Of a stretch of 64,000 nt of DNA, positions 1 through 64,000 are shown one piece after another (positions within the stretch are counted from its first letter, which is position 1; every line of letters begins with the position of its first letter). Source of the DNA: Acuticoccus sediminis (GTDB lineage: Bacteria; Pseudomonadota; Alphaproteobacteria; Rhizobiales; Amorphaceae); contig NZ_QHHQ01000004.1 in the NCBI RefSeq assembly GCF_003258595.1, positions 558,001 through 622,000 of the forward strand, written 5' to 3'. A model generated the notes under the pieces. The model ran no database searches, was not told where the DNA came from, and saw nothing but the letters and a program-made list of their open reading frames with translations. The translations under genes and the position numbers were made by a program.

Positions 1-227
1 CACCGCGGATGCCGATCCCGCCCCGGTACCCTGCGGCGCGGCGATCATGCCCGCATCGAGAACCGACCCCGTTCGGACGCCAGAAGGCCGGCACCGCCGG
101 GCCTGTCCACCGGCGTGACCGGGGCGGCGGTCCGCACGCGGCCGGTCCCGCCGGCCGGAAGGGCTCGCGGCACCGGTGCGGATGCGATATCCGAGCGGCA
201 TCCGAGAGCCCCCACCCAGAGACCCCC

Positions 228-956
228 ATGCGTGACGAGAACGGCTGGACCGCCTCCGCGGAGGCGTGGATCGCCGACATGAACGGCGACGACGGGGACT
301 GGAGCCGCCAATGCGTCCTCGATGCGCCGATGACGGCGCGCGCGCTCGCCGCACCGGTCGGCCGAATGCTCGACGTCGGCTGCGGCGAGGGGCGGTTCTG
401 CCGGAAGCTGGCGGCGCACGGGATCGCGGCGGTGGGTCTCGACCCGGTGCCGGCCCTGCTGGAGTCCGCCCGCGCGCGGCACCCCGATGGTCCGGGCGGA
501 GCGGGCGCGTACCTGTGCGGCCATGCCGAGGCGCTCCCCTTCGCGGCGAGCAGCTTCGACCTCGTGGTCTCGTACCTGACGCTGATCGACATCGACGATT
601 GCGCCGCGGCGGTCGCGGAGATGAGCCGCGTCCTGACGCCCGGCGGACGGCTGCTGGTCGCGAACCTCGCGCCGCACTTCACCGCCAGCTCCGGCGGGTG
701 GACCGAGGACGCGGAGGGCCATCCGCTATTCTCCATCGACCGGTACTACGAGGCGCGGTCGGAGTGGTTCAGCTGGCGCGGCATCAACGTGCGCAACTGG
801 CACCGGCCGCTGAGCCTCTACATGGAGGCGTTCCTGTCCGCCGGCCTCGCCCTCACCCACTTCGACGAGCCACGTGCGGCCGGCACCGACGAGCGCGCCG
901 TGCGTTACCGGCGCGTCCCCTGGTTCGTGATCATGGAGTGGCGGAAGCCGGCGTGA
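228..956 (+). CDS. class I SAM-dependent methyltransferase
   Basis: The 242-aa product has a Rossmann methyltransferase fold. Motif I, LDVGCGEGR, is at residues 48-56, an acidic LDP follows for the SAM ribose, and LVVSYLTLIDI is near the middle, as in the Methyltransf_11/UbiE-like group. The substrate cannot be read from the sequence. The frame stays open upstream to position 9, but those residues are Arg/Pro-rich and unlike the family, so I start at the ATG at 228. The gene ends 12 bp before the convergent cysS stop, so the two 3' ends nearly meet. Family is secure; function beyond methyl transfer is unknown. Confidence 0.8.
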   Translation: MRDENGWTASAEAWIADMNGDDGDWSRQCVLDAPMTARALAAPVGRMLDVGCGEGRFCRKLAAHGIAAVGLDPVPALLESARARHPDGPGGAGAYLCGHAEALPFAASSFDLVVSYLTLIDIDDCAAAVAEMSRVLTPGGRLLVANLAPHFTASSGGWTEDAEGHPLFSIDRYYEARSEWFSWRGINVRNWHRPLSLYMEAFLSAGLALTHFDEPRAAGTDERAVRYRRVPWFVIMEWRKPA

Positions 957-968
957 CCGGCGCCGCCG

Positions 969-2327
969 TCAGGTCGCGAGGGACCAGGTGGTCGCGGGCC
1001 TGCCGTCGGCGTCCTTGCCGTCCTTGAGGACGACACCCTCGGCCTGGAGCTGATCGCGGATCGCGTCGGCGCGGGCGAAGTCCTTCGCGGCGCGCGCCGC
1101 GAGCCGCTCGGCCACCAGCGCGTCGACGTCGAGCGACAGGCCCGCCGCCTTCTCGGCCACGGCCGCGTCGACCGACGCCCGCACCCGGTCGAGGTCGATG
1201 CCGAGGAGCATGGCGCTCGCGCCGACGCCGGGCGCCCCGGTCCGCGCCATCTCGCCGAGACGGGCGATGGCGAGCGGGGTGTTGAGGTCGTCGGCGAGGG
1301 CGGCCACCACCGCCCCGTCCGCCTCGCCGTCCGCCGAAGGGGCGGCGGCCCAGGCACGCAGCATCGTACGCGCCTCGTCGAGGCGGCGCTCGGTCCAGTC
1401 GATGGGCTGGCGGTACTGCGTCATCAGCATCGCGAGGCGCAGCGTGTCGCCGTCGGCGCTGCCGAGCGCCTGCCGGATGGTGATGAAGTTGCCCTCCGAC
1501 TTCGCCATCTTGCGCCCCTCCACCTGGAGGAAGCCGTTGTGCATCCAGACCGAGGCCATCTCGTCGTGGCCGAAGGCGCAGCAGGTCTGGGCGCGCTCGT
1601 TCTCGTGGTGCGGGAAGGCGAGGTCGATGCCGCCGCCGTGGATGTCGAACTCCTCGCCGAGATAGCGGTGGGCCATCGCCGAGCACTCGATGTGCCAGCC
1701 CGGCCGCCCCTCGACCTCGATGCCGGCGGGGCTCGGCCAGGACGGCTCGCCGGGCGCGGACGGCTTCCACAGCACGAAGTCCATCGCGTCGCGCTTGTAG
1801 GGCGCCACCTCGACGCGCGCGCCGGCCATCATCTCGTCCAGCGAACGCTTGGAGAGCGCGCCGTAGGCGCCGAACGAGGCGACCGCGAAGAGGACGTGCC
1901 CGTCGGCCACGTAGGCGTGGCCCCGCTCTACCAGGCGCTCGATGAGGTCGCGCATCTCGCCGATATTGTCGGTCGCGCGCGGCTCCACCGTCGGCGGCAG
2001 GCAGCCGATGGCGGCGATGTCGGCGTGGAAGTCGGCGAGGGTCGCCTCGGTGAGGTCGCGGATGGAGATGCCGCGCTCGGCGGCGCGCGCGTTGATCTTG
2101 TCGTCGACGTCGGTGACGTTGCGCACGTAGGTGACGTGGCCGTCGCCGTAGCGCGCGCGCAGCAGGCGGAAGAGCACGTCGAAGACGATGATGGGGCGCG
2201 CGTTGCCGATGTGGGCGAAGTCGTAGACCGTCGGACCACACACATAGAGACGCACGTTCCGGGGGTCGCGCGGGACGAACGGAGCCTTGCGGCGGGTGCG
2301 TGTGTCGTAGAGGACAATGTCGGTCAT
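969..2327 (-). CDS. cysS: cysteinyl-tRNA synthetase
   Basis: This 452-aa class I aminoacyl-tRNA synthetase charges tRNA-Cys in the cytoplasm. The zinc-ligand Cys30 sits in [10 protein letters not shown], the HIGH-type motif HIGN is at 39-42, and the KMSKS-type loop KMAKS is at 273-277. WHIECSAM (211-218) and the HHENE segment near 240 are the other expected CysRS active-site and zinc elements. Length is normal for the family. The gene is monocistronic, convergent with the methyltransferase and divergent from a small membrane-protein gene, leaving about 200 bp for its promoter. Confidence 0.97.
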
Positions 2328-2423
2328 GTGGCGCGGTTATCCCGGCCACGGGCGGCGTGCAACATATTGTTTACGCCAACTTCGCGCGATTGTGGCGATA
2401 CCGTGAGGATGACGTTCACCCGA

Positions 2424-2452
2424 TTGCCCGTAAAGCCAATCACGCGTAATAC
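2424..2452 (+). promoter_or_regulatory. weak sigma70-like promoter for the small membrane-protein gene
   Basis: TTGCCC (2424-2429) and TAATAC (2447-2452) are separated by 17 bp, upstream of the small gene at 2525. Matches to consensus are partial (4/6 and 3/6), so this is a suggestion only. Confidence 0.25.
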
Positions 2453-2524
2453 GCAAGAAACGGCCCGTTACACGGCTTGATTGACCAGCTGTGTAGCAAC
2501 ATCTTAAAATTGAGGGCAGCCGAG

Positions 2525-2692
2525 ATGGGAAAGTGTGTAAGCGCGATGGCCGCGTTCGCGGTTCTGATCGTGATGATCGTCGGGCCGCTTTATGCCGCGG
2601 TGAGCGGCTCTCATTCGTTCTCTGACGGAAGCCGCTGCACGATGGGCCAGATCGGCTGTGATACGCCGGAACGCGAGTCGTTTCCGAGCTGA
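2525..2692 (+). CDS. small single-pass membrane protein, unknown
   Basis: A 55-aa product with a short basic N-terminus, one hydrophobic segment at about residues 8-25 and a polar tail with two cysteines (CTMGQIGCDT). This fits an N-in membrane or exported peptide. An in-frame TTG at 2477 would add 16 residues, but the ATG gives a cleaner membrane anchor. I do not recognise the family. Coding status is supported by a possible promoter upstream and a hairpin just after the stop, and remains moderate. Confidence 0.45.
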   Translation: MGKCVSAMAAFAVLIVMIVGPLYAAVSGSHSFSDGSRCTMGQIGCDTPERESFPS

Positions 2693-2703
2693 AGACAGCG
2701 CTT

Positions 2704-2723
2704 CGGGGCCGGTGACGGCCCCG
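2704..2723. terminator. GC-rich hairpin after the small gene
   Basis: CGGGGCC and GGCCCCG form a 7-bp stem around a 6-nt loop, 11 bp after the stop at 2692. There is no U-tract, so it is terminator-like at best. Confidence 0.3.
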
Positions 2724-2754
2724 AGAGCGACGCGATACTGATGCGATATTCAGG

Positions 2755-2913
2755 TTACCTGCGGGCGATGACCCACACCGCGTGAATGATGCCGGGGATG
2801 TATCCGAGCAGGGTCAGGAGGATGTTCAGCCAGAACTGAAGTCCCAATCCGACCTGCAGGAAGACACCGAGCGGCGGCAGCAAGATAGCCAGCAATACGC
2901 GAACGACGTCCAT
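2755..2913 (-). CDS. YqaE/Pmp3 family membrane peptide
   Basis: The 52-aa, almost wholly hydrophobic product has two membrane helices. The first holds the LLPPLGVFLQVG pattern typical of Pmp3/YqaE/UPF0057 proteins, and the second ends GYIPGIIHAVWVI. In yeast and plants these peptides affect membrane potential and cation tolerance; the bacterial role is mostly described as stress-associated. The ATG at 2913 is preceded by AGGAG at a good distance. The frame continues upstream but the extension is Arg/Gly-rich noise. The gene lies alone between cysS and ntrC. Confidence 0.85.
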   Translation of the reverse strand: MDVVRVLLAILLPPLGVFLQVGLGLQFWLNILLTLLGYIPGIIHAVWVIARR

Positions 2914-3348
2914 GGTTGCACTCCTGTAGCTCTCTGCGAACAGAACGATCCAACCGCCGAAAAGATCCGTAAAACCTGCGACTTTTTGCGTAGCTGGTAG
3001 CGCCGCGCCTCCGGCCGCCCGCTTTCGGCGCCCGCCATGGCCCCCGACGGGGCGTCGGCTGACACGCGCCCGCGCCGTCGATCCGCCTCCCCCATCCAGT
3101 CCCGGCCCCACCCCGCCACCCGTCTCGGGACGCTCGCGCGGGCATGCGGCGTATGGGCGGGAGCGCAGGATCCGGTGCCCGCGCGCTGGACCGACCGGGG
3201 CCCGGAATGGAAATGGGGCAGCCATCAAGGTGCTGCCCCATTCCCTCGCCAAGTATTAAATCTTCGTAACCGGCGGGGCCGGCCTTCGGCACTTCGCAGC
3301 AGCGTCCGGCGGCAGTTCGATGCCGGTCGCCGCGCGCGGCCCGACCCG
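2914..3348. other. 435-bp intergenic region between yqaE and ntrC
   Basis: No convincing gene. It holds the yqaE leader (an AT-rich patch near 2945-2995 may contain its promoter) and a strong hairpin at 3212-3242. The rest is GC-rich with no repeat I can see. Confidence 0.5.
3212..3242 (-). terminator. strong hairpin downstream of ntrC
   Basis: AATGGGGCAGC and GCTGCCCCATT form a perfect 11-bp stem around a 9-nt loop, 107 bp past the ntrC stop. On the minus strand it is followed by a short T-containing stretch, so it is a plausible operon terminator. Confidence 0.55.
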
Positions 3349-4790
<1,442 letters not shown>

Positions 4791-4794
<4 letters not shown>

Positions 4795-5891
4795 GGGGTC
4801 ACTCTCTCACTTCCTTCATATGCGGGCATCAGGATGCGCACCGTGGTACCGGCGTTCGAATCGATCTCGATGACGCCGCCATGGTCGCCGACGATCTTGG
4901 CCACCAGCGCGAGGCCGAGGCCCGTGCCGTTGGTCTTCGTCGTCACGAAAGGTTCGAAGAGATGCGGGACCAGGTCCTCCGGGACACCGGGCCCGTTGTC
5001 CTTGACGCAGAACTCCAGCGGCAGGGATACCTTGTGCGGCGAGCCGGGAGCGGCGACGCGCATCCCCGGCCTGAACGCCGTCGTGAGCGTGATGATGCCA
5101 CCCTCCTGATCGGACAGCGCCTCGGCCGCGTTCTTCACCAGGTTGAGGAACACCTGGATGAGCTGGTCGTGGTTCGCATTGACCGGCGGCAGCGACGGGT
5201 CGTACGCCTTGCGGATCTCGAGGTGGCTGGCGAACCCGGACGCCGCGAGGCGCTCGACGTGGTCCAGCACGGTGTGGATGTTGACCGGGGCGCGCTGCAC
5301 GGGACGCGCGTCGCCGAACACCTCCATGCGGTCGACGAGCTTGACGATCCGGTCGGTCTCGGCGGTGATCAGCCGGGCGAGCGCGCGGTCGTCCTCGTCG
5401 AGGGTCGGCTCGATCAGCTGCGCCGCGCCGCGGATGCCGGACAGCGGGTTGCGGATCTCGTGCGCCAGCATCGCCGCGAGGCCCGTCACGGAGCGCGCGG
5501 CGGCCCGCGAGGTCAGCGCGCGGTCGATCTTGTCGGCCATCGACGGCCGGTCGAGCGTCAGGACAACCATCTGCGGGTCTTCGGGGAGCGGCATCGCGTG
5601 GATGTCCACCACCTGGCCCTGCCCTAGACGGGGCGAGGAGAGGTCGACCCGGTACTCGACGAGCCCGGCGCCCGCCTGCCGCACCTTCGCGGGCAGCGAC
5701 AGCAGCGGGCTGCCGAACGGCACGAACCGGTCGAGCGGCTTCTTCTGCAGGTGCGCCATCGAGGCGCCGAAGAAGGCCTCCGCGGCGTCGTTGGCGGAGA
5801 TGATCTCGTCGTCCGGCCCCAGCACGACGATGGCGTGCGGGAGCGCGTTGAGGATGGCCGACGGCGTTACGCGGCGAGCGGCGGCGGTCAT
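4791..5891 (-). CDS. ntrB: nitrogen regulation sensor kinase NtrB
   Basis: A 366-aa soluble histidine kinase partner of NtrC. A PAS domain spans about residues 8-110. The dimerisation and phospho-acceptor helix has His144 in AHEIRNPL. The ATPase domain carries the N box (LVKNAAEAL), DNGPGVP and a GTGLGLALV lid. I chose the ATG at 5891, which overlaps the dusB stop by ATGA, because the longer open frame upstream reads antisense-like Arg-rich sequence over dusB. PII, not encoded here, normally tunes its kinase/phosphatase balance. Confidence 0.95.
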
Positions 5892-6886
5892 GCGGCGGCC
5901 TTCAGGGTTGCGCCGTCGGCCGCTGCGAACAGCGCATCGATGGCTCGGAGGGCCTCGGCAGGCGCCTCCGCGGTGAGTGCGGCTTTGCGCAGCGCGGCGG
6001 GCGCTGCGACATGGTCGGCGTAGGCGGCGGTGTGCTTGCGCATCAGGCGAAGGCCCAGCGCCGGGCCGGCATGCTCGAGGAGCAGTTCGGCATGTTCGCG
6101 CGCCAGCGCGCCGATCTCGCCGGCGGACCGCGGCACGGCGGGCCGGCGGCGCCCGTCGAGGTCGGCGCTGACGACACCCGGGAGCCACGGCGCCCCGAGC
6201 GCGGCCCGGCCGATCATCACCATGTCCGCCCCGCTCGCGGCCAGCGCGGCCCGGGCGGTCGGCGTGTCGACGATGTCGCCGTTGGCGGTGAGCGGCACCG
6301 TCACAGCCTCGCGTGTCGCACGGATCGCCCGCCAGTCGGCGGTGCCCGTGTAGCGCTGGCAGCGGGTGCGGCCGTGGACGGTGATCGCCACGGCGCCCGC
6401 GTCGACGGCGCGGCGGGCAAGCTCCGGCGCGCTCAGCGTGACGCGGTCATAGCCGAGGCGCATCTTCACCGTGACCGGGACGCTGACCGCGGACACCGTC
6501 GCCGCGACGAGGCTCGCGGCGTGCACCGGGTCCCGCATCAGCGCCGAGCCGGCCCAGCCGCCGACGACGCGCTTGGCGGGACATCCCATGTTGATGTCGA
6601 TGATGTGGGCACCGGCCGCCTCGGCGATCCGCGCGGCCTCGGCGAGATCGTGCGGCCGGCAGCCGGCGAGTTGTACACAGTGAACATCGAGACCGCGGCC
6701 TTCGAGTTTCAGCCGCGTCTCCGCTTCGCGGGCGACCAGGCGGTCGCTCGCCACCATCTCGCTGATGACAAGTCCGGCACCGTAGCGGGCGGCGAGCTGG
6801 CGAAATGGCCAGTCGCTGACACCCGACATCGGCGCCAGCGTCGCGCGTCCCGCGAGGGTAACGTTGCCGACGGCACACTCATTCAT
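5888..6886 (-). CDS. dusB: tRNA-dihydrouridine synthase (NifR3 type)
   Basis: The 332-aa FMN enzyme reduces uridines in the tRNA D-loop. It has the TIM-barrel start LAPMSGVSD and the family active-site Cys102 in [15 protein letters not shown] segment in the phosphate-binding region and NGDI follow. It is first gene of the dusB-ntrB-ntrC operon, a conserved arrangement in Alphaproteobacteria (historically nifR3-ntrB-ntrC), and its stop overlaps the ntrB start by 4 bp. The region 6887-7222 must hold its promoter. Confidence 0.95.
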
Positions 6887-7222
6887 ATTTGGTTGGGCAC
6901 CTCTGCGGCCTCACGGTGCTCATCTTTTGACCATGACACCAAAGTTGGCAAGTCCGTGTTGAACCGTTGAGGGGAAAACCTGTTTCGAGACCGATGAGCG
7001 GATCCCTTGTGCAGCGTCTGCCTGAAACGCCGCCGCCGTGCACCGCCGCCATCTGCCCGCATCCTCCGCACTGTCCGCGACGGCGCATCGGATTGCCCAA
7101 CGGGGCGCCATATCTAAGGTCGCAAAATGGTCTTGGGTACCCACCCTGCGTCGCTCCCCACCGCTGATCTGGCCCGCGCGTGGCGGATGGCGCGTCGTCG
7201 CGGGGCGGGCTATGACGCCGCC
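6887..7222. other. 336-bp divergent promoter region dusB / ispDF
   Basis: It separates the minus-strand dusB-ntrBC operon from the plus-strand ispDF-pncC operon and so must contain both promoters. I see no gene, no clear operator palindrome and no NtrC-type site that I would defend. Confidence 0.5.
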
Positions 7223-7225
7223 ATG

Positions 7226-8374
7226 ATGCCCATCGACGCGATCATCGTTGCAGCCGGCCGCGGCACCCGCCTCGGCGGGGCGCTTCCCAAGCAGTACCTG
7301 CCCCTTGGGTCACGCACGATCGTCGCCCGCGCCGTCGACGCCTTTTTGGACCATCCGGTCATCCGGGACGTCGTCGTCGTGATCGCCGAGGGCGACGAGG
7401 AGCGGCTCGGGGCGGCGCTCGCCGACCGGCCGCGTGCCGTCCGGGTCGTCCATGGCGGCGAGACGCGGCAGGCCTCCGTCGCGAGGGGCCTCGACGCCCT
7501 CCCCGCTGCCGATCCCGCCGCCGGAGTGATGGTCCACGACGCCGCGAGGCCGTTCGTCTCGGCCGCCGTCATCGACCGCGTGGCGGCGGCGCTCGCGCAG
7601 TCGGCCGCCGTCATCCCGGCGGTCCCCGTCGCGGACACGCTGAAGCGCGTGGACGGCTCGGAGGTTGTCGCCACCGTCGACCGCAGCGCCCTCGTCCAGG
7701 TGCAGACCCCGCAGGGTTTCCACGTCGCGGCCCTGCGCGCCGCCCACGCCGCCGCGCGGGAGAGCGCCACCGACGATGCCGGCCTCGTCGAAGCCCAGGG
7801 AGGCCGCGTGACCACCGTTCCCGGCGAACGCACCAACTTCAAGATCACCACCGAGGATGACCTCGCCGTCGCCAGGGCGAGCCTCCTCGAGGTGCCGGTC
7901 GTCGGCCACGGCTTCGACGTCCACCGCCTCGAGAAGGGCGGGCCGATGATCATCGGCGGCCTCGTCCTCGACGTTCCCATGCGCCTGCAGGGCCATTCGG
8001 ACGCCGACGTCGCCCTGCACGCGATCACCGACGCCCTCTTCGGCGCCATCGGCGACGGCGACATCGGCCACCACTTCCCGCCCAGCGACGAGGCCTGGCG
8101 CGGGGCGGCGTCGGACCGGTTCCTCGCCTACGCCGCCGACCGCGTGCGCAAGGCGGGCGGGCGGATCGTCCATATCGACCTCACAATCATGTGCGAACGA
8201 CCCAAGATCGGTCCGGTTCGCGAGGCGATGCGGGCGCGGATCGCCGAGATCGTCGCCGTCCCCGTGACCGCCGTGTCAGTGAAGGCGACGACCACGGAGC
8301 GGCTCGGCTTCACCGGGCGCGGCGAAGGCATCGCCGCGCAGGCGACCGCCACAGTGCTGAGGAGCATGGAATGA
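7226..8374 (+). CDS. ispDF: bifunctional IspD/IspF, MEP pathway
   Basis: A 382-aa fusion. The N-terminal half is the CDP-ME synthase IspD: AAGRGTRLGG near residues 9-18 with KQYLPLG after it. From about residue 223 it is the MECDP synthase IspF: metal ligands Asp231 and His233 in FDVHRLE, GHSDADVALHAI, and TTERLGFTGRGEG at the end. It supplies steps 2 and 4 of the MEP route to isoprenoids, and dxs at 14,959 supplies step 1. Fusion of the two is common in Alphaproteobacteria. Adjacent ATGs at 7223 and 7226 both serve as starts. The stop overlaps pncC by ATGA. Confidence 0.96.
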   Translation: MPIDAIIVAAGRGTRLGGALPKQYLPLGSRTIVARAVDAFLDHPVIRDVVVVIAEGDEERLGAALADRPRAVRVVHGGETRQASVARGLDALPAADPAAGVMVHDAARPFVSAAVIDRVAAALAQSAAVIPAVPVADTLKRVDGSEVVATVDRSALVQVQTPQGFHVAALRAAHAAARESATDDAGLVEAQGGRVTTVPGERTNFKITTEDDLAVARASLLEVPVVGHGFDVHRLEKGGPMIIGGLVLDVPMRLQGHSDADVALHAITDALFGAIGDGDIGHHFPPSDEAWRGAASDRFLAYAADRVRKAGGRIVHIDLTIMCERPKIGPVREAMRARIAEIVAVPVTAVSVKATTTERLGFTGRGEGIAAQATATVLRSME

Positions 8375-8871
8375 TCGACGACGACATCCGCGAGCGCGCC
8401 GAGGCCCTCCTGACCGCAGCGCGCGAGGCCGGCGTCATGGTGGTCACGTGCGAATCGTGCACCGGCGGGCTGATCTCCGGCTCCCTCACCGCCATTGCCG
8501 GCTCGTCGGACGTGGTCGAGGGCGGCTTCGTCACCTACTCCAACAGCGCCAAGATCCGCCTCGGCGTGCCCGAATCGCTGATCGAGGCGCACGGCGCCGT
8601 CAGCGAGGAGGTCGCCCGCGCCATGGCCGAGGCGGCCCGCGACCGCTCCGGCGCCGCGCCCAACCTCGTCAGCGTCTCGGTGACCGGCGTCGCCGGACCG
8701 GGCGGGGGAAGCGCCGAGAAGCCCGTCGGACTGGTCCATTTCGCCGCAGCGGCGGCAGGCGCGACCGTCCACCGGGAGTGCCGCTTCGGCGATATCGGCC
8801 GCGATTCCGTGCGCAAGACGAGCGTCCTCGAGGCGCTCAACCTGCTCGACGGCCTGATCGCGCCGGAATAA
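8371..8871 (+). CDS. pncC: CinA C-terminal type nicotinamide-nucleotide amidase
   Basis: A 166-aa stand-alone CinA C-terminal domain. TCESCTGGLISG near the N-terminus and SVTGVAGPGGGS with KPVGLVH in the second half are the family signatures. Enzymes of this family deamidate NMN to NaMN in NAD recycling. The cinA N-terminal MocF-like domain is absent, which is usual for Alphaproteobacteria. It is coupled to ispDF by a 4-bp ATGA overlap, a conserved gene pair. Confidence 0.92.
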   Translation: MIDDDIRERAEALLTAAREAGVMVVTCESCTGGLISGSLTAIAGSSDVVEGGFVTYSNSAKIRLGVPESLIEAHGAVSEEVARAMAEAARDRSGAAPNLVSVSVTGVAGPGGGSAEKPVGLVHFAAAAAGATVHRECRFGDIGRDSVRKTSVLEALNLLDGLIAPE

Positions 8872-8937
8872 CTGCGCAGCGCGCCGGGACCGATCTTCCC
8901 CGGCCCGGCGTTGATGTCCCGCAAAGGAGCGTCACCG

Positions 8938-9435
8938 GTGAACTGGCCCATCCTCGCGATTTTTATATTTGCAACGCTCCTGGCGGCCGCGACCGGGGCC
9001 TACTTCCGCCCCGGCCAATGGTACCGAACCCTCGCCAAGCCCGCATGGACGCCGCCGAATTGGGCGTTTCCTGTTGCGTGGACCATTATTTACGCGATGA
9101 TTGCTTCGGCCGGATATGTCTTCACAGTTGCTGCGACGCCCGCCGAACGCGTCGTCCCGCTAACGGTTTTCGGAATTCAGCTCGCCCTCAATGCCGCTTG
9201 GTCGCCGTTGTTTTTCGGCGCGCATCGGATGGGATGGGCGCTAGCTGACATTCTTGTAATGATTGTCGCGATAGCTGCGACGATTGTCCTATTTACGCAA
9301 ATTTCCCCTGTGAGCGGGGCGCTTTTACTCCCCTATCTCGTGTGGTCAGCCTTTGCTTCGTACCTGAACTACACTATCTTGCGGCTCAATGACCCGCGGC
9401 GCCGAGCCGCGATCAGACAATCAGCGGCAGGGTGA
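8938..9435 (+). CDS. tspO: TspO/MBR tryptophan-rich sensory protein
   Basis: A 165-aa five-helix membrane protein. The loop PGQWYRTLAKPAWTPPNWAF, the WTIIYAMIA helix and AWSPLFFG are diagnostic for the TspO/translocator family, which binds porphyrins and in Rhodobacter modulates photosynthesis and tetrapyrrole genes. I start at GTG 8938 because AAAGGAG at 8923-8929 is placed 8 nt before it. The TTG and ATG further upstream lack this. A small gene begins 3 bp after the stop, and a CrtE-type synthase follows. Confidence 0.92.
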   Translation: MNWPILAIFIFATLLAAATGAYFRPGQWYRTLAKPAWTPPNWAFPVAWTIIYAMIASAGYVFTVAATPAERVVPLTVFGIQLALNAAWSPLFFGAHRMGWALADILVMIVAIAATIVLFTQISPVSGALLLPYLVWSAFASYLNYTILRLNDPRRRAAIRQSAAG

Positions 9436-9438
9436 TCC

Positions 9439-9579
9439 ATGGATATGAACCTGGTCGTGTTGCTCGAGATCCTGTTGATCGCCGGCAGCCTTTTGACCTT
9501 TGCGGCATGCGAATTGCGCGATGCGCGTCGCAGCCTGTCGAGGGCGAAGGTCGATAGCCGAACCCGCAACGCGAATTGA
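9439..9579 (+). CDS. small membrane-anchored peptide after tspO
   Basis: A 46-aa frame starting ATG 3 bp after the tspO stop. The N-terminal 24 residues form one hydrophobic helix (MNLVVLLEILLIAGSLL), followed by a basic tail rich in Arg. The close spacing suggests it belongs to the tspO transcript. I do not recognise a family, and it may be a taxon-restricted membrane peptide. Confidence 0.5.
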   Translation: MDMNLVVLLEILLIAGSLLTFAACELRDARRSLSRAKVDSRTRNAN

Positions 9580-9613
9580 CCGATCGGTTTGTTTTGAGAC
9601 AAACCGATAAGCG

Positions 9614-10492
9614 ATGACACAAACCGCCGGATCGGACCTTACCAGAAGAGTCGAGGACGCTATCCGGCGGCACATCGCGGGGCGATGCGCCCCACCCCGC
9701 CTCGGACGCGCGATCGAGGACGCCATGCTCGCAGGCGGTTCCCGCGTCCGGCCCCGCTTCGCCCTCGGCGTCGCGCTGGCCTGCGGCGATGACCGCCCCT
9801 CCCTCTCCGACGCCGCGGCTGCCGCCATCGAGTGCCTGCACGCCGCCTCGCTCGTCCACGACGACCTTCCCTGCTTCGACGACGCCGCCATCCGCCGCGG
9901 TCGCCCCTCCATCCACGTCGCCCATGGCGAGGCGCTGGCGGTCCTGACCGGCGACGCCCTCATCGTCATGGCCTTCCAGGTCCTCGCCGACGTCGGCGAC
10001 ATCGCGGCCGAGCGGCTGCCGTGCATGCTGGCGGCGCTGTCCGCCTCGGCCGGCGTGCCGCGCGGCCTCGTCAGCGGACAGGCGATGGAGTGCGAGGAGA
10101 CGGCCGACCTCGACGCCTACCACGCCGCCAAGACCGGGGCGCTGTTCGAGGCGGCCGGCGCGCTCGGCGCCGCCGCGTCGGGCGGCGAGACCGCCGTCTG
10201 GCGCCGGGTCGGCGCCCGGCTCGGCGCGGCCTACCAGGTCGCCGACGACATCCACGACGCGCTCGGCCTCGGCGGCGAGGGCAAGCCAACCGGCCAGGAC
10301 GGCCTGCACGAGCGCCCCAACGCCGTCTCCAGCAGCGGGATGGACGGCGCCGTCACGCTGCTGCGCCGCCACCTCGACGACGCCATCGATGCGATCCCGG
10401 GTGGTGACGACGCTGACTCCCTTCGGGCCCTGATTCGCGAACAGACCGGCCGCTTCCTCCCCGCCGAGCTCGCCGCGCAGATCAGCGCATAG
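9614..10492 (+). CDS. crtE: CrtE-type geranylgeranyl diphosphate synthase
   Basis: A 292-aa trans-prenyltransferase that condenses isopentenyl diphosphate onto allylic primers. The first aspartate-rich motif DDLPCFD is at 83-89 and the second, DDIHD, at 211-215. VALACGDD, CLHAASLVHDDLP, AYHAAKTGALF and NERPNAV track the photosynthetic-type CrtE proteins of purple bacteria better than IspA as I recall them, so GGPP for carotenoids or (bacterio)chlorophyll-type tails is the likely product. Being next to tspO supports that. Product chain length cannot be proven from sequence; farnesyl diphosphate synthase is the alternative. Confidence 0.75.
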   Translation: MTQTAGSDLTRRVEDAIRRHIAGRCAPPRLGRAIEDAMLAGGSRVRPRFALGVALACGDDRPSLSDAAAAAIECLHAASLVHDDLPCFDDAAIRRGRPSIHVAHGEALAVLTGDALIVMAFQVLADVGDIAAERLPCMLAALSASAGVPRGLVSGQAMECEETADLDAYHAAKTGALFEAAGALGAAASGGETAVWRRVGARLGAAYQVADDIHDALGLGGEGKPTGQDGLHERPNAVSSSGMDGAVTLLRRHLDDAIDAIPGGDDADSLRALIREQTGRFLPAELAAQISA

Positions 10493-10741
10493 GCCCCTCA
10501 CCACGCCTCACGGCAGCCGGTGCCTCCCGACGGCCCCGCGGCACATTCAAATTTCCGTGCGCCGGACCGGCGAAGCCTCGGAGTCCATTGCCGGATCGTG
10601 CCGTCGCGGCAACAATTGCGGCGAATCGAAAGCGCTGACGGATCAAATGGCCGCAAGCGACATTTGATTGCGCGCTATCCACGATAAGATGGCCCCGCGA
10701 AACGTTCGGGCGCGTCACCCTCTTGAAGGACCAGCCAAAGC

Positions 10742-11449
10742 ATGCCTCGTTCCCGTGACTGCCATCGGTCGGGCGCCGGGTCACTGACCCGCCGTTCCCT
10801 GGTCCTGGGATCCACCGCCGTCGCCGTCGCGGGTTGTCAGTCGACCGCCGCCGTCGTCCCCGTGACGATCGCTGTCCCGGCCACGCCGGACATGTCCTAT
10901 TTCCGGACGATCTACGGCCCGATCACCGACGAGCCCTTCCCGCTTCCGGCCGTCGACCTCAACAAGGTCCAGCCGGAGTATCTCCGGCGCGAGGTGCGCA
11001 ACACCACCGGCGAGCGGCCGGGGACGATCGTCGTCGATACGACCAACAAGTTCCTCTACTACACCCAGCCCAACGGCCTCGCGATGCGCTACGGCGTGGG
11101 CCTCGGCCGCGCCGGCTTCGGCTGGGACGGCGAGGCGACGATCCCGCTGAAGCGCACCTGGCCGACCTGGACCCCGCCGGACGAGATGATCGACCGCGAC
11201 CCGGCGCTCGAGAAGTACAGGGACGGCATGCCCGGCGGCCCCAGGAACCCCCTGGGCGCACGCGCCCTCTACCTCTTCCAGGGCGGGCAGGACACGCTCT
11301 ACCGCCTCCACGGCACCGCCGAGGCCTACTCGATCGGCCGCAACGTGTCCTCCGGCTGCGTCCGCCTGCTGAACCACGACATCATCGACCTCTACAACCG
11401 GGCGCCCAAGGGCACCCGCGTCATCGTCCGCCCCGCCGCGATCTACTGA
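10742..11449 (+). CDS. L,D-transpeptidase lipoprotein (YkuD/ErfK family)
   Basis: A 235-aa exported protein. The N-terminus has a twin-arginine SLTRRSL segment, a hydrophobic stretch and a lipobox with Cys32 (AVAGC), so it is probably a lipid-anchored periplasmic protein. The YkuD catalytic motif spans His190 (LYRLHGT) to Cys206 (SSGCVRLL). Such enzymes form 3-3 peptidoglycan crosslinks or attach proteins to peptidoglycan. It is a single gene with about 250 bp before it and 170 bp after. Confidence 0.9.
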   Translation: MPRSRDCHRSGAGSLTRRSLVLGSTAVAVAGCQSTAAVVPVTIAVPATPDMSYFRTIYGPITDEPFPLPAVDLNKVQPEYLRREVRNTTGERPGTIVVDTTNKFLYYTQPNGLAMRYGVGLGRAGFGWDGEATIPLKRTWPTWTPPDEMIDRDPALEKYRDGMPGGPRNPLGARALYLFQGGQDTLYRLHGTAEAYSIGRNVSSGCVRLLNHDIIDLYNRAPKGTRVIVRPAAIY

Positions 11450-11619
11450 TCTTCCGCACAGCGACGACAAGGCCTCCGCCGCTCGCCGCGGCCCCGCATC
11501 GACCTGCGGGGGCGCCCGAGGCGTCACGCGGCGCCGGCCGGTGCTGCTCTGGTTGCCGTTTCGGTCAATCGCCGACTAGCGTATTGGACCAGAAGAAGCG
11601 ACGAGCGTCCGGAGGAACG

Positions 11620-11664
11620 ATGCCCACGCCTGCCCCCACCACCCGCCGGAGCGGCTGCCTGTGA
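11620..11664 (+). CDS. 14-residue leader ORF overlapping the dehydrogenase start
   Basis: ATG at 11620 directly follows a strong GGAGGA Shine-Dalgarno and encodes a 14-residue peptide, Pro/Thr/Arg-rich (MPTPAPTTRRSGCL). Its TGA (11662-11664) overlaps the GTG start of the dehydrogenase as GTGA. This is the geometry of translational coupling. Whether it is a regulatory leader or a chance frame needs data. Confidence 0.4.
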   Translation: MPTPAPTTRRSGCL

Positions 11665-12713
11665 CGACGGTGATCGTCGCGCCCGACGCGCTGGAGCGCT
11701 TCGTCCGTGCCGCCCTCGAAGCCGCGGGAGCCGACGCGGCGACCACGAACGCCGCCTCCCGCGCGATGATGCACGGCTCGCGCCTCGGCGTGGACAGCCA
11801 CGGCGTGCGCCTTCTCGAGCACTACATCTCGGTGATGGAGGGAGGGCGCGTCAACAAGGCGCCGAAGCTCAGGTTCTCGTCCGGATTCGGTGCCGTCGCG
11901 GCGCTGGACGCCGACCACGCCCACGGCGCGCTGGCGGCCTACGCGGGGATGGACAAGGCCGTCGAGCTGGCCCGGACGGCCGGCATCGGCGCGGTCTCGA
12001 TCCGCAACTCATCGCACTTCGGACCGGCCGGCGCCTACGCTCTGGCCGCGGCCGAGGCGGGCATGATCGGCTTCGCCACCTGCAATTCGGACGCGTTCGT
12101 ACGCCTGCACGACGGCGCCTTCCGCTTCCACGGCACCAACCCGCTCGCCTTCGCGGTGCCGGCGGAGGGTAATCCGTGGCTGTTCGACATGGCGACCAGC
12201 GCGATCCCCTTCAACCGCGTGCAGCTCTACCGCAGCCTCGGCGTGGAGGTCCCGGCGGGCACCGGCTCCGACGACGCCGGCATCGACACGCTCGACGCGC
12301 ACGCGGTGGAGATGCTGGCGCCGCTGGGCGCAGCCTTCGGCTTCAAGGGCGCGGGTCTCGCCGGCGTTGCCGAGATCTTCAGCGCGGTGCTGTCCGGCAT
12401 GCGGCTCAGCTTCGACATCCTGCCGATGAACGGCGAGGACAGGTCGACCCCGCGCGAGCTCGGCGCCTTCGTGCTGGCGCTGCGCCCGGACGCGTTCGTC
12501 GACCGGGCCACCTTCGAGGATGGGATGCGCCGCTATCTCGCCGCCCTCCGCGCCTCGACCCCGCGCGAGGACGGCATGGTGATGGCCCCCGGCGACCGCG
12601 AATGGGCCGTCGCGGCCGAGCGCGTCGACGGGATCCCGCTGGATCCGGTCACGGTCGAGGGCTTCGGCCGCCTCGCCGAGCATTACGGCCTCCCCTCGCT
12701 GGACGTCCTCTGA
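11661..12713 (+). CDS. Ldh2/MDH2-type NAD(P)-dependent oxidoreductase
   Basis: The 350-aa product belongs to the malate/L-lactate/ureidoglycolate/sulfolactate dehydrogenase family. HGSRLGVDSHGVRLLEHY holds the catalytic His region, NSSHFGPAGAY is the conserved central motif, and FHGTNPLAFAVPA follows. Members reduce 2-oxoacids or imino acids with NAD(P)H. The substrate here is unknown. The frame opens with GTG 11661, which has no good Shine-Dalgarno of its own. The ribosome is probably delivered by the short leader ORF that overlaps it. Confidence 0.85.
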   Translation: MTTVIVAPDALERFVRAALEAAGADAATTNAASRAMMHGSRLGVDSHGVRLLEHYISVMEGGRVNKAPKLRFSSGFGAVAALDADHAHGALAAYAGMDKAVELARTAGIGAVSIRNSSHFGPAGAYALAAAEAGMIGFATCNSDAFVRLHDGAFRFHGTNPLAFAVPAEGNPWLFDMATSAIPFNRVQLYRSLGVEVPAGTGSDDAGIDTLDAHAVEMLAPLGAAFGFKGAGLAGVAEIFSAVLSGMRLSFDILPMNGEDRSTPRELGAFVLALRPDAFVDRATFEDGMRRYLAALRASTPREDGMVMAPGDREWAVAAERVDGIPLDPVTVEGFGRLAEHYGLPSLDVL

Positions 12714-12754
12714 CGCCTTCATAGCCGGCCGTTGCCCCGGGTGCGGGCCGCGCC

Positions 12755-13195
12755 TCAGCGCTCGGCGCGCACGTTCGACGGGGTGATCGGCTCGCCGGTC
12801 GCCTCGTCCACCACGACGGGGCGCACCGGCTCGCCGGTGGCGCGGGAGACGAGCCGCAGCGGCGGCGTCTCCCCGTCGCACGGCACCACCTTCTCCCCCC
12901 ACGCCATCAGCGTGACCAGCACCGGGTGGAACGCACGCCCGGTCTCGGTCAGGCGGTACTCGTAGCGCACCGGCCCGTCCTGATACGGCTCGCGGCTGAG
13001 GACGCCGGCGTCGACGAGCTTCCTGAGGCGGTCGGCCAGCACGTGCCGGGTGATCCCGAGCCGCTCCTGAAACGCCTCGAACCGGCGGACGCCGCGAAAA
13101 CAGTCCCTCAGCACGAGCAACGTCCACCGGTCGCCGATGACCGACATCGCCCGGGCGACCGGGCACGCCTCGTCCTTCAATTCCTGCCAGCGCAT
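12755..13195 (-). CDS. HxlR-family winged-helix regulator
   Basis: Starting at ATG 13195 this is a 146-aa protein with the HxlR signature: the redox-type Cys11 in ACPVARA, then GDRWTLLVLRDCF, RRFEAFQERLGI and LADRLRKLV. HxlR proteins bind DNA as dimers and often sense electrophiles or oxidants via that cysteine. The C-terminal extension (after about residue 105) is longer than the minimal domain. A GTG at 13240 would add 15 residues but would run into the palindromes between it and the divergent MATE gene, so I prefer the ATG. It probably represses that efflux gene and itself. Confidence 0.85.
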   Translation of the reverse strand: MRWQELKDEACPVARAMSVIGDRWTLLVLRDCFRGVRRFEAFQERLGITRHVLADRLRKLVDAGVLSREPYQDGPVRYEYRLTETGRAFHPVLVTLMAWGEKVVPCDGETPPLRLVSRATGEPVRPVVVDEATGEPITPSNVRAER

Positions 13196-13220
13196 CCCCC
13201 AGCGATACCGCACCTTGACA

Positions 13221-13262
13221 GGTTCCGAAAGGGAACTCACCGTTCAGTTCCAAAAAAGAACC
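13221..13262. promoter_or_regulatory. two GTTC...GAAC palindromes, candidate HxlR operators
   Basis: GTTCC-N5-GGAAC (13222-13236) and GTTC-N7-GAAC (13247-13261) lie 25 bp apart, centre to centre, between the divergent hxlR-type and MATE genes. Position and symmetry suggest binding sites for the adjacent regulator; no binding data. Confidence 0.45.
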
Positions 13263-13279
13263 GACTTGGGAGGAAGCGG

Positions 13280-14740
13280 ATGACCGCTTCAGATGGCATG
13301 ACGTGCGTCGCATCGCCGTCCGCGCAGGGTCTCGCCGCACCGCAGGCGCCTCCTCCCATGGCGACGGCACCGACGCGCATGGAGCTCGCGGCGATGCGCC
13401 GTGCGGCCCGCACCCGCCTCCTCCTCGAGGGACCCATCGGGCCGACGCTGGCCCGCCTCGCCGCGCCGAACATCCTGGCGATGCTGGTTTCCTCCATCCT
13501 CGTCATCGCCGAGGCGATGTTCGCCGGGCGGATCGGCATCACCGCGCTCGCCGGCCTCGCCCTCGTCTTCCCGCTGGTCATGCTCGTGCAGGCGATGGCG
13601 GCGGGGGCGATGGGCGGGGCGATCTCCTCGGCGATCTCGCGGGCGCTCGGCCGGGGCGATCCGGAGCGCGCGGCCGGGCTCGTCGTGACCGCCTGGGTCA
13701 TCGGCCTCGCCGCCGCCCTCGTCTTCGCCGTCACGGTCGTCACCTTCGGGCCGGTGGTCTTCGGCTGGCTCGGCGGGGACGGCGAGGCGGTGGACGCGGC
13801 CTACGCGTACGCGCTGGTCTTCTTTCCCGGCTGCGTCACCTACTGGCTGCTCCACGGCACGCTCAGCGTCATGCGCGGCACCGGCAACATGCTGACGCCC
13901 GGCCTCACCCTGCTCGGCGTCGCGCTCGCCTCCGTGCCGATCTCCGGCACGCTGTCGCTCGGCTGGGGGCCGTTCGCGGCGCTCGGCATGCCGGGCCTCG
14001 CGGCGGGGCTCGTCACCGCGCACGGCCTCGCGGCGGTCGGCACCATCCTCTACGTGGTCTCGGGCCGGGCCGGGCTGCGGATCGACCGCGCCGCCTTCCG
14101 CCTGCGCCGCGAGCTCTTCGCCGATATCCTGAAGGTCGGTCTCATCGCCTCCCTCAACGCGCTGCAGAGCGTCATCACCATCATCATCATGGTGGGCCTC
14201 GTCGGTCGCTACGGACCGGAGGCGCTCGCCGGCTACGGCCTCGGCGCCCGCCTCGAGTTCCTGATGATCCCTGTCGTCTTCGGCATCGGCGCGGCGATGA
14301 CCGCGATGGTCGGCTCCAACATCGGCGCCGGCGCGCGCACCCGCGCGCTCCGGATCGGCTTCACCGGCGCCCTCGCCGCCGCCGGCGCGGTCAGCTGCAT
14401 ATCGCTGACGCTCTCGATCTGGCCCGACCTCTGGCTCGGCCTCTTCGTCGATCCGGGCGAGACCGCCGTCCTCGAGGTCGGCCGCCGTTATTTCCACATC
14501 GTCGCCCCCTTCCACCCCTTCTTCGCCCTCGGCCTCGCGCTCTATTTCGCGGCACAGGGCGCGGAGCGGATGATCTGGCCGGTGTCGGCGAGCCTCGCGC
14601 GGATGGTGGTGGCATTCGGTGGCGCGCTCCTGCTGCTCGGCCCGTTCGGCCTCTCCGGAATCTTCGCGGCGGTCGCTGCGGGCATGCTCGTCTACGGGTC
14701 GATGACGGCGGCGGCGATCCTCATCACCCGCTGGCGTTGA
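13280..14740 (+). CDS. MATE-family multidrug/toxin efflux protein
   Basis: A 486-aa inner-membrane protein with about 12 hydrophobic helices arranged as two MatE halves. The N-terminal helix pair reads APNILAMLVSSI and EAMFAGRIGITALAGL, and the ISRALGRGD loop is typical. MATE proteins export cationic drugs or metabolites in exchange for Na+ or H+. The first 45 residues are a polar, Ala/Pro-rich cytoplasmic tail. The ATG at 13280 follows GGGAGGA. Divergent from the HxlR gene, which likely controls it. Confidence 0.9.
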   Translation: MTASDGMTCVASPSAQGLAAPQAPPPMATAPTRMELAAMRRAARTRLLLEGPIGPTLARLAAPNILAMLVSSILVIAEAMFAGRIGITALAGLALVFPLVMLVQAMAAGAMGGAISSAISRALGRGDPERAAGLVVTAWVIGLAAALVFAVTVVTFGPVVFGWLGGDGEAVDAAYAYALVFFPGCVTYWLLHGTLSVMRGTGNMLTPGLTLLGVALASVPISGTLSLGWGPFAALGMPGLAAGLVTAHGLAAVGTILYVVSGRAGLRIDRAAFRLRRELFADILKVGLIASLNALQSVITIIIMVGLVGRYGPEALAGYGLGARLEFLMIPVVFGIGAAMTAMVGSNIGAGARTRALRIGFTGALAAAGAVSCISLTLSIWPDLWLGLFVDPGETAVLEVGRRYFHIVAPFHPFFALGLALYFAAQGAERMIWPVSASLARMVVAFGGALLLLGPFGLSGIFAAVAAGMLVYGSMTAAAILITRWR

Positions 14741-14958
14741 CCCGCCCCGGCCAAAGCGCCACGGAGACCGCCGGCGTTTGACGCTATGACGCCGATGTGG
14801 CACGCGATCTCCTTCGCTGCGGCGACAGACCACAGTCCCGCGCGTACAGGCTCTTATGGCGGGACCGGCTCCTGAATCGCCCGCCTCGGCGCCGCATGTG
14901 ATTGAAAGTCTGGAGCCGGCTCCTACAGTCGGACTAGAGCTATTCGAAAGAGGTTCGG

Positions 14959-16857
14959 GTGCGTCCGCTTCTCCAGACGGTGAAATTTCCGAAAGACCTG
15001 CGCGCCCTGCCGGAGCGGGACCTGCCGCAACTGGCGGACGAGCTGCGCGCGGAGCTGATCGACATCGTCTCGACGACCGGCGGCCACCTCGGTTCCGCGC
15101 TCGGCGTCGTCGAGCTGACGATCGCGCTGCACTACGTGTTCGACACCCCGCGCGACACGCTGATCTGGGACGTCGGCCACCAGTGCTACCCGCACAAGAT
15201 GCTGACCGGACGCCGGGAGCAGATGGGGACCCTGCGGCAGGCCGGCGGCCTCTCGGGCTTCACCAAGCGCTCCGAGAGCCCCTACGACCCGTTCGGCGCC
15301 GCGCACTCCTCGACGTCGATCTCCGCCGGGCTCGGCTTCGCCACGTCCGCCGAGCTGCTGGGCGAGGACCACGAGGTGATCGCCGTGATCGGCGACGGCG
15401 CGATGTCCGCCGGCATGGCCTACGAGGCGATGAACAACGCCGGCGCGCAGGACGCCCGCCTCATCGTCATCCTCAACGACAACGACATGTCGATCGCCCC
15501 GCCCGTCGGCGCGATGAGCGCCTACCTCGCACGCCTCGCGAGCGGCAAGCCGTACGTCACCATGCGCGAGGCCCTGAAGGGGCTGGTGCGTCGCCTGCCC
15601 CGCTTCGTCGAGCGGGGCGCGGCCCGGGCGGAGGAGTTCGCCCGCGGCATCGCCATGGGCGGCACCCTCTTCGAGGAGCTGGGCTTCTACTATGTCGGCC
15701 CGATCGACGGGCACAATCTGGACCACCTGCTCCCGGTGCTTGCCAACGTGCGCGACGCGGACAACAAGCCGGTGCTCGTCCACGTCGTCACCCAGAAGGG
15801 CAAGGGCTACCCGCCGGCGGAGAACTCGGCCGACAAGTACCACGGGGTCGGCAAGTTCGACGTCGTCACCGGCCAGCAGGACAAGGCCAAGCCCAACGCG
15901 CCCGCCTACACCAAGGTGTTCGGCCAGTCGCTGATCTCGGAGGCCGAGCGGGACGAGCGGATCGTCGGCATCACAGCCGCGATGCCGTCCGGCACCGGCA
16001 TCGATCTCTTCGAACGCGTCTTCCCCGAGCGCACGTACGACGTCGGCATCGCCGAGCAGCACGCCGTGACCTTCGCGGCAGGCCTCGCGGCGGGCGGCTG
16101 CAAGCCGTTCTGCGCGATCTATTCCACCTTCCTGCAACGCGGCTACGACCAGGTCGTGCACGACGTCTCGATCCAGAACCTGCCGGTACGCTTCGCCATC
16201 GACCGGGCCGGCTTCGTCGGCGCGGACGGATCGACCCACGCCGGCGCGTTCGACGTCGCCTACCTCTCCTGCCTGCCGGGGATGGTGGTGATGGCCGCCG
16301 GTGACGAGGCCGAGCTCGTCCACATGGTCGCCACCGCCGCCGCCTACGACGACGGCCCGATCGCCTTCCGCTACCCGCGCGGCGAGGGTGTCGGCGTGGA
16401 GCTTCCCGAGCGCGGCGTGCCGCTCGAGATCGGCAAGGGGCGGATCCTGCGCGAAGGTTCGACGATCGCGATCCTGTCGCTCGGCGGCCGCCTCGCCCCG
16501 TCGCTGCTGGCGGCCGAGGAGCTGTCGGCCAGGGGCCTCTCTACCACCGTCGCCGACGCGCGCTTCGCCAAGCCGCTCGACCGCGACCTGATCACGCGCC
16601 TCGCCCGCGAGCATGAGGTGCTGATCACAGTGGAGGAAGGCTCCGTCGGCGGCTTCGGCAGCCATGTGCTGACCCTGCTGGCGCGTGAAGGCGCCCTCGA
16701 CACCGGCTGCAAGGTCCGCCCGCTGACGATGCCCGACGCCTATATCGACCAGGACAAGCCCGACGCGATGTACGCCGCCGCGGGCCTCGACGCGGCCGGC
16801 ATCGTCAGGACCGCCCTTGAGGCGCTCGGCGCCGGCGCACTCGCCAACCGCGCGTGA
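14959..16857 (+). CDS. dxs: 1-deoxy-D-xylulose-5-phosphate synthase
   Basis: The 632-aa thiamine-diphosphate enzyme joins pyruvate and glyceraldehyde 3-phosphate, the first MEP-pathway step. [16 protein letters not shown] and [14 protein letters not shown] start the TPP domain, [16 protein letters not shown] is the TPP/Mg site, and [13 protein letters not shown] is the pyrimidine-domain signature. Start is GTG at 14959; a weak AGAGG lies upstream. Length is normal. With ispDF and crtE in the same 10 kb it points to a local isoprenoid cluster, though the genes are separate transcripts. Confidence 0.96.
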
Positions 16858-16885
16858 GCACCGCGCCGGCGATGGCCACTGCCGC

Positions 16886-16984
16886 GACGATCCGGGGCGA
16901 CAACGACCGGGGCTGCGATGACCAGGGCTGCGATGACCGGGGCGATGACCGGGCGATGATGACCGGAATTGCGGCGACCGGGCC
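16886..16984. repeat. degenerate short tandem repeat between dxs and the lactonase gene
   Basis: About seven imperfect copies of a 12-15 bp unit around GCGATGACCGGGG fill most of the 162-bp gap. Unit length varies, so this looks like slippage-prone simple sequence rather than an operator array. Confidence 0.5.
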
Positions 16985-17019
16985 ATGGCGCGGCGGGGCC
17001 CTGACCAAGCGGGGCGGCG

Positions 17020-17901
17020 ATGAGTAGGGTCGAGCTCGTCCACGACGCCCATGCAACCCTCGGCGAGGGCGCCTTCTGGGACGAACGCGACGGCGTCCTC
17101 TTCTGGTGCGACATCGACGGCGGCCTCGTCCACCGCTTCGACCCCGGCGCGGGGCCGCTCCCGCCGATCGAGATCGGCGAGCGGGTCGGCTGCCTCGCCC
17201 CGCGGGAGGCCGGCGACCTCGTGATCGCCACGCAGTCCGGGCTCTACGACCTCGACCTCGCGACCGGCACCAGGACGATGTTCGCCGAGCCCGAGGCGCA
17301 CCTGCCCGACAACCGCTTCAACGACGGCGCCACCGACCGTCAGGGCCGCTGGTGGGCGGGCACCATGTCCATCGCCCAGCCGCCGACGCCGTCCGGCACG
17401 TTCTATCGCATCGACGCCGACCGGAAGGTGACGCCGATGATCGACGGCATCTACACCACCAACGGCCTCTCCTTCTCGCCCGACGGGCGGACCATGTACT
17501 ACTCGGACTCCAACGCCGCGGTGCGCACCATCTGGGCCGCGGACTACGACATCGACGCCGGGGTCCCCACCAATCGCCGCGTCTTCTTCGACACGCGGGT
17601 CGTAGCCGGCCGGCCGGACGGTGCCACCGTGGACGCGGACGGGTGCTACTGGATGGCCGGCGTCGGCGGCTGGCACATCGTGCGCCTCACCCCGAGGGGC
17701 GAGATCGACATGGTGATCGACATGCCGGTCGAGCGCCCGACCAAGCCGGAGTTCGGCGGCGCCAGCCTCACCGACCTCTACGTGACGTCCATCGGCACCG
17801 CCGCCGGCCCGGTCGGCGAGAACCAGCCGCACGCCGGCGGCCTCTTCGTGGTGACGGGCCTGCCGGCGCCCGGCCTCGCCTCCGCCCGCTTCAAGGGCTG
17901 A
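17020..17901 (+). CDS. SMP-30/gluconolactonase family lactonase
   Basis: A 293-aa six-bladed propeller protein of the SMP-30/Gnl/LRE family. Metal-ligand positions are visible: Glu in LGEGAFWDE near residue 17, Asn in YTTNGLSFSPDG near 149, and Asp in GRPDGATVDADG near 200. Members open sugar-acid lactones such as gluconolactone or arabinonolactone. No signal peptide, so cytoplasmic. It stands alone, so the sugar pathway it serves is not evident from neighbours. Confidence 0.88.
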   Translation: MSRVELVHDAHATLGEGAFWDERDGVLFWCDIDGGLVHRFDPGAGPLPPIEIGERVGCLAPREAGDLVIATQSGLYDLDLATGTRTMFAEPEAHLPDNRFNDGATDRQGRWWAGTMSIAQPPTPSGTFYRIDADRKVTPMIDGIYTTNGLSFSPDGRTMYYSDSNAAVRTIWAADYDIDAGVPTNRRVFFDTRVVAGRPDGATVDADGCYWMAGVGGWHIVRLTPRGEIDMVIDMPVERPTKPEFGGASLTDLYVTSIGTAAGPVGENQPHAGGLFVVTGLPAPGLASARFKG

Positions 17902-18266
17902 TCCCTGCAAGGCTTCGCGCGCCGGCCGGGTCTCACCCCCGCGCGCGCCCCGCCGGGTGCGGGCGAGACCGGCGCTGCACGCCTCGTCCGCCGGAGAACG
18001 ATCGCCCGCGCCGGAGCCTGCGACCGTCCGCCCGGGTGTTGATGGACATCAAGGTGCGCCCGCCCCATGGCCCCTACGTTGATACGTTATCGCTCCGTCC
18101 GGAGCGAAACCGGATCGGCCCCCGCCTGCGATGCGGGCGGGGCCTCGGCCTGTCCGGCGCGCAGCGCGGCCGGCTTCGGGCGCGGGAACGGCGTCCCCAT
18201 GGTCGAGGCCGCCGAGCCGATCTAGAAACATGAACGTGAACCGACGAAATCACGGCACGGTTTGAT
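17902..18266. other. 365-bp intergenic region before the alcohol dehydrogenase
   Basis: No gene that I can support. It contains a perfect CGCTCCG/CGGAGCG inverted repeat (18091-18106, 2-nt spacer) about 160 bp before the adhP start, which could be an operator or mRNA hairpin. Confidence 0.4.
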
Positions 18267-19295
18267 ATGGCGAAGATGATGAAGGCCGCGGTCGTCCGGG
18301 AGCTGGGCAAGCCGCTGGTGATCGAGGACATGCCCGTTCCGGAGGTGGGTCCGGGCCAGATCCTGATGAAGGTGGAGGCCTCCGGCGTCTGCCACACCGA
18401 CCTCCACGCGGCGTCCGGCGACTGGCCGGTGAAGCCCTCGCCGCCGTTCATCCCCGGCCACGAGGGCGTCGGCTACGTCGCCGCCGTCGGCGCCGGCGTG
18501 ACCACCGTCAGGGAGGGCGACCGGATCGGCGTCCCCTGGCTCCACACCGCGTGCGGCCACTGCGAGCATTGCCGCACCGGCTGGGAGACGCTCTGCTACG
18601 ACCAGCAGATGACCGGCTACACGGTGAACGGCGGCTTCGCCGAGTACGTCCTCGCCGACCCGAACTACGTCGGCCACCTTCCCGATTCGCTGGAGTTCGG
18701 TGCGGCCGCGCCGGTGCTGTGCGCCGGCGTCACGGTCTACAAGGGCCTCAAGGAGACCGAGGCCCGGCCCGGCCAGTGGATGGTCATCTCCGGCATCGGC
18801 GGCCTCGGCCACATGGCGGTGCAGTACGCCAAGGCGATGGGCATGAACGTGGTGGCGGTGGACGTCGCCGAGGACAAGCTGGCGCTCGCGAGGAGCCTCG
18901 GCGCCGACGCGGCGGTCGACGCGCGCAACAACGACGCCGTCGAGGAGGTGCGCCGCATCACCGACGGCGGCGGCCACGGCGTCCTGGTGACGGCGGTCTC
19001 GCGCGCTGCGTTCGCGCAGGCGCAGGCGATGACGCGGCGGCACGGCACGATGTCGCTGGTGGGCCTGCCGCCGGGCGACTTCCCGCTGCCGATCTTCGAC
19101 GTGGTCCTCAACCGCATCACCGTGCGCGGCTCGATCGTCGGCACCCGGCAGGATCTCGTCGAGGCGCTGCAGTTCGCCGGCGACGGCAAGGTCGCCTCGC
19201 ACTACAGCTGGGACACGCTGGACAACATCAACGCGATCTTCGACCGCATGAAGGAAGGCAAGATCGACGGCCGCGTGGTGATGAAGATCGGCTAG
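18267..19295 (+). CDS. adhP: zinc-dependent alcohol dehydrogenase, AdhP type
   Basis: A 342-aa medium-chain dehydrogenase. The catalytic-zinc site is Cys42-His43 in GVCHTDLH plus GHEGVG. The structural zinc is held by four cysteines in CGHCEHCRTGWETLC. The Rossmann motif is GIGGLGHMAVQYA. Length and the ATDARNNDA-like C-half match AdhP enzymes that oxidise ethanol and short primary alcohols with NAD. Single gene, followed by a strong hairpin. Confidence 0.9.
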   Translation: MAKMMKAAVVRELGKPLVIEDMPVPEVGPGQILMKVEASGVCHTDLHAASGDWPVKPSPPFIPGHEGVGYVAAVGAGVTTVREGDRIGVPWLHTACGHCEHCRTGWETLCYDQQMTGYTVNGGFAEYVLADPNYVGHLPDSLEFGAAAPVLCAGVTVYKGLKETEARPGQWMVISGIGGLGHMAVQYAKAMGMNVVAVDVAEDKLALARSLGADAAVDARNNDAVEEVRRITDGGGHGVLVTAVSRAAFAQAQAMTRRHGTMSLVGLPPGDFPLPIFDVVLNRITVRGSIVGTRQDLVEALQFAGDGKVASHYSWDTLDNINAIFDRMKEGKIDGRVVMKIG

Positions 19296-19338
19296 ACGCC
19301 GGCAATCCGCACCGGAACACGCCCTACGGGAGCAAAGA

Positions 19339-19359
19339 GGCCGCGGGACGACCGCGGCC
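19339..19359. terminator. hairpin between convergent adhP and cobP
   Basis: GGCCGCGG and CCGCGGCC form a perfect 8-bp stem with a 5-nt loop, 43 bp after the adhP stop. No T-tract on either side. Probably a shared 3'-end structure. Confidence 0.45.
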
Positions 19360-19417
19360 CCGTTCACCCCGCCGGCCCCGAATCGTTACGCCGGCCCCGA
19401 ACTGCCGCATTGCGTCG

Positions 19418-19951
19418 TCAGAGGACGATCGCCGGATCGGGCGCCGGTTTGACGACGAGGGGGCAGCCCGCGACCATTTTGACCACCGTCGTCGCGCGGC
19501 GCGCCATCTCCTGATTGAGGATCCCCTGTTCGTCGCGGAAGGCGCGGCCGAGCGGCGTGGCCGGGACGATCCCCTCGCCCACCTCGTTGGCGACGGCGAT
19601 GACGTCGCGCGTGCGCGCCTCCAGCGCGTCCGCGAGCGCGGTGCGGTGCGCGGCGACATCGTGCTCGCCGAGCATGACGTTGGTGAGCCACAGGGTCAGG
19701 CAGTCCATCAGCAGCACGCCCTCGCCGGGGACGGTCCGGGCGAGGTCCACCGGCGCTTCCACCGTCGTCCAATGGGCGGGGCGCCGGACCCGATGCGCGG
19801 CAATGCGCGCCTTCATCTCCTCGTCGCGGGGCGGCCCTGCGGTGGCGACATAGGTCACCGGCCGGCCGGATCGGGCCGCGATCTCCTCGGCATAGCGGGA
19901 TTTGCCCGACCGGGCGCCGCCGATGACAAGGATGAATTGGGGCTTGTTGAT
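19418..19951 (-). CDS. cobP: cobinamide kinase/cobinamide-phosphate guanylyltransferase with apparent ATC start
   Basis: This enzyme phosphorylates adenosylcobinamide and adds GMP in late cobalamin synthesis. The P-loop GGARSGKS is near residues 9-16, followed by VTYVATAGP, a central LLMDCLTLWLTN and VANEVGEGIVP, all typical of CobU/CobP. The nearest ATG is at 19858, which would delete the P-loop. Between the P-loop and the upstream in-frame TAG there is no ATG, GTG or TTG. ATC at 19951 lies 7 nt after AGGGAG and gives 177 aa, the usual length. A base change in ATG or a sequencing error is the alternative. Confidence 0.85.
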   Translation of the reverse strand: MNKPQFILVIGGARSGKSRYAEEIAARSGRPVTYVATAGPPRDEEMKARIAAHRVRRPAHWTTVEAPVDLARTVPGEGVLLMDCLTLWLTNVMLGEHDVAAHRTALADALEARTRDVIAVANEVGEGIVPATPLGRAFRDEQGILNQEMARRATTVVKMVAGCPLVVKPAPDPAIVL

Positions 19952-20015
19952 GACTGATCTCCCTGTTGCACGATCAGAATCAGCTTGCTATATCGCCCCA
20001 ACGCGAGCGCGTCAT

Positions 20016-20090
20016 TCCCCGGTAGCTCAGCGGTAGAGCAACCGGCTGTTAACCGGTTGGTCGCTGGTTCGAATCCGGCCCGGGGAGCCA
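20016..20090 (+). tRNA. tRNA-Asn (GTT)
   Basis: A 75-nt cloverleaf with encoded CCA. Acceptor TCCCCGG pairs with CCGGGGA (20080-20086), the D-loop has AGCTCAGCGGTAGAGC, anticodon GTT is at 20048-20050 in a CTGTTAA loop, and the T-loop is GGTTCGAATCC. Its 3' 45 nt are reused as attachment site by the element downstream, which keeps the tRNA intact. Confidence 0.97.
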
Positions 20091-20094
20091 CTCG
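20046..20094. repeat. attL, 49-bp core
   Basis: This copy includes tRNA anticodon loop to CCA plus CTCG. It matches 34664-34712 at every position, and the flanking bases differ on both sides, so the limits are exact. Confidence 0.95.
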
Positions 20095-20133
20095 CATCAA
20101 GGGGTTAGACGCCACCCCTAAAATCCCTAAACC

Positions 20134-20176
20134 GAATGATCTACGCAGTTTCTACGGAAGAGCCCGTAGCTACGAG
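20134..20176. promoter_or_regulatory. left arm-type integrase sites
   Basis: GAATGATCTACGC (20134-20146), TTCTACGGAA (20150-20159) and GCTACGAG (20169-20176) all recur inside the right end at 34514-34584. The common core is CTACG. They sit 40-80 bp inside attL, as expected for arm-binding sites of a tyrosine integrase. Confidence 0.5.
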
Positions 20177-20352
20177 CAGATGCGATCACGGTGAGCGGAT
20201 GCCGATCCAGCAATCTGCAGTCACCCTACCCGCGGCCACCAAGCTACGTTGTGGCTTGGCGAGTCTCCCGGCCCGTGATCGCCATCGACGCACCTCCTCC
20301 GATGCGGCACACTCAAAGCGCGCCGAACGCAATCGGATGGTGGAAACCAGTG

Positions 20353-20544
20353 ATGGGATTTTCCAGGGGCGGCACAATCGCCACGAACGGTGACCTCAGC
20401 GTGGTCGAATGGGTCGGCAGCAATGTCGACCTGGGCTTTCAGAAGCCCTACGAGGGCCTAGTGAGTGGGCGCCGTGTCCAGGAGTTCGACACGAAGGAAG
20501 AGGCCCTACGCTGGCTCTATGGCGACGACACTGGCAACCGGTAG
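20353..20544 (+). CDS. small hypothetical protein of the element
   Basis: A 63-aa frame from ATG 20353. The product is mixed acidic/basic with a C-terminal segment DTKEEALRWLYG that looks like a genuine helix. The frame is open back to GTG 20191, but the extra residues are Pro/Ser-rich and unconvincing. The end overlaps the next small gene by 26 bp. No family recognised; it may be element cargo. Confidence 0.4.
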   Translation: MGFSRGGTIATNGDLSVVEWVGSNVDLGFQKPYEGLVSGRRVQEFDTKEEALRWLYGDDTGNR

Positions 20545-20767
20545 CCCACTTCAGCCGACCGTCATCGCAACGATCGGCGATCTGATAGACCACCGCTACA
20601 CGCTGACTGCGCACTGCCGACACTGCGTGCGGTCAGCCCTACTCGACTTGGATGCGCTGGCTGCACGCTTGGATCGGGATCGATCCTACGTCGCCCCCAT
20701 GCCGCTCAAATGCAGAGTTTGCGGAGCGCGAGATATTGCGGTGATCCTACATCCGCCGCGGCGGTGA
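20519..20767 (+). CDS. small zinc-ribbon-like protein
   Basis: An 82-aa product starting at ATG 20519. Two CxxC pairs, CRHC near residue 33 and CRVC near residue 67, are spaced as in a zinc ribbon, separated by a Leu/Asp/Ala-rich helix. It may bind nucleic acid. The gene overlaps the preceding small gene, suggesting one transcript. Followed by a 7-bp-stem inverted repeat. Confidence 0.5.
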   Translation: MATTLATGSPLQPTVIATIGDLIDHRYTLTAHCRHCVRSALLDLDALAARLDRDRSYVAPMPLKCRVCGARDIAVILHPPRR

Positions 20768-20781
20768 CGAGATCAGCGCGT

Positions 20782-20797
20782 AGCACAAAGTTGTGCT
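20782..20797. other. AGCACAA/TTGTGCT inverted repeat
   Basis: A perfect 7-bp stem with a 2-bp centre, 15 bp after the zinc-ribbon gene. It could be an operator or a weak terminator. The stretch 20798-21032 that follows shows no gene I can support. Confidence 0.3.
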
Positions 20798-21032
20798 GAG
20801 CCTACATGAGGTGCTCCCCGAAACTGGGACAGCGGCGATCACCCAATGCCGTCCATCCGCCGGCGTCACTGAAGGCGCGAAGCCTATCGCAAGGCATGGG
20901 GGCGGGCCTTCAAATGCCTCCACCGAGCGGCCCCGGACCGGTGAGGCCCACTTTTCACGCTAAACCGTAACAATTCTAGTTGAAGCAGGTCGACTCGGAA
21001 GCGACCCCGCTCATGCGCGAGATCGGAACCGC

Positions 21033-21260
21033 GAGCCGCATGTCGCGCTGAAGCCGATCGTCGAGGGGATGGGGCTCCAATGGGAAGCCCAGCAAAAACG
21101 TGTCCGACGCGATCCGGTTCTCGGAACCTGCATGTCCATTACGAACATGCAGGTCGGAGGGCAGGGGCGCCAGGTCACGACGATTCCTTTGCGCTACCTC
21201 AACGGCTTCCTTTCCGGGATCGACGTGAACCGCGTGCGTCGCACATATGGTTGCACCTGA
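21033..21260 (+). pseudogene. remnant of a P22-type antirepressor N-terminal domain
   Basis: The frame reads EPHVALKPIVEGMGLQWEAQ, then QKRVRRDPVL, QVTTIPLRYLNGFLSGID and NRVR, which follows the P22_AR_N (phage antirepressor) domain closely. It stops with TGA at 21258-21260, well before the antirepressor C-terminal region. No start codon in a family-like position lies upstream. An ATG at 21069 would begin inside the domain. So it is truncated at both ends. It marks former phage regulatory DNA at the left end. Confidence 0.65.
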
Positions 21261-21270
21261 CGGATAGCCT

Positions 21271-21509
21271 CTGGCCCCGCTGGCCCCGCTGCGGAAACGG
21301 CAAGCGGGGCCAGAAAACACCAATGATTTCAACGTGGCCCCGCTTGGCCCCGCTGGCCCCGCCTCAAAACTAGGGGTCGGGGCTGGGCCAGCGCTGGGCC
21401 AAACCCAGTCCCGCTTGGTCCCGGTCGGTCCCGGTCGGGAAATCCGAGTGGGACCGGAAAAACCTCAGGGTTTCTGCGGCCGGTCCCGCTGGTCCCGCTC
21501 GGTCCCGCT
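21271..21509. repeat. GGYCCCGCT dispersed repeat, left locus
   Basis: This stretch has at least ten copies of a 9-mer GGCCCCGCT or GGTCCCGCT. Two longer modules are seen: 21312-21363 shares AAAACACCAATGATTTCAAC with the locus at 28982-29095, and 21431-21509 is near-identical to 28499-28576. No coding frame of quality runs through it here. Confidence 0.75.
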
Positions 21510-21665
21510 AAATTTCGATAGAAACCGCATTTCACTCGGAATTGCGCGCGAGAGACCCCCACCGGTCCTGGCCCGTTCTCGGGAAAGCTCAGACCCACTC
21601 CTCATTGCTCATGCGAACTACAGCAGTCTAGTCTTGCTTTGTCATGACCACCAAGGATCTGAGAA

Positions 21666-21995
21666 TTGCCACTTTTCCTAAGGCCTCTCATTGCGTGTAC
21701 GCGCGCTTGCATAGTCGCTTCGGTCGTTGCCGTCGCAACGTCGTCACTGGCACAGGAAGTCAAAACCCTTGGAGATTGGAGTGACGCTACAAAAGAATCC
21801 AGAGTGAAGTTGTCAGTCAGGTGGGCGCTGGCAGTGCTGTCGGAGACAGAGCAGCAAGAGCTTGGTCGCCTAGGTACAGCACTTTTTGCATCGCAAATTA
21901 TGACGTGCGTCGACGAAGTCGCTACAGGTGACGAGTTCTCGACGATGAACTTAAACGACGTAGTGGTCGGGTGTGTTGTTCTGCTGCGACAGTAA
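21666..21995 (+). CDS. small secreted protein, possible cargo
   Basis: A 109-aa frame with an N-terminal export signal: basic start, hydrophobic IVASVVAVATSSLA, and a cleavage site after SLAQE-like sequence around residue 30. The mature part is about 80 aa, helical in appearance, with two cysteines (MTCVDE and VVGCVV) that could pair. TTG at 21666 is the start, with AAGGA 8 nt before it. It is antisense to the open 3' extension of the ParB remnant, and this strand looks like the real one. No family recognised. Confidence 0.5.
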   Translation: MPLFLRPLIACTRACIVASVVAVATSSLAQEVKTLGDWSDATKESRVKLSVRWALAVLSETEQQELGRLGTALFASQIMTCVDEVATGDEFSTMNLNDVVVGCVVLLRQ

Positions 21996-22120
21996 ATGGA
22001 AGTCGCCGCACATCGACCGCCATCGCAAGCGCTTTGAGGAACGGCGGAGTTCCTTCGCCTGTCCCGCGAGATACCTCTCGCCCCGGCTCCGAGGAAGGAC
22101 CCCGTATCGAGCTTCGTGCC

Positions 22121-22483
22121 ACGGATGACGTCCATGGCCTCTTGGGAGACCTTGGAGCCGCGCTCAGCGTCCCGCTGTACCTTGCGTTCGGACTGCCCGG
22201 TGGCGCGGGCGGTGTCGGCGGTGAAGCGGTCAGCCGAGGAGTCGCCAACTTGGCGACTCCTCGTGTGCTGGTTCTCCCCGTGCGTCGTCTCCGGGTGCAT
22301 CCTCTCGTAGATCGCCTTGCGCCGCGCCGTAAGCTCCGCCCGTTCGGACGGAGAGAGTTCGTTGCGGCACAGGTTCTCGTCGATCTCCCACAGTTCGGCA
22401 TCGACGCTACCGTCACGGACGATGAAGTCGGCTGACTCGGTGCCGAGTCGCTTCATCAGCCTCTCATTGGATTCGCCATTCAT
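22121..22483 (-). pseudogene. truncated phage ParB-like nuclease/partition protein
   Basis: Residues from the ATG at 22483 match the middle of phage ParB-like proteins: a fragment of the ParB/Srx fold (VDAELWEIDENLCRNELS), RRKAIYERMHPET, SRQVGD, DRFTADTA, ATGQSERKVQRDAERG and GTKLDTGSFL. The first half of the ParB domain is missing, and past 22121 the open frame (to 21602) turns into Ser/Thr/Cys-rich sequence antisense to a secreted-protein gene. So both ends are lost. It begins 7 bp after the XRE stop. Confidence 0.65.
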
Positions 22484-22490
22484 GGCTACG

Positions 22491-22721
22491 TCAGCGGCCC
22501 TTCTTCAGCCTCACCCCAGCCCCGCCACCGTTCTCGGCAATGAACTCGACGCCAGCGTCCTCAAGAGCGCGCTGGATCGCGACGAGATTGTTGATCGACG
22601 GCAGCCGCCGACCCTTCTCGAAGTCCCTGATGGTGCTCTCGCTCAGGTTGGAGCGCCGGGCAAGTTCAGCCTGGGTAAGGCCGATGAGCCCACGGGCGCC
22701 TCTTGATTGTGCCGGTGTCAT
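22491..22721 (-). CDS. XRE-family repressor
   Basis: The 76-aa product is little more than a lambda-repressor-type HTH: IGLTQAELARRSNLSESTIRDF with FEKGRRLPS is the classic pattern. No oligomerisation or LexA-type cleavage domain follows. It is divergent from a two-gene operon across a 110-bp region with two matching palindromes, so it probably holds that operon, and perhaps the element, in check. Lack of a cleavable domain means induction would need a partner protein, as with satellite Stl repressors (analogy only). Confidence 0.85.
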   Translation of the reverse strand: MTPAQSRGARGLIGLTQAELARRSNLSESTIRDFEKGRRLPSINNLVAIQRALEDAGVEFIAENGGGAGVRLKKGR

Positions 22722-22757
22722 CGATCCGTCCGCGTCTAACGTATTTCGTATAGCACA

Positions 22758-22820
22758 AACGAAAAGCGTTGACAGGTAACGAAATACTCGGATACCGTCA
22801 CCTATCAACGAAAACCGTTG
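22758..22820 (+). promoter_or_regulatory. two-operator promoter of the satellite switch
   Basis: Two AACG-N5-CGTT palindromes, 22758-22770 and 22807-22819 (the second extended to CAACG/CGTTG), lie 49 bp apart. The first overlaps TTGACA (22769-22774); GATACC at 22791-22796 is a fair -10 at 16 bp. The second operator would lie at the transcription start. The pattern suits repression by the adjacent XRE protein. Confidence 0.6.
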
Positions 22821-22831
22821 GAGGTATCGAG

Positions 22832-23104
22832 ATGCCCAAGAGCAATGCAAGCGAAGCGGTCCTCGCCAAGGACGACACCGTCGAAGTGCCGACGCTGCTC
22901 GACCTAGTCACCGAATGGGACTCGCTGGAGGCGCGCATCAAGTTCTACACGGCGGGAGCGGAATCCGTCGCTGGAGATGGCACCCGCCACTCGTGCGGCG
23001 ACGCGATGCTGCGCGCGAGCGACGACCTGATTGAGTTCGTCGACCAGTTCGAAGAGATGCTCAACGCTTACGCCGATGCGCATAAGGCGGAGGCGGCGCG
23101 ATGA
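22832..23104 (+). CDS. small acidic protein, first gene under the XRE switch
   Basis: A 90-aa acidic, helical product with GGAGG at 22820-22824 before its ATG. LLDLVTEWDSLEARIKFY and DDLIEFVDQFEEMLNAYAD look like two amphipathic helices. No family recognised. Its place immediately behind the repressor-controlled promoter, opposite the XRE gene, is that of a Cro, antirepressor or early regulator. It is coupled to the next gene by ATGA. Confidence 0.6.
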   Translation: MPKSNASEAVLAKDDTVEVPTLLDLVTEWDSLEARIKFYTAGAESVAGDGTRHSCGDAMLRASDDLIEFVDQFEEMLNAYADAHKAEAAR

Positions 23105-23346
23105 CGACCGACCTGAACGGCATCGAAGATCTCCGCAGCGTAATCGCTGAGGTCCTGGACGAGCTTGAGGAGACGCGGCAGCGCGTGTTTCTCATCAGAT
23201 TGGCGGTCACAAGTGATCTTCTGGGAAGCTACGGATCGGAGCCCATCGCTCAGGGCCTCGACGATCTTCATGTCGACATGGACCGCCACATAGCCTTGCT
23301 ACGCAGCGCAAGGACGGTGGCGAGGCAAATTGCGCAGATGTCGTGA
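23101..23346 (+). CDS. small helical protein, second gene under the XRE switch
   Basis: An 81-aa mostly helical product; IEDLRSVIAEVLDELEETRQ could form a short coiled coil. It overlaps the preceding gene by 4 bp (ATGA) and ends 30 bp before a bidirectional terminator. I do not recognise it. The pair is probably co-translated and may interact. Confidence 0.6.
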   Translation: MTTDLNGIEDLRSVIAEVLDELEETRQRVFLIRLAVTSDLLGSYGSEPIAQGLDDLHVDMDRHIALLRSARTVARQIAQMS

Positions 23347-23376
23347 CGGCTGACGTCGCCAACGCCGAAATCAAAG

Positions 23377-23405
23377 AGGGTGGGCGCCGAACTCGTGCCC
23401 ACCCT
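23377..23405. terminator. bidirectional rho-independent terminator
   Basis: AGGGTGGGC and GCCCACCCT form a perfect 9-bp stem around 11 nt, followed by TTTACTAT on the plus strand; the minus strand has CTTTGATTT after the stem. It separates the plus-strand switch operon from the convergent tape-measure operon. Confidence 0.8.
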
Positions 23406-23453
23406 TTACTATCTTAGGGCCAAGTAGAGACTGAGGCGGGATCGCCCCTCCCC

Positions 23454-26078
23454 TCAGTCAGGAACTCCCCACCCTCGCAGCGTGCGTGTCTTCCGGGTCT
23501 CTTTGTCGTGGCTTCTGGCGTCGGAGATGCTCGGAACGCTTCTGGCGACGCGGTCCGATGCCTTCCGGCTTTCCGCTCGGGCGATCGGCCCGGCTGTGCG
23601 CTCGACCGCGGAGTCGAAGCCGCCGTCAGCGTCGAAGCGGGATGCGATCTCAATCACCAGTTTCTCGATACCGCTCCCCGGCGCCGAGGCGGACGCTCCG
23701 GCCATCGACGGCGTCATCATCCGATCCATCATGGACTTGGTGCGGTTCGCGTCGAGGATCGTCCCGTTTGCGCCGGGGACGAACAGTTCCTTGCCCTGTT
23801 CGCCGACCATGTACGGCTGACCAGCGCGTACGGGGCCACCAGACGCTCGGCCTAGCAGTCCACCAAGAAGGCCACCGCCGAACAGGTTGCCGAGCGGCCC
23901 CTGACCGAACAGGGCGCCTTGCAGCACCATGTTGGCGATCTGCTTCGCGAGCTGCTTGAATTTCTCACCGGCATCCTCGGCGCCATCTCCAAGCGACAGG
24001 AGCGTGTCGAGGATCGGTTGCCCGATGGCCTGCGCCGCAGCCCCAACATCCTGCTGCGCCTGCTCCAGCTTCTGCTGTGCCGCAGCCGCTTGATCGGTCG
24101 CGTCGCGAAGTTCGAAGAGCTGCGAGACGAGCGCGCGGATCTTCTCTTCCTGCTGAGCGTCGACCTCGATGCCGGCAGCCTTGAGCTGGTTCAGCTTCTC
24201 TCGGACCAGCGCCTCTTCATCCAGGGCGTTGTTGATCGCATCTTGGTCGAACCCTGCCGCCTGAAGTTCGGCGCGCTTGTTCTCGATCTCCAACTCGCGG
24301 GCGAGTTCCTCGTTGACCCGCGCAAGCGCCTCGGCTTGGCGCATGGCATCGTCGGCGACCTTCGCACGATCGGTCTCCGCGGACTGAGCGGCCCGTTGCA
24401 GCTCACGCTCGGTCCCAGATCCCGGCGCCTCGAAGTGCATGGCGTCTTTTCGGGACTGCCAGCTTCCGCCCCATTCAAGGCCGTGCTTCCGCGCCAGCTC
24501 CGCAACGTTCACGGGCAGGTCCGTGACGAGCCTGTCACCCATCGGGTTCTGAGCCGGATTGATGTCGATCGCGTTGCCGAACGCATGGTTGGAGAGCGTG
24601 TTCGTGCCGGCGATGTTGCGGTTGTTGTACCCGCCGAGGCTTCGGATTTGGTAGCCCTGCCGCTCCAAGTCGTCGATCAGGCCCTGAAAGCTTCGCGCGT
24701 GCTCGGCGTTCACCATCGCCGATTGACCGCTCGCTGTGCTGATCCTCACGAGGCGCTGGCCATGCGCGCCCATGGTCCCCTCGATCGGCTGCGGCAGTCC
24801 TGAGGCCGTGGTGCTTCCAGTCGGCGATGGATGAACCGTGACAGACGTTGGCGCCGTCGTCGAAAGCTTCTGCAACTGGGCATTGGCACGGGACAACTCA
24901 TCCGTCAGAAGCGCCGCCTGACGCCTCGCAGCATCGATCGCCGTCGCGCCGGCATCGGCATCTTCAAGGCGCTGGACTTCGTCGTTGGCCGCCTGCCATT
25001 GCGACTGAAGCTGCTCAACCCTTTCAGTCTGCTTCGCGACCGCCGTCGCCTTGAGATCCGGGTCCAGGAGTGTGACGCCCGAGGTGTCGGCTATCCCCAT
25101 GGCGATGAGCCATTGGTTCAGGGAGCGGTTGGAGTCAGTGTTGCCGAGCGCCGAGAGGAACTTCTCGGCCGCGGCCTCCCACGTGGCGATGTTCCGACCG
25201 ATCTTAAGCACCCAGCTCGAAGTGTTGGTCAGGGCGGCGTTCACCCGCGACTCGATGATCGCGGACATTTCGGTGAAGGCATTGTTCACCTCGGCGGCAC
25301 GGTCGGCGACGTCACTGGACAGGACGATCCCGAGGTCGCGAGCGCGCTGGATGTTCGCGCGAAGCTTCCCCTCACCAGCATCCAGGAGCTGCACGAACTG
25401 CTCACCGCCGGTTCCGCCGAAGATTTCGTCCGCAATACGGATCTGCGCGGCGCGGTCGAAGCCTTCCAGCCGCTTGATGATGTCGAGAAAAAGTTCTTGC
25501 GGGTCCTTGAGCTTGGCCGCCAGCTCGTCTGCACCGTACCCGAGGCGGGTGAAGGCCTCAGCCGCAGAACCCTTGCCGGTGACCGCGAATTCGTCAGCGC
25601 GAAGCTGAAGCTCCTTGATGCCATCCGTCAACGCATCGATGCTGACGCGTTCGCGGGAGAATGCGTATCCGAGTTCCTGAAAGGCCTCGAACGAGATGCC
25701 GGCGCGCTTCGCCGCATCTGCCATGGCCGCGATGGCTGCGGTGGTGCGATTAATCTGTGAGATGGCGGCGCCGGCACCGACACCACCAGCAAGGCCGGCG
25801 AGGCCTGCCGCAGGGCCAAGACCCCCCAAGAGGTTCCGCGCATCGCCAAAACCGTTGCGCAGGGCCGCGAGCTTCCTTGAGACACCCGTCGTCGCCTGAG
25901 CGAATTCCCTCTCCATCACGTCAGCGGCACGCTTGGATGCCCGCTCGACACCCTTCATATTGTCGTTGACGCCCTTCCCCATCTTGTCGACCTTGCGCTC
26001 GACAGATTTGAGGGCTTTCTCGAAGTCGGCAACGCGGCCTTCGACGAGGATCGCTAATCTTTCGCTGTCGTCCGCCAT
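23454..26078 (-). CDS. phage tail tape-measure protein with internal M15 peptidase
   Basis: An 874-aa protein. Residues 1-110 are a charged helix then a Gly/Ala-rich hydrophobic stretch. Residues 340-405 and about 560-700 are coiled-coil. Residues 450-552 form an M15 (VanY/endolysin-like) domain with zinc ligands His498 and Asp505 in SNHAFGNAID and His548 in MHFE. The C-terminal ASGGPVRAGQPYMVGEQG with ELFVPG is the usual tape-measure tail. Tape measures set siphophage tail length and help DNA cross the envelope; the peptidase would cut peptidoglycan peptides. No other tail gene is in the element. Last gene of the long minus-strand operon. Confidence 0.85.
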   Translation of the reverse strand: MADDSERLAILVEGRVADFEKALKSVERKVDKMGKGVNDNMKGVERASKRAADVMEREFAQATTGVSRKLAALRNGFGDARNLLGGLGPAAGLAGLAGGVGAGAAISQINRTTAAIAAMADAAKRAGISFEAFQELGYAFSRERVSIDALTDGIKELQLRADEFAVTGKGSAAEAFTRLGYGADELAAKLKDPQELFLDIIKRLEGFDRAAQIRIADEIFGGTGGEQFVQLLDAGEGKLRANIQRARDLGIVLSSDVADRAAEVNNAFTEMSAIIESRVNAALTNTSSWVLKIGRNIATWEAAAEKFLSALGNTDSNRSLNQWLIAMGIADTSGVTLLDPDLKATAVAKQTERVEQLQSQWQAANDEVQRLEDADAGATAIDAARRQAALLTDELSRANAQLQKLSTTAPTSVTVHPSPTGSTTASGLPQPIEGTMGAHGQRLVRISTASGQSAMVNAEHARSFQGLIDDLERQGYQIRSLGGYNNRNIAGTNTLSNHAFGNAIDINPAQNPMGDRLVTDLPVNVAELARKHGLEWGGSWQSRKDAMHFEAPGSGTERELQRAAQSAETDRAKVADDAMRQAEALARVNEELARELEIENKRAELQAAGFDQDAINNALDEEALVREKLNQLKAAGIEVDAQQEEKIRALVSQLFELRDATDQAAAAQQKLEQAQQDVGAAAQAIGQPILDTLLSLGDGAEDAGEKFKQLAKQIANMVLQGALFGQGPLGNLFGGGLLGGLLGRASGGPVRAGQPYMVGEQGKELFVPGANGTILDANRTKSMMDRMMTPSMAGASASAPGSGIEKLVIEIASRFDADGGFDSAVERTAGPIARAESRKASDRVARSVPSISDARSHDKETRKTRTLRGWGVPD

Positions 26079-26099
26079 GTCGTCTGTCTCCTCTGACGG

Positions 26100-26474
26100 T
26101 TAGTTGAAGTAGCAGGTAAGGGGATCGTCGTCGTTCTGCGGGATATCGACCCGGCTACGATCCGCTGGTGTCGCGCCCATAGCGCTAAGACACATTCGGA
26201 GCTGCGCTATCGCGTTCACGCTCATCGCCGGATCTGTCGCAAGCCGCGCACGAAGCGTCGAGGCAACCTCGACAAGCACGCGATCCGCTTCGGTCAGCCA
26301 AGGGATCTCGGCGCGGAACCTGTCCCAAGCCGCCCTCTCGACCTCGCCGAACCAACTTGGCGCCTCAGCCAACGGCTTGAGATTGGGTTCTGCTCGGTCT
26401 TTGAAGCGGGCCGGATTCTTTGCAGACGCCCCGGTGACCCGAGCTTTCCCAGTAGGTATTCTTGGACGAGGCAT
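26100..26474 (-). CDS. terS: terminase small subunit-like protein (P27 type)
   Basis: A 124-aa protein: a basic, disordered N-terminus, then PSWFGEVERAAWDRFRAEIP, LTEADRVLVEVAS and a helical segment with the conserved spacing of P27-type small terminases. TerS selects the DNA to be packaged by a large terminase, which is not encoded here. In phage-inducible islands a lone terS redirects helper packaging. AGGA sits 10 nt before the ATG. It lies 21 bp before the tape-measure gene and after a 203-bp non-coding repeat region. Confidence 0.6.
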   Translation of the reverse strand: MPRPRIPTGKARVTGASAKNPARFKDRAEPNLKPLAEAPSWFGEVERAAWDRFRAEIPWLTEADRVLVEVASTLRARLATDPAMSVNAIAQLRMCLSAMGATPADRSRVDIPQNDDDPLTCYFN

Positions 26475-26677
26475 GTGCTGTTTGTCCTAAGATCTGAATT
26501 GCAGATGGGTGTAAAAGGGACCCCCGCCGGTCCGTGACTTGCGGGCTGCAGACCTCGAACATGCCCCCCCGGGGGGACTTGTTGCGGCGCTTCCGAAAAC
26601 TTGCCAATTAGGGTGGGAAAGGACCCCCGCCGGTCCAGCGGATCGCGGCCCTAACCTTTGCCAATACCCCCCACCCG
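26475..26677. other. repeat-bearing gap upstream of terS, candidate packaging site
   Basis: The only sizeable gap in the tail half of the operon. It contains two direct repeats of about 26 bp (26507-26533 and 26611-26636) that share GGACCCCCGCCGGTCC, itself with GGACC/GGTCC ends. Between them is a CCCCCCGGGGGG palindrome (26565-26576). TTGCCAAT occurs twice, at about 26611 and 26659. Packaging sites often lie in or beside terS. It could instead be an mRNA processing or terminator site. Confidence 0.45.
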
Positions 26678-26902
26678 TCACTGATGTGCCATCCCGGGCC
26701 AGCACGTTCGGACGTGGGCTCGCATCGCCTCACGGGTTTCATCGAGCCATGCCTGCTGCTCATCGAGCATCACGCGGCGTTCTTCGGATGTTGCGCCCAA
26801 GCGATCGGCGAGGTCATCGACGCGGGACATCACGGTTTCCTCGTGATCGTCCATTCGAGCGTCCACCATATCCATGGCCTGAGCGAGAGTGCTGGGCTTC
26901 AT
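26678..26902 (-). CDS. small coiled-coil protein of the element
   Basis: A 74-aa acidic helical protein (MDMVDARMDDHEETVMSRVD and LDEQQAWLDETREAMRAHV), probably coiled-coil. It overlaps the upstream gene by 4 bp. Small proteins of this kind are common near head and tail genes, but I recognise no family. Confidence 0.6.
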   Translation of the reverse strand: MKPSTLAQAMDMVDARMDDHEETVMSRVDDLADRLGATSEERRVMLDEQQAWLDETREAMRAHVRTCWPGMAHQ

Positions 26903-27210
26903 CGGGCATCCTTCCCATCGCGGCCGGCCTTAACCGCCAGTTGCCAGTTGTTTGAGGCGCCAGGGGCCTCACCGGATCGGATGTCGGTCAGAGCGATCCA
27001 CAGACTGCCCGAGGCGGTGACGGCATCGCCGCGGCTATAGTCGGCCGCCTTCTGATGGACGCCGCGGTACGCCAACCCCTTCGCCTCTGATGCTGCGACG
27101 CGCGCCTCCAGGACAGCGATCTTGCCAGCAAGGCGCGCCGTCTCTCGATCGACGTAGCCTTTGACGGCACTGACGATCTCGGCGCCGAACGCTTCACCAT
27201 CGAACTTCAT
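26899..27210 (-). CDS. phage-type protein with carbohydrate-binding-like module
   Basis: A 103-aa protein: an N-terminal helix (residues 10-45, a likely coiled coil) then YRGVHQKAADYSRGDAVTA, SGSLWIAL, APGASNNWQLAVKAGRDGK. The second half follows the short WYRG-GDxV-GSLW-W repeat seen in phage structural proteins and CBM5/12-like modules. It probably contributes to a virion or tail part. Start ATG 27210 overlaps the upstream stop by ATGA. Confidence 0.6.
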   Translation of the reverse strand: MKFDGEAFGAEIVSAVKGYVDRETARLAGKIAVLEARVAASEAKGLAYRGVHQKAADYSRGDAVTASGSLWIALTDIRSGEAPGASNNWQLAVKAGRDGKDAR

Positions 27211-27404
27211 TGCAGGCCCTCGTGAATGGCCTTCACTGCCGTCTGCGCAGTGTGGGCGGACCAATGGTCATTCCGCACCTCGGCATCACGCTGCAGGGCG
27301 TCTAGACGAGCCGCGAGCGGGGCGATCTCATGAGCAACAAGCTCTTTGATCGGCGAAGCGATCCCTTTCACCAGGATCGCCAAATCGTCGTTTGTCAGCG
27401 GCAT
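27207..27404 (-). CDS. small phage-type hypothetical protein
   Basis: A 65-aa helical product (LVKGIASPIKELVAHEIAPL). It overlaps neighbours on both sides: 4 bp with the downstream gene and 10 bp with the upstream gene. No family recognised. Its retention in an overlap chain is the main support. Confidence 0.6.
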   Translation of the reverse strand: MPLTNDDLAILVKGIASPIKELVAHEIAPLAARLDALQRDAEVRNDHWSAHTAQTAVKAIHEGLQ

Positions 27405-27658
27405 CTACGCAGTTCCTCTCCGAAACGACGGAGGTGACCGACAGCGATGAGGTCCACAACGGTCTGGCAGTCCCGGCGCTGCTCAGCGAGGGTGGCGCGC
27501 CTCAGGTTGTCTTCAGCACGCCGAAATTGAGCGATGCTCTCCGCTCTGGTCGGGGGGCCTGCGGTGCTTTTCGATGCGGCTCTGGTGCCCATCAGATGCT
27601 TCCGCGCCCGATCATTGGCGGCGAAATGTTCTCGACCCATCGATTTGTTCAGGATCAT
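27395..27658 (-). CDS. small basic protein of the element
   Basis: An 87-aa, Arg-rich, helical product (AESIAQFRRAEDNLRRATL). Starts 2 bp after the preceding stop. The high Arg content could mean nucleic-acid binding. No family recognised. Confidence 0.55.
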   Translation of the reverse strand: MILNKSMGREHFAANDRARKHLMGTRAASKSTAGPPTRAESIAQFRRAEDNLRRATLAEQRRDCQTVVDLIAVGHLRRFGEELRRCR

Positions 27659-27660
27659 GT

Positions 27661-28215
27661 TCAGTCCTTCCGGCTTGTGTTGTTGAACTTCGGCTTGACG
27701 GCGCCGACGAGCTTCTCTGCCTCTTTGATCAGAGTCAGAACGTGAGGCGTAATTTCGAGAAGCTTGCTGTTGAGCGGAACACGGGAAGCTTTGCTCGTCT
27801 GGTTAAATACGGCCCCGACCAACAGCAGATCGCGTATATCTACGAGCCGACTTGCGAGGGCCTCGTGATACCGGGTCAACGGATCTTCGAGGTCCGCCTT
27901 CGTCGCCGCCACATAGTCGGCGCGGCGCTTATCGCGCTCGGTCTTCGCCGCCTTCTCGGCCTCGATCGCCGGAGCGAGACATTCCCCCAGTTCGTCGACC
28001 TCTCGGTGCGTTATTACGGGGGCTTGACCGAACTTGGTCGACGCGAGCGCACGCTGGGCATCTTCAAGGCGCTTCGCCGCCGCCTCGCGTGACGCCGTGG
28101 CGGCAGTCAGGGCGTCATGAGCTTCGGCGATCGACGCCGGCTCATCCGGGATACGGAGGTCCTTAAAGAAGGAATACCAGCCGTCGCTCGGCTCAACGAT
28201 CTCTGTCAATGTCAA
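27661..28215 (-). CDS. coiled-coil protein, unknown
   Basis: A 184-aa protein with a long Ala/Glu/Lys-rich helix (residues 28-105), probably a coiled coil, then a globular C-terminus. The start is TTG at 28215 with GAGGG 7 nt upstream; no ATG is near. It is preceded by a 46-bp AT-rich gap that may hold an internal promoter for the structural part of the operon. Function unknown. Confidence 0.6.
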   Translation of the reverse strand: MTLTEIVEPSDGWYSFFKDLRIPDEPASIAEAHDALTAATASREAAAKRLEDAQRALASTKFGQAPVITHREVDELGECLAPAIEAEKAAKTERDKRRADYVAATKADLEDPLTRYHEALASRLVDIRDLLLVGAVFNQTSKASRVPLNSKLLEITPHVLTLIKEAEKLVGAVKPKFNNTSRKD

Positions 28216-28261
28216 CGTAGCACCCTCAGTGTTTACGTTGACGATTTTATCCGTATTAGCG

Positions 28262-28477
28262 CTAGTCTTTAAGTAACGCGTTACGAAGAAGCGTCGATAT
28301 TGCCTTGGCTATACAATCTTCTTCTTCGCCAACCAAATCCCCTAACAGTCCGTCGTCGAACAATCGCTGTCTCAGCTCATCCGAAACCTCGACGGGTATG
28401 ACGCTGACGCCCTCCTTTTGGCGCCTGCGCCAGCGCCTCTGACGCTCGGCGTTCGCGGCCTTGGCGCTACTCCCCAT
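28262..28477 (-). CDS. small basic prophage-type protein
   Basis: A 71-aa protein beginning with a very basic segment (ERQRRWRRRQKEG) followed by VIPVEVSDELRQRLFDDGLL. This layout is frequent in alphaproteobacterial prophages and resembles a small DNA-binding regulator. Start ATG 28477 lies inside the end of the preceding gene (11-bp overlap). Confidence 0.65.
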   Translation of the reverse strand: MGSSAKAANAERQRRWRRRQKEGVSVIPVEVSDELRQRLFDDGLLGDLVGEEEDCIAKAISTLLRNALLKD

Positions 28478-29231
28478 CGTTGCCGGTCCCGCTGGTCCCG
28501 CTCGGGAAATCAGAGTGGGACCAGCAAAAGCCCAGCGTTTCTGCGGCCGGTCCCGCTGGTCCCGCTCGGTCCCGCTCATTTTCAAGAGGGGGCAAATTTT
28601 GAACGACGTCCCAGACGTAGGCACCCTCACCTCCACGTCGGTCACGCCACACTCGGCGGGTGCCGTTGCGCGAGGATCGCAGGACCATTGCCTCATCGCT
28701 GATGGCTGCGACATTCGTTGCGAGGAAGGCGGCACCGATACGATCGAAGCGGAGCCACGGTGCACGAGGATCGACCTGGAATAGGCGCTCCAGCGTCCAC
28801 CCGAGACTGAGAGCACGCTCAGCCCATCCGAGGCGGATAAATCCAATCGCGTTCTCGATATACCTTCGGCCAGCGCTGCAGAGATCGCCCTCCGTCGTCA
28901 GCCGTTCCAACTCGGCGAGCGGCTGACGAAGTTCCTCAGCGACCTTGGTCCCGAAACTGTTTTGGGCTCCTCGTTTTTGACCGGGACCAGCGGGACCAAG
29001 CGGGACCGCGTTGAAATCATTAGGGTTTTTTCGGTCCCACTCCGAATTCGCGAGCGGGACCAGCGGGACCGCGTTGAAATCATTGGTGTTTTCTAGTCTC
29101 GGCGTCCTATTCGGCACCGGTGCACTGTGATGTTCGGACACGGGGGTCTGGCACCGCCGCACCGCTAGGGGCGCAAGCGCGGCCCTGATCCGCTCCCTAA
29201 TGTCAGGGCTGAGAAGCACTTCATACGTCAT
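28467..29231 (-). CDS. element protein interrupted by repeat-encoded inserts
   Basis: A 254-aa frame. The core (about residues 95-205, with AELERLTTEGDL, ERALSLGWTLERLF and DRIGAAFLATNVAAI) looks like an ordinary folded domain. Residues about 47-85 and 220-254 are instead encoded by the GGTCCCGCT-type repeats and read as VPLVPL, LGPAGP, AGPAGPA and GTSGTS. The frame stays open through both inserts. It overlaps the DUF927 gene by 11 bp, so it may be a replication partner. Family not recognised. Confidence 0.6.
   Translation of the reverse strand: MTYEVLLSPDIRERIRAALAPLAVRRCQTPVSEHHSAPVPNRTPRLENTNDFNAVPLVPLANSEWDRKNPNDFNAVPLGPAGPGQKRGAQNSFGTKVAEELRQPLAELERLTTEGDLCSAGRRYIENAIGFIRLGWAERALSLGWTLERLFQVDPRAPWLRFDRIGAAFLATNVAAISDEAMVLRSSRNGTRRVWRDRRGGEGAYVWDVVQNLPPLENERDRAGPAGPAAETLGFCWSHSDFPSGTSGTGNDGE
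28484..28576. repeat. GGTCCCGCT repeat, locus inside the 3' end of the 254-aa gene
   Basis: It contains five clear GGTCCCGCT-type 9-mers plus an 80-bp module that matches 21431-21509 in the same orientation, with only scattered differences, including CGGGAAATC and TTTCTGCGGCCGGTCC. Confidence 0.75.
28982..29095. repeat. GGTCCCGCT repeat, inverted locus inside the 5' half of the 254-aa gene
   Basis: The units read GGGACCAGC on the plus strand, opposite to the copy at 28484-28576. Two sub-modules each contain GGGACCGCGTTGAAATCATT, which also occurs (reverse complement, with one change) at 21312-21363. Confidence 0.75.
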
Positions 29232-31017
29232 CGCCAGCTCCCAGGATCTGCGCGCGAACCGCGTAGGCTCGCGGCCTGTTAGGCACGGAATGGGGTGTGC
29301 GGCGCTTCAACCGCCCGTCAGTGTCGGCATCGAGCCAACCAGCCGAAATGAGGTACTTTGCGGCCCGGCTTGGGTCCGCCCCTGCGTGGATCTCGCGCCA
29401 TGCATCTACGGCGATGTAGTAGTGCCTCTCCGTGGCCCAGCCGGCCCGGTTGAGGACCGGGAGGCGTTGTGCTGTGAATGAGTCGCCCGCGGTCCCGGAG
29501 TTGCTATCGGCTTCGTTGACGCGCTCGAAGCGGGACGGTCCATGCGTCGTCAGGAATGCGCGGGTCCGCTCGATGGCCTCGCGCGCTTCGTCGGAACCGG
29601 CCCCTCCCCGCCCATTGATCCAAAGTTCGAGGGCCGTCACAGCTGCGGCGAACGAGTCGCCCTCGTCCCATCCGGTCAGACCGAATTGAGTAGCCAACTC
29701 GCCCGCTGCCGCGACGATACCGAGCCGCTGAACTCCGCGTTCGGCCTGTCCGCTCTGAAGTGACTGCTGTGCGGTAGCTTGGGCACGAAACTCCTCGATC
29801 AAGGTCCGCGCTGTCGCCTTTACCCCCGTGGGGTCTTTAAGGATCTCGCCGATGAACGCAGGCCCGGCGGAGCCGAAGTGGCTGGCAGTTGCCGCCCGCA
29901 GTGCGTCCGCGAACTCTGCACCATCCGCCCGACCGTGCAGTTCGTCGAAAGCTCCGAACCGGCGCGTATCGGCAGCGATATCGAGAAGACGGACCTGCTG
30001 CCCAGCCTTCACCCGCCGGCCAGCCTCGGCCATCTTGTCGGCAAGTCCGATCTCGCCGCTGGACAAGAACATCACCCGCCAGCGGATCGGGCTGCGAGCG
30101 CGCCCGGTTCGGTCCGCCCGCTGCCTGCCGGAGCCGTTTGCCAGCATATAGCTACATTCACCAGCGTCGCGCCCGTTCACCTCGCCAAGTTCGTCAAGAA
30201 CGAGGATCGTCGAGTTGCAGGACGCCGCGATGCCCTCGAGACCGTTTGAAGTACTTCGCCACGTTGAGACGAAGCGTGGGCTGCCCCAGACGGATGCGGC
30301 GAGACGCTGAGCAGAAGTCTTGCCGCTCGACGAGGCGCCTCGCAGATGAATACCACCACCGTCGAGACCGAGCAGTTCTAGCAGCGGACCGGCAAAGGCC
30401 GCAGAGACCGCCAACACCAGCAGCGGGTTGCCGCGGCAGAGCGAGGCGACGTTCTCAGTCCATTCGGCGACGGTTCCCGCCTCTCGCATCTCTGTGGCGG
30501 CAGCAACGTTGCCGTGCTCGTGCTGGAACACAATCCGAGCGTCACCCAGCGTGCGACCATCACCTAAAATGAACGCCTCGCAACTTTCATCCGTCCAACC
30601 GAGGCGGTCAGTCTTGAGCGCTCGGGCGGATGGTTCCCATCGTGATAGAAGGTCGGAGAACGCGGCCTTGGACCGGGCGCCGGATGCTAGACGGAGCCCG
30701 CGGTCGAGGAATTCGGCGCGCATCTCGGCCCCGTCCCCAGCGAGCATCCGAGCCGGGATAGACCATGTGTGCGTTCGGCCATCGGCATCGATGATCTCGG
30801 TGTGACGGCCCCAGCCTTCGCCGGAACGATCACGGGTCAGAGCGACCACACGAAGCGGCGAACAGAGCCATCTCCATTCGGTTGCGCCTTCGGCCGCCTC
30901 CTCCTCGCGGTCAACGCCGTTGGCCCGGACCTGAAAACCAGCCGGAAGACCATCAGGTTTGGTGTTGTCCGACACGAGACGCGCGGCCTTCTTTGGTCGA
31001 CCAGTCATCGCGTTCAT
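29221..31017 (-). CDS. DUF927-domain ATPase, probable replication protein
   Basis: A 598-aa protein. The DUF927 ATPase has Walker A GASSSGKT at 227-234 (preceded by GGGIHLR) and Walker B ILVLDELGEV with Asp275-Glu276. The N-terminal 210 residues carry the family's helical and beta domain. DUF927 proteins occur with phage and plasmid primases and are thought to be helicase-like. I take it as the element's replication ATPase. Start ATG 31017 overlaps the upstream gene by ATGA. Confidence 0.8.
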   Translation of the reverse strand: MNAMTGRPKKAARLVSDNTKPDGLPAGFQVRANGVDREEEAAEGATEWRWLCSPLRVVALTRDRSGEGWGRHTEIIDADGRTHTWSIPARMLAGDGAEMRAEFLDRGLRLASGARSKAAFSDLLSRWEPSARALKTDRLGWTDESCEAFILGDGRTLGDARIVFQHEHGNVAAATEMREAGTVAEWTENVASLCRGNPLLVLAVSAAFAGPLLELLGLDGGGIHLRGASSSGKTSAQRLAASVWGSPRFVSTWRSTSNGLEGIAASCNSTILVLDELGEVNGRDAGECSYMLANGSGRQRADRTGRARSPIRWRVMFLSSGEIGLADKMAEAGRRVKAGQQVRLLDIAADTRRFGAFDELHGRADGAEFADALRAATASHFGSAGPAFIGEILKDPTGVKATARTLIEEFRAQATAQQSLQSGQAERGVQRLGIVAAAGELATQFGLTGWDEGDSFAAAVTALELWINGRGGAGSDEAREAIERTRAFLTTHGPSRFERVNEADSNSGTAGDSFTAQRLPVLNRAGWATERHYYIAVDAWREIHAGADPSRAAKYLISAGWLDADTDGRLKRRTPHSVPNRPRAYAVRAQILGAGDDV

Positions 31018-31304
31018 GCGGCGGCACCTCGTTCCCAGGCACCGCACCAGTCGCTGCGCGAGACGCTCGGCCAGACCGGATCTTCGGTAACGTCGAGCAC
31101 TACCGGAGGGCGGCGCCGGCACAAACCGAACCGGCGAGGCGCGTCAGCAGCGGCGAACCATCGGCACGTCGCGCACGTCCCTTGTCGCGCATCGCTTGTC
31201 GCGTTACTTTTGCCGTCGGTACAAGTTGCCACTGTCAAAGAAGCGAGACTGGTCCGGCGGTCGTGGGCAGACGGCGCCGGGCCATTTTCGTTGTAGCCGC
31301 TCAT
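31014..31304 (-). CDS. small Cys-rich, probably zinc-binding protein
   Basis: A 96-aa protein. CATCRWF, then FGLCRRRPP and DWCGAW give the C-x2-C...C...WCG pattern of small phage zinc-binding proteins. The first 40 residues are polar and disordered. It overlaps both neighbours by 4 bp. The role is unknown; nucleic-acid binding is likely. Confidence 0.6.
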   Translation of the reverse strand: MSGYNENGPAPSAHDRRTSLASLTVATCTDGKSNATSDARQGTCATCRWFAAADAPRRFGLCRRRPPVVLDVTEDPVWPSVSRSDWCGAWERGAAA

Positions 31305-31630
31305 TCGGCAGCCTCCCGTGCCGCGGGTTCCGCCGCGTAAACTGTCTCCATATGGCTTTCCGAGCGATCGAGGCGGCGCTCGATCGTCGAGGCAAGGTCC
31401 TCCTCGACGCCCAGCCGCTCCAGCATCAGTCGGACGCCATTGCGGTTCAGGCAGAGCGTGTTTCCGCACTCGTTGAAGTGGGTTCGGCGGACCTCGCCAT
31501 TCGTGTCGACGATCCACCGGGCGACCTCGCTCCGGACGTCGTCGAAATCGACATCAGCAGCGGCGGCGAGCTGCTCTAGCGTCATCGCCGCCCCACCCTG
31601 AGTGACGTAGCATTCGAGGGCGAGGGTCAT
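31301..31630 (-). CDS. small element protein, possible HTH
   Basis: A 109-aa protein. MTLEQLAAAADVDFDDVRSEV resembles a short HTH of the type that begins many regulators, followed by a two-Cys segment (ECGNTLCLNRNG) and an acidic helix. Coupled by 4-bp overlaps on both sides. Family not recognised. Confidence 0.55.
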   Translation of the reverse strand: MTLALECYVTQGGAAMTLEQLAAAADVDFDDVRSEVARWIVDTNGEVRRTHFNECGNTLCLNRNGVRLMLERLGVEEDLASTIERRLDRSESHMETVYAAEPAAREAAE

Positions 31631-32136
31631 CGGGCGCCCTCCCCATCGGTGGGCGATGCGTCCAGCCGGAGCTGCAGCGCGATGGCTTCGGCGGTCAAAC
31701 GCTGCAGCGCACGCAGTTCGAGCGAAGCGACGTCGGCAGGCGGCTCGCCTTCCAAGATGTCGCTCTTGAGCGCGTCAAACAGGGCGCTGAAGTACCGATC
31801 ACCCAGGTCAGCAGTGTCGAAGCCGGCTTTGTTGAGAGCGCCGATGAGGGTGATCGCACCGCTGAGCGAGGCGACGGGCCGGACCTCCGGAAAACCATCG
31901 ACCGTGCGGCCGGTCGGAGCGAACAGGATGCTGTCCGGATTGTTCGCAAGATCCTCTAGGATCGCTTGCGCGCTTTCGTCACCGAGGCCACCCGCGATTT
32001 CGACTAGCGAGTTAGCATCGACTGCCGGGCAGGCCTCGGGCAGCGACGGGATGCGCCAGAAGGACATCTCGCCGCCGTTGATGCGGCCGAGGTGAACGAA
32101 TTCGAGCGGCCGTTCGTCTTCGACGATAAACATCAT
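31627..32136 (-). CDS. element protein, unknown
   Basis: A 169-aa acidic protein, PVDANSLVEI-like mixed alpha/beta N-half and a helical C-half rich in Leu and Ala (LELRALQRLTAEAIALQL). Overlaps both neighbours by 4 bp. No family recognised and no motif that suggests an enzyme. Confidence 0.55.
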   Translation of the reverse strand: MMFIVEDERPLEFVHLGRINGGEMSFWRIPSLPEACPAVDANSLVEIAGGLGDESAQAILEDLANNPDSILFAPTGRTVDGFPEVRPVASLSGAITLIGALNKAGFDTADLGDRYFSALFDALKSDILEGEPPADVASLELRALQRLTAEAIALQLRLDASPTDGEGAR

Positions 32137-32387
32137 TCGCCCTCCCCGCGGAGGATGCAGAGCGCGGCTTCGAGATGGGGCCTCGCCTGCTCAAGCGCCG
32201 AGCGAAGGTGATCGTCCGGCGAGGGGATGGTGGAATTCTCGGAAGCCGCCTTGAAGGCGGTCGTACCGTGCTCGGATGCGGCCAATGCCATCTCGATGAA
32301 ATGGGCGCATTTGCGATAGTTCGCGCCGGCCTCGGCGCTGAGGATGCGATTTTGCTCGCGGGTCGACGGCTGGATGTTGTCGTTCAT
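32133..32387 (-). CDS. small helical element protein
   Basis: An 84-aa protein predicted helical throughout (YRKCAHFIEMALAASEHG, DDHLRSALEQARPHLEAAL). It shares one base with the upstream stop (TGATG) and overlaps the next gene by 4 bp. No family recognised. Confidence 0.55.
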   Translation of the reverse strand: MNDNIQPSTREQNRILSAEAGANYRKCAHFIEMALAASEHGTTAFKAASENSTIPSPDDHLRSALEQARPHLEAALCILRGEGE

Positions 32388-32641
32388 CACGCAGCCCCCT
32401 CTTTGCGGGCCGCGGCGGCATGTTCGAGGAGCGCGACGATTTCGCTGCGGCGCCAACGGGACGTGCCGGCGCCAAGCTTCAGCGGCGCGGGGAACCGCCC
32501 ACTTTTAACACCGCGGTAGAGGGTGGATGGGGTGATCGGCGACATCATGCCACCGATCAGCTCACATGCGACCTTCGCCGTAACGAGGTCGTCTTCGTCC
32601 GGGAGTCTTGCGTGTTGGGTCTGCACTTCCTTGCCTCGCAT
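32387..32641 (-). CDS. AlpA/excisionase-type HTH protein
   Basis: An 84-aa protein. LVTAKVACELIGG, then TPSTLYRGVKSGRFPAPLKL and SRWRRSEIVALLE are the MerR-like winged HTH of AlpA and phage excisionase proteins. In P4-type and PICI elements AlpA activates the integrase or excision genes. Its place 42 bp after the 178-aa gene and two genes from int fits that role here. Confidence 0.85.
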   Translation of the reverse strand: MRGKEVQTQHARLPDEDDLVTAKVACELIGGMMSPITPSTLYRGVKSGRFPAPLKLGAGTSRWRRSEIVALLEHAAAARKEGAA

Positions 32642-32682
32642 TGTGTTGCGACAAGGAGCAAGGTGGCCTGTTCGACGTCCGA

Positions 32683-33219
32683 TTAATCCCGTTTGCCGGA
32701 CAATTTCTTGAGCGCGCGGTCGATTGCTTTGATGGCACTCGAACGCTTGAGGTCATTCCTCTTACCGATTTGCGCCTTCAGTGCTGACGCCGAGCGGTGC
32801 CCGGCAGGGTCGTATTGGGCAAGAAACTCCCTCGCCATGGCCATATCTCGCGCATCATTTGCACCGGATGGCCTGCCGCCCCCTGAGTGGCGCACTTCTT
32901 GCCCAGTTCGAATATAGACCTGAAGATATTCTTGCTTTAGGTAGTCTAAACTCATTCGAAGTCGGCAGATATCTGTCGTGGCCTCCTGTTTTTGACCCGA
33001 TAGGAGTCGATGTCGGGCACGAAAAAGGCACGCCCCAACGTTCTGCTCAGTAAATTCCTGCAAAAAGAAGTCTCGCCTTGCCCAATCTTGGCTTCTCGCA
33101 GCAATGATTTTCGCCGCTTGTCGAAACGCGGCGCCATTCCGAGAATATTCGGTCTCGACGGAGACAATCATGGCGTCGATCTGCTCGTCAGATAAATCGG
33201 TGTCAAACAGAACGCTCAT
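32683..33219 (-). CDS. conserved-looking element protein beside int
   Basis: A 178-aa protein: an acidic N-terminus (SDEQIDAMIVSVETEYSRN), a helical middle and a basic C-terminus (RNDLKRSSAIKAIDRALKKL). The start overlaps the integrase stop by ATGA. No family recognised; a DNA-binding accessory for excision is one possibility, from location only. Confidence 0.6.
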   Translation of the reverse strand: MSVLFDTDLSDEQIDAMIVSVETEYSRNGAAFRQAAKIIAARSQDWARRDFFLQEFTEQNVGACLFRARHRLLSGQKQEATTDICRLRMSLDYLKQEYLQVYIRTGQEVRHSGGGRPSGANDARDMAMAREFLAQYDPAGHRSASALKAQIGKRNDLKRSSAIKAIDRALKKLSGKRD

Positions 33220-34481
33220 TCAGTCAACTCCCCAGCGTTGAGGTGAACTATTCGACAAAGGTGATCTGACCAACTCTCAAGAGCTTCCCGTTTCTCGACG
33301 CTGTAGTCGTACCGGGCATAGACGCGGGTCGTAATGCTCGCCCGCGTCACGCTGATGTGGTTGAGGACGTGCCCGATCACGAACGGGTTAACCCCGAGTT
33401 CTTCCATCCCGGTCGCGGCTGATCGCCGGAGATCGTGGGGCGTCCATGGGGAAATTCCCAAAATCTCCGGCGCCGCGTCTGGTGTCTCGCCTGCCTCCTG
33501 ACGCTTGACGGCCTTAGCGACCGCGGCCCCAGTAATTGATGCGCGAGCACCCGGCCCCGGAAACACGAACGGCGGAATGCCCCTACCCTTCCGTTTCGCC
33601 AAATCGGCTGATGCCTGCAGCTGTGCGTTGATGATCTCGCAGGCAAAGTCCGTGAGAGGGACAATGTGCTCGCGCTTGTTCTTCGATCTGGCGGCTGGGA
33701 TTGTCCAAAGTCGCGATGCGAGGTCGACTTCGTCCAGCGTCATGCCGGAGACCTCGCCAACGCGCTGAGCAGTGATGAGGCAAAGTCGAATGATGCGCCG
33801 TGTCGCTTCCTGCATTTCGGAGACGGACAGGGCTTGCCACATCGTGCGGATCTCGGTCGCCGACAGAACACGGTCCCGTTCGATGACCACCGTCGGGCGC
33901 TTCATTCCCTCTGTGAGATTGCGATCGAGGTCGCCCCGCCCCTGAGCCCATCGCACCATTGCGCGGAGGTCCTCGAAAACACGGTTCGCCTCGACGCCAG
34001 CGCCGCGGTCCTTGACCGTGTCTATGCATTGAGTGAGGTCGCGTCGGTGCAATTGTTCCAGCTTCACCGAGCCGATAACCTCACCCACGTTCTTGCGCAG
34101 CCGGCGCGCAATTTCGTCAGCAGAGCGCTTTGTTGAAGCATGCCGCGTGAGATAGTTCTCAATCAGGTCGTCGACCGTCTGTGCAGCGGCTGCAGCGCGC
34201 TTCTCAATGATCGGGTCCGTACCTTCGCCGATGTCTGCACGCGTGTCCCGGGCCTTTGCTCGCGCCTTCGCAAGAGACAGTTCCGGATACCGCCCCAGCT
34301 TCAACCAAGCACGGTCCTTCGACCCAGGCTTTGTGTAGACGAGGTAAAAGGTCTTGGAGCCTCCGGCCGATACCTTAAGACAGAGGCCCTTGACGGTGGC
34401 GTCGAAGTGATTTGTCGAGCGCGCGCCGTCGACCACCTTCGCCGCTTGGCACGCTCGATCGGTCAATTCTGATACCGCCAC
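33216..34481 (-). CDS. int: tyrosine integrase, P4 type
   Basis: A 421-aa site-specific recombinase. The N-terminal DUF4102-like arm-binding domain spans about 1-90 (KGLCLKVSAGGSKTFYLVY, LGRYPELSLAKAR), then SAM-like core-binding and catalytic domains. Catalytic residues are Arg240 (TAQRVGEV), His349-x2-Arg352 (HDLRRSA), His371 (GHVLNH) and Tyr388 (VYARYD). I prefer GTG 34481, which follows GGGGA; the frame is open to 34565, but the extension is basic and unlike the family. It is 180 bp from attR. Confidence 0.92.
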   Translation of the reverse strand: MAVSELTDRACQAAKVVDGARSTNHFDATVKGLCLKVSAGGSKTFYLVYTKPGSKDRAWLKLGRYPELSLAKARAKARDTRADIGEGTDPIIEKRAAAAAQTVDDLIENYLTRHASTKRSADEIARRLRKNVGEVIGSVKLEQLHRRDLTQCIDTVKDRGAGVEANRVFEDLRAMVRWAQGRGDLDRNLTEGMKRPTVVIERDRVLSATEIRTMWQALSVSEMQEATRRIIRLCLITAQRVGEVSGMTLDEVDLASRLWTIPAARSKNKREHIVPLTDFACEIINAQLQASADLAKRKGRGIPPFVFPGPGARASITGAAVAKAVKRQEAGETPDAAPEILGISPWTPHDLRRSAATGMEELGVNPFVIGHVLNHISVTRASITTRVYARYDYSVEKREALESWSDHLCRIVHLNAGELTE

Positions 34482-34513
34482 GCACTGATCCCCTCGACCA
34501 ACCGGTTCCCGTG

Positions 34514-34584
34514 TTCTACGGAATGATCTACGCGGCAACGTGCGCTTTGTCGATATCCCTCGCACTAGCTCGCAATGCTACGAG
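34514..34584. promoter_or_regulatory. right arm-type integrase sites
   Basis: TTCTACGGAA (34514-34523), GAATGATCTACGC (34521-34533) and GCTACGAG (34577-34584) repeat the three left-arm sequences. They lie between int and attR, so they would also overlap the int promoter and could let integrase regulate itself. Confidence 0.5.
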
Positions 34585-34663
34585 ACACAAAACCCCAGAG
34601 ATTTTGCGGCGTTCAGGAAGAAGAAGGGTGCGAGGCGTTGCAACGAATTGCAGTGGAAAACCT

Positions 34664-34712
34664 CTGTTAACCGGTTGGTCGCTGGTTCGAATCCGGCCCG
34701 GGGAGCCACTCG
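34664..34712. repeat. attR, 49-bp core with tRNA-Asn 3' fragment
   Basis: An exact copy of 20046-20094. It contains only the tRNA half from the anticodon loop on, without acceptor or D-arm, so it is not a second tRNA gene. Confidence 0.95.
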
Positions 34713-35230
34713 TTCGTGGCTGTGTTTCCTGAAAATGCAGCCGCAGTGGTCATCGCGCTCGATCCGCTGAACCATCAGCACTCCAGAACCTCACCCGGTC
34801 TCTGGCGCCTCACGCGGCGGCACCTCGGCTCGTCCGGAAACCGCCGTCGGCCAGCGCGAATCCCGGATGGCGAGGTCGGTGCTCGGCCTGTGGCCGAACG
34901 CTTCCGCTCCGCCTCGCCGCGATGGCCGCGAACGCGCTTCGCTGCACGATCCCGCCCTGCACCCGGAAGATGCCGCCGAAGCCGCGGTCCCTGCGCTCCG
35001 CCGTCATGTGGTGGCAGCCCGCAGTCGATCAGCTGAACCGCAGCCGCTGGCCCCCCCCGATGCACGCTGCCTTGCGGCGCGCCGCGCCGACGGGACCGCC
35101 CCGGCTCGCGGGCGCCGGCAGCGCGGCTGCGGCCGGCAACGTTGGAGTTGCACGCGGCCACCGGAACGAACGCCAGAGCATCAGCGCCCCTCCGCAGCTT
35201 TCCAGCACGGGGCGGCGCACTTCGGGTTGG

Positions 35231-35244
35231 AATGTATGTACATT
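35231..35244. promoter_or_regulatory. AATGT-N4-ACATT palindrome, distal operator
   Basis: AATGTATGTACATT shares half-sites and spacing with 35364-35379. It lies 147 bp before the GntR gene. Confidence 0.5.
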
Positions 35245-35363
35245 TGGCGGATCGATCGCGTGATACGGCCGCTCCTGCTGTTGACTTTCCGGGCTCGATC
35301 GAGGGAAATCACCGGGCGTTCAGCGATATGATGCGGCTTTCCGCATCGCCTGACGCGCGACGT

Positions 35364-35379
35364 AAATGTACGAACATTT
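35364..35379. promoter_or_regulatory. AAATGT-N4-ACATTT palindrome, proximal operator
   Basis: A perfect 16-bp inverted repeat ending 12 bp before the GntR start, overlapping the leader. Likely autoregulatory site for the HutC-type regulator. Confidence 0.55.
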
Positions 35380-35391
35380 CGGCCGAGGTGC

Positions 35392-36129
35392 ATGCCCGAC
35401 GAAGCCGCCAGACCCGCCGGCGCGCCCCTCTACAAACAGGTCGAGGGCCTGCTGCGGGCGCAGATCGAGGCCGGGAAACACCCCGTCGGCACGGCGCTGC
35501 CGCCGGAACAGGACCTCGCCGCCTCCCTGCACGTCAGCCGCGCGACCGTCCGCAGCGCCATCCGCGTCCTCGCGGAGGACGGCCTCGTCAAGCCGACGCC
35601 CGGTGTCGGCACGCTCGTCGTGCGCAGCCGCACCCCGGCACGCAACTCCACCCTGCTGGGGCTGACTGAAGACCCCCGCCTCACCGGGCTGCCGTCCCGC
35701 GCGCGCACTCTCGTCGCCGAGCTCTGCACCCCGACCGCGGCGGTGCGCGACACGCTGGCGCTGCGCGACGGGGAGCGCGTCCTGCACCTCCTTCGCCTCA
35801 GGGACCTCGCCGGCGCGCCCTTCACCGTCATCCGCTCCTACGTGCCGGAGTGGGTCGGGCTGACCCCGAAGGACGACTTCAGCGGCGCGATCTACGACCT
35901 CATCGAGCGCTCGCGGAAACTCCACATCACCCACGGACACGACACCGTGGCCGCCCGCCTCGCCACCGCCGAGGAGACCGACGTGCTCGAGATCGCCCCG
36001 GCCACGCCCGTCCTCACCATCCGCCGCACCTCCTACGTGGAGCCGAACCGGCCGGTCGAATACGCCGAGGCGGCCCTGCGCAGCGACCTGTACGAGTACA
36101 ACGTCACCCTCACGCGAGCCGGCCGATGA
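35392..36129 (+). CDS. GntR-family (HutC/UTRA) regulator
   Basis: A 245-aa regulator. The N-terminal winged helix has LYKQVEGLLRAQIEAG, PPEQDLAASLHVSRATVR and AIRVLAEDGLV, the GntR pattern. Residues about 95-240 form a UTRA ligand domain (ERVLHLLRLRDLAGAPFTVI, YVPEW). HutC-type proteins repress catabolic operons and release DNA on binding a substrate. GAGGTG precedes the ATG. It heads the hyuB-hyuA-peptidase operon and has two matching palindromes upstream. Confidence 0.9.
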   Translation: MPDEAARPAGAPLYKQVEGLLRAQIEAGKHPVGTALPPEQDLAASLHVSRATVRSAIRVLAEDGLVKPTPGVGTLVVRSRTPARNSTLLGLTEDPRLTGLPSRARTLVAELCTPTAAVRDTLALRDGERVLHLLRLRDLAGAPFTVIRSYVPEWVGLTPKDDFSGAIYDLIERSRKLHITHGHDTVAARLATAEETDVLEIAPATPVLTIRRTSYVEPNRPVEYAEAALRSDLYEYNVTLTRAGR

Positions 36130-36297
36130 CGCCGCCCGCCTCGTCCTGCCGTGCCCGGCGAGGCGCGGGGCCGTGAGCGACGCGCCAACGATGTACCGGC
36201 CCGCGCCATGACACCGCGCGCCGCTTCGGACCGCCCGGTCCAAGGCGGCCTTCCACGACCCTCCGTTCCCGACCTTCCGACCCAAGGACATCGCCCC

Positions 36298-38136
36298 ATG
36301 CGCCACGACGCAGAAACAGGACCCGGCGGCACCCGCCGCCCCCCCGGGCAGCCGCCCGTCTGCGATCCTGTCACGCTGGAGATCGTGCGCGGCGCCATCT
36401 CCGCCGCGCAGAGCGAGATGGAGGCGCTGATCGAGCGGACTGCCATCTCCGCCTTCATCCGCGAGAAGAAGGACTTCTATACCGCGCTCTTCGACGCCGA
36501 CGGCGTGATGGCGGTCGGCTCCAAGGTGCCGATCTTCGGCGACCTCACCGGGCCGGTCTTCGCCTCCTTCCCCAGGGAGACGATGCGGCCGGGCGACATC
36601 TACTGGTACAACGACTGCTACGGCTCGCGGGGCGCCGTCTCCCACTCCAACGACCAGGTGCTGCTGGCGCCGGTCTTCCGCGACGGCGCGCTGACCGCCT
36701 TCGTCATGTCCTGGGCGCACTTTGCCGACATCGGCGGCCTCCGCGCCGGGTCGATCAGCCCGGACGCGACGGAGATCTTCCAGGAAGGCATAATCGTGCC
36801 GCCGACGAAGCTCGTCGACGAAGGCCGCACCAACGAGGCCACCCTCGCCATCTTCCACCGCAACTCCCGCTTTCCCGACCAGAGCGTCGGCGACATGAGC
36901 GCGCTCGTCGCCAGCGTCGGGCTCGGCGTGACGCGCGTCGGCGAGATCGCCGAGCGCTTCGGCCGCGAGGTGTTCGCCGACGCCCTCGCCCAGCTCCTCC
37001 AGCGCACACGTACGCTGGTCCGCCAGCGCCTCGCCGAGACCTTCGACTACGGCACGCACCGCTTCACCGACGCCATCGACACCGACGGCCACGGCAACGG
37101 CCCCTTCAGGATGCGCTTCGCCCTCACCCGCGAGCGCGGCGCGGACGGCGAGGACCGGTTCATCTTCGACGCCACCGAGAGCGACGACCAGGCGGCCGGG
37201 CCGGTGAACCTCATCATGAACCCCGGCGTGCCCGGCGCCGCGCTCGGCCTCTACTATCTCGGCGGCGATCCGGCGCAGGTCTGCAACGCCGGCGGCCCCC
37301 TCGCCATCGACGAGGTGCGGCTGCGCGAGGGATCCATCGTCCAGCCCAAATGGCCCGCGCCGCTCGGCCTGCGCGGGCTCACGATGATGCGCATGCTCTC
37401 CGCCCTCAACGGTCTCGTGAACGTCGCCGGCGGCGGCGCGCCGGCGGCCCAGTCGGCCTACGTCGTCGCGATGATCCGCGGCACCGCGGCGAACGAGGAC
37501 GGCACGCTCTCTCCCTACCTGCTGTCGGACGGCATCGGCGTCGGCTACGGCGCGCGGCCGACCGCCGACGGCATCGACGCGGTCTACTTCGTCGCGCAGG
37601 AGAACTACCCGATCGAGTTCCTCGAGCTCGGCTACCCGGTGCGCATGCGCTCCTACGGCATTGCCGTCGACTCCGGCGGACCGGGGCGCTACCGCGGCGG
37701 CTGCGGCATCGTGCGCGAGTACGAGATCCTCGCCGAGACCGCCATGCTGTCGATCCGCATCGACAGCGTGAAGAACCCGCCGTGGGGCTATGCCGGCGGC
37801 ATGTCCGGCGGGCCGGGCCGCGTCGTCGTCAACCCGGGAACGCCGGCCGAGCGCGAGCTCGCGCCCCTTTCCGACGGCAACGCCATCAAGAAGGGCGAGA
37901 TCCTGCGCATCGAGACCGGCGGCGGCGGCGGCTACGGCCATCCCTTCGACCGCCCGGAGGCGGACGTCCTCGAGGACGTGCTCGGCGGCTTCGTCACGGC
38001 GGAGGCGGCGGCGCGGCACTACGGCGTCGTCGTCGCGGACGGCACCCTCGACGCCGCCGCGACCGCGGCCCGCCGCGCCGAACGCCCTGCCGTCGCAGCC
38101 TTCCACCGCAATGAGTATGTCGATGTCCTCGTCTAG
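36298..38136 (+). CDS. hyuB: hydantoinase B / oxoprolinase beta-type subunit
   Basis: The 612-aa protein is an HyuB/oxoprolinase C-domain member. DPVTLEIVRGAISAAQSEME starts the conserved region, with the GDIYWYNDCYG, SHSNDQVLLAPVF, and SGGPGRYRGGCG segments following, and a Gly-rich GGGGGYGHPF near the end. With HyuA it opens hydantoin, oxoproline or similar cyclic amides with ATP. ATG 36298 has AAGGA upstream; the frame extends to 36151 with non-family sequence. Its end overlaps hyuA by 26 bp. Confidence 0.88.
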   Translation: MRHDAETGPGGTRRPPGQPPVCDPVTLEIVRGAISAAQSEMEALIERTAISAFIREKKDFYTALFDADGVMAVGSKVPIFGDLTGPVFASFPRETMRPGDIYWYNDCYGSRGAVSHSNDQVLLAPVFRDGALTAFVMSWAHFADIGGLRAGSISPDATEIFQEGIIVPPTKLVDEGRTNEATLAIFHRNSRFPDQSVGDMSALVASVGLGVTRVGEIAERFGREVFADALAQLLQRTRTLVRQRLAETFDYGTHRFTDAIDTDGHGNGPFRMRFALTRERGADGEDRFIFDATESDDQAAGPVNLIMNPGVPGAALGLYYLGGDPAQVCNAGGPLAIDEVRLREGSIVQPKWPAPLGLRGLTMMRMLSALNGLVNVAGGGAPAAQSAYVVAMIRGTAANEDGTLSPYLLSDGIGVGYGARPTADGIDAVYFVAQENYPIEFLELGYPVRMRSYGIAVDSGGPGRYRGGCGIVREYEILAETAMLSIRIDSVKNPPWGYAGGMSGGPGRVVVNPGTPAERELAPLSDGNAIKKGEILRIETGGGGGYGHPFDRPEADVLEDVLGGFVTAEAAARHYGVVVADGTLDAAATAARRAERPAVAAFHRNEYVDVLV

Positions 38137-40156
38137 CCCGGGCCTCTCCGTCGCCGTCGATATCGGCGGCACCTTCACCGACGTCGCGCTGGTGGACCAC
38201 GCGACCGGCGCCAAGTGGCGCGCGAAGACGCCGAGCGTCCCCGCCGACCCGTCCGAGGCCTTCCTCACCGGCATCCGCCTCGCCCTCGCCGACGCCGGTC
38301 GCGAGGCGCCGGCGCTGACGCAGGTGCTGCACGGTACCACCGTCGCCACCAACATGATCCTGGAGGACAAGGGTGCGAAGACGGCCCTCGTCACGACGCG
38401 CGGCTTCCGCCACGTCCTCGCCATCGGCCGCCAGGACATTCCCCGCTCCGCCAACCTCTACACCTGGGTGAAGCCCCGCCGGCCCGTGCCGCCGTCGCGC
38501 ATCGTGGAGGTGGACGAGCGCATCCTCGCCGGTGGCGCGGTCGGCACGCCGCTCGACGAGGAGAGCGTTCGCGCCGCCGCCCGCGCGCTCGCGGCGATGG
38601 ACGTCGCGGCCGTCGCCGTCTGCCTCATCCACGCCTTCGCCAACCCCGCCCACGAGCGCCGCACCGCGGAAATCCTCGCCGAGGCGCTGCCCGGCGTCGC
38701 CGTCACCACCTCGACCGACGTCCTGCCGGAGGTGCGCGAGTACGAGCGCTCGCTGACGACCGTCCTGAACGCCACCGTCATGCCGGGGATCACCACCTAT
38801 GTCGGCCGGCTCGAGGAGCGGCTCAAGAGCGAGGGGATCGCCGCGCCCCTGCTGCTGATGCAGTCGAACGGCGGCGTCGCCGGCGCCGAGGCGATCCGCA
38901 AGGCGCCTGCGCTGACCGCCCTCTCCGGCCCGGCGGCCGGCGTCGTCGGCGCCGCTGCGGACGCGGCCGCCTGCGGCATCTCCGACATCATCACCGTCGA
39001 CATCGGCGGCACCAGCGCCGACATCTGCCTCATCGAGGACGGCCGCGTCGGCCTCACCCAGAAGGGGTCGGTCGGCACCTGGCCGCTGCCGCTGCCGATG
39101 GTCGACATGGTGACGATCGGCGCCGGCGGCGGCTCGCTCGCCAAGGTCGAGCGGTCCACCCTCTCCGTCGGCCCCGAGAGCGCGGGTGCGATGCCCGGCC
39201 CCGCCGCCTACGGCCGCGGCGGCACCCAGCCCACCGTGACGGACGCGCACGTCGTCCTCGGCCACCTCCCCGCCCGCCTCCTCGGCGGCAAGATGGCGCT
39301 CGACGTCGAGGCCGCCCGCCGCGCCGTCGCCGAGCACGTCGCCGGGCCGCTCGGCCTCGACCTGACGACGGCGGCGCGCGGCATCCTCGCCATCGCCGAC
39401 AACCACATGGTCGGCGCGGTGCGCGTCGTCTCCGTCGAGCGCGGGCACGACCCGCGCGACTTCACGCTGGTGCCGTTCGGCGGCGCGGGACCGCTGCACG
39501 GCTGCGCCCTCGCCGAACTCCTCGGCATCAGCCGGGTGATGATCCCGACCGCGCCCGGCGTCCTGTGCGCGGACGGCCTCCTCGCCGCCGACCTCAAGGC
39601 GGAGTTCAGCCGCACCCTGCCGAAGGCCGGCGCGGTCGAGGTCGGGACCGCCGGGAGCATCCTCGCCGAACTGAAGGCCCGCGCCGCCGCCTGGTTCGAC
39701 GCGGAGGGCGTCGCCGACGCCGACCGCCGGACCGCGTCCGTCGCGCTGCTGCGCTACCACGGCCAGGGCAACGAGCTTCCCATCCCCTGGGACGCCACGC
39801 GCGAGGCGGTGGAGGCGCGCTTCGCCGAGCGCCACAAGGCCCTCTACGGCTTCGCCCTGACGGCCCCCATCGAGCTCGTCACCCTGCGCATCGAGGCGAC
39901 CGGGACCGCCCCCGAGCCGACGCGCAATCCGCTCCCCGAAGGCGGCGCGCCGACCGCGACCGAGACCGTTGCGGTCCACTTCGCCGGCGGCGCGCGCGAC
40001 GTGCCGGTCTACGACCGCGCCACCTTCGGCGCGGGCACGAGCTTCGACGGGCCCGCCATCGTCAGCCAGTTCGACACCACCACCCTCGTCCCGCCCGGCT
40101 GGAGCGGGCGCGTCCACGCCTCCGGCGCGATCCTCCTCACGAAAGAGCCCGCATGA
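38111..40156 (+). CDS. hyuA: hydantoinase A / N-methylhydantoinase-type subunit
   Basis: A 681-aa ASKHA-fold ATPase subunit. The phosphate-1 motif VDIGGTFTDVALV is near residue 15, HGTTVATNMILE follows, the second phosphate site is VDIGGTSADICLI, and GAGGGSLA and VPFGGAGPLHG are typical. Three in-frame ATGs (38111, 38117, 38123) give an odd Met/Ser-rich N-terminus; the first is used here. It is coupled to the M20 peptidase by ATGA. Order B-A is the reverse of many hyuAB operons but common in this family. Confidence 0.88.
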   Translation: MSMSMSSSSPGLSVAVDIGGTFTDVALVDHATGAKWRAKTPSVPADPSEAFLTGIRLALADAGREAPALTQVLHGTTVATNMILEDKGAKTALVTTRGFRHVLAIGRQDIPRSANLYTWVKPRRPVPPSRIVEVDERILAGGAVGTPLDEESVRAAARALAAMDVAAVAVCLIHAFANPAHERRTAEILAEALPGVAVTTSTDVLPEVREYERSLTTVLNATVMPGITTYVGRLEERLKSEGIAAPLLLMQSNGGVAGAEAIRKAPALTALSGPAAGVVGAAADAAACGISDIITVDIGGTSADICLIEDGRVGLTQKGSVGTWPLPLPMVDMVTIGAGGGSLAKVERSTLSVGPESAGAMPGPAAYGRGGTQPTVTDAHVVLGHLPARLLGGKMALDVEAARRAVAEHVAGPLGLDLTTAARGILAIADNHMVGAVRVVSVERGHDPRDFTLVPFGGAGPLHGCALAELLGISRVMIPTAPGVLCADGLLAADLKAEFSRTLPKAGAVEVGTAGSILAELKARAAAWFDAEGVADADRRTASVALLRYHGQGNELPIPWDATREAVEARFAERHKALYGFALTAPIELVTLRIEATGTAPEPTRNPLPEGGAPTATETVAVHFAGGARDVPVYDRATFGAGTSFDGPAIVSQFDTTTLVPPGWSGRVHASGAILLTKEPA

Positions 40157-41526
40157 GCACCGAACAGCCCCCCATCGACGGCGTCTTCGCCCACATCGAC
40201 GCCAACCGCGACAGCTTCATCGCCCGGCTGATGGACTACGTCCGCCACCCGTCGATCAGCGCGCAGAACAAGGGGATCCGCGAGGTCTCCGAACTGCTGG
40301 TCGAGATGCTCGCCGGCCTCGGCATGGAGGTCGAGGCGGTTCCGACGAATAACCACCCGATGGTCCTCGGGCGCCGCGGCTCCGACCCGTCCAAGCCCAC
40401 CGTCCTCCTCTACGGCCACTACGACGTCCAGCCGCCCGAGCCCTACGAGGAGTGGCTGAGCCCGCCCTTCGAGCCCACCATCCGCGACGGGCGGATCTAC
40501 GCCCGCGGCGTCGGCGACAACAAGGGCCAGCACTTCGCCCAGCTCCTCGCCATCGAGTCCCATCTCGCGGTCAACGGAACGCTGCCCTGCAACGTGATCG
40601 TCCTGCTGGAGGGCGAGGAGGAGATTGGCAGCCCGCACATCGCCGAGTTCGTCGCCGAGCACGCCGCGCGGCTCAAGGCCGACCTCGTCGTCACCTCCGA
40701 CGGTCCGCTCCACCCCTCGGGTGCGCCGATGGTCGTCTTCGGCGTGCGCGGCATGGCGAGCTTCGACCTCGTCGCCAGGACCGCGGGCAACGACGCCCAC
40801 TCCGGCAACCACGGCGGACTGATGCCGAACGCCATCTGGACGCTGGTGCACCTCCTCGCCACCATGAAGCGCCCGGACGGGACGATCACCATCGACGGCC
40901 TCCACGACCCGGTCCTTCTCGTCTCCGAGCAGGAGCGGGCCGCGGCGGCCGCCCTGCCGCTGGACGTCGAGGGCTACAAGCGGGACATGGGCCTCACCGC
41001 CCTCGACCAGCCGGACGACCGGCCCTTCTACGAGCGGCTGATGTTCTACCCGACGCTCACCATCAACGGCCTCCACGGCGGCTACGGCGGCGAGGGCTCC
41101 AAGTCCGTCCTCCCGTGCGAGGCGACGGCCAAGTGCGACATCCGCCTCGTCGAGGCGATGACCCCGGATCAGGTCCTCGACGCCGTCGAGGCGCATGTGA
41201 AGCGCCACGCCCCCACCGTCCGGATGATCCGGCGCGGCGGGATGCTGCCGTCGAAGACGCCGATGGATTCGCCTTTCACCGCCCCGCTCGTCGACGCGGT
41301 CGTGGCCGCGCGCGGCGTGGAGCCGCTGCTCGTCCCGAGCCTCGGCGGAAGCCTCCCCGACTACGTCTTCACCAAGACGCTCGGCATCCCCGCCTTCGTC
41401 ATCCCCTACGCCAACGCCGACGAATCCAACCACGCCCCCAACGAGAACCTGAAGATCGACCTCTTCATCGCCGGAATCCGGACCGGAGCGGCCCTGCTGG
41501 ACCAGCTCGGGCGCATGTCGCGCTGA
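40153..41526 (+). CDS. M20-family dipeptidase
   Basis: A 457-aa di-zinc peptidase of the CNDP/dipeptidase group. Zinc and catalytic positions are visible: LYGHYDVQP, ARGVGDNKG, LLEGEEEIGSP, VTSDGP and the late His in ESNHAPNE. The dimerisation domain sits between, with GLHGGYGGEG. No signal peptide. It ends the gntR-hyuB-hyuA operon and may hydrolyse the opened-ring product or a dipeptide released by it. Confidence 0.88.
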   Translation: MSTEQPPIDGVFAHIDANRDSFIARLMDYVRHPSISAQNKGIREVSELLVEMLAGLGMEVEAVPTNNHPMVLGRRGSDPSKPTVLLYGHYDVQPPEPYEEWLSPPFEPTIRDGRIYARGVGDNKGQHFAQLLAIESHLAVNGTLPCNVIVLLEGEEEIGSPHIAEFVAEHAARLKADLVVTSDGPLHPSGAPMVVFGVRGMASFDLVARTAGNDAHSGNHGGLMPNAIWTLVHLLATMKRPDGTITIDGLHDPVLLVSEQERAAAAALPLDVEGYKRDMGLTALDQPDDRPFYERLMFYPTLTINGLHGGYGGEGSKSVLPCEATAKCDIRLVEAMTPDQVLDAVEAHVKRHAPTVRMIRRGGMLPSKTPMDSPFTAPLVDAVVAARGVEPLLVPSLGGSLPDYVFTKTLGIPAFVIPYANADESNHAPNENLKIDLFIAGIRTGAALLDQLGRMSR

Positions 41527-41549
41527 CGGACCTGACCGGCGGCGTCCCT

Positions 41550-41565
41550 GCGGCGGCAACGCCGC
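41550..41565. terminator. hairpin between convergent operons
   Basis: GCGGCG and CGCCGC form a 6-bp stem with a GCAA tetraloop, 24 bp after the M20 stop. No T-tract. Weak terminator candidate. Confidence 0.3.
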
Positions 41566-41700
41566 GGGGCGCTCCGGTTCCACCAGGGAACAGGCTGAGG
41601 CACCGCCTTGCGTGGTTTCGGGAGGGGGTAGGCTTTGCGGGATCGGGGATTGGGACGGAGGATGCTGGGAGGGTTCGGGGTCGGCGGGCGGCGCGCCTGC

Positions 41701-42411
41701 TCAGTCCGGGAGCTGCTCCAGGGCGGCGTCCCGGGCGTTGGTCACGTAGTGGCGCACGCTGCGGACCGCCGCCTCCGGGTCGCCCGCCTCTACCGCCGCG
41801 ACGATCGCCTCGATCTCCCCGAGGCTCGTCTCCACGCGCCCGGGCTTGGACATCGACGTCATCCTCAGCCAGCTGATGCGCGCGTTCACGTGGTCCAGGA
41901 TGTCGTCGAAGATCTCGTGGTCCAGCGCGTGCACGATGTGCTTGTTGAAGCGCACCATCACGGCGACCAGCCCCGGGAGGTCCATGCGTCCGGCGGCCTC
42001 GGTCAGCTCGCCGAAGATCGCCCTGAGACCGGCCCTCTGCTCCGGCGTCGCCCGTGCCGCGAACGCCTCGATCAGGCGTTCCTCCAGCATGCCGCGCAGC
42101 TCGTAGATCTGCGCCGCCTGCTTGCGGTTGAGTACCGCCACCGTCGGCCCCCGCTTCGGCCCCATGTCGATGAGTCGCTCGGCCTCCAGCCGGCGGATCA
42201 CCTCGCGGATCGAGGCGCGGCTGACCCCGAGCGCCTCGCACAGCTCCCGCTCGATCAGCCGCGTGCCGGGGCGCAGCTGGCCGTTGATGATCGCGTCGCG
42301 CAGCCGTTCGAACGCCTTCTCCCGCACCAGCGTCGGCGGGCCGACGGCGTCCAGCGCGTCGGCGACACGCACCTCGAGAACGCCCGCGTCGGTTCCGGTG
42401 TCGTCCTTCAT
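41701..42411 (-). CDS. GntR-family (FCD/FadR-type) regulator
   Basis: A 236-aa regulator. Winged helix: AFERLRDAIINGQLRPG, IERELCEALGVSRASIREVIRRLEAE-type sequence at about 33-78. The FCD ligand domain follows, with metal-binding type His/Asp residues in RFNKHIVHALDHE and the C-terminal SVRHYVTNA. FCD regulators sense carboxylates. It is last in a minus-strand operon, coupled to the oxidoreductase gene by ATGA, and probably binds the palindrome in the divergent region at 44676. Confidence 0.9.
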   Translation of the reverse strand: MKDDTGTDAGVLEVRVADALDAVGPPTLVREKAFERLRDAIINGQLRPGTRLIERELCEALGVSRASIREVIRRLEAERLIDMGPKRGPTVAVLNRKQAAQIYELRGMLEERLIEAFAARATPEQRAGLRAIFGELTEAAGRMDLPGLVAVMVRFNKHIVHALDHEIFDDILDHVNARISWLRMTSMSKPGRVETSLGEIEAIVAAVEAGDPEAAVRSVRHYVTNARDAALEQLPD

Positions 42412-43424
42412 GGATCGATTGCCACCACGATGTTGCCGATCGTCCGGCCCCCCTCCATCTCTTCGTGCGCCGCGGCGACCGCGCCCATGGAGTGCACCGA
42501 GGCGACATGGGGGACGAGGCGCCCGTCGTGCAGCAGGGCGGCAATCAGCCGCCCGCCCTCGCGCCGGACCTCGGGCGGCATCTTCCCGCCCTGCACAAAA
42601 TGAAGCGTCACACCCTTCAAGGCAAACGCATAGTAGTCCAGCTCCGGCGTCCGGTTGCTGGTCGACGAGTAGGACGCGACGCGCCCGTTCTCGGCCACCG
42701 CCGCCGCGTCCACTCGCAGGTTCGCGCCGAAGTCGACGTCGACGACGAGGTCCGCGCCGCGCCCCGCCGTCACGGCTGCGACCGCGGCGGCGACGTCGTC
42801 GCTGCGGTAGTCGAGCACGTGGTGCGCGCCCGCCTCCCGCGCGATGGCGGCCTTCTCGGCCGAGCTGACGGTCGCGATCACCGTCGCGCCGCCGTAGCGG
42901 GCGAGCTCCACCGCGCAGCGCCCGACGCAGCCGGCGCCGCCGTGGATCAGCACCGTGCGGCCGGCGACCGGGCCGGCGTGCAGCACCGCGAAGTAGGCGG
43001 TGAAGGCGGGGATGCCGACCGAGGCACCCTGCTCCCAGCTCAGCGTCGCCGGCAGGGGGAAGGCGTTGTCGGCGCTCGCGACGGCGTACCGGGCGCAGGT
43101 CCCGTCCTTCGGCCCGACGCCGACCAGGAAGACGCGTTGCCCGATGCGGGTCTCGCAGACGCCCTCGCCGACCGCCACCACCGTGCCCGCCCCGTCGCTG
43201 TGCGGGATGACGCCGCCCCCGGGGAGCGGCACGCCTAGCCAGCCGGAGCGCTTCTTGGTGTCGTGCGGGTTGACGCCGGACGCCCGCATCTCGACGAGGA
43301 GCTCGCCGTGGCCGGGCGCAGGGACGGGGACGTCCTCGAGCCGCAGGGTCTCGCCGGCGGGACCGAAGGCGGTGTAGCGCACCGCCGTCATTCGCGCGGG
43401 GAGCGCCGGGTTCCGGCCGCCCAT
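42408..43424 (-). CDS. zinc-free quinone oxidoreductase-type dehydrogenase
   Basis: A 338-aa medium-chain reductase. The GroES-like N-half includes ASGVNPHDTKKRSGW in place of the catalytic Cys-His zinc site and lacks the four-Cys structural zinc loop. The NADPH Rossmann motif is HGGAGCVGRCAVELA. This is the QOR/zeta-crystallin type that reduces quinones or enones. Start ATG 43424 shares a base with the upstream M20 stop (TGATG); ATG 43391 is an alternative. Confidence 0.85.
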   Translation of the reverse strand: MGGRNPALPARMTAVRYTAFGPAGETLRLEDVPVPAPGHGELLVEMRASGVNPHDTKKRSGWLGVPLPGGGVIPHSDGAGTVVAVGEGVCETRIGQRVFLVGVGPKDGTCARYAVASADNAFPLPATLSWEQGASVGIPAFTAYFAVLHAGPVAGRTVLIHGGAGCVGRCAVELARYGGATVIATVSSAEKAAIAREAGAHHVLDYRSDDVAAAVAAVTAGRGADLVVDVDFGANLRVDAAAVAENGRVASYSSTSNRTPELDYYAFALKGVTLHFVQGGKMPPEVRREGGRLIAALLHDGRLVPHVASVHSMGAVAAAHEEMEGGRTIGNIVVAIDP

Positions 43425-44599
43425 CAGGCCGTCTCCGGGCCCAGCCGCGAGATGGCGAGCGCCACCGCCTGCGCCCGCGGCACGACGGTGTCGATCTCGA
43501 GGTACTCGTCCGGCCCGTGGGCGTGGCCGCCGACCGGGCCGATGGCGCAAATTGTGGGCACGCCCTGCGCCGCCGTGAACCCGGAATCGGCGCAGGAGAG
43601 CGTGAACTCGCCGTCGAGCGCGATGCCGAGATCGCCCGCCGCCGCCCGGTAGTGCCGGAAAAGCGCGTCGCCCGCTTCGGTGGGCGCGACCGGCAGGTAC
43701 TCGCCACGGATGGTGATCTCGCCGCGGGTGCCGTCGATCACCTGGGTGGTCGCGATCTCCTCGACGGCGGCCACCAGGTCGTCGCGGTCCTGCGGCGTCC
43801 TGTACCTGAGGTCGATCTCGCACCGCGCGTACGGCGCGACGGAGTTGACCGACTGGCCGCCGGAGACGAGGCCGACGTTGATCTGCATGTTGCGGTCGGC
43901 GAAGCGCTGGTTCATCGCGAACCAGCGGCCGATCTTGTCGGCGATCTCGGCGATCGCGCTGCGGCCGAGGTGGAAGCTGTTGCCCGAGTGCGCCGCCTTG
44001 CCGAACACCTCGGCGACGAAGAAGACGCCGCCGCGCCGGCCGGTGACGACGTTGCCGCTCATGCGCCCCGGCTCGGCGTTGAAGACCGCCCGCGCCCGCT
44101 TCGCCTCCGCCTCGATGATCGGGCGGGAGTGGAAGGTGGCGATCTCCTCGTCGCCCGTAAACAGCGCGGCGACGGGACCGGGCGCCCCGCCGAGCTCGGC
44201 AAAGGCGGCCAGGATGAAGGCGTTCTGCACCAGTCCCGCCTTCATGTCGCATACGCCGGGGCCGTACGCGCGTCCGTCCCTGGTCGAATAGGGCCGCTTC
44301 GCCACCTCGCCCTTGCCGAACACCGTGTCGCGGTGACCCATCAACAGGATCTCCCGTCCCGGCGCGTCCTTGTGGGTCACCGCGCGGATCGCGTCGCCAC
44401 GCTCGGCGAGCGGGATCCACTCGCATTCGATGCCGCGCGCCTCGAGCCAGTCGGCCAGGACGCGACCGACCGCGTCGACGCCTTCCTTGTCGTAGCTGCC
44501 GCTGTCGATGTTCACGAGAGTCTCGGTCAGGGCCAGCATTTCCGGGCCTTTTTCCTCGAACCACTTCGCCAGTCGCTGTTCCTGTTCGGTCAGTGCCAC
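43424..44599 (-). CDS. M20-family carboxypeptidase, CPG2-like
   Basis: A 391-aa zinc peptidase of the glutamate carboxypeptidase/ArgE group. Active-site elements: LMGHRDTVFG, GPGVCDMKAG, ALFTGDEEIAT, AVFNAEPG and the late GGHAHGPDE. No signal peptide. GTG 44599 is the start; no ATG is nearby. First gene of the operon with the oxidoreductase and GntR regulator, transcribed away from the M28 peptidase gene. Confidence 0.88.
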   Translation of the reverse strand: MALTEQEQRLAKWFEEKGPEMLALTETLVNIDSGSYDKEGVDAVGRVLADWLEARGIECEWIPLAERGDAIRAVTHKDAPGREILLMGHRDTVFGKGEVAKRPYSTRDGRAYGPGVCDMKAGLVQNAFILAAFAELGGAPGPVAALFTGDEEIATFHSRPIIEAEAKRARAVFNAEPGRMSGNVVTGRRGGVFFVAEVFGKAAHSGNSFHLGRSAIAEIADKIGRWFAMNQRFADRNMQINVGLVSGGQSVNSVAPYARCEIDLRYRTPQDRDDLVAAVEEIATTQVIDGTRGEITIRGEYLPVAPTEAGDALFRHYRAAAGDLGIALDGEFTLSCADSGFTAAQGVPTICAIGPVGGHAHGPDEYLEIDTVVPRAQAVALAISRLGPETA

Positions 44600-44641
44600 G
44601 GCTCCGAAACCCTCGCGCTCAATCTTTGTGCAAGACCCAAA

Positions 44642-44688
44642 TTGACACCAAATTGCGCACCCGTCAGTATTTTTATCAGACTGTCTGA
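44642..44688 (+). promoter_or_regulatory. promoter and TCAGAC-T-GTCTGA operator in the divergent region
   Basis: TTGACA (44642-44647) is followed 17 bp later by a weak -10 (CAGTAT). The perfect palindrome TCAGACTGTCTGA (44676-44688) lies at the likely transcription start of the M28 operon. GTCTGAC-type half-sites suit GntR/FCD regulators, and one is encoded in the divergent operon. Confidence 0.5.
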
Positions 44689-44704
44689 CAAAAAGGATCT
44701 GGCA

Positions 44705-46477
44705 ATGGCCACGGTCGCGGTGATCGACGAGGTGAATGCAGCGAACGTGCGGCGGCACGTGGAGACGATCGTCACCGAGATACCGCACCGCGCCGCCGGC
44801 TCGGCGAACGGCAAGCGCATGGCCGAATACAGCTGCGCCGCGATGAAGGAGGCGGGCGTCGCCGACACCCGCGTCCACGAGCTGCCCGCCATCGTCAGCT
44901 TCCCCGAGCATGCCGACTTCGCCGTCAGGTCGCCGGCGCAGATCTCCATCCAGGCCAACACGCTCGGCCACAGCACCCTGACGATGCCCGAGGGGATCAC
45001 CGGCGACCTCGTCTACGTCGGCTCCGGCGCCTTCGCCGACTACGAAGGCAAGGACGTTCGCGGCAAGATCATCCTGACCGAGCTCTCCTATTCGCCCGCC
45101 CGGCACGAGAAGCAGCGCATCGCCGCGCTCATGGGCGCCATCGGCTGCGTCATGATGAACTGGGGCCATCCGGAGAACGAGGCGGTCCCGTTCGGCTCGG
45201 TGAAGCCCGTCTGGGGCAACCCGACGCCGGAGAACTACGACACCGAGATGGCGACGCTGCCCTGCATCGGCATCTCGCGCGCCGCCGGGCTGAAGCTGAA
45301 GGACATGTGCGCCGAGGGACCGGTGCGCGTATGGCTGAAGACGCACGTCGAGAACGGCTGGCGCCCGGTGCAGATCACCGTCGGCGAGATCGCCCTCGAC
45401 GAGAGCCCGGAGCCGGGCGACTTCGTCCTCGTCGGCGGCCACCAGGATTCCTGGCCGGGCGAGGCGGCGACCGACAACGCCGCGGGCAACGCGTGCATGA
45501 TCGAGCTCGCCCGCGTCTTCAACCAGCACCGGGGCGAATTACGCCGCGGCCTCGTCTTCGGCTTCTGGACCGCGCACGAGACCGGCACCATGGCCGGCTC
45601 CTCGTGGTTCGCCGACCGCAACTGGGACAAGCTGCGCGACCACGCCGTCACCTACTTCCAGATCGACCAGCCAGCCTGCGTCGGCACCACCCGCTGGGCC
45701 ACCGCCTCCAACGCGGAGCTGAAGAGCTTCCACGAGCGCATCGAGAAGCAGCTCCTCGGCGGTCGGGAATACTACTGGAAGCGCGCCGCCAAGAGCGGCG
45801 ATTCCTCCTTCTTCGGCCTCGGCATCCCGATGTTCCACGGCCAGGGCGCGTTCACCGAGCAGGAGCTGAAGGACACCGCCCTCGCCACGCTCGGCTGGTG
45901 GCACCACTCCATCGAGAACAAGCTCGACAAGCTCGACTGGGACTGGATGCAGGTCCACCTGCAGGTCTACGCGGCGTACCTCTGGGAGCTGTGCACCGCG
46001 CCGGTGCTGCCGTTCGCCTACCGCCCGGTCGCCGACCAGATCCTCGCCCGCCTGGACGAGCTTGCCGCCGCGGGCGAGCCGGTGGGCCTCGCCAGCGTCG
46101 CGGCGAAGGCGAAGGAGTTCGCCGCCGCCACCGACCGGCTCGACGCCCTCGCCGAGAGCTGGCGGGCGAAGTTCGCCGCCGGCGACGGCGACGAGGACGC
46201 CGCGCGCGCCCTCAACGGCGCGTTCAAGAAGCTCTCGCACATGCTGGTGACGCTCCAGAGCAGCGCCAAGGGCACCTACGGCCAGGACACCTACGGCTAC
46301 ACGCCCCAGACGACGATGATCCCGTGCCTTTACGATATCCCCCAGCTCGGCAAACTGCCCGACGGGGAGGAACGCTGGATGCTGGAGACCAAGCTGGTAC
46401 GCGACCGCAACCGCGTCGCCGACACGATCGCCGACGCGCTCGCCGTCATCGGCGACGCCGAACGCACGCTGGTCTGA
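44705..46477 (+). CDS. M28-family peptidase homologue with altered catalytic Glu
   Basis: A 590-aa protein. A PA-like insert (about 95-215) precedes the M28 core: His246 in GGHQDSWPGE, Asp257 in ATDNAAGNA, Asp321 in FQIDQP and the late WWHH motif at 398-401, then a helical C-domain as in glutamate carboxypeptidase II. The usual EE pair, base plus zinc ligand, reads His291-Glu292 in TAHETGT. No signal peptide. AAGGA sits 9 nt before the ATG. First gene of a plus-strand operon with racemase and ABC transporter. Confidence 0.85.
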   Translation: MATVAVIDEVNAANVRRHVETIVTEIPHRAAGSANGKRMAEYSCAAMKEAGVADTRVHELPAIVSFPEHADFAVRSPAQISIQANTLGHSTLTMPEGITGDLVYVGSGAFADYEGKDVRGKIILTELSYSPARHEKQRIAALMGAIGCVMMNWGHPENEAVPFGSVKPVWGNPTPENYDTEMATLPCIGISRAAGLKLKDMCAEGPVRVWLKTHVENGWRPVQITVGEIALDESPEPGDFVLVGGHQDSWPGEAATDNAAGNACMIELARVFNQHRGELRRGLVFGFWTAHETGTMAGSSWFADRNWDKLRDHAVTYFQIDQPACVGTTRWATASNAELKSFHERIEKQLLGGREYYWKRAAKSGDSSFFGLGIPMFHGQGAFTEQELKDTALATLGWWHHSIENKLDKLDWDWMQVHLQVYAAYLWELCTAPVLPFAYRPVADQILARLDELAAAGEPVGLASVAAKAKEFAAATDRLDALAESWRAKFAAGDGDEDAARALNGAFKKLSHMLVTLQSSAKGTYGQDTYGYTPQTTMIPCLYDIPQLGKLPDGEERWMLETKLVRDRNRVADTIADALAVIGDAERTLV

Positions 46478-46488
46478 GGCGGACGGGG

Positions 46489-47262
46489 ATGGGCCAGCCG
46501 CACACCATCCTCTACCAGCTCGTCGCGCCGATGGAGGTGACGGCGGGGCCCGAGGAGATCGAACGCCGCCGCGCCTTCCTGGAACGCTACGCGGCAGCCG
46601 GAACGGCCATCGAGGTGCGCTCGGTCGCGAGGGGCACCGCCGGCATCGAGTGCCACTACGACGCGGCGCTCGTCGTGCCCTACCTCCTCGAGAGCATCGA
46701 GGCGGCCCGGACCCGGAACTCGGCCGACGCCGTCATCGTCGGCTGCTTCTCCGATCCCGGCCTCGACGCGGTGCGCGAGCGCCTCCCGGTGCCGGTCGTC
46801 GGCCCGGGCGAGGCGGCGATGGCCCTCGCGATCCAGCTCGGCGACCGCTTCTCGGTGATCTCTCCCGGCTCCGCCAATCCGGCCCGCATCCGCGCCCGCG
46901 TCCGCCACATCGGCCTCACCGAGCGGTACGTGTCGTGCCGCGGCATGGGGCTGAGGGTGCCGGACCTTGCGAGCCGCGCGCCGGGCGCGCTGGAGCGGAT
47001 CGAGGCGACCGCCATCGCCTGCCTCGAGGACGGCGCGGACGTCCTCGTCCTCGGCTGCATGAGCATGGCCTTCCTCGGCCTGACCGACGAGCTGCAGGCG
47101 CGGCTCGGCGTACCGGTCGTCAATCCCGTCGTCGCCGGCCTCAAGACGGCCGAGGCGATGCTGTCCCACCGCATCACACCAAGCCGCCGGACCTGGCCGC
47201 AGCCGCCCGACAAGCCGCTGCTCGACCGCGCGACCCGCAGACAAACCACAACGACACCGTGA
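46489..47262 (+). CDS. Asp/Glu/hydantoin racemase
   Basis: A 257-aa cofactor-independent racemase. The two catalytic cysteines are in VIVGCFSDPG and LVLGCMSMAF, with VVGPGEAA between them, as in hydantoin racemase HyuE. It would interconvert D- and L-5-substituted hydantoins, or a related acidic substrate. It lies 11 bp after the M28 stop and 13 bp before the substrate-binding protein gene, so all are one operon. Confidence 0.88.
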   Translation: MGQPHTILYQLVAPMEVTAGPEEIERRRAFLERYAAAGTAIEVRSVARGTAGIECHYDAALVVPYLLESIEAARTRNSADAVIVGCFSDPGLDAVRERLPVPVVGPGEAAMALAIQLGDRFSVISPGSANPARIRARVRHIGLTERYVSCRGMGLRVPDLASRAPGALERIEATAIACLEDGADVLVLGCMSMAFLGLTDELQARLGVPVVNPVVAGLKTAEAMLSHRITPSRRTWPQPPDKPLLDRATRRQTTTTP

Positions 47263-47275
47263 GGGGTAATCGGCA

Positions 47276-48862
47276 ATGAAGACATCCCTGTTGAGGAGCG
47301 TGGCGCTCGCCGCGACGCTCATGGCGGCCCTGCCGGCGGGAGCGCAGGCACAGGACAAGCCGTCCGAGATCGTCTGGGGCGATACGCTGCCCAAGGGCCT
47401 CGACCCCCACGTCGTCTATGACGTGCCGATGCAGTTCATCCTGCTCAACAACTACGACGGCCTGTTCCGCTACGTCGGCAACCCGCCGGAGCTGCAGCCC
47501 TGGCTCGCCGAGGGCTACGAGGTCAGCGACGACGCCCTCACCTGGACGATCACGCTCAAGCCGGACGTCACCTTCCATGACGGCAGCGCGCTGACCGCCG
47601 ACGACGTCGTCTACTCCTTCAAGCGCCTTCTGGAGATGGGCCAGGGTCCGTCCGGCGCGTTCAAGCCGGTGCTGAAGCCCGACAACGTCACCAAGGTCGA
47701 CGACCTGACGGTGCAGTTCGTGCTCGACAAGCCGTACACGCCATTCCTCGCCGCGCTCCCGCTCGTCGCGATCGTCAACGAAGATCTCGTCAAGGAGCAC
47801 GAGAAGGACGGCGACTGGGGCGCGGAATGGCTCGCCTCCAACGAGGCCGGCTCGGGCGCCTACTCGATCGACCCCTCCACGTATCGTCCGCAGGAGAACG
47901 TGGACATGATGCGCTTCGAGGATCACTTCTACGGCTGGGACGACAACGCGAACCCGGTCGACATCGTGCGCGCCGCGCCGGTGAAGGAGACCTCGACCCG
48001 CGTCCTCGCCCTGATCCGCGGCGACATCGACGCCACCGACTCCTACCTGCCGACCGACCAGGTCGAGCGCGTCGAGAAGGCGGACGGCGTCCACGTGGCG
48101 CAGGACGAGTCCATGCGCGTCATGCTGATCCGCATGAACAACCAGCGCCCGCCGTTCGACAACAAGAACTTCCGCAAGTGCGTCAGCCACGCCTTCAACT
48201 ATGATGGCTTCATCTCGATCATCCTGAAGGACTACGCGATCCGCAACGCGGGGCCGATCCCCAACAACCTGTGGGGCGCGCCGGCCGATCTCGAGCCGTA
48301 CAGCTACGACATCGAGAAGGCGAAGGAGTTCTGCGACGCCGCCCGCGCCGAGGGGGCCGACCTCGACCGGCCGATGGAGATCCAGATCCAGTCGGCGCTC
48401 GACCAGACCACGCAGTCCGCGCAGCTCCTGCAGGCGGGCTTCCAGGAGCTCGGCCTGACGCTGAACCTCGTCCCCTCGACCTGGGCGCAGCTCACCACCG
48501 ACGCCGCCTCCGTCGAGACGACGCCTGACATGTGGGTCCACTGGGTCTCGACCTACTTCGTCGACCCCGAGAACTGGATCGGCCAGATGTACGACAGCCA
48601 GTTCCACGGCACCTGGAAGGCCTCGTCCTGGTACCAGAACGACAAGGTGGACGAGCTCCTGCGCGAGGCCCGCGCCGAGACCGACCAGTCCAAGCGCGCC
48701 ACGCTCTACGAGGAGGCGTCCCGCATCGTCGTGGAGGATGCCGCCGACGTGTGGATCTACAACACCGTCCAGCTCCGCGGCCTCAGCGACAAGGTGCAGG
48801 GCTACAAGTTCTCCCCCGTCGGCTCGGGCGGCGACATCCGCTGGATCTCGATCGAGGACTGA
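47276..48862 (+). CDS. dipeptide-type ABC substrate-binding protein
   Basis: A 528-aa SBP_bac_5 protein. The signal peptide runs about residues 1-25 (LLRSVALAATLMAALPAGAQA), so it is periplasmic. Conserved lines include ITLKPDVTFHDGSALTADDVVYS and FNYDGFI. These bind oligopeptides, nickel, or opine-like compounds; ligand class cannot be read. It precedes two permeases and two ATPases of the same type. A stem-loop in the 161-bp gap after it may stabilise this part of the mRNA. Confidence 0.92.
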   Translation: MKTSLLRSVALAATLMAALPAGAQAQDKPSEIVWGDTLPKGLDPHVVYDVPMQFILLNNYDGLFRYVGNPPELQPWLAEGYEVSDDALTWTITLKPDVTFHDGSALTADDVVYSFKRLLEMGQGPSGAFKPVLKPDNVTKVDDLTVQFVLDKPYTPFLAALPLVAIVNEDLVKEHEKDGDWGAEWLASNEAGSGAYSIDPSTYRPQENVDMMRFEDHFYGWDDNANPVDIVRAAPVKETSTRVLALIRGDIDATDSYLPTDQVERVEKADGVHVAQDESMRVMLIRMNNQRPPFDNKNFRKCVSHAFNYDGFISIILKDYAIRNAGPIPNNLWGAPADLEPYSYDIEKAKEFCDAARAEGADLDRPMEIQIQSALDQTTQSAQLLQAGFQELGLTLNLVPSTWAQLTTDAASVETTPDMWVHWVSTYFVDPENWIGQMYDSQFHGTWKASSWYQNDKVDELLREARAETDQSKRATLYEEASRIVVEDAADVWIYNTVQLRGLSDKVQGYKFSPVGSGGDIRWISIED

Positions 48863-48962
48863 GCTGGCGCTCGGATCGCACGTCCCGGCCGGTCACCGGC
48901 GGGGACGCCCATGACGGGCGCGCCGCCCCTTCCCGGCCGGCGCGCCTCGCCTGTTGTCGGAT

Positions 48963-48979
48963 CCGCCGCGCCGCGGCGG
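48963..48979. other. intercistronic stem-loop between binding protein and permease
   Basis: CCGCCGC and GCGGCGG form a 7-bp stem with a 3-nt loop in the 161-bp gap. Such structures often protect the upstream mRNA so that more binding protein than permease is made. Confidence 0.4.
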
Positions 48980-49023
48980 CGCCATTCGGTGGGCGGCCGG
49001 GCCGCCACGAACCGGAGACGGTC

Positions 49024-50034
49024 ATGTTTCGCTTCGTCCTTCGACGCATCCTCCTGATGGTGCCGGTCCTCTTCGGCCTGCTGCTCCTCACCTTCGTGAT
49101 GCTGCAGATGGTGCCCGGCGACCCCGCCGCGACGCTGGCCGGCGAGAACGCCACGCCGGAGCAGATCGCCGAGATCCGCCAGAAGTTCGGCTTCGACGAC
49201 CCGATCGTCGTCCAGTTCGGCCGCTACCTGGGGCAGATCGCGCAAGGCGACTTCGGCGTCTCGGCCTACTCGCGCCGGCCGGTCGGGGACGACATCGTGC
49301 TGCGCCTTCCGGCCACCCTCGAGCTGACCCTCGTGGCGCTCGGCATCGCCGCCGTCGGCGGCATCCTCGTCGGCACGCTGGCGGCGGTGTGGCACAACTC
49401 GCCGTTCGACCACGGGGTGCGCATCCTCTCCGTCGCGGGTCTCGCGGTCGCCTCGTTCTGGTTCGCGATCATGCTGCAGATGCTGTTCGCGATGGAGCTC
49501 GACTGGCTGCCGCTGCGCGGCCGCCTTCCCACCGGCCTCGCCGCTCCGCCGGACGTCACCGGCCTCTACCTCGTCGACTCGCTGGTCGCCGGCCAGTTCG
49601 GGACCTTCTGGCAGGCGCTGCAGCACCTCATCCTGCCCGCCTTCACGCTCTCCCTCGGCGGCCTCGCGACCATCGCCCGCTTCACCCGCTCGTCCATCAT
49701 CGAAACCATGCAGCGCGACTTCGTCACCTACGAGGAGGCGGTCGGCTACCCCAAGAGGCGCATCATCCTGCCCTACGTCCTGCGCAACTCGCTGGTCTCG
49801 CCGGTGACGCAGATCGGCCTCCTCTTCGGCCAGCTCATCGCCGGCGCGGTCGTCGTGGAATCGATCTTCGACTGGCCCGGCCTCGGCTCCTACCTCGTCG
49901 AGGCGATCTTCACCTCCGACTACAAGGCGATCCTCGCCGTGACGCTGGTCGTCGGGGTCATCTACGCGGCGGTGAACATCGTCGTGGACCTGATCCACGG
50001 CATCATCGACCCGCGCGTCGCGGACCAGATGTAA
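49024..50034 (+). CDS. ABC permease, DppB type
   Basis: A 336-aa inner-membrane protein with six helices. The N-terminal RRILLMVPVLFGLLLLTFVM helix and the VPGDPA motif mark DppB/OppB proteins. The EAA loop that docks the ATPase is YEEAVGYPKRRIILPYVLRN. It is 4 bp from the next permease gene, with which it forms the channel. Confidence 0.93.
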   Translation: MFRFVLRRILLMVPVLFGLLLLTFVMLQMVPGDPAATLAGENATPEQIAEIRQKFGFDDPIVVQFGRYLGQIAQGDFGVSAYSRRPVGDDIVLRLPATLELTLVALGIAAVGGILVGTLAAVWHNSPFDHGVRILSVAGLAVASFWFAIMLQMLFAMELDWLPLRGRLPTGLAAPPDVTGLYLVDSLVAGQFGTFWQALQHLILPAFTLSLGGLATIARFTRSSIIETMQRDFVTYEEAVGYPKRRIILPYVLRNSLVSPVTQIGLLFGQLIAGAVVVESIFDWPGLGSYLVEAIFTSDYKAILAVTLVVGVIYAAVNIVVDLIHGIIDPRVADQM

Positions 50035-50038
50035 CGCG

Positions 50039-50878
50039 ATGCTGGTCCTCAGGAAGCTCCTGCGCGACGTGCCGGCGGTGATCGGCCTCGTCATCATCCT
50101 CACCATCGTCCTGTCGGCGATCTTCGCCTGGCAGATCGCGCCCGACCCGGACGGCGTGTTCCGCGCCAACATCCTCGCCCGCCTCCAGCCGCCGAGCTGG
50201 GAGCACCCGTTCGGCACCGACAATCTGGGCCGTGACGTCCTCAGCCGCGTCATCGTCGGCAGCCGCACCGCGCTCACCATCGCGATCGGCGTCGTCGTCG
50301 TCTCGATGCTGATCGGCATCCCCCTCGGCCTCTACGCGGGCTACGTGTCGGGCTGGGTGTCGGAGGTGATCATGCGCCTCACGGACATCTTCCTCGCCGT
50401 GCCGCAGCTGATCCTCGCGCTCGCCGTGGCGCAGATCCTGTCGCGGGGGATCGAGAGCGCGATGCTGGCGCTCGCCCTCACCTACTGGCCCTTCTTCACC
50501 CGCACCGTCTATTCCGAGACGCGGCGGCTGCGCTCCTCCCTCTTCATCGAGGCGATGGAGGGGCTCGGCGCGAGCCGGCTGCGGATCATCGTGATGCACA
50601 TCCTGCCCAACGTCGCGGCGCCGATCATCGTGCGCGCCACCATCGGCATGGGCTTCACGATCCTCACCGCGGCGACGCTCGGCTTCCTCGGCATCGGCGC
50701 GACGCCGCCGTCGCCGGACTGGGGCCTCGCCATCGCCGAGAGCCGGCAGTACCTGCCCGAAAGCTGGTGGTTCGCGACCTTCCCGGGCCTTGCGATCCTC
50801 CTCACGGTGCTCGGCTTCAACCTCTTCGGCGACGGCCTCAGGGACCTCGTCGACCCGCGCCTGAGGCGCTCGCGATGA
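50039..50878 (+). CDS. ABC permease, DppC type
   Basis: A 279-aa inner-membrane protein. HPFGTDNLGRDVLSRVI is the DppC/OppC signature, and IEAMEGLGASRLRIIVMHILPN is the EAA loop. Five to six helices. The stop overlaps the first ATPase gene by ATGA. Confidence 0.93.
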   Translation: MLVLRKLLRDVPAVIGLVIILTIVLSAIFAWQIAPDPDGVFRANILARLQPPSWEHPFGTDNLGRDVLSRVIVGSRTALTIAIGVVVVSMLIGIPLGLYAGYVSGWVSEVIMRLTDIFLAVPQLILALAVAQILSRGIESAMLALALTYWPFFTRTVYSETRRLRSSLFIEAMEGLGASRLRIIVMHILPNVAAPIIVRATIGMGFTILTAATLGFLGIGATPPSPDWGLAIAESRQYLPESWWFATFPGLAILLTVLGFNLFGDGLRDLVDPRLRRSR

Positions 50879-51870
50879 CCGCCGCCGCGCTCACCGTCGA
50901 GGGCCTCAAGATCTCCGTCCCGACCGACGAGGGCCGGGCAAGGATCCTCGACTACGTCGACTTCGAGCTGCCGCGCGGCCACGTCCTCGGGATCGCCGGC
51001 GAATCGGGGTGCGGCAAGTCCACCCTGATCAAGACGATCCTCGGCATCCTGCCGCGGCAGGCAGTCGTTGACAGCGGCAGCGTCTGGTTCCGCGGCAAGG
51101 ACCTCCTGACCCTGCCGCGCAGGGAGATGCGCCGGCAGATCCGCGGCAGCGGCATCGGCTTCGTCCCGCAGGACCCGTACCTGGCGCTCAACCCGGTCTT
51201 CAAGGTCGGCAAGCAGCTCATGGAAATCCTGATGTGGAACGGGATGCCGGGCGAGGCGCCGGACGGGCGGATGACCCACGCCAGGCAGAAGCGCTACCGG
51301 GCCCACCTCGTCTCCCTGCTGCGCCAGGTCCAGGTGCCGGACCCGGAGGACGCGCTGGAGCGCTATCCGCACCAGTTCTCCGGCGGCCAGCGCCAGCGCC
51401 TGCTGATCGCCGCCGCGCTCGCCTCGCAGCCCGAGCTGATCCTCGCCGACGAGCCGACCACCGCGCTCGACGTGACGACGCAGATGCAGATCCTCAAGCT
51501 CCTCAAGGAGCTGGTGGAGAAGTTCCAGGCCTCGATGCTGTTCGTCACGCACGACTTCGGCGTGCTGGCGCAGATCTGCGACTCGGTGTCGGTGATGTAC
51601 GCGGGGCAGACGATCGAGTCCGGCCGCGCCTCCAGCGTCATCGGCGCGCCGCTGCACCCCTACTCGCGGCGCCTGATCGGCTGCCATCCGGAGCGCTCGG
51701 AGGACATCGCCGGGATCCCGGGGCAGGTCCCCTCGCCGCTCGACCCGCCCGGCGGGTGCCGCTTCAACCCGCGCTGCGACTTCGCGAGGCCCGCCTGCTC
51801 CGCCGAGAGGCCGCCGCTGCGCCAGCCCGAGGCGGGCGAGAACCGCGTCGCCTGTGTCCTTTATGAGTGA
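50875..51870 (+). CDS. ABC ATPase, DppD type
   Basis: A 331-aa cytoplasmic ATPase. Walker [11 protein letters not shown]-loop VPQDPYLALN, signature FSGGQRQR, Walker [13 protein letters not shown] and switch His in VTHDFG. The C-terminal oligopeptide domain has the Cys-rich GGCRFNPRCDFARPAC for an iron-sulfur cluster or zinc. Its end overlaps the next ATPase start. Confidence 0.94.
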   Translation: MTAAALTVEGLKISVPTDEGRARILDYVDFELPRGHVLGIAGESGCGKSTLIKTILGILPRQAVVDSGSVWFRGKDLLTLPRREMRRQIRGSGIGFVPQDPYLALNPVFKVGKQLMEILMWNGMPGEAPDGRMTHARQKRYRAHLVSLLRQVQVPDPEDALERYPHQFSGGQRQRLLIAAALASQPELILADEPTTALDVTTQMQILKLLKELVEKFQASMLFVTHDFGVLAQICDSVSVMYAGQTIESGRASSVIGAPLHPYSRRLIGCHPERSEDIAGIPGQVPSPLDPPGGCRFNPRCDFARPACSAERPPLRQPEAGENRVACVLYE

Positions 51871-52873
51871 TCGTCCCGCCATGCGCGAACCCGTCCTTCA
51901 GCTCAGCCGCATCGTGACCGAGTTCCGCGGCACGAAGCGGTTCCTCGCGCCGGCGCCGCCGCCGATCGTCGCCGTCAACGACGTGAGCCTCGAGGTGAAC
52001 GAGGGCGAGGTGCTGGGCCTCGTCGGCGAATCGGGCTGCGGCAAGTCCACGCTCGCCAAGACGATCCTCGGCCTTTACCGGGAGAAGTCCGGCGACATCC
52101 TGCTCAACGGCAAGGAGGTCTCCGGCGTCGAGCCGCGCCGCGCGCGCCGGCTGCGCAGCGACATCCAGTACGTCCACCAGGACCCCGGCGCGGCGCTCGA
52201 CCCGTGGTGGCGCGTCGGAGGAATCCTGCACGAGTCGCTGCGCATCAACGGCATGACGGACCGCGGCGAGCGCGACCGGCTGATCGACGAGATGCTGGAG
52301 GCGGTCGGCCTCGCGCCGTCCTTCAAGCGGCGCTACCCGCATGAGCTCTCCGGCGGCCAGCAGCGCCGCGTGGGCCTTGCGAGGACGCTCATCCTGCGGC
52401 CGCGGCTCATCATCCTCGACGAGCCGACGTCGGGGCTCGACCTGTCGGTGCAGGCGACGGTGCTGCGGCTGATGCGCGACATCCGCGAGCAGTTCGGGCT
52501 GACGTACATCTTCATCAGCCACGACCTTTCCGTGGTGGAGCGCATGTGCGACCGGGTCGCCATCATGTACCTCGGCCGCATCGTCGAGCTCGGCACCACC
52601 GGGGAGGTCTTCGCCCGGCCGCGACACCCGTACACCCACGCCCTCCTGGAGGCGGCTCCCTCGCTCGAACCCGGTCAGCTCGACCGCGCGAAGATGATCG
52701 AAGGCGACCCGCCGAGCGTGCGCAAGGTGCCCGCCGGGTGCGCCTTCCACACCCGCTGCGACTACTCCGAGGCGGCGTGTGTCGAGGCCGTGCCGCCGCT
52801 GGAGGAGACCGACGGTCACCTCGTGCGGTGCATCCGCTGGCCCGAGCTGCGCGCCCGCCTCGCCACGGCCTGA
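51863..52873 (+). CDS. ABC ATPase, DppF type
   Basis: A 336-aa ATPase, partner of the preceding one. Walker [11 protein letters not shown]-loop [10 protein letters not shown], signature LSGGQQRR, Walker [13 protein letters not shown], and C-terminal [17 protein letters not shown] 51863 overlaps the upstream stop by 8 bp; ATG 51881 is an alternative. Last gene of the operon, ending 12 bp from the convergent second transporter. Confidence 0.94.
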
Positions 52874-52885
52874 CCCGGATCGGCG

Positions 52886-53898
<1,013 letters not shown>

Positions 53899-53902
<4 letters not shown>

Positions 53903-54918
53903 GCCGCCGCTCCCAGCGGCTGCACGGGGTGATAGCAGCGCACCCCGTGCCGGTCGGGATCGCCCGTGACGCCGGGGCGCACGGTCCGGCACTCCGCCGT
54001 CGCCCGCTCGCAGCGCGGGTGGAAGCGGCAGCCCGCCGGCGCGTCGGTCAGCGACGGCACGGTGCCGGGGATGCCCGATACCGACCCGTCCTCGGACGGA
54101 AGGCTGGCGAGGAGCGCGTTGGTGTAGGGGTGCGCCGGGCGGGCGAAGAACTCGTCGATGGGGGCGGCCTCCACGTCCTGCCCGGCGTACATCACCGTGA
54201 TCGCGTCGCAGATCTCGTAGGCCGAGCCGAGGTCGTGCGTCGTCAGCATGACCGCGACGCCGTTGTCGTTGGCGAGGCGCCGCAGCAGGCCGAGGATCTG
54301 CGCCTGAATGGTCACGTCGAGCGCGGTCGTCGGCTCGTCGGCGATGATGAGGTCCGGCTCCGGCAGCAGCGCCATCGCGATCATCAGCCGCTGGCGCTGC
54401 CCGCCGGACACCTCGTGCGGGAACTTCTTCAGCAGCCTGTCCGGCTGGGGCAGCTGCACCTGCTCCAGCACCTCCATGAGCCGCGCGCGGTCGGCCTTGC
54501 GGCGACGTCGCGGATACGGCGCGAACAGCGGGAAGCGGACCGGGCCGGCCTTGCGCCGCGGCGACTTGAACTTCATCAGGTCCATGATCTGGTCGCCGAT
54601 CCGGAACAGCGGATTGAGGCTCGAGAACGGGTCCTGCGGCACGAAAGTGACCGCCCGGCCGCGCAGGTCCGCGCTCGCCCCCGGCGACAGCATGTCGACG
54701 CCCCGGAAACTGATCCCGCCGCCGCGGATGCGGGTGGAATGCGCCGGCAGGACGCCCAGGATCGCCCGGGCGAGCGTGGTCTTGCCGCAGCCCGATTCGC
54801 CGACGACGCCCATGATCTGCCCCGGCCCGATGGAAAGGTTCACCCCGTCGAGGACGTGCGCGAAGCTGCGGTCGCCGGCAAAGCCCAGCGAGAGGTCGGT
54901 GACCGAGAGCAGGCTCAT
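53899..54918 (-). CDS. ABC ATPase, DppD type, second transporter
   Basis: A 339-aa ATPase. Walker [11 protein letters not shown]-loop [10 protein letters not shown], signature VSGGQRQR, Walker [13 protein letters not shown], switch TTHDLG, and [14 protein letters not shown]. It carries a basic insert ([24 protein letters not shown]) after the Q-loop not seen in the other DppD here. ATGA overlaps on both sides. Confidence 0.94.
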
Positions 54919-55775
54919 TTGACCCCTCCGCGCCGGAACTTCGGGTCGAGGATGTCGCGCAGCCCGTCGCCGAGCAGGTTGAAGCCCATGACGACGACGA
55001 AGATCGCGAGGCCGGGCGCCGTCGCGTACCACCACGCGTCGGGCAGGAACTCGCGCGATTCCGAGATCATGCGGCCCCACTCCGGCGTCGGCGGCGGCGC
55101 CCCGAGGCCGAGGAAGCCGAGCGCGGCGGCGGTCAGGATCGTCGCCCCCATGCCGATGGAAGTGCGCACGATGATCGCCGAGGCGATGTTGGGCAGGATG
55201 TGCAGGACGGCGATGCGCAGGTCCGACGCCCCCATCGCCGACGCCGCCTCGATGAACACCTCGTTCTTGACCGAGCGCGTCTCCGCGTAGACGAGGCGCG
55301 CCCAGAACGGCCAGTAGGTGATCGACAGCGCCAGGATGACGTTCTCGATCGACGGCCCGAGGGTCTGCGCGATGGCGATGGCGAGGACGATCTGCGGCAC
55401 CGCAAGGAAGATGTCCGACACGCGCATCAGGAGGTCGGAGAACCAGTTGCGGTAGTAGCCCGCGAGGAGGCCGATGGGCACGCCGATGACGACCGCCGTC
55501 CCGACCGCGACCACGGCGATGGTGATCGTGATGCGCGCCCCGAAGAGGATGCGCGAGTAGATGTCCGCGCCCATCCGGTCCGTGCCGAAGAGGTGGGAAA
55601 GGGACGGCGCCTCAAGCCGCTCGGTCAGGTGGAAGGCCCACACGTCCTCGGGATGGGTAGCGAGGATCGGCGCCAGGATCGCGGCGAGGACCAGGAGGGC
55701 GATGAGGACCGCGCCGCCGGCGGCCGCGCGGTCGGCCATCAGGCGCCGGCCGAAATCGAGCGCTCCGCGGATCAT
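54915..55775 (-). CDS. ABC permease, DppC type, second transporter
   Basis: A 286-aa inner-membrane protein. [18 protein letters not shown] and the EAA loop [22 protein letters not shown] identify DppC. It overlaps the DppB-type gene by 4 bp. Confidence 0.93.
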
Positions 55776-56776
55776 CGCGTGCTCCTCGGGTCGATGAAGG
55801 TGTGCAGGATGTCGACGGCGAGGTTGGCGAGGATGAACACGACGCCGACGACGAGGGTGAAGCCCATGATCGCCGCGTGGTCGTTCTGCAGGATCGACTG
55901 GACCGCGTAGGCGCCGAGGCCCGGCCAGTCGAACACCGCCTCGACGACGACGGCGCTCGAGAACAGCACGCCGAAGATCAGCCCGATCTGCGTCACGGTG
56001 GAGACGAGCGCGTTGCGCAGCACGTACTTCCAGGTGATCAGCGCCTCCGGCATCCCCATCGCCCGCTCGTAGAGGACGAAGTTGGAGTTGATCACCTCGA
56101 GGACGCCCGAGCGCGTGAAGCGCAGGATGGTCGCCGCGGCGGGGAGCGCCAGCGTGATCGCCGGCAGGATCAGGTGGGCGAGCGCCGAGCGCAGCGATTC
56201 CCAGTCACGCGTGATGAGCGCGTCGATCACCATGAAGTCGGTGATCTCGTCCGGCCCGAAGCCGGACATGCGGCCGTTGAGCGGCGTCCACCCGAGGCGG
56301 GTGGAGAAGATCATCTGCAGCTCCATCGCCAGCCAGAAGCTCGCCACCGCGAGGCCGGCGACCGAGAGCACGCGCAGGAGGTGGTCGATCCACGTGTTGC
56401 GCCTGAAGGCGGAGATCACGCCCATCGGGATGCCGATGGCGATCGCCAGGATGATCGCCGCGAAGGTCAGCTCCAGCGTCGCCGGCAGGCGGTGGGCGAG
56501 ATCGTCGGAGATCTGCCGGCGGGTATAGAGGCTGCGGCCCATGTCGCCCTGCGCGAGGTCGACGAAGTAGCGGTAGAGCTGGACCGTGAGGGGCTTGTCG
56601 TAGCCGAGCTCGACGCGGAGCGCCTCCACCTGCTCGGGCGTCGCATTCTCGCCGGCGATCACGCGCACCGGGTCGGTCGGCACGACGTGGCTGATCACGA
56701 AGACGATGACGACGAGCCCGACGAGGGTGGGCACGAACCAGGCGATCCGGCTGAGGACGATTTCGAGGCGACGCAT
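55772..56776 (-). CDS. ABC permease, DppB type, second transporter
   Basis: A 334-aa inner-membrane protein: RIAWFVPTLVGLVVIVFVIS helix, VPTDPVRVIAGENATPEQ, and EAA loop YERAMGMPEALITWKYVLRN. The 84-bp gap from the binding protein is GC-rich with self-complementary GGCCGCGGCC, again a likely mRNA hairpin. Confidence 0.93.
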   Translation of the reverse strand: MRRLEIVLSRIAWFVPTLVGLVVIVFVISHVVPTDPVRVIAGENATPEQVEALRVELGYDKPLTVQLYRYFVDLAQGDMGRSLYTRRQISDDLAHRLPATLELTFAAIILAIAIGIPMGVISAFRRNTWIDHLLRVLSVAGLAVASFWLAMELQMIFSTRLGWTPLNGRMSGFGPDEITDFMVIDALITRDWESLRSALAHLILPAITLALPAAATILRFTRSGVLEVINSNFVLYERAMGMPEALITWKYVLRNALVSTVTQIGLIFGVLFSSAVVVEAVFDWPGLGAYAVQSILQNDHAAIMGFTLVVGVVFILANLAVDILHTFIDPRSTR

Positions 56777-56860
56777 GGGGGGCCCCTTTCGCGCAGGTCA
56801 TGGCCGCGGCCGCGTCCCCGCGGCGCCGGCCGCGAGGACGGACCACGGGGACGGGAGACG

Positions 56861-58402
56861 TCAGTCGGCCGGGTAGGCCCAGCGCATGTCCTGCCCGTTG
56901 CCGATCGGGCAGAAGCGGATGCCGGCGACGCTCGTCGCGTAGGGACCGAACCACTTGGTGTTGTAGATCCAGATGCCGGCCGCATCGTCGTAGATCTGCT
57001 TCGTGGCGGCCTGGTAGAGCGGCGCGCGCTCGGCCTGGTCTGTCAGGGTGAGAGCCTTGTTCAGCTTCTCGTCGACCTCGGGCACGGAGTAGCCCGACAC
57101 GTTGCGGATCGGGATGTAGCGCGAGCCGTAGAGCTCACCGACCCAGTTGTTGGGGTCGGCGTAGTAGGTCGATTTCCAGTACGGCACCATGTCGTACATC
57201 TCCTCAGGATTCTGCATCCGCGAGTTGACGACCGGCCAGGGCGCGGACTCGATCTCGATCGTGAGGCCGAGCTGCCGGCCCGCGTTCTGCAGGAGGGCGG
57301 CCGCCTGCTCGGTCTCGGAGAAGCCGGCGAGCGTGCCGATCTTCAGCGTGCGCATGTCGCCCTTGACCTTGCTGAGGTACTCCTTCGCCTTCTCGAGGTC
57401 GTAGTCGTAGCCCTCGACGTCCGGCGCACCCCACATCGGGTTGGGGATGATCGTCGGGTTGCGCACCACCGAGCCCTGCAGGATCTCGTTGATGAAGCCG
57501 TCGTAGTCGAACGCGTGCGCCAGGGCCTTGCGCATGTTGATGTCGTCGAGCGGCGGGCGGCGGTTGTTGATCGCGAAGTGGAAGACGCGCATCGACTCCT
57601 GCTCGATGATCTGCACGTCGTCGTCCCGCCGGAGGCGCGCGATCTGGTCCGGCGCGAGGTAGCCGTCGAGACCCTGGTACTCGCCGCTCATCAGCCCCTG
57701 CACGCGGGTGTTGGTCTCCACCACGGTCCGGAACTCGATCTCGTCGTAGTACTTGTCGCCCCAGCCGGCGAAGTGGTCCTCGAACCGGTCGGCGGAGAAG
57801 CCGATGGCGGGGTCGTAGCGGTCCAGCATATAGGAGCCGGTGCCCGCCTCGTGATCGATCAGGTAGGCCTGACCCCAGTCGCCGTCGACCTCGTTCTCCT
57901 GCACCAGGTCCTTGTTGACGACGTAGATGTCCGCCACCAGCGCGCCGAAGATGGCGGAGGGCTCCTTGAGGGTGAACTGGACGGTCGTGTCGTCCAGCGC
58001 CTTGGCGGTGCCCGGGTCCATCATCGGCAGGAAGAGCGTGCCGGCGCCGCGCTTCACGGCGAGCATCCGCTCCATGGAGTAGACGACGTCCTCGGCCGTC
58101 ATCGTCGAGCCATCATGGAACTTCACGTCATCGCGCAGGGTGAAGGTCCAGGTGAGGCCGTCGTCGGAGACCTCGTGGCTCGTCGCGATCCAGGGGATGA
58201 GCTGGGGCGGATTGTCCACCCAGCGATAGAGCCCGTCGTAGAGATTGAGGCGTGTGGCAACGCGCGCCACGTCGAACACCGTATGCGGGTCCAGGGTGTC
58301 GTAGGCCGAGTTGTTGGCGTGAACGTACTTCTCGGCGTGACCGACCGTCGGGGCGGCGGCCGTGAGCGCAGCGACGAGGGCCGCTCCGATCCATCTCTTC
58401 AT
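56861..58402 (-). CDS. dipeptide-type ABC substrate-binding protein, second transporter
   Basis: A 513-aa SBP_bac_5 protein. Signal peptide residues 1-22 (IGAALVAALTAAAPTVGHA). FTLRDDVKFHDGSTMTAEDV and HAFDYDGFINEIL are conserved. AAGGAG sits 6 nt before the ATG at 58402. It follows the deacetylase gene by 23 bp, so the hyu, SDR, deacetylase and transporter genes are likely one transcript. Confidence 0.92.
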   Translation of the reverse strand: MKRWIGAALVAALTAAAPTVGHAEKYVHANNSAYDTLDPHTVFDVARVATRLNLYDGLYRWVDNPPQLIPWIATSHEVSDDGLTWTFTLRDDVKFHDGSTMTAEDVVYSMERMLAVKRGAGTLFLPMMDPGTAKALDDTTVQFTLKEPSAIFGALVADIYVVNKDLVQENEVDGDWGQAYLIDHEAGTGSYMLDRYDPAIGFSADRFEDHFAGWGDKYYDEIEFRTVVETNTRVQGLMSGEYQGLDGYLAPDQIARLRRDDDVQIIEQESMRVFHFAINNRRPPLDDINMRKALAHAFDYDGFINEILQGSVVRNPTIIPNPMWGAPDVEGYDYDLEKAKEYLSKVKGDMRTLKIGTLAGFSETEQAAALLQNAGRQLGLTIEIESAPWPVVNSRMQNPEEMYDMVPYWKSTYYADPNNWVGELYGSRYIPIRNVSGYSVPEVDEKLNKALTLTDQAERAPLYQAATKQIYDDAAGIWIYNTKWFGPYATSVAGIRFCPIGNGQDMRWAYPAD

Positions 58403-58425
58403 CGGCAACTCCTTAATCTCAGCGG

Positions 58426-59325
58426 TCAGAGGGAGGCGGTGTTGGCGTGACGCACGATGTCGGCGTGCGTCGCGAACCACACGTCGGCGTGGCCGCGGAT
58501 GTGGTCGACGAGCGTGTCGAGGATCCACATACGGGAGCGGTAGCCGATCATGTGCGGGTGCATGGTGAGCTGGAAGAGGCCGCCTTCCTCGTAGGCAGCA
58601 TCGAACTCACGACGGAAGATGTCGAAGACGGCGTCCGGCGGCGTGTAGGGACGCAGGCCCTGGAAGCGCGCCATCGCGAAGTAGACCGCGTCGTCGCGGA
58701 TCCACTCCACCGGAAGCTCGGTGACGCCGGTGGGTACGCCGTCCAGCATCAGCTCGTAGCAGTCGACGTCCGCCATCAGCGAGGAATCGTAGAGGAGGCC
58801 CATCTCCTTCGTGATGGCGAGCGTGTTGGGGCTGAAGTCCCACGAGGGGGTGCGGATGCCGACCGGGCGCACGCCTGTCACCGCCTCCAGCGTGTCGGCG
58901 GCGCGCATCTGGAGGTCGCGCTCGGCCTCCAGCGGCAGGACCGAGTTGCGCTCGTGGATCCAGCCGTGGATGCCGACCTCGTGGCCGCCGTCGACGAAGC
59001 CCTTCACCTCGTCCGGATAGAGGAGCGCCACCACCGCCGGAACGTAGAACGAGGCGGGCACGCCGTGGCGCCTCAGGAGCGACAGGATACGCGGGATGCC
59101 CTGGCGGCTGCCGTACTGTCCCTGGCTCATGCGGCCGATGGAATGGCCGCCGTCGCGCAGCTCGTTGGTCTCGTGGTCGACGTCGAAGGACAGCGCCACG
59201 GCGCAGCGCGCCCCGCCCGGCCACGTCTCGGGACGCAGGGTCCGGCCGGCCCGCACCCGGCCGACGATCCGGCGCCACTGCTCTTCGGGCCACTGCCAGG
59301 GTTCGAGGTCGGGGGCGCGGTCCAT
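58426..59325 (-). CDS. CE4 polysaccharide deacetylase-family amidohydrolase
   Basis: A 299-aa NodB-fold hydrolase. The metal site is seen in LSFDVDHE (two Asp) and EVGIHGWIHERN (His-x3-His); PSWDFSPNT and MHPHMIGY are later motifs. No signal peptide, so peptidoglycan or chitin is an unlikely substrate. Cytoplasmic CE4 proteins such as PuuE allantoinase act on cyclic ureides, which would fit the hydantoinase context (inference). AAAGGAG precedes the ATG. Confidence 0.88.
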   Translation of the reverse strand: MDRAPDLEPWQWPEEQWRRIVGRVRAGRTLRPETWPGGARCAVALSFDVDHETNELRDGGHSIGRMSQGQYGSRQGIPRILSLLRRHGVPASFYVPAVVALLYPDEVKGFVDGGHEVGIHGWIHERNSVLPLEAERDLQMRAADTLEAVTGVRPVGIRTPSWDFSPNTLAITKEMGLLYDSSLMADVDCYELMLDGVPTGVTELPVEWIRDDAVYFAMARFQGLRPYTPPDAVFDIFRREFDAAYEEGGLFQLTMHPHMIGYRSRMWILDTLVDHIRGHADVWFATHADIVRHANTASL

Positions 59326-59336
59326 GGGAGGCTCCT

Positions 59337-60095
59337 TTAGGGGAAGGGATGACCGGAGACGGGCAGGACCTGTCCGGTGATCCATCCGGCGAAGGGGGAC
59401 GCGAGGAACATCACGGCGTGGGCGATGTCCTCCGGCGCACCGAGGCGGCGCATGGCGATGGCGTTCACCATCGCCTCCTGCCGCTCGGGGCCGTAGGACG
59501 CCCACTGGCGCTCGTAGTCGGGGCTGGTGCGCAGGAAGCCCGGCGCGACGGAATTGACGGTGATCCCGAACGGCCCCAGCTCCAGCGCGAGCTGGCGGGT
59601 GAGCCCGACGAGGGCGTGCTTGGCCGAGCAGTAGGCCTGGATGCCGGTGAGACTCGGCTTCAGGCCCGCGCCGGAGGAGATCGTCACGATCCGCCCCTCC
59701 CCGCGCGCCTTCATCGCCGGAACGAGCGTCGTCAGGACGTTGACCGCGCTCGTGACGTTCGCGTCGTAGATGTCGCGCCAGCCGTCCGGCGTCGTCGCCT
59801 CGAACGGGGCGGGCAACTGGCCACGCACGCCGCCGGCGGCGTGGACGACGACGTCCGCCTCGACCCCGGCCAGACGTTCCGCCACCGCCGCCCGGTCGGA
59901 GAGGTCGAGCGCGACGGTCTCGCAGTCGCCGGCGACGGCGCCGAGCCGCGCGCCGAGCGCATCCAGTTCATCGGCGAGGACGTCGAGGGCGACCACCCTC
60001 GCGCCACGGGCGGCGAAGCCCTCGGCGATGGCGCCGCCGATCCCGCGGGCGGCACCGGTGACGACGACAGTCTTCGCGGCGAACTCGATCAGCAT
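59337..60095 (-). CDS. SDR-family oxidoreductase
   Basis: A 252-aa classical short-chain dehydrogenase. Cofactor motif VTGAARGIGG near residues 12-21, Ser in TISSGAG, catalytic Tyr-x3-Lys in AYCSAKH. Substrate unknown. Start overlaps the hyuB stop by one base (TAATG). Confidence 0.9.
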   Translation of the reverse strand: MLIEFAAKTVVVTGAARGIGGAIAEGFAARGARVVALDVLADELDALGARLGAVAGDCETVALDLSDRAAVAERLAGVEADVVVHAAGGVRGQLPAPFEATTPDGWRDIYDANVTSAVNVLTTLVPAMKARGEGRIVTISSGAGLKPSLTGIQAYCSAKHALVGLTRQLALELGPFGITVNSVAPGFLRTSPDYERQWASYGPERQEAMVNAIAMRRLGAPEDIAHAVMFLASPFAGWITGQVLPVSGHPFP

Positions 60096-62098
60096 TACTC
60101 GGCCGCCTCCTTCATGGGTGCGGCGAGCTGCGGGTGGGCCTTGAACGTCTCGGCGAGGGCGGCGCGGACCTCCGTGCCGGTGCCGGTGATCTGCTCCTTC
60201 GGGAGGGCGGCGATCGCCTCGAACACGCGGCGCTTCACGAAATGGCGCCAGTGGACCGGCATCGCCAGCAGCGCCTCCATGAGGGCGGCGTAATTCGCCT
60301 CGGTCCACACCGCCTCGTAGGCGTCGCGGTTGTCGTTGTAGGCGAAGTGTTCGCCCGTCGGTGCGGGCGCGGCCGCGCGGAGCGCTGCGGTCGCGGCCTG
60401 GTCGACCGTCCGGCCGTCGGTGGCGACGCCGTACGCGCGGGCGGCCGCCTCGGCGGTGACCTTGCCGGTCGCAACGTCGAAGGCGACGGCGGCGGGGTCG
60501 CGGGTGAAGGGATCGCCCCACCCTCCTCCGCCGCCGGAGGTCGTCCAGAAGACGTCACCGGGGTCGAGGCGCACGACGTCGGTGTTGCCGAGGTCGGTGA
60601 CGGTGCCGTCGGCGGCGGTGCGGGTGAAGTGGCTGGAGCCGCCGGCCTGGCCGCCCGCGGTGCCCCATGCGGCGAAGAAGGTCCGGTCGCGGTTGCGCGC
60701 GGTGACCACCGTGTCGGGCGAGAAGACCTCGACCTCCAGCTCGGTGGCGAGGCCGCCGCGATGCTTCCCCGCGCCGCCGGAGTCCGGGATCAGCCCGTAG
60801 CGGCGGAACTTGATCGGCACCTCCACCTCGTTGATCTCCACCGGGGTGTTCTTCAGGAACGAGGAGGTGGCGCCCGAGCCGTCGGTCCCGTCCCCCCGGG
60901 CCGAGCCGCCCGCGCCGCCGGTCACCGGGTCGATGGAGGCCATCACCGTGCGCCCGGCGCGCGGGTCGTAGGTCCGCACGTTCATGATGCCGCCGCCGCC
61001 CGCGGGACCGGCCGGCAAGCGGTCGGGCAGCGCCTTGGAGAAGGCGCCGACGATGAGCCCCTGCAGCCGGTTCGCCGTCATCGAGCGCATGCCCACGGCG
61101 GCCGGCGCGATCGGGTTCAGGATCGACCCCTCGGCGACGCGGCACTCGGCCGGGCGCGAGGTGCCGCCATTGAGCGGCATCGTCGGGTCGAGCGTGTAGA
61201 GGACGTAGTTGTAGCCCACCATCAGCAGGATGTGCCGCGGATTGCCGCCCGTCGGCACGTTGAGGGCCGAGAGGAGCTGCGGGTCGGAGCCGGTGAGGTC
61301 GAGGATCGCCCGGTCGCCGCGGATCTGCAGGTTGAGGGCGAGCCGTGCCGGGACGCCGCCGACGCTGTCCTCGTCCATGTAGTCGGCGAAGAAGTAGTCC
61401 CCGTCGGGGATGCCGGAGAGGACGGCGCGCGCGTGGCTCTCGCCGAGGTCGAGAAGGTCTTCGGTGCCGCCCTTGAAGGTTTCGACGCCGAACTTCCCGA
61501 TCATCTCTTGGACCTCGCGCTCGCCGGTGTTCACCGCCGCGATCTGCGCCTGGAGGTCCCCGTGGTTCTGCTCCGGCATCCGCACGTTCGTCATCATCGT
61601 GTCGAGGAGCTGATCGTCGAACCGGCCGTCGGAGTAGAGCTTGGTGGGGCGGAAGCGGATGCCCTCCTGGTGCACCTCGGTGTTGGCGCGCGACAGCGAC
61701 GCGGGCACGGCGCCGCCCATGTCGGTGTTGTGGATATGGCCGACCGCGAAGGCGACGATCTCGCCCTCCCAGAAGATCGGTTTCCAGATGTGCATGTCCG
61801 GCGTGTGGGTGCACACGTAGCCCGAGTACGGGTCGTTGGTGATGCAGATGTCGCCGGGCTTGTAGTCCGGGATCATCGAGATCGCGCCCGAATAGTCGAG
61901 GCCGACGAACCAGGTGGCGCCGAGGTCGCGCGGGCTGGCGAACGTCATCCCGGAGGGCGTCGTGAGGCCGGTGGTGAAGTCTTCCGTTTCCTTCACGAAC
62001 GTGGAGTGGGCGGTGCGGAAGAGCGTGTAGGCCATGCTCTCGGCGACCGCCTGGGCGTGGTTCTCGAAGACGCGCAGCTTGACCGGATCGATGCGCAT
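60095..62098 (-). CDS. hyuB: hydantoinase B-type subunit, second set
   Basis: A 667-aa HyuB-family protein. DPVKLRVFENHAQAVAESMA at the start, GDICITNDPYSGYVCTHTPD, GHIHNTDMGGA, SGGAGKHRGGLATE and GGGGGWGDPF. It is longer than the 612-aa copy at 36298 because of a C-terminal helical extension of about 90 residues. It lies 4 bp after hyuA. Substrate may differ from the first set. Confidence 0.9.
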   Translation of the reverse strand: MRIDPVKLRVFENHAQAVAESMAYTLFRTAHSTFVKETEDFTTGLTTPSGMTFASPRDLGATWFVGLDYSGAISMIPDYKPGDICITNDPYSGYVCTHTPDMHIWKPIFWEGEIVAFAVGHIHNTDMGGAVPASLSRANTEVHQEGIRFRPTKLYSDGRFDDQLLDTMMTNVRMPEQNHGDLQAQIAAVNTGEREVQEMIGKFGVETFKGGTEDLLDLGESHARAVLSGIPDGDYFFADYMDEDSVGGVPARLALNLQIRGDRAILDLTGSDPQLLSALNVPTGGNPRHILLMVGYNYVLYTLDPTMPLNGGTSRPAECRVAEGSILNPIAPAAVGMRSMTANRLQGLIVGAFSKALPDRLPAGPAGGGGIMNVRTYDPRAGRTVMASIDPVTGGAGGSARGDGTDGSGATSSFLKNTPVEINEVEVPIKFRRYGLIPDSGGAGKHRGGLATELEVEVFSPDTVVTARNRDRTFFAAWGTAGGQAGGSSHFTRTAADGTVTDLGNTDVVRLDPGDVFWTTSGGGGGWGDPFTRDPAAVAFDVATGKVTAEAAARAYGVATDGRTVDQAATAALRAAAPAPTGEHFAYNDNRDAYEAVWTEANYAALMEALLAMPVHWRHFVKRRVFEAIAALPKEQITGTGTEVRAALAETFKAHPQLAAPMKEAAE

Positions 62099-62102
62099 GT
62101 CC

Positions 62103-64000
62103 TCAGCCCTTCCGCGCGATGACGAGGTTGCCGTGCGGATCGACGGCGACGGAGAAGCCCGGCGGCACGCAGGTCGTGGTGTCGTCCTGGGCGACGATGG
62201 CCGGGCTCTCGAAGGTGTGCCCGGGCGCCAGCGCGTCGCGGCGGTAGAGCGGGACCGACCGCAGCGCCCCGTCCAGGTAGACCTCGACGGTGCCGGAGGG
62301 GACAGCCTCACCCGTCGCGGCGGGAGGCGGTGCGAGACGCGGCTTCGGCGTCGCCCCGAGGACGACCATGTTGAGCTGGATGATCTGGATCGGCGCGGCC
62401 TCGTCGGCATGGCCGTAGAGGCGGCGGTGCTCGGCGTGGAAGGCGGCGGCGATGGCGGCGACGTCGCCGGACGTCACCCACTCGTCCTTGAGCGCGATCT
62501 CGATCTCGAAGGACTGGCCGCGGTAGCGCATCTCGGCGGAGGGGCGCAGCTCGGCGGCGGCGAGGAAGCCCTGCTCGCGGATCCAGGCGAGCGCGTCCGC
62601 CGCGAGCGCGTCGACGGTCGCGCGGATCTCGGGCATCGCCTCGCGCGACAGGAGCACGTAGGCCGTCGCCACGAAGTCGTTCTTGGCATCCGATGTGAGA
62701 CCCCCGAGAGCCGACAGGACGCCCGGCGTCCGCGGCACGACGACGGTCGAAATGGCGAGCTCGCGTGCCAGCAGGCACGCCATCATCGGCCCCGCCCCGC
62801 CGAACGCGAGGAGCGCGAAGTCGGCGATGTCGATGCCCTGGCGCGAGGCGAGCTTGGAGACCTCGCGGTACATGCCGGAGACGGCGATCTCGATGATCCC
62901 CTCGGCTGCCTCCTCCACCGACCGGCGGAGCGGGCCGGCGAGCGCGCCGACCGCGAGGCGCGCGGCCTTCCGGTCGATCCCGACCATGTCGTAGCCGAGC
63001 TTGCCGTGGCCGATGTAGCCCAGGACGGCGAAGGCGTCCGTGATCGTCGCCCGCTCGCCGCCGCGGCCGTAGCAGGCCGGACCGGGCGTCGAGCCGGCGC
63101 TCTCCGGACCGACCGCGAGGAGCCCCATGTCGTCCAGCGACGCGACCGAGCCGCCCCCCTCGCCGATCGACGTCACCGACACCGTCGGCACGTAGACGGG
63201 GAAGTCGCCGACCACCTCGGCGCTGCCGAAGCCCGGCTCGCCACCCATGATGATAGCGACGTCCGCGCTGGTGCCGCCGATGTCGAGGCTGAGGACGCGC
63301 GGCAGCCCCGCCTCCCGGGCGACGTACGCCGCCCCCATGACCCCGGCCGCCGTACCCGACAGCAGCATGTCGATGCACTGCGTCTTGCCGAGCTCGGCCG
63401 TCATCACCCCGCCGTTCGACTTTGTGATCATCGCCCGCGCGCCGACGCCGATCTCCGCGAGGGCCGCCTCCAGCGAGGTGAGGTACGCCGCGACCGGCGC
63501 CTGGACGTAGGAGTGGAGCACCGCCGTCGAGGTGCGCTCGTACTCGCGGATGATGGGGCGGATGCGATGCGAGGCGTACACCTCGAGCTCCGGCGCGATC
63601 TCCCCGATCATCGCCGCGCAGTCGATCTCGTGCGCCGGGTTGCGGTAGGAATGGAGGAAGGCGAGGACGATCCCCTCGCACCCCATGGCCCGGGCCCTGG
63701 CGACCGCCGCCTCGACGCTCTCGCGCCGCAGGGGCGTGTCGACGCGGCCGTCGGCGAGGATCCGCTCGGCGATCCCCATCACCCGGTCGCGGGTGACGAG
63801 CGGCTCCGGCCGGCGGGACATGAGGTGGTAGGGATCCGGCTGCTTGAGCCGCGCCAGCTCCAGCACGTCGACGAAGTTCTCGGTCGTGAAGAGCGCGAGG
63901 CGGATGCCCTTGCGCTGGATGATGGAGTTGATGCCGACCGTGGTGCCGTGGGTGAACCACGTGATGTCGCCGGGGGCGATGCCGAAGCGGGTCCGAAGCT
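62103..64000 (-). CDS. hyuA: hydantoinase A-type subunit, second set, 5' end beyond window
   Basis: The visible 631 codons lack only the N-terminal phosphate-1 motif, which lies outside the window. HGTTVGINSIIQRKG appears within the first residues visible, then LSLDIGGTSADVAII, GEGGGSVASLDD and LAFGGAGPMMACLL. The stop at 62103 is 4 bp from hyuB. It is ATPase partner of the HyuB beside it. Confidence 0.9.
   Translation of the reverse strand, partial: LRTRFGIAPGDITWFTHGTTVGINSIIQRKGIRLALFTTENFVDVLELARLKQPDPYHLMSRRPEPLVTRDRVMGIAERILADGRVDTPLRRESVEAAVARARAMGCEGIVLAFLHSYRNPAHEIDCAAMIGEIAPELEVYASHRIRPIIREYERTSTAVLHSYVQAPVAAYLTSLEAALAEIGVGARAMITKSNGGVMTAELGKTQCIDMLLSGTAAGVMGAAYVAREAGLPRVLSLDIGGTSADVAIIMGGEPGFGSAEVVGDFPVYVPTVSVTSIGEGGGSVASLDDMGLLAVGPESAGSTPGPACYGRGGERATITDAFAVLGYIGHGKLGYDMVGIDRKAARLAVGALAGPLRRSVEEAAEGIIEIAVSGMYREVSKLASRQGIDIADFALLAFGGAGPMMACLLARELAISTVVVPRTPGVLSALGGLTSDAKNDFVATAYVLLSREAMPEIRATVDALAADALAWIREQGFLAAAELRPSAEMRYRGQSFEIEIALKDEWVTSGDVAAIAAAFHAEHRRLYGHADEAAPIQIIQLNMVVLGATPKPRLAPPPAATGEAVPSGTVEVYLDGALRSVPLYRRDALAPGHTFESPAIVAQDDTTTCVPPGFSVAVDPHGNLVIARKG

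What the first reader, a model, noticed from the sequence alone, without database searches (positions are those of the whole stretch)
20046..34712. A 14.6-kb satellite-like island in tRNA-Asn with phage packaging and tail genes but no capsid or large terminase
Seen: exact 49-bp att repeats, integrase, AlpA-type protein, DUF927 ATPase, TerS-like gene, tape-measure gene, in one nearly gapless operon, and a separate repressor switch. Known: phage-inducible chromosomal islands have int, alpA, replication genes and a lone terS, and are 10-15 kb. Inference: this is a satellite of an unknown alphaproteobacterial siphophage. A stripped prophage is the alternative, but the intact overlaps argue against random deletion.
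Basis: partly seen in the sequence, partly recalled or inferred. Interest (0 to 1): 0.8.

Follow-up and report, generated by a model that had tools for sequence, protein, structure and literature searches.

The report
Phage satellite with own tail ruler
A 14.7-kb island in an Acuticoccus bacterium looks like a parasite of phages that brings only a DNA-packaging selector and a tail-length protein and would borrow the rest of the virus particle; other elements with the selector but no packaging motor occur in related bacteria, which hints at a little-described kind of virus piracy.

Summary
A 14,667-bp low-GC island (20046-34712) sits in tRNA-Asn between exact 49-bp repeats; two sister species have the tRNA with one 49/49 copy and no island. 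It carries an integrase, AlpA-like regulator, DUF927 helicase, small terminase subunit (TerS) and an intact 874-aa tape measure protein (TMP); no large terminase (TerL), portal, capsid, tail tube or tail tip was found. Best reading: a phage satellite, not a randomly stripped prophage. A second Acuticoccus species has the same block (CopG-182aa-103aa-74aa-TerS-TMP) at 30-56% protein identity, with another integrase and helicase and no TerL, portal or capsid found, though its TMP is broken. Of 55 loci with this TerS family, 38 have TerL within 0.75 kb; 17 show none, 16 of these no portal either (only nine of the 17 have 4 kb on both sides). Ten of the 17 pair TerS with a TMP, some with protease or capsid genes. 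They are not one clade on the TerS tree, so the state probably arose more than once. Likely mechanism: the satellite's TerS and TMP are used in helper virions. Satellite TMPs making chimeric tails are published for Vibrio PLEs (2026); TerS and TMP as the only recognised structural genes is a new variant. Mobilisation is untested.

The parts
20016..20090 (+). tRNA-Asn(gtt), integration site
   Evidence: ARAGORN; Rfam
20046..20094 (.). att core, left copy (49 bp)
   Evidence: 49/49 single copy in empty sites of G159 and G064
34664..34712 (.). att core, right copy
33216..34565 (-). tyrosine integrase, 449 aa
   Evidence: Pfam E 6e-22, phrog_1 E 2e-62
32683..33219 (-). 178-aa protein of unknown function, overlaps int by 4 bp
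   Evidence: ORF; no family
32387..32641 (-). AlpA-like regulator/excisionase
   Evidence: phrog_66 E 1e-5; Pfam just under cut-off; 42% to a G193 homologue
31301..31630 (-). 109-aa protein shared with own-genome element 2 (47%)
   Evidence: E 2e-28
29221..31017 (-). DUF927 replicative helicase/primase-like protein (start codon uncertain)
   Evidence: Pfam E 2e-75; phrog_1139 E 7e-81; NCBIfam Cch1 helicase E 6e-17, below cut-off
28983..29092 (.). GGGACC iteron cluster 3 (inverted orientation), candidate origin
28485..28588 (.). GGGACC iteron cluster 2, candidate origin, near the helicase gene
21416..21521 (.). GGGACC iteron cluster 1, 88% identical to cluster 2 over 95 nt, 7 kb away
   Evidence: 3 clusters in the island; 0 of 1000 simulations had 3
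28262..28477 (-). small CopG-like protein (label by eye), first gene of the conserved block
   Evidence: similar genes in L036 (E 2e-8) and G100 (E 1e-6)
27661..28209 (-). 182-aa long-helix protein, conserved in G100 (33%)
   Evidence: all-helical model, mean pLDDT 81; no confident structural match
26899..27210 (-). 103-aa protein with a tail-fibre-like domain, homologues in G100 and G193
   Evidence: phrog_5073 E 5e-6, phrog_1289 E 8e-14 on the 121-aa ORF
26678..26902 (-). 74-aa protein, homologue in G100 (30%)
26100..26474 (-). TerS (small terminase subunit), 124 aa
   Evidence: phrog_83 E 5e-13; phage TerS genes E 2e-23; 56% to G100 TerS; omega 0.22, synonymous sites near saturation
23454..26078 (-). 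tape measure protein, 874 aa, with internal M15 peptidase domain
   Evidence: phrog_10574 E 3e-112; M15 E 7e-18; purifying selection in most segments
22832..23104 (+). small gene shared with other satellite-like elements (L036, own element 2)
   Evidence: E 3e-14 and 1e-11
22491..22721 (-). HTH repressor-like protein, divergent to the + strand genes
   Evidence: Pfam HTH_3 E 3e-11 on the 119-aa ORF
21602..22483 (-). truncated ParB-like remnant
   Evidence: phrog_3264 E 1e-15, profile positions 109-243 of 337 only

Best explanation
The island is an integrated phage satellite. AlpA and the HTH repressor would control its switch; the integrase excises it from tRNA-Asn; the DUF927 helicase replicates it, perhaps from the GGGACC iterons. 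A siphophage helper supplies portal, capsid, TerL, tail tube and tail tip. The satellite's TerS redirects the helper's TerL to satellite DNA, and its tape measure protein is built into the helper's tail, giving a chimeric tail. The TMP swap would set tail length and, through its peptidase domain, the wall-penetration and DNA-entry step; it may also free the satellite from immunity aimed at the helper's TMP. Shown: gene content, mobility signature, empty sites, purifying selection on most of the TMP and on TerS, and recurrence of TerS + TMP without recognised TerL or portal. Inferred: every functional step.
For: Exact att repeats and empty sites in two sister species. Complete int-AlpA-rep-TerS-TMP set, no TerL/portal/capsid found. 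Same block in G100 (TerS 56%, TMP pieces 37-50%, 182-aa 33%, 103-aa 34%, 74-aa 30%) with a different integrase and helicase and no capsid or TerL hit in 35 kb. TerS family: 38 of 55 loci have TerL within 0.75 kb, 17 have none; of the nine of these 17 with at least 4 kb on both sides, seven have a TMP (six by HMM; L193 by PHROGs). Among the 17, MCP hits lie upstream of TerS in 7 and downstream in 2 (L180, L181); in TerL-bearing loci MCP hits lie downstream. The lone-TerS state needs 8 changes on the TerS tree, at least 3 by strong branches, so it recurred. TMP omega 0.28/0.09/0.15 in three of five segments against own element 2; TerS omega 0.22 against G100. Precedent: PLE satellites build their own TMP into helper tails and need it for transfer (PMC12987554, section 8 read).
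Against: No induction, packaging or transfer data. No helper identified: the prophage on C5 has a TerS without significant match (E 0.14) and the window TMP did not match the 1117-aa gene in its TMP position (identified by eye). On the TerS tree the window's nearest rows by path are TerL-bearing (L219 and others), and G100's TerS falls outside the group that holds the window's, although it has the highest identity. Two of the nine well-flanked TerL-less loci (L191, L236) show no TMP. G100's TMP is broken by a frame break and an IS3-type insertion. The left 2.4 kb of the island looks decayed. Two TMP segments have higher omega: 0.78 (aa 291-430, poorly alignable) and 0.54 (aa 431-560, low divergence). 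No tail assembly chaperone hit, unlike PLEs. None of eight other elements had the GGGACC clusters. PADLOC and Rfam gave no further support.
Confidence: 0.67

Rival explanations
1. Decayed remnant: a former head-bearing satellite or prophage that lost its capsid genes and no longer moves; TerS and TMP are leftovers.
For: ParB-like remnant and about 2.4 kb nearly gene-free at the left end; G100's TMP is disrupted; own element 2 in the same genome has a 75%-identical TMP inside a full head module, and the 92-94% nt-identical middle segments show recent exchange; the window's TerS lies nearest phage-like TerS rows by path.
Against: 17 main ORFs open, 11 of 16 junctions overlapping; purifying selection on most TMP segments and TerS; same reduced block in G100 with other int and helicase; TerL-less TerS-TMP elements elsewhere, mostly with another capsid-TerS order; own element 2 has a TerS without significant match (E 0.11).
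Confidence: 0.21
2. Interference module: the TMP is mainly a decoy that poisons helper tail assembly and protects the host, not a part of satellite particles.
For: Satellites and prophages are known to attack tail assembly (Tai, PMC11364771, passages; Rta, PMC12987554).
Against: Rta is an 80-aa protein; this is a full-length TMP with a peptidase domain under selection, adjacent to TerS.
Confidence: 0.07
3. The TMP's M15 peptidase serves as the element's lysis enzyme and the rest of the protein is vestigial.
For: M15 domain E 7e-18; phage endolysin families are among the PHROG matches.
Against: N- and C-terminal TMP regions are conserved with omega 0.28 and 0.09-0.15; no holin among the family matches of the island.
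Confidence: 0.03

Closest known systems
PLE satellites of Vibrio cholerae (PLE1, PLE4, PLE11; PMC12987554: abstract, section 8 and passages seen)
   Same: Satellite-encoded TMP with a helper-supplied capsid; there shown to form chimeric tails and to be needed for transfer.
   Different: PLEs add a tail chaperone and some a baseplate hub, use a contractile-tailed helper (ICP1), and live in Vibrio. Here a lone TerS is paired with a TMP of siphophage-like relatives, and no chaperone was found. I made no sequence comparison with PLE TMPs.
Gram-negative PICIs (PMC6092414, passages seen)
   Same: int, AlpA, replication gene, sometimes a terS, specific att site.
   Different: No TMP is mentioned in the passages seen; here the int lies at the att copy distal to the tRNA and the replication protein is DUF927.
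cf-PICIs (Alqurainy 2023, known here only from passages of PMC11389934 and PMC12987554)
   Same: Some carry a putative tmp (Extended Data Fig. 10 legend of PMC12987554); own element 2 and many 12-19 kb IMG/VR contigs resemble this kind.
   Different: cf-PICIs make their own capsid; no capsid, portal or TerL was found in this island.
Elements found here: G193 (L044), G639 (L249), L171, L222, L242
   Same: Islands or contigs with a TMP and no TerL or portal hit; all but G193 with this TerS family.
   Different: They add MCP or protease and some gp10 and a chaperone-like gene; the window keeps TerS and TMP only.

Membership tests
Phage satellite (general) | Integrated element with int and att sites, absent from sister genomes | tested here: met
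   (two sister genomes with an empty site)
Phage satellite (general) | Lacks genes for a complete virion | tested here: met
Phage satellite (general) | Mobilised by a helper phage | not testable with these tools
   no experimental data; helper not identified
Gram-negative PICI | AlpA-type regulator and replication gene after int | tested here: met
   AlpA hit just under the Pfam cut-off
Gram-negative PICI | Replication origin of the PICI type | tested here: inconclusive
   three GGGACC clusters; organisation not compared with PICI origins
Gram-negative PICI | TerS or helper cos/pac for specific packaging | tested here: met
   TerS
cf-PICI | Own capsid, portal and TerL genes | tested here: not met
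PLE | Satellite TMP used in virions with a helper capsid | tested here: inconclusive
   TMP present; use in virions not testable
PLE | Tail chaperone (TAC) gene beside tmp | tested here: not met
   no hit to the chaperone-type HMMs built here; a very divergent one could be missed
Complete prophage | Head, packaging motor and tail modules | tested here: not met

The most novel reading that the evidence does not exclude
A distinct satellite strategy, seen in genomes of at least three genera of this alphaproteobacterial order and evolved several times: elements that carry TerS and a tape measure protein (with or without their own capsid protein or protease) but not TerL or portal, so that every particle has a chimeric packaging machine and a chimeric tail. 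The TMP is kept because it decides tail length and DNA entry, letting the satellite enter cells that are immune to its helper.
Probability: 0.4. Interest if true: 0.78.

Novelty: new variant of a known kind. Interest (0 to 1): 0.62.

Why it matters
Well-studied satellites were thought to hijack phage tails; PLEs are described as the first family known to build their own tape measure protein into them (PMC12987554). This island and its relatives suggest the trick also occurs outside Vibrio, and in a minimal form where TerS and TMP are the only recognised structural genes. That gives a small two-gene system in which packaging choice and tail length or DNA entry could be separated, and a simple genomic signature (TerS beside TMP, no TerL) to find more.

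Tried and rejected
Stripped-prophage reading: weighed against G100, the TerL-less loci, the capsid-TerS order and selection; kept as a rival at 0.21. A single origin of TerL-less TerS: not seen on the tree (8 changes, at least 3 by starred branches); no formal one-clade test was run. Homology of the window's 182-aa helical protein with the protein upstream of the protease in other satellites: hhalign probability 0.9%, rejected. Structure of the 182-aa protein: fair model, no match at E 0.001 or better. TerS model: low confidence (mean pLDDT 68.7), no useful fold match, no convincing solved-structure match. Defence genes: nothing but one weak Cas1 hit, E 0.0035, in 10 proteins. RNA genes: only the tRNA. 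DUF927 search of viral contigs: no relative confirmed. Att search for G100: no repeat of 16 bp or more in the stretches tried; its ends are unknown. Att repeats for L249, L222, L242, the G035 element at 5.59 Mb and the C5 prophage: none of 14 bp or more in the stretches tried. Literature: the listings of searches showed no paper on alphaproteobacterial satellites with a tape measure gene, judged by title and start of abstract; only the open library was covered, and the SatelliteFinder paper was not held.

Rows dropped: 12 of 55 TerS loci were left out of the tree (3 lacked a hit to the window-type TerS profile, 9 were near-identical). Only the best 80 of 153 TMP relatives were kept by the tool. 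Several of the 55 loci look like overlapping contigs or copies of one element (for example L231-L235), so counts are of loci, not independent elements. In one search the HMM labels failed to print for a technical reason (names with blanks); C5 and C3 genes there are named by eye or. In one search the zinc-ribbon gene was given wrong coordinates, so its printed 110-bp gap is wrong; one search gives the right ones. The PHROGs scan of L249 listed only the first 25 of 44 families; absence of TerL there rests on the HMM scan.
Full report
1. The observation. The island 20046-34712 is real. Exact 49-bp repeats bound it, the left one in tRNA-Asn(gtt) 20016-20090. GC falls from mostly 0.67-0.75 to about 0.60-0.65. 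Two sister species (G159, G064) have the same tRNA-Asn, one 49/49 copy of the repeat, matching upstream DNA and only host-like genes (by eye) in the 19.0 and 10.5 kb fetched, so the site is empty there. In G159 the DNA right of the island lies on another contig, so the right junction could not be aligned.

2. Content. Reading from the right end: integrase, 178-aa protein, AlpA-like protein, four small genes, DUF927 helicase, a repeat-rich ORF, a small CopG-like gene, 182-aa helical protein, four small genes, TerS and an 874-aa TMP with an M15 peptidase domain. All 17 are open frames and 11 of 16 junctions overlap. On the left are a divergent HTH repressor, two small + strand genes and a truncated ParB-like remnant. 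No TerL, portal, capsid, tube or tail tip was found by Pfam and PHROGs scans of 20 ORFs each, by HMMs built here from 80 viral loci and reference loci or by tblastn with tail-tip proteins. The same HMMs found TerL in 38 of 55 TerS loci, so they do detect phages of this kind.

3. Replication. GGGACC occurs 24 times in the island, 1.64 per kb against 0.63 outside. Three clusters (21416-21521, 28485-28588, 28983-29092) were seen; 0 of 1000 first-order Markov simulations had three and 1 had any. Two clusters are 88% identical over 95 nt and 7 kb apart. Near a helicase gene this suggests an origin with iterons; a two-site arrangement recalls P4 ori/crr (recalled, not tested). Against a general rule: none of eight other elements checked had such a cluster.

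4. Close relatives. G100, another Acuticoccus genome, has int-155aa-AlpA-...-AAA-type ATPase-CopG-187aa-102aa-74aa-TerS-TMP (some labels by eye). TerS is 56% identical, the 182-aa protein 33%, the 103-aa 34%, the 74-aa 30%; TMP pieces are 37-50%. Its integrase is 26% identical and its ATPase is another protein. Its TMP is disrupted by a frame break and an IS3-type transposase, and its ends are unclear, but no TerL, portal or capsid hit lies in the 35 kb read. The window's own genome holds a second element (own2, C4, 17.3 kb, 48-bp att in tRNA-Arg) with a 75%-identical TMP inside a head module (portal, protease, MCP, TerS, TerL), plus shared small genes.

5. Selection. Window TMP against own2: omega 0.38 overall; by segment 0.28 (aa 1-290), 0.78 (291-430, poorly alignable), 0.54 (431-560, low divergence), 0.09 (561-780), 0.15 (781-874). 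TerS against G100: 0.22, with dS about 2, so rough. The alternation of 72%, 26%, 92%, 97% and 79% identical segments suggests recombination between co-resident elements.

6. The wider pattern. TMP relatives: 91 of 249 order genomes (many match only the peptidase), 7 of 8 genus genomes (again partly peptidase only), and 153 viral loci, best 80 kept. Of these 80 contigs 54 are 12-19.5 kb long (from the list); many show a head module, TerL and TMP, then regulatory genes and int. Tail-tip homologues were found in 5 of 80, and in 5 of the 44 with at least 3 kb beyond the TMP; tips of other types could be missed. TerS relatives: 2 of 8 genus genomes, 9 of 397 order genomes with 10 places, 5 of 385 class genomes, and 13 and 37 viral loci. 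Of the 10 order places, five lack TerL (own, G100, G035 twice, G639) and five have it. Of 55 TerS loci examined, 38 have TerL within 0.75 kb; 17 have none, and 16 of these also lack a portal hit (L178 has one). Several of the 17 are short contigs; nine have at least 4 kb on both sides. A TMP was found by the HMM in 9 of the 17 (window, G100, L171, L181, L221, L222, L230, L242, L249); L193 has another TMP type, 424 aa, matching the first half of its profile (phrog_8892 E 4e-49); L177 has a 492-aa protein with weak TMP-like resemblance. Of the nine well-flanked loci, L191 and L236 show no TMP. TerS sits 22 bp or less from the TMP in the window, G100 and L221. MCP hits among the 17 lie upstream of TerS in 7 and downstream in 2, against downstream in the TerL-bearing loci that have one. 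The TerL-less rows are scattered on the TerS tree: 8 changes (shuffled mean 13.6, at most 1 of 500 shuffles as low), at least 3 forced by strong branches; the window's nearest rows by path are TerL-bearing, although its highest identity is to G100.

7. Mechanism. PLEs encode a TMP, a chaperone and in some a hub protein; PLE11 TMP replaces helper TMP in the virion, tails are about 10 nm shorter, and tmp deletion cuts transfer by 96-99.9% in three PLEs (PMC12987554, section 8). [quoted passage not shown] 10 legend lists cf-PICIs with putative tmp. The most economical reading of the window is a siphophage version: TerS redirects the helper's TerL and the TMP rebuilds the helper's tail. Bypass of TMP-directed immunity is a further guess, suggested by Rta and by tail-targeting defences.

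8. Helper. The own genome has what looks by eye like a complete siphophage prophage on C5 (TerL at 78018, tail-tip match at 65219). The window TMP did not match its TMP-position gene and its TerS has no significant similarity (E 0.14), so it is not supported as helper. Other TerL places are own2, C8 and C3.

9. Verdict. The island is a satellite by anatomy; mobility now and use of the TMP in particles are inferred. It is not a cf-PICI, and it is PICI-like in int, AlpA, rep and TerS but with a TMP. It is a new variant of a known kind. On rereading the calls I lowered the best-explanation confidence slightly (0.68 to 0.67) and raised the remnant rival (0.20 to 0.21), because the tree places the window's TerS nearest phage-like rows.

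Noticed in passing
G000:C4:204001-221390 (L048 14002 to L049 11391): Second satellite-like element of 17.3 kb in tRNA-Arg (48-bp att) with head genes, TerS, TerL and a TMP 75% identical to the window's, but no tail tube hit.
   Followed up: partly
G000:C3:719471-731024 (L202 4472-16025): 11.5-kb island with 19-bp repeats, int, AlpA-like gene, TerL, MCP-, protease- and portal-like genes (named by eye apart from TerL) and no TMP seen.
   Followed up: partly
G000:C8:1-12000 (L050): Third TMP-bearing element, cut by a contig end: TMP, TerL, connectors, MCP, portal.
   Followed up: no
G000:C5:56000-90065 (L199-L201): Prophage that looks complete, with another TMP type (1117 aa, by eye); possible helper, not supported by TerS similarity.
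   Followed up: partly
L036, L092-L170: 54 of 80 viral contigs are 12-19.5 kb; many have a head module, TerL and a TMP as last structural gene and no recognised tail tip, perhaps a large satellite group. L036 and the 60.5-kb contig L092 bear the same IMG genome number.
   Followed up: partly
L171 4610-5167, L193 9840-10478, L242 7190-7708: Prohead-protease-like gene without a recognised capsid gene beside a lone TerS, in three elements.
   Followed up: no
L193 3888-4634, L249 5890-6522, L044 12802-13416: Proteins of 200-250 aa beside the TMP that look like Ntn-hydrolase (proteasome-like) proteins by eye; no PHROG match for the L193 and L044 ones.
   Followed up: no
L044 13652-18335 (G193): Element with MCP (phrog_617 E 2e-48), gp10 and TMP but no TerS, TerL or portal hit.
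   Followed up: partly
window 21602-22483: ParB-like remnant lacking the N-terminal third of its family profile, at the island's left end.
   Followed up: partly
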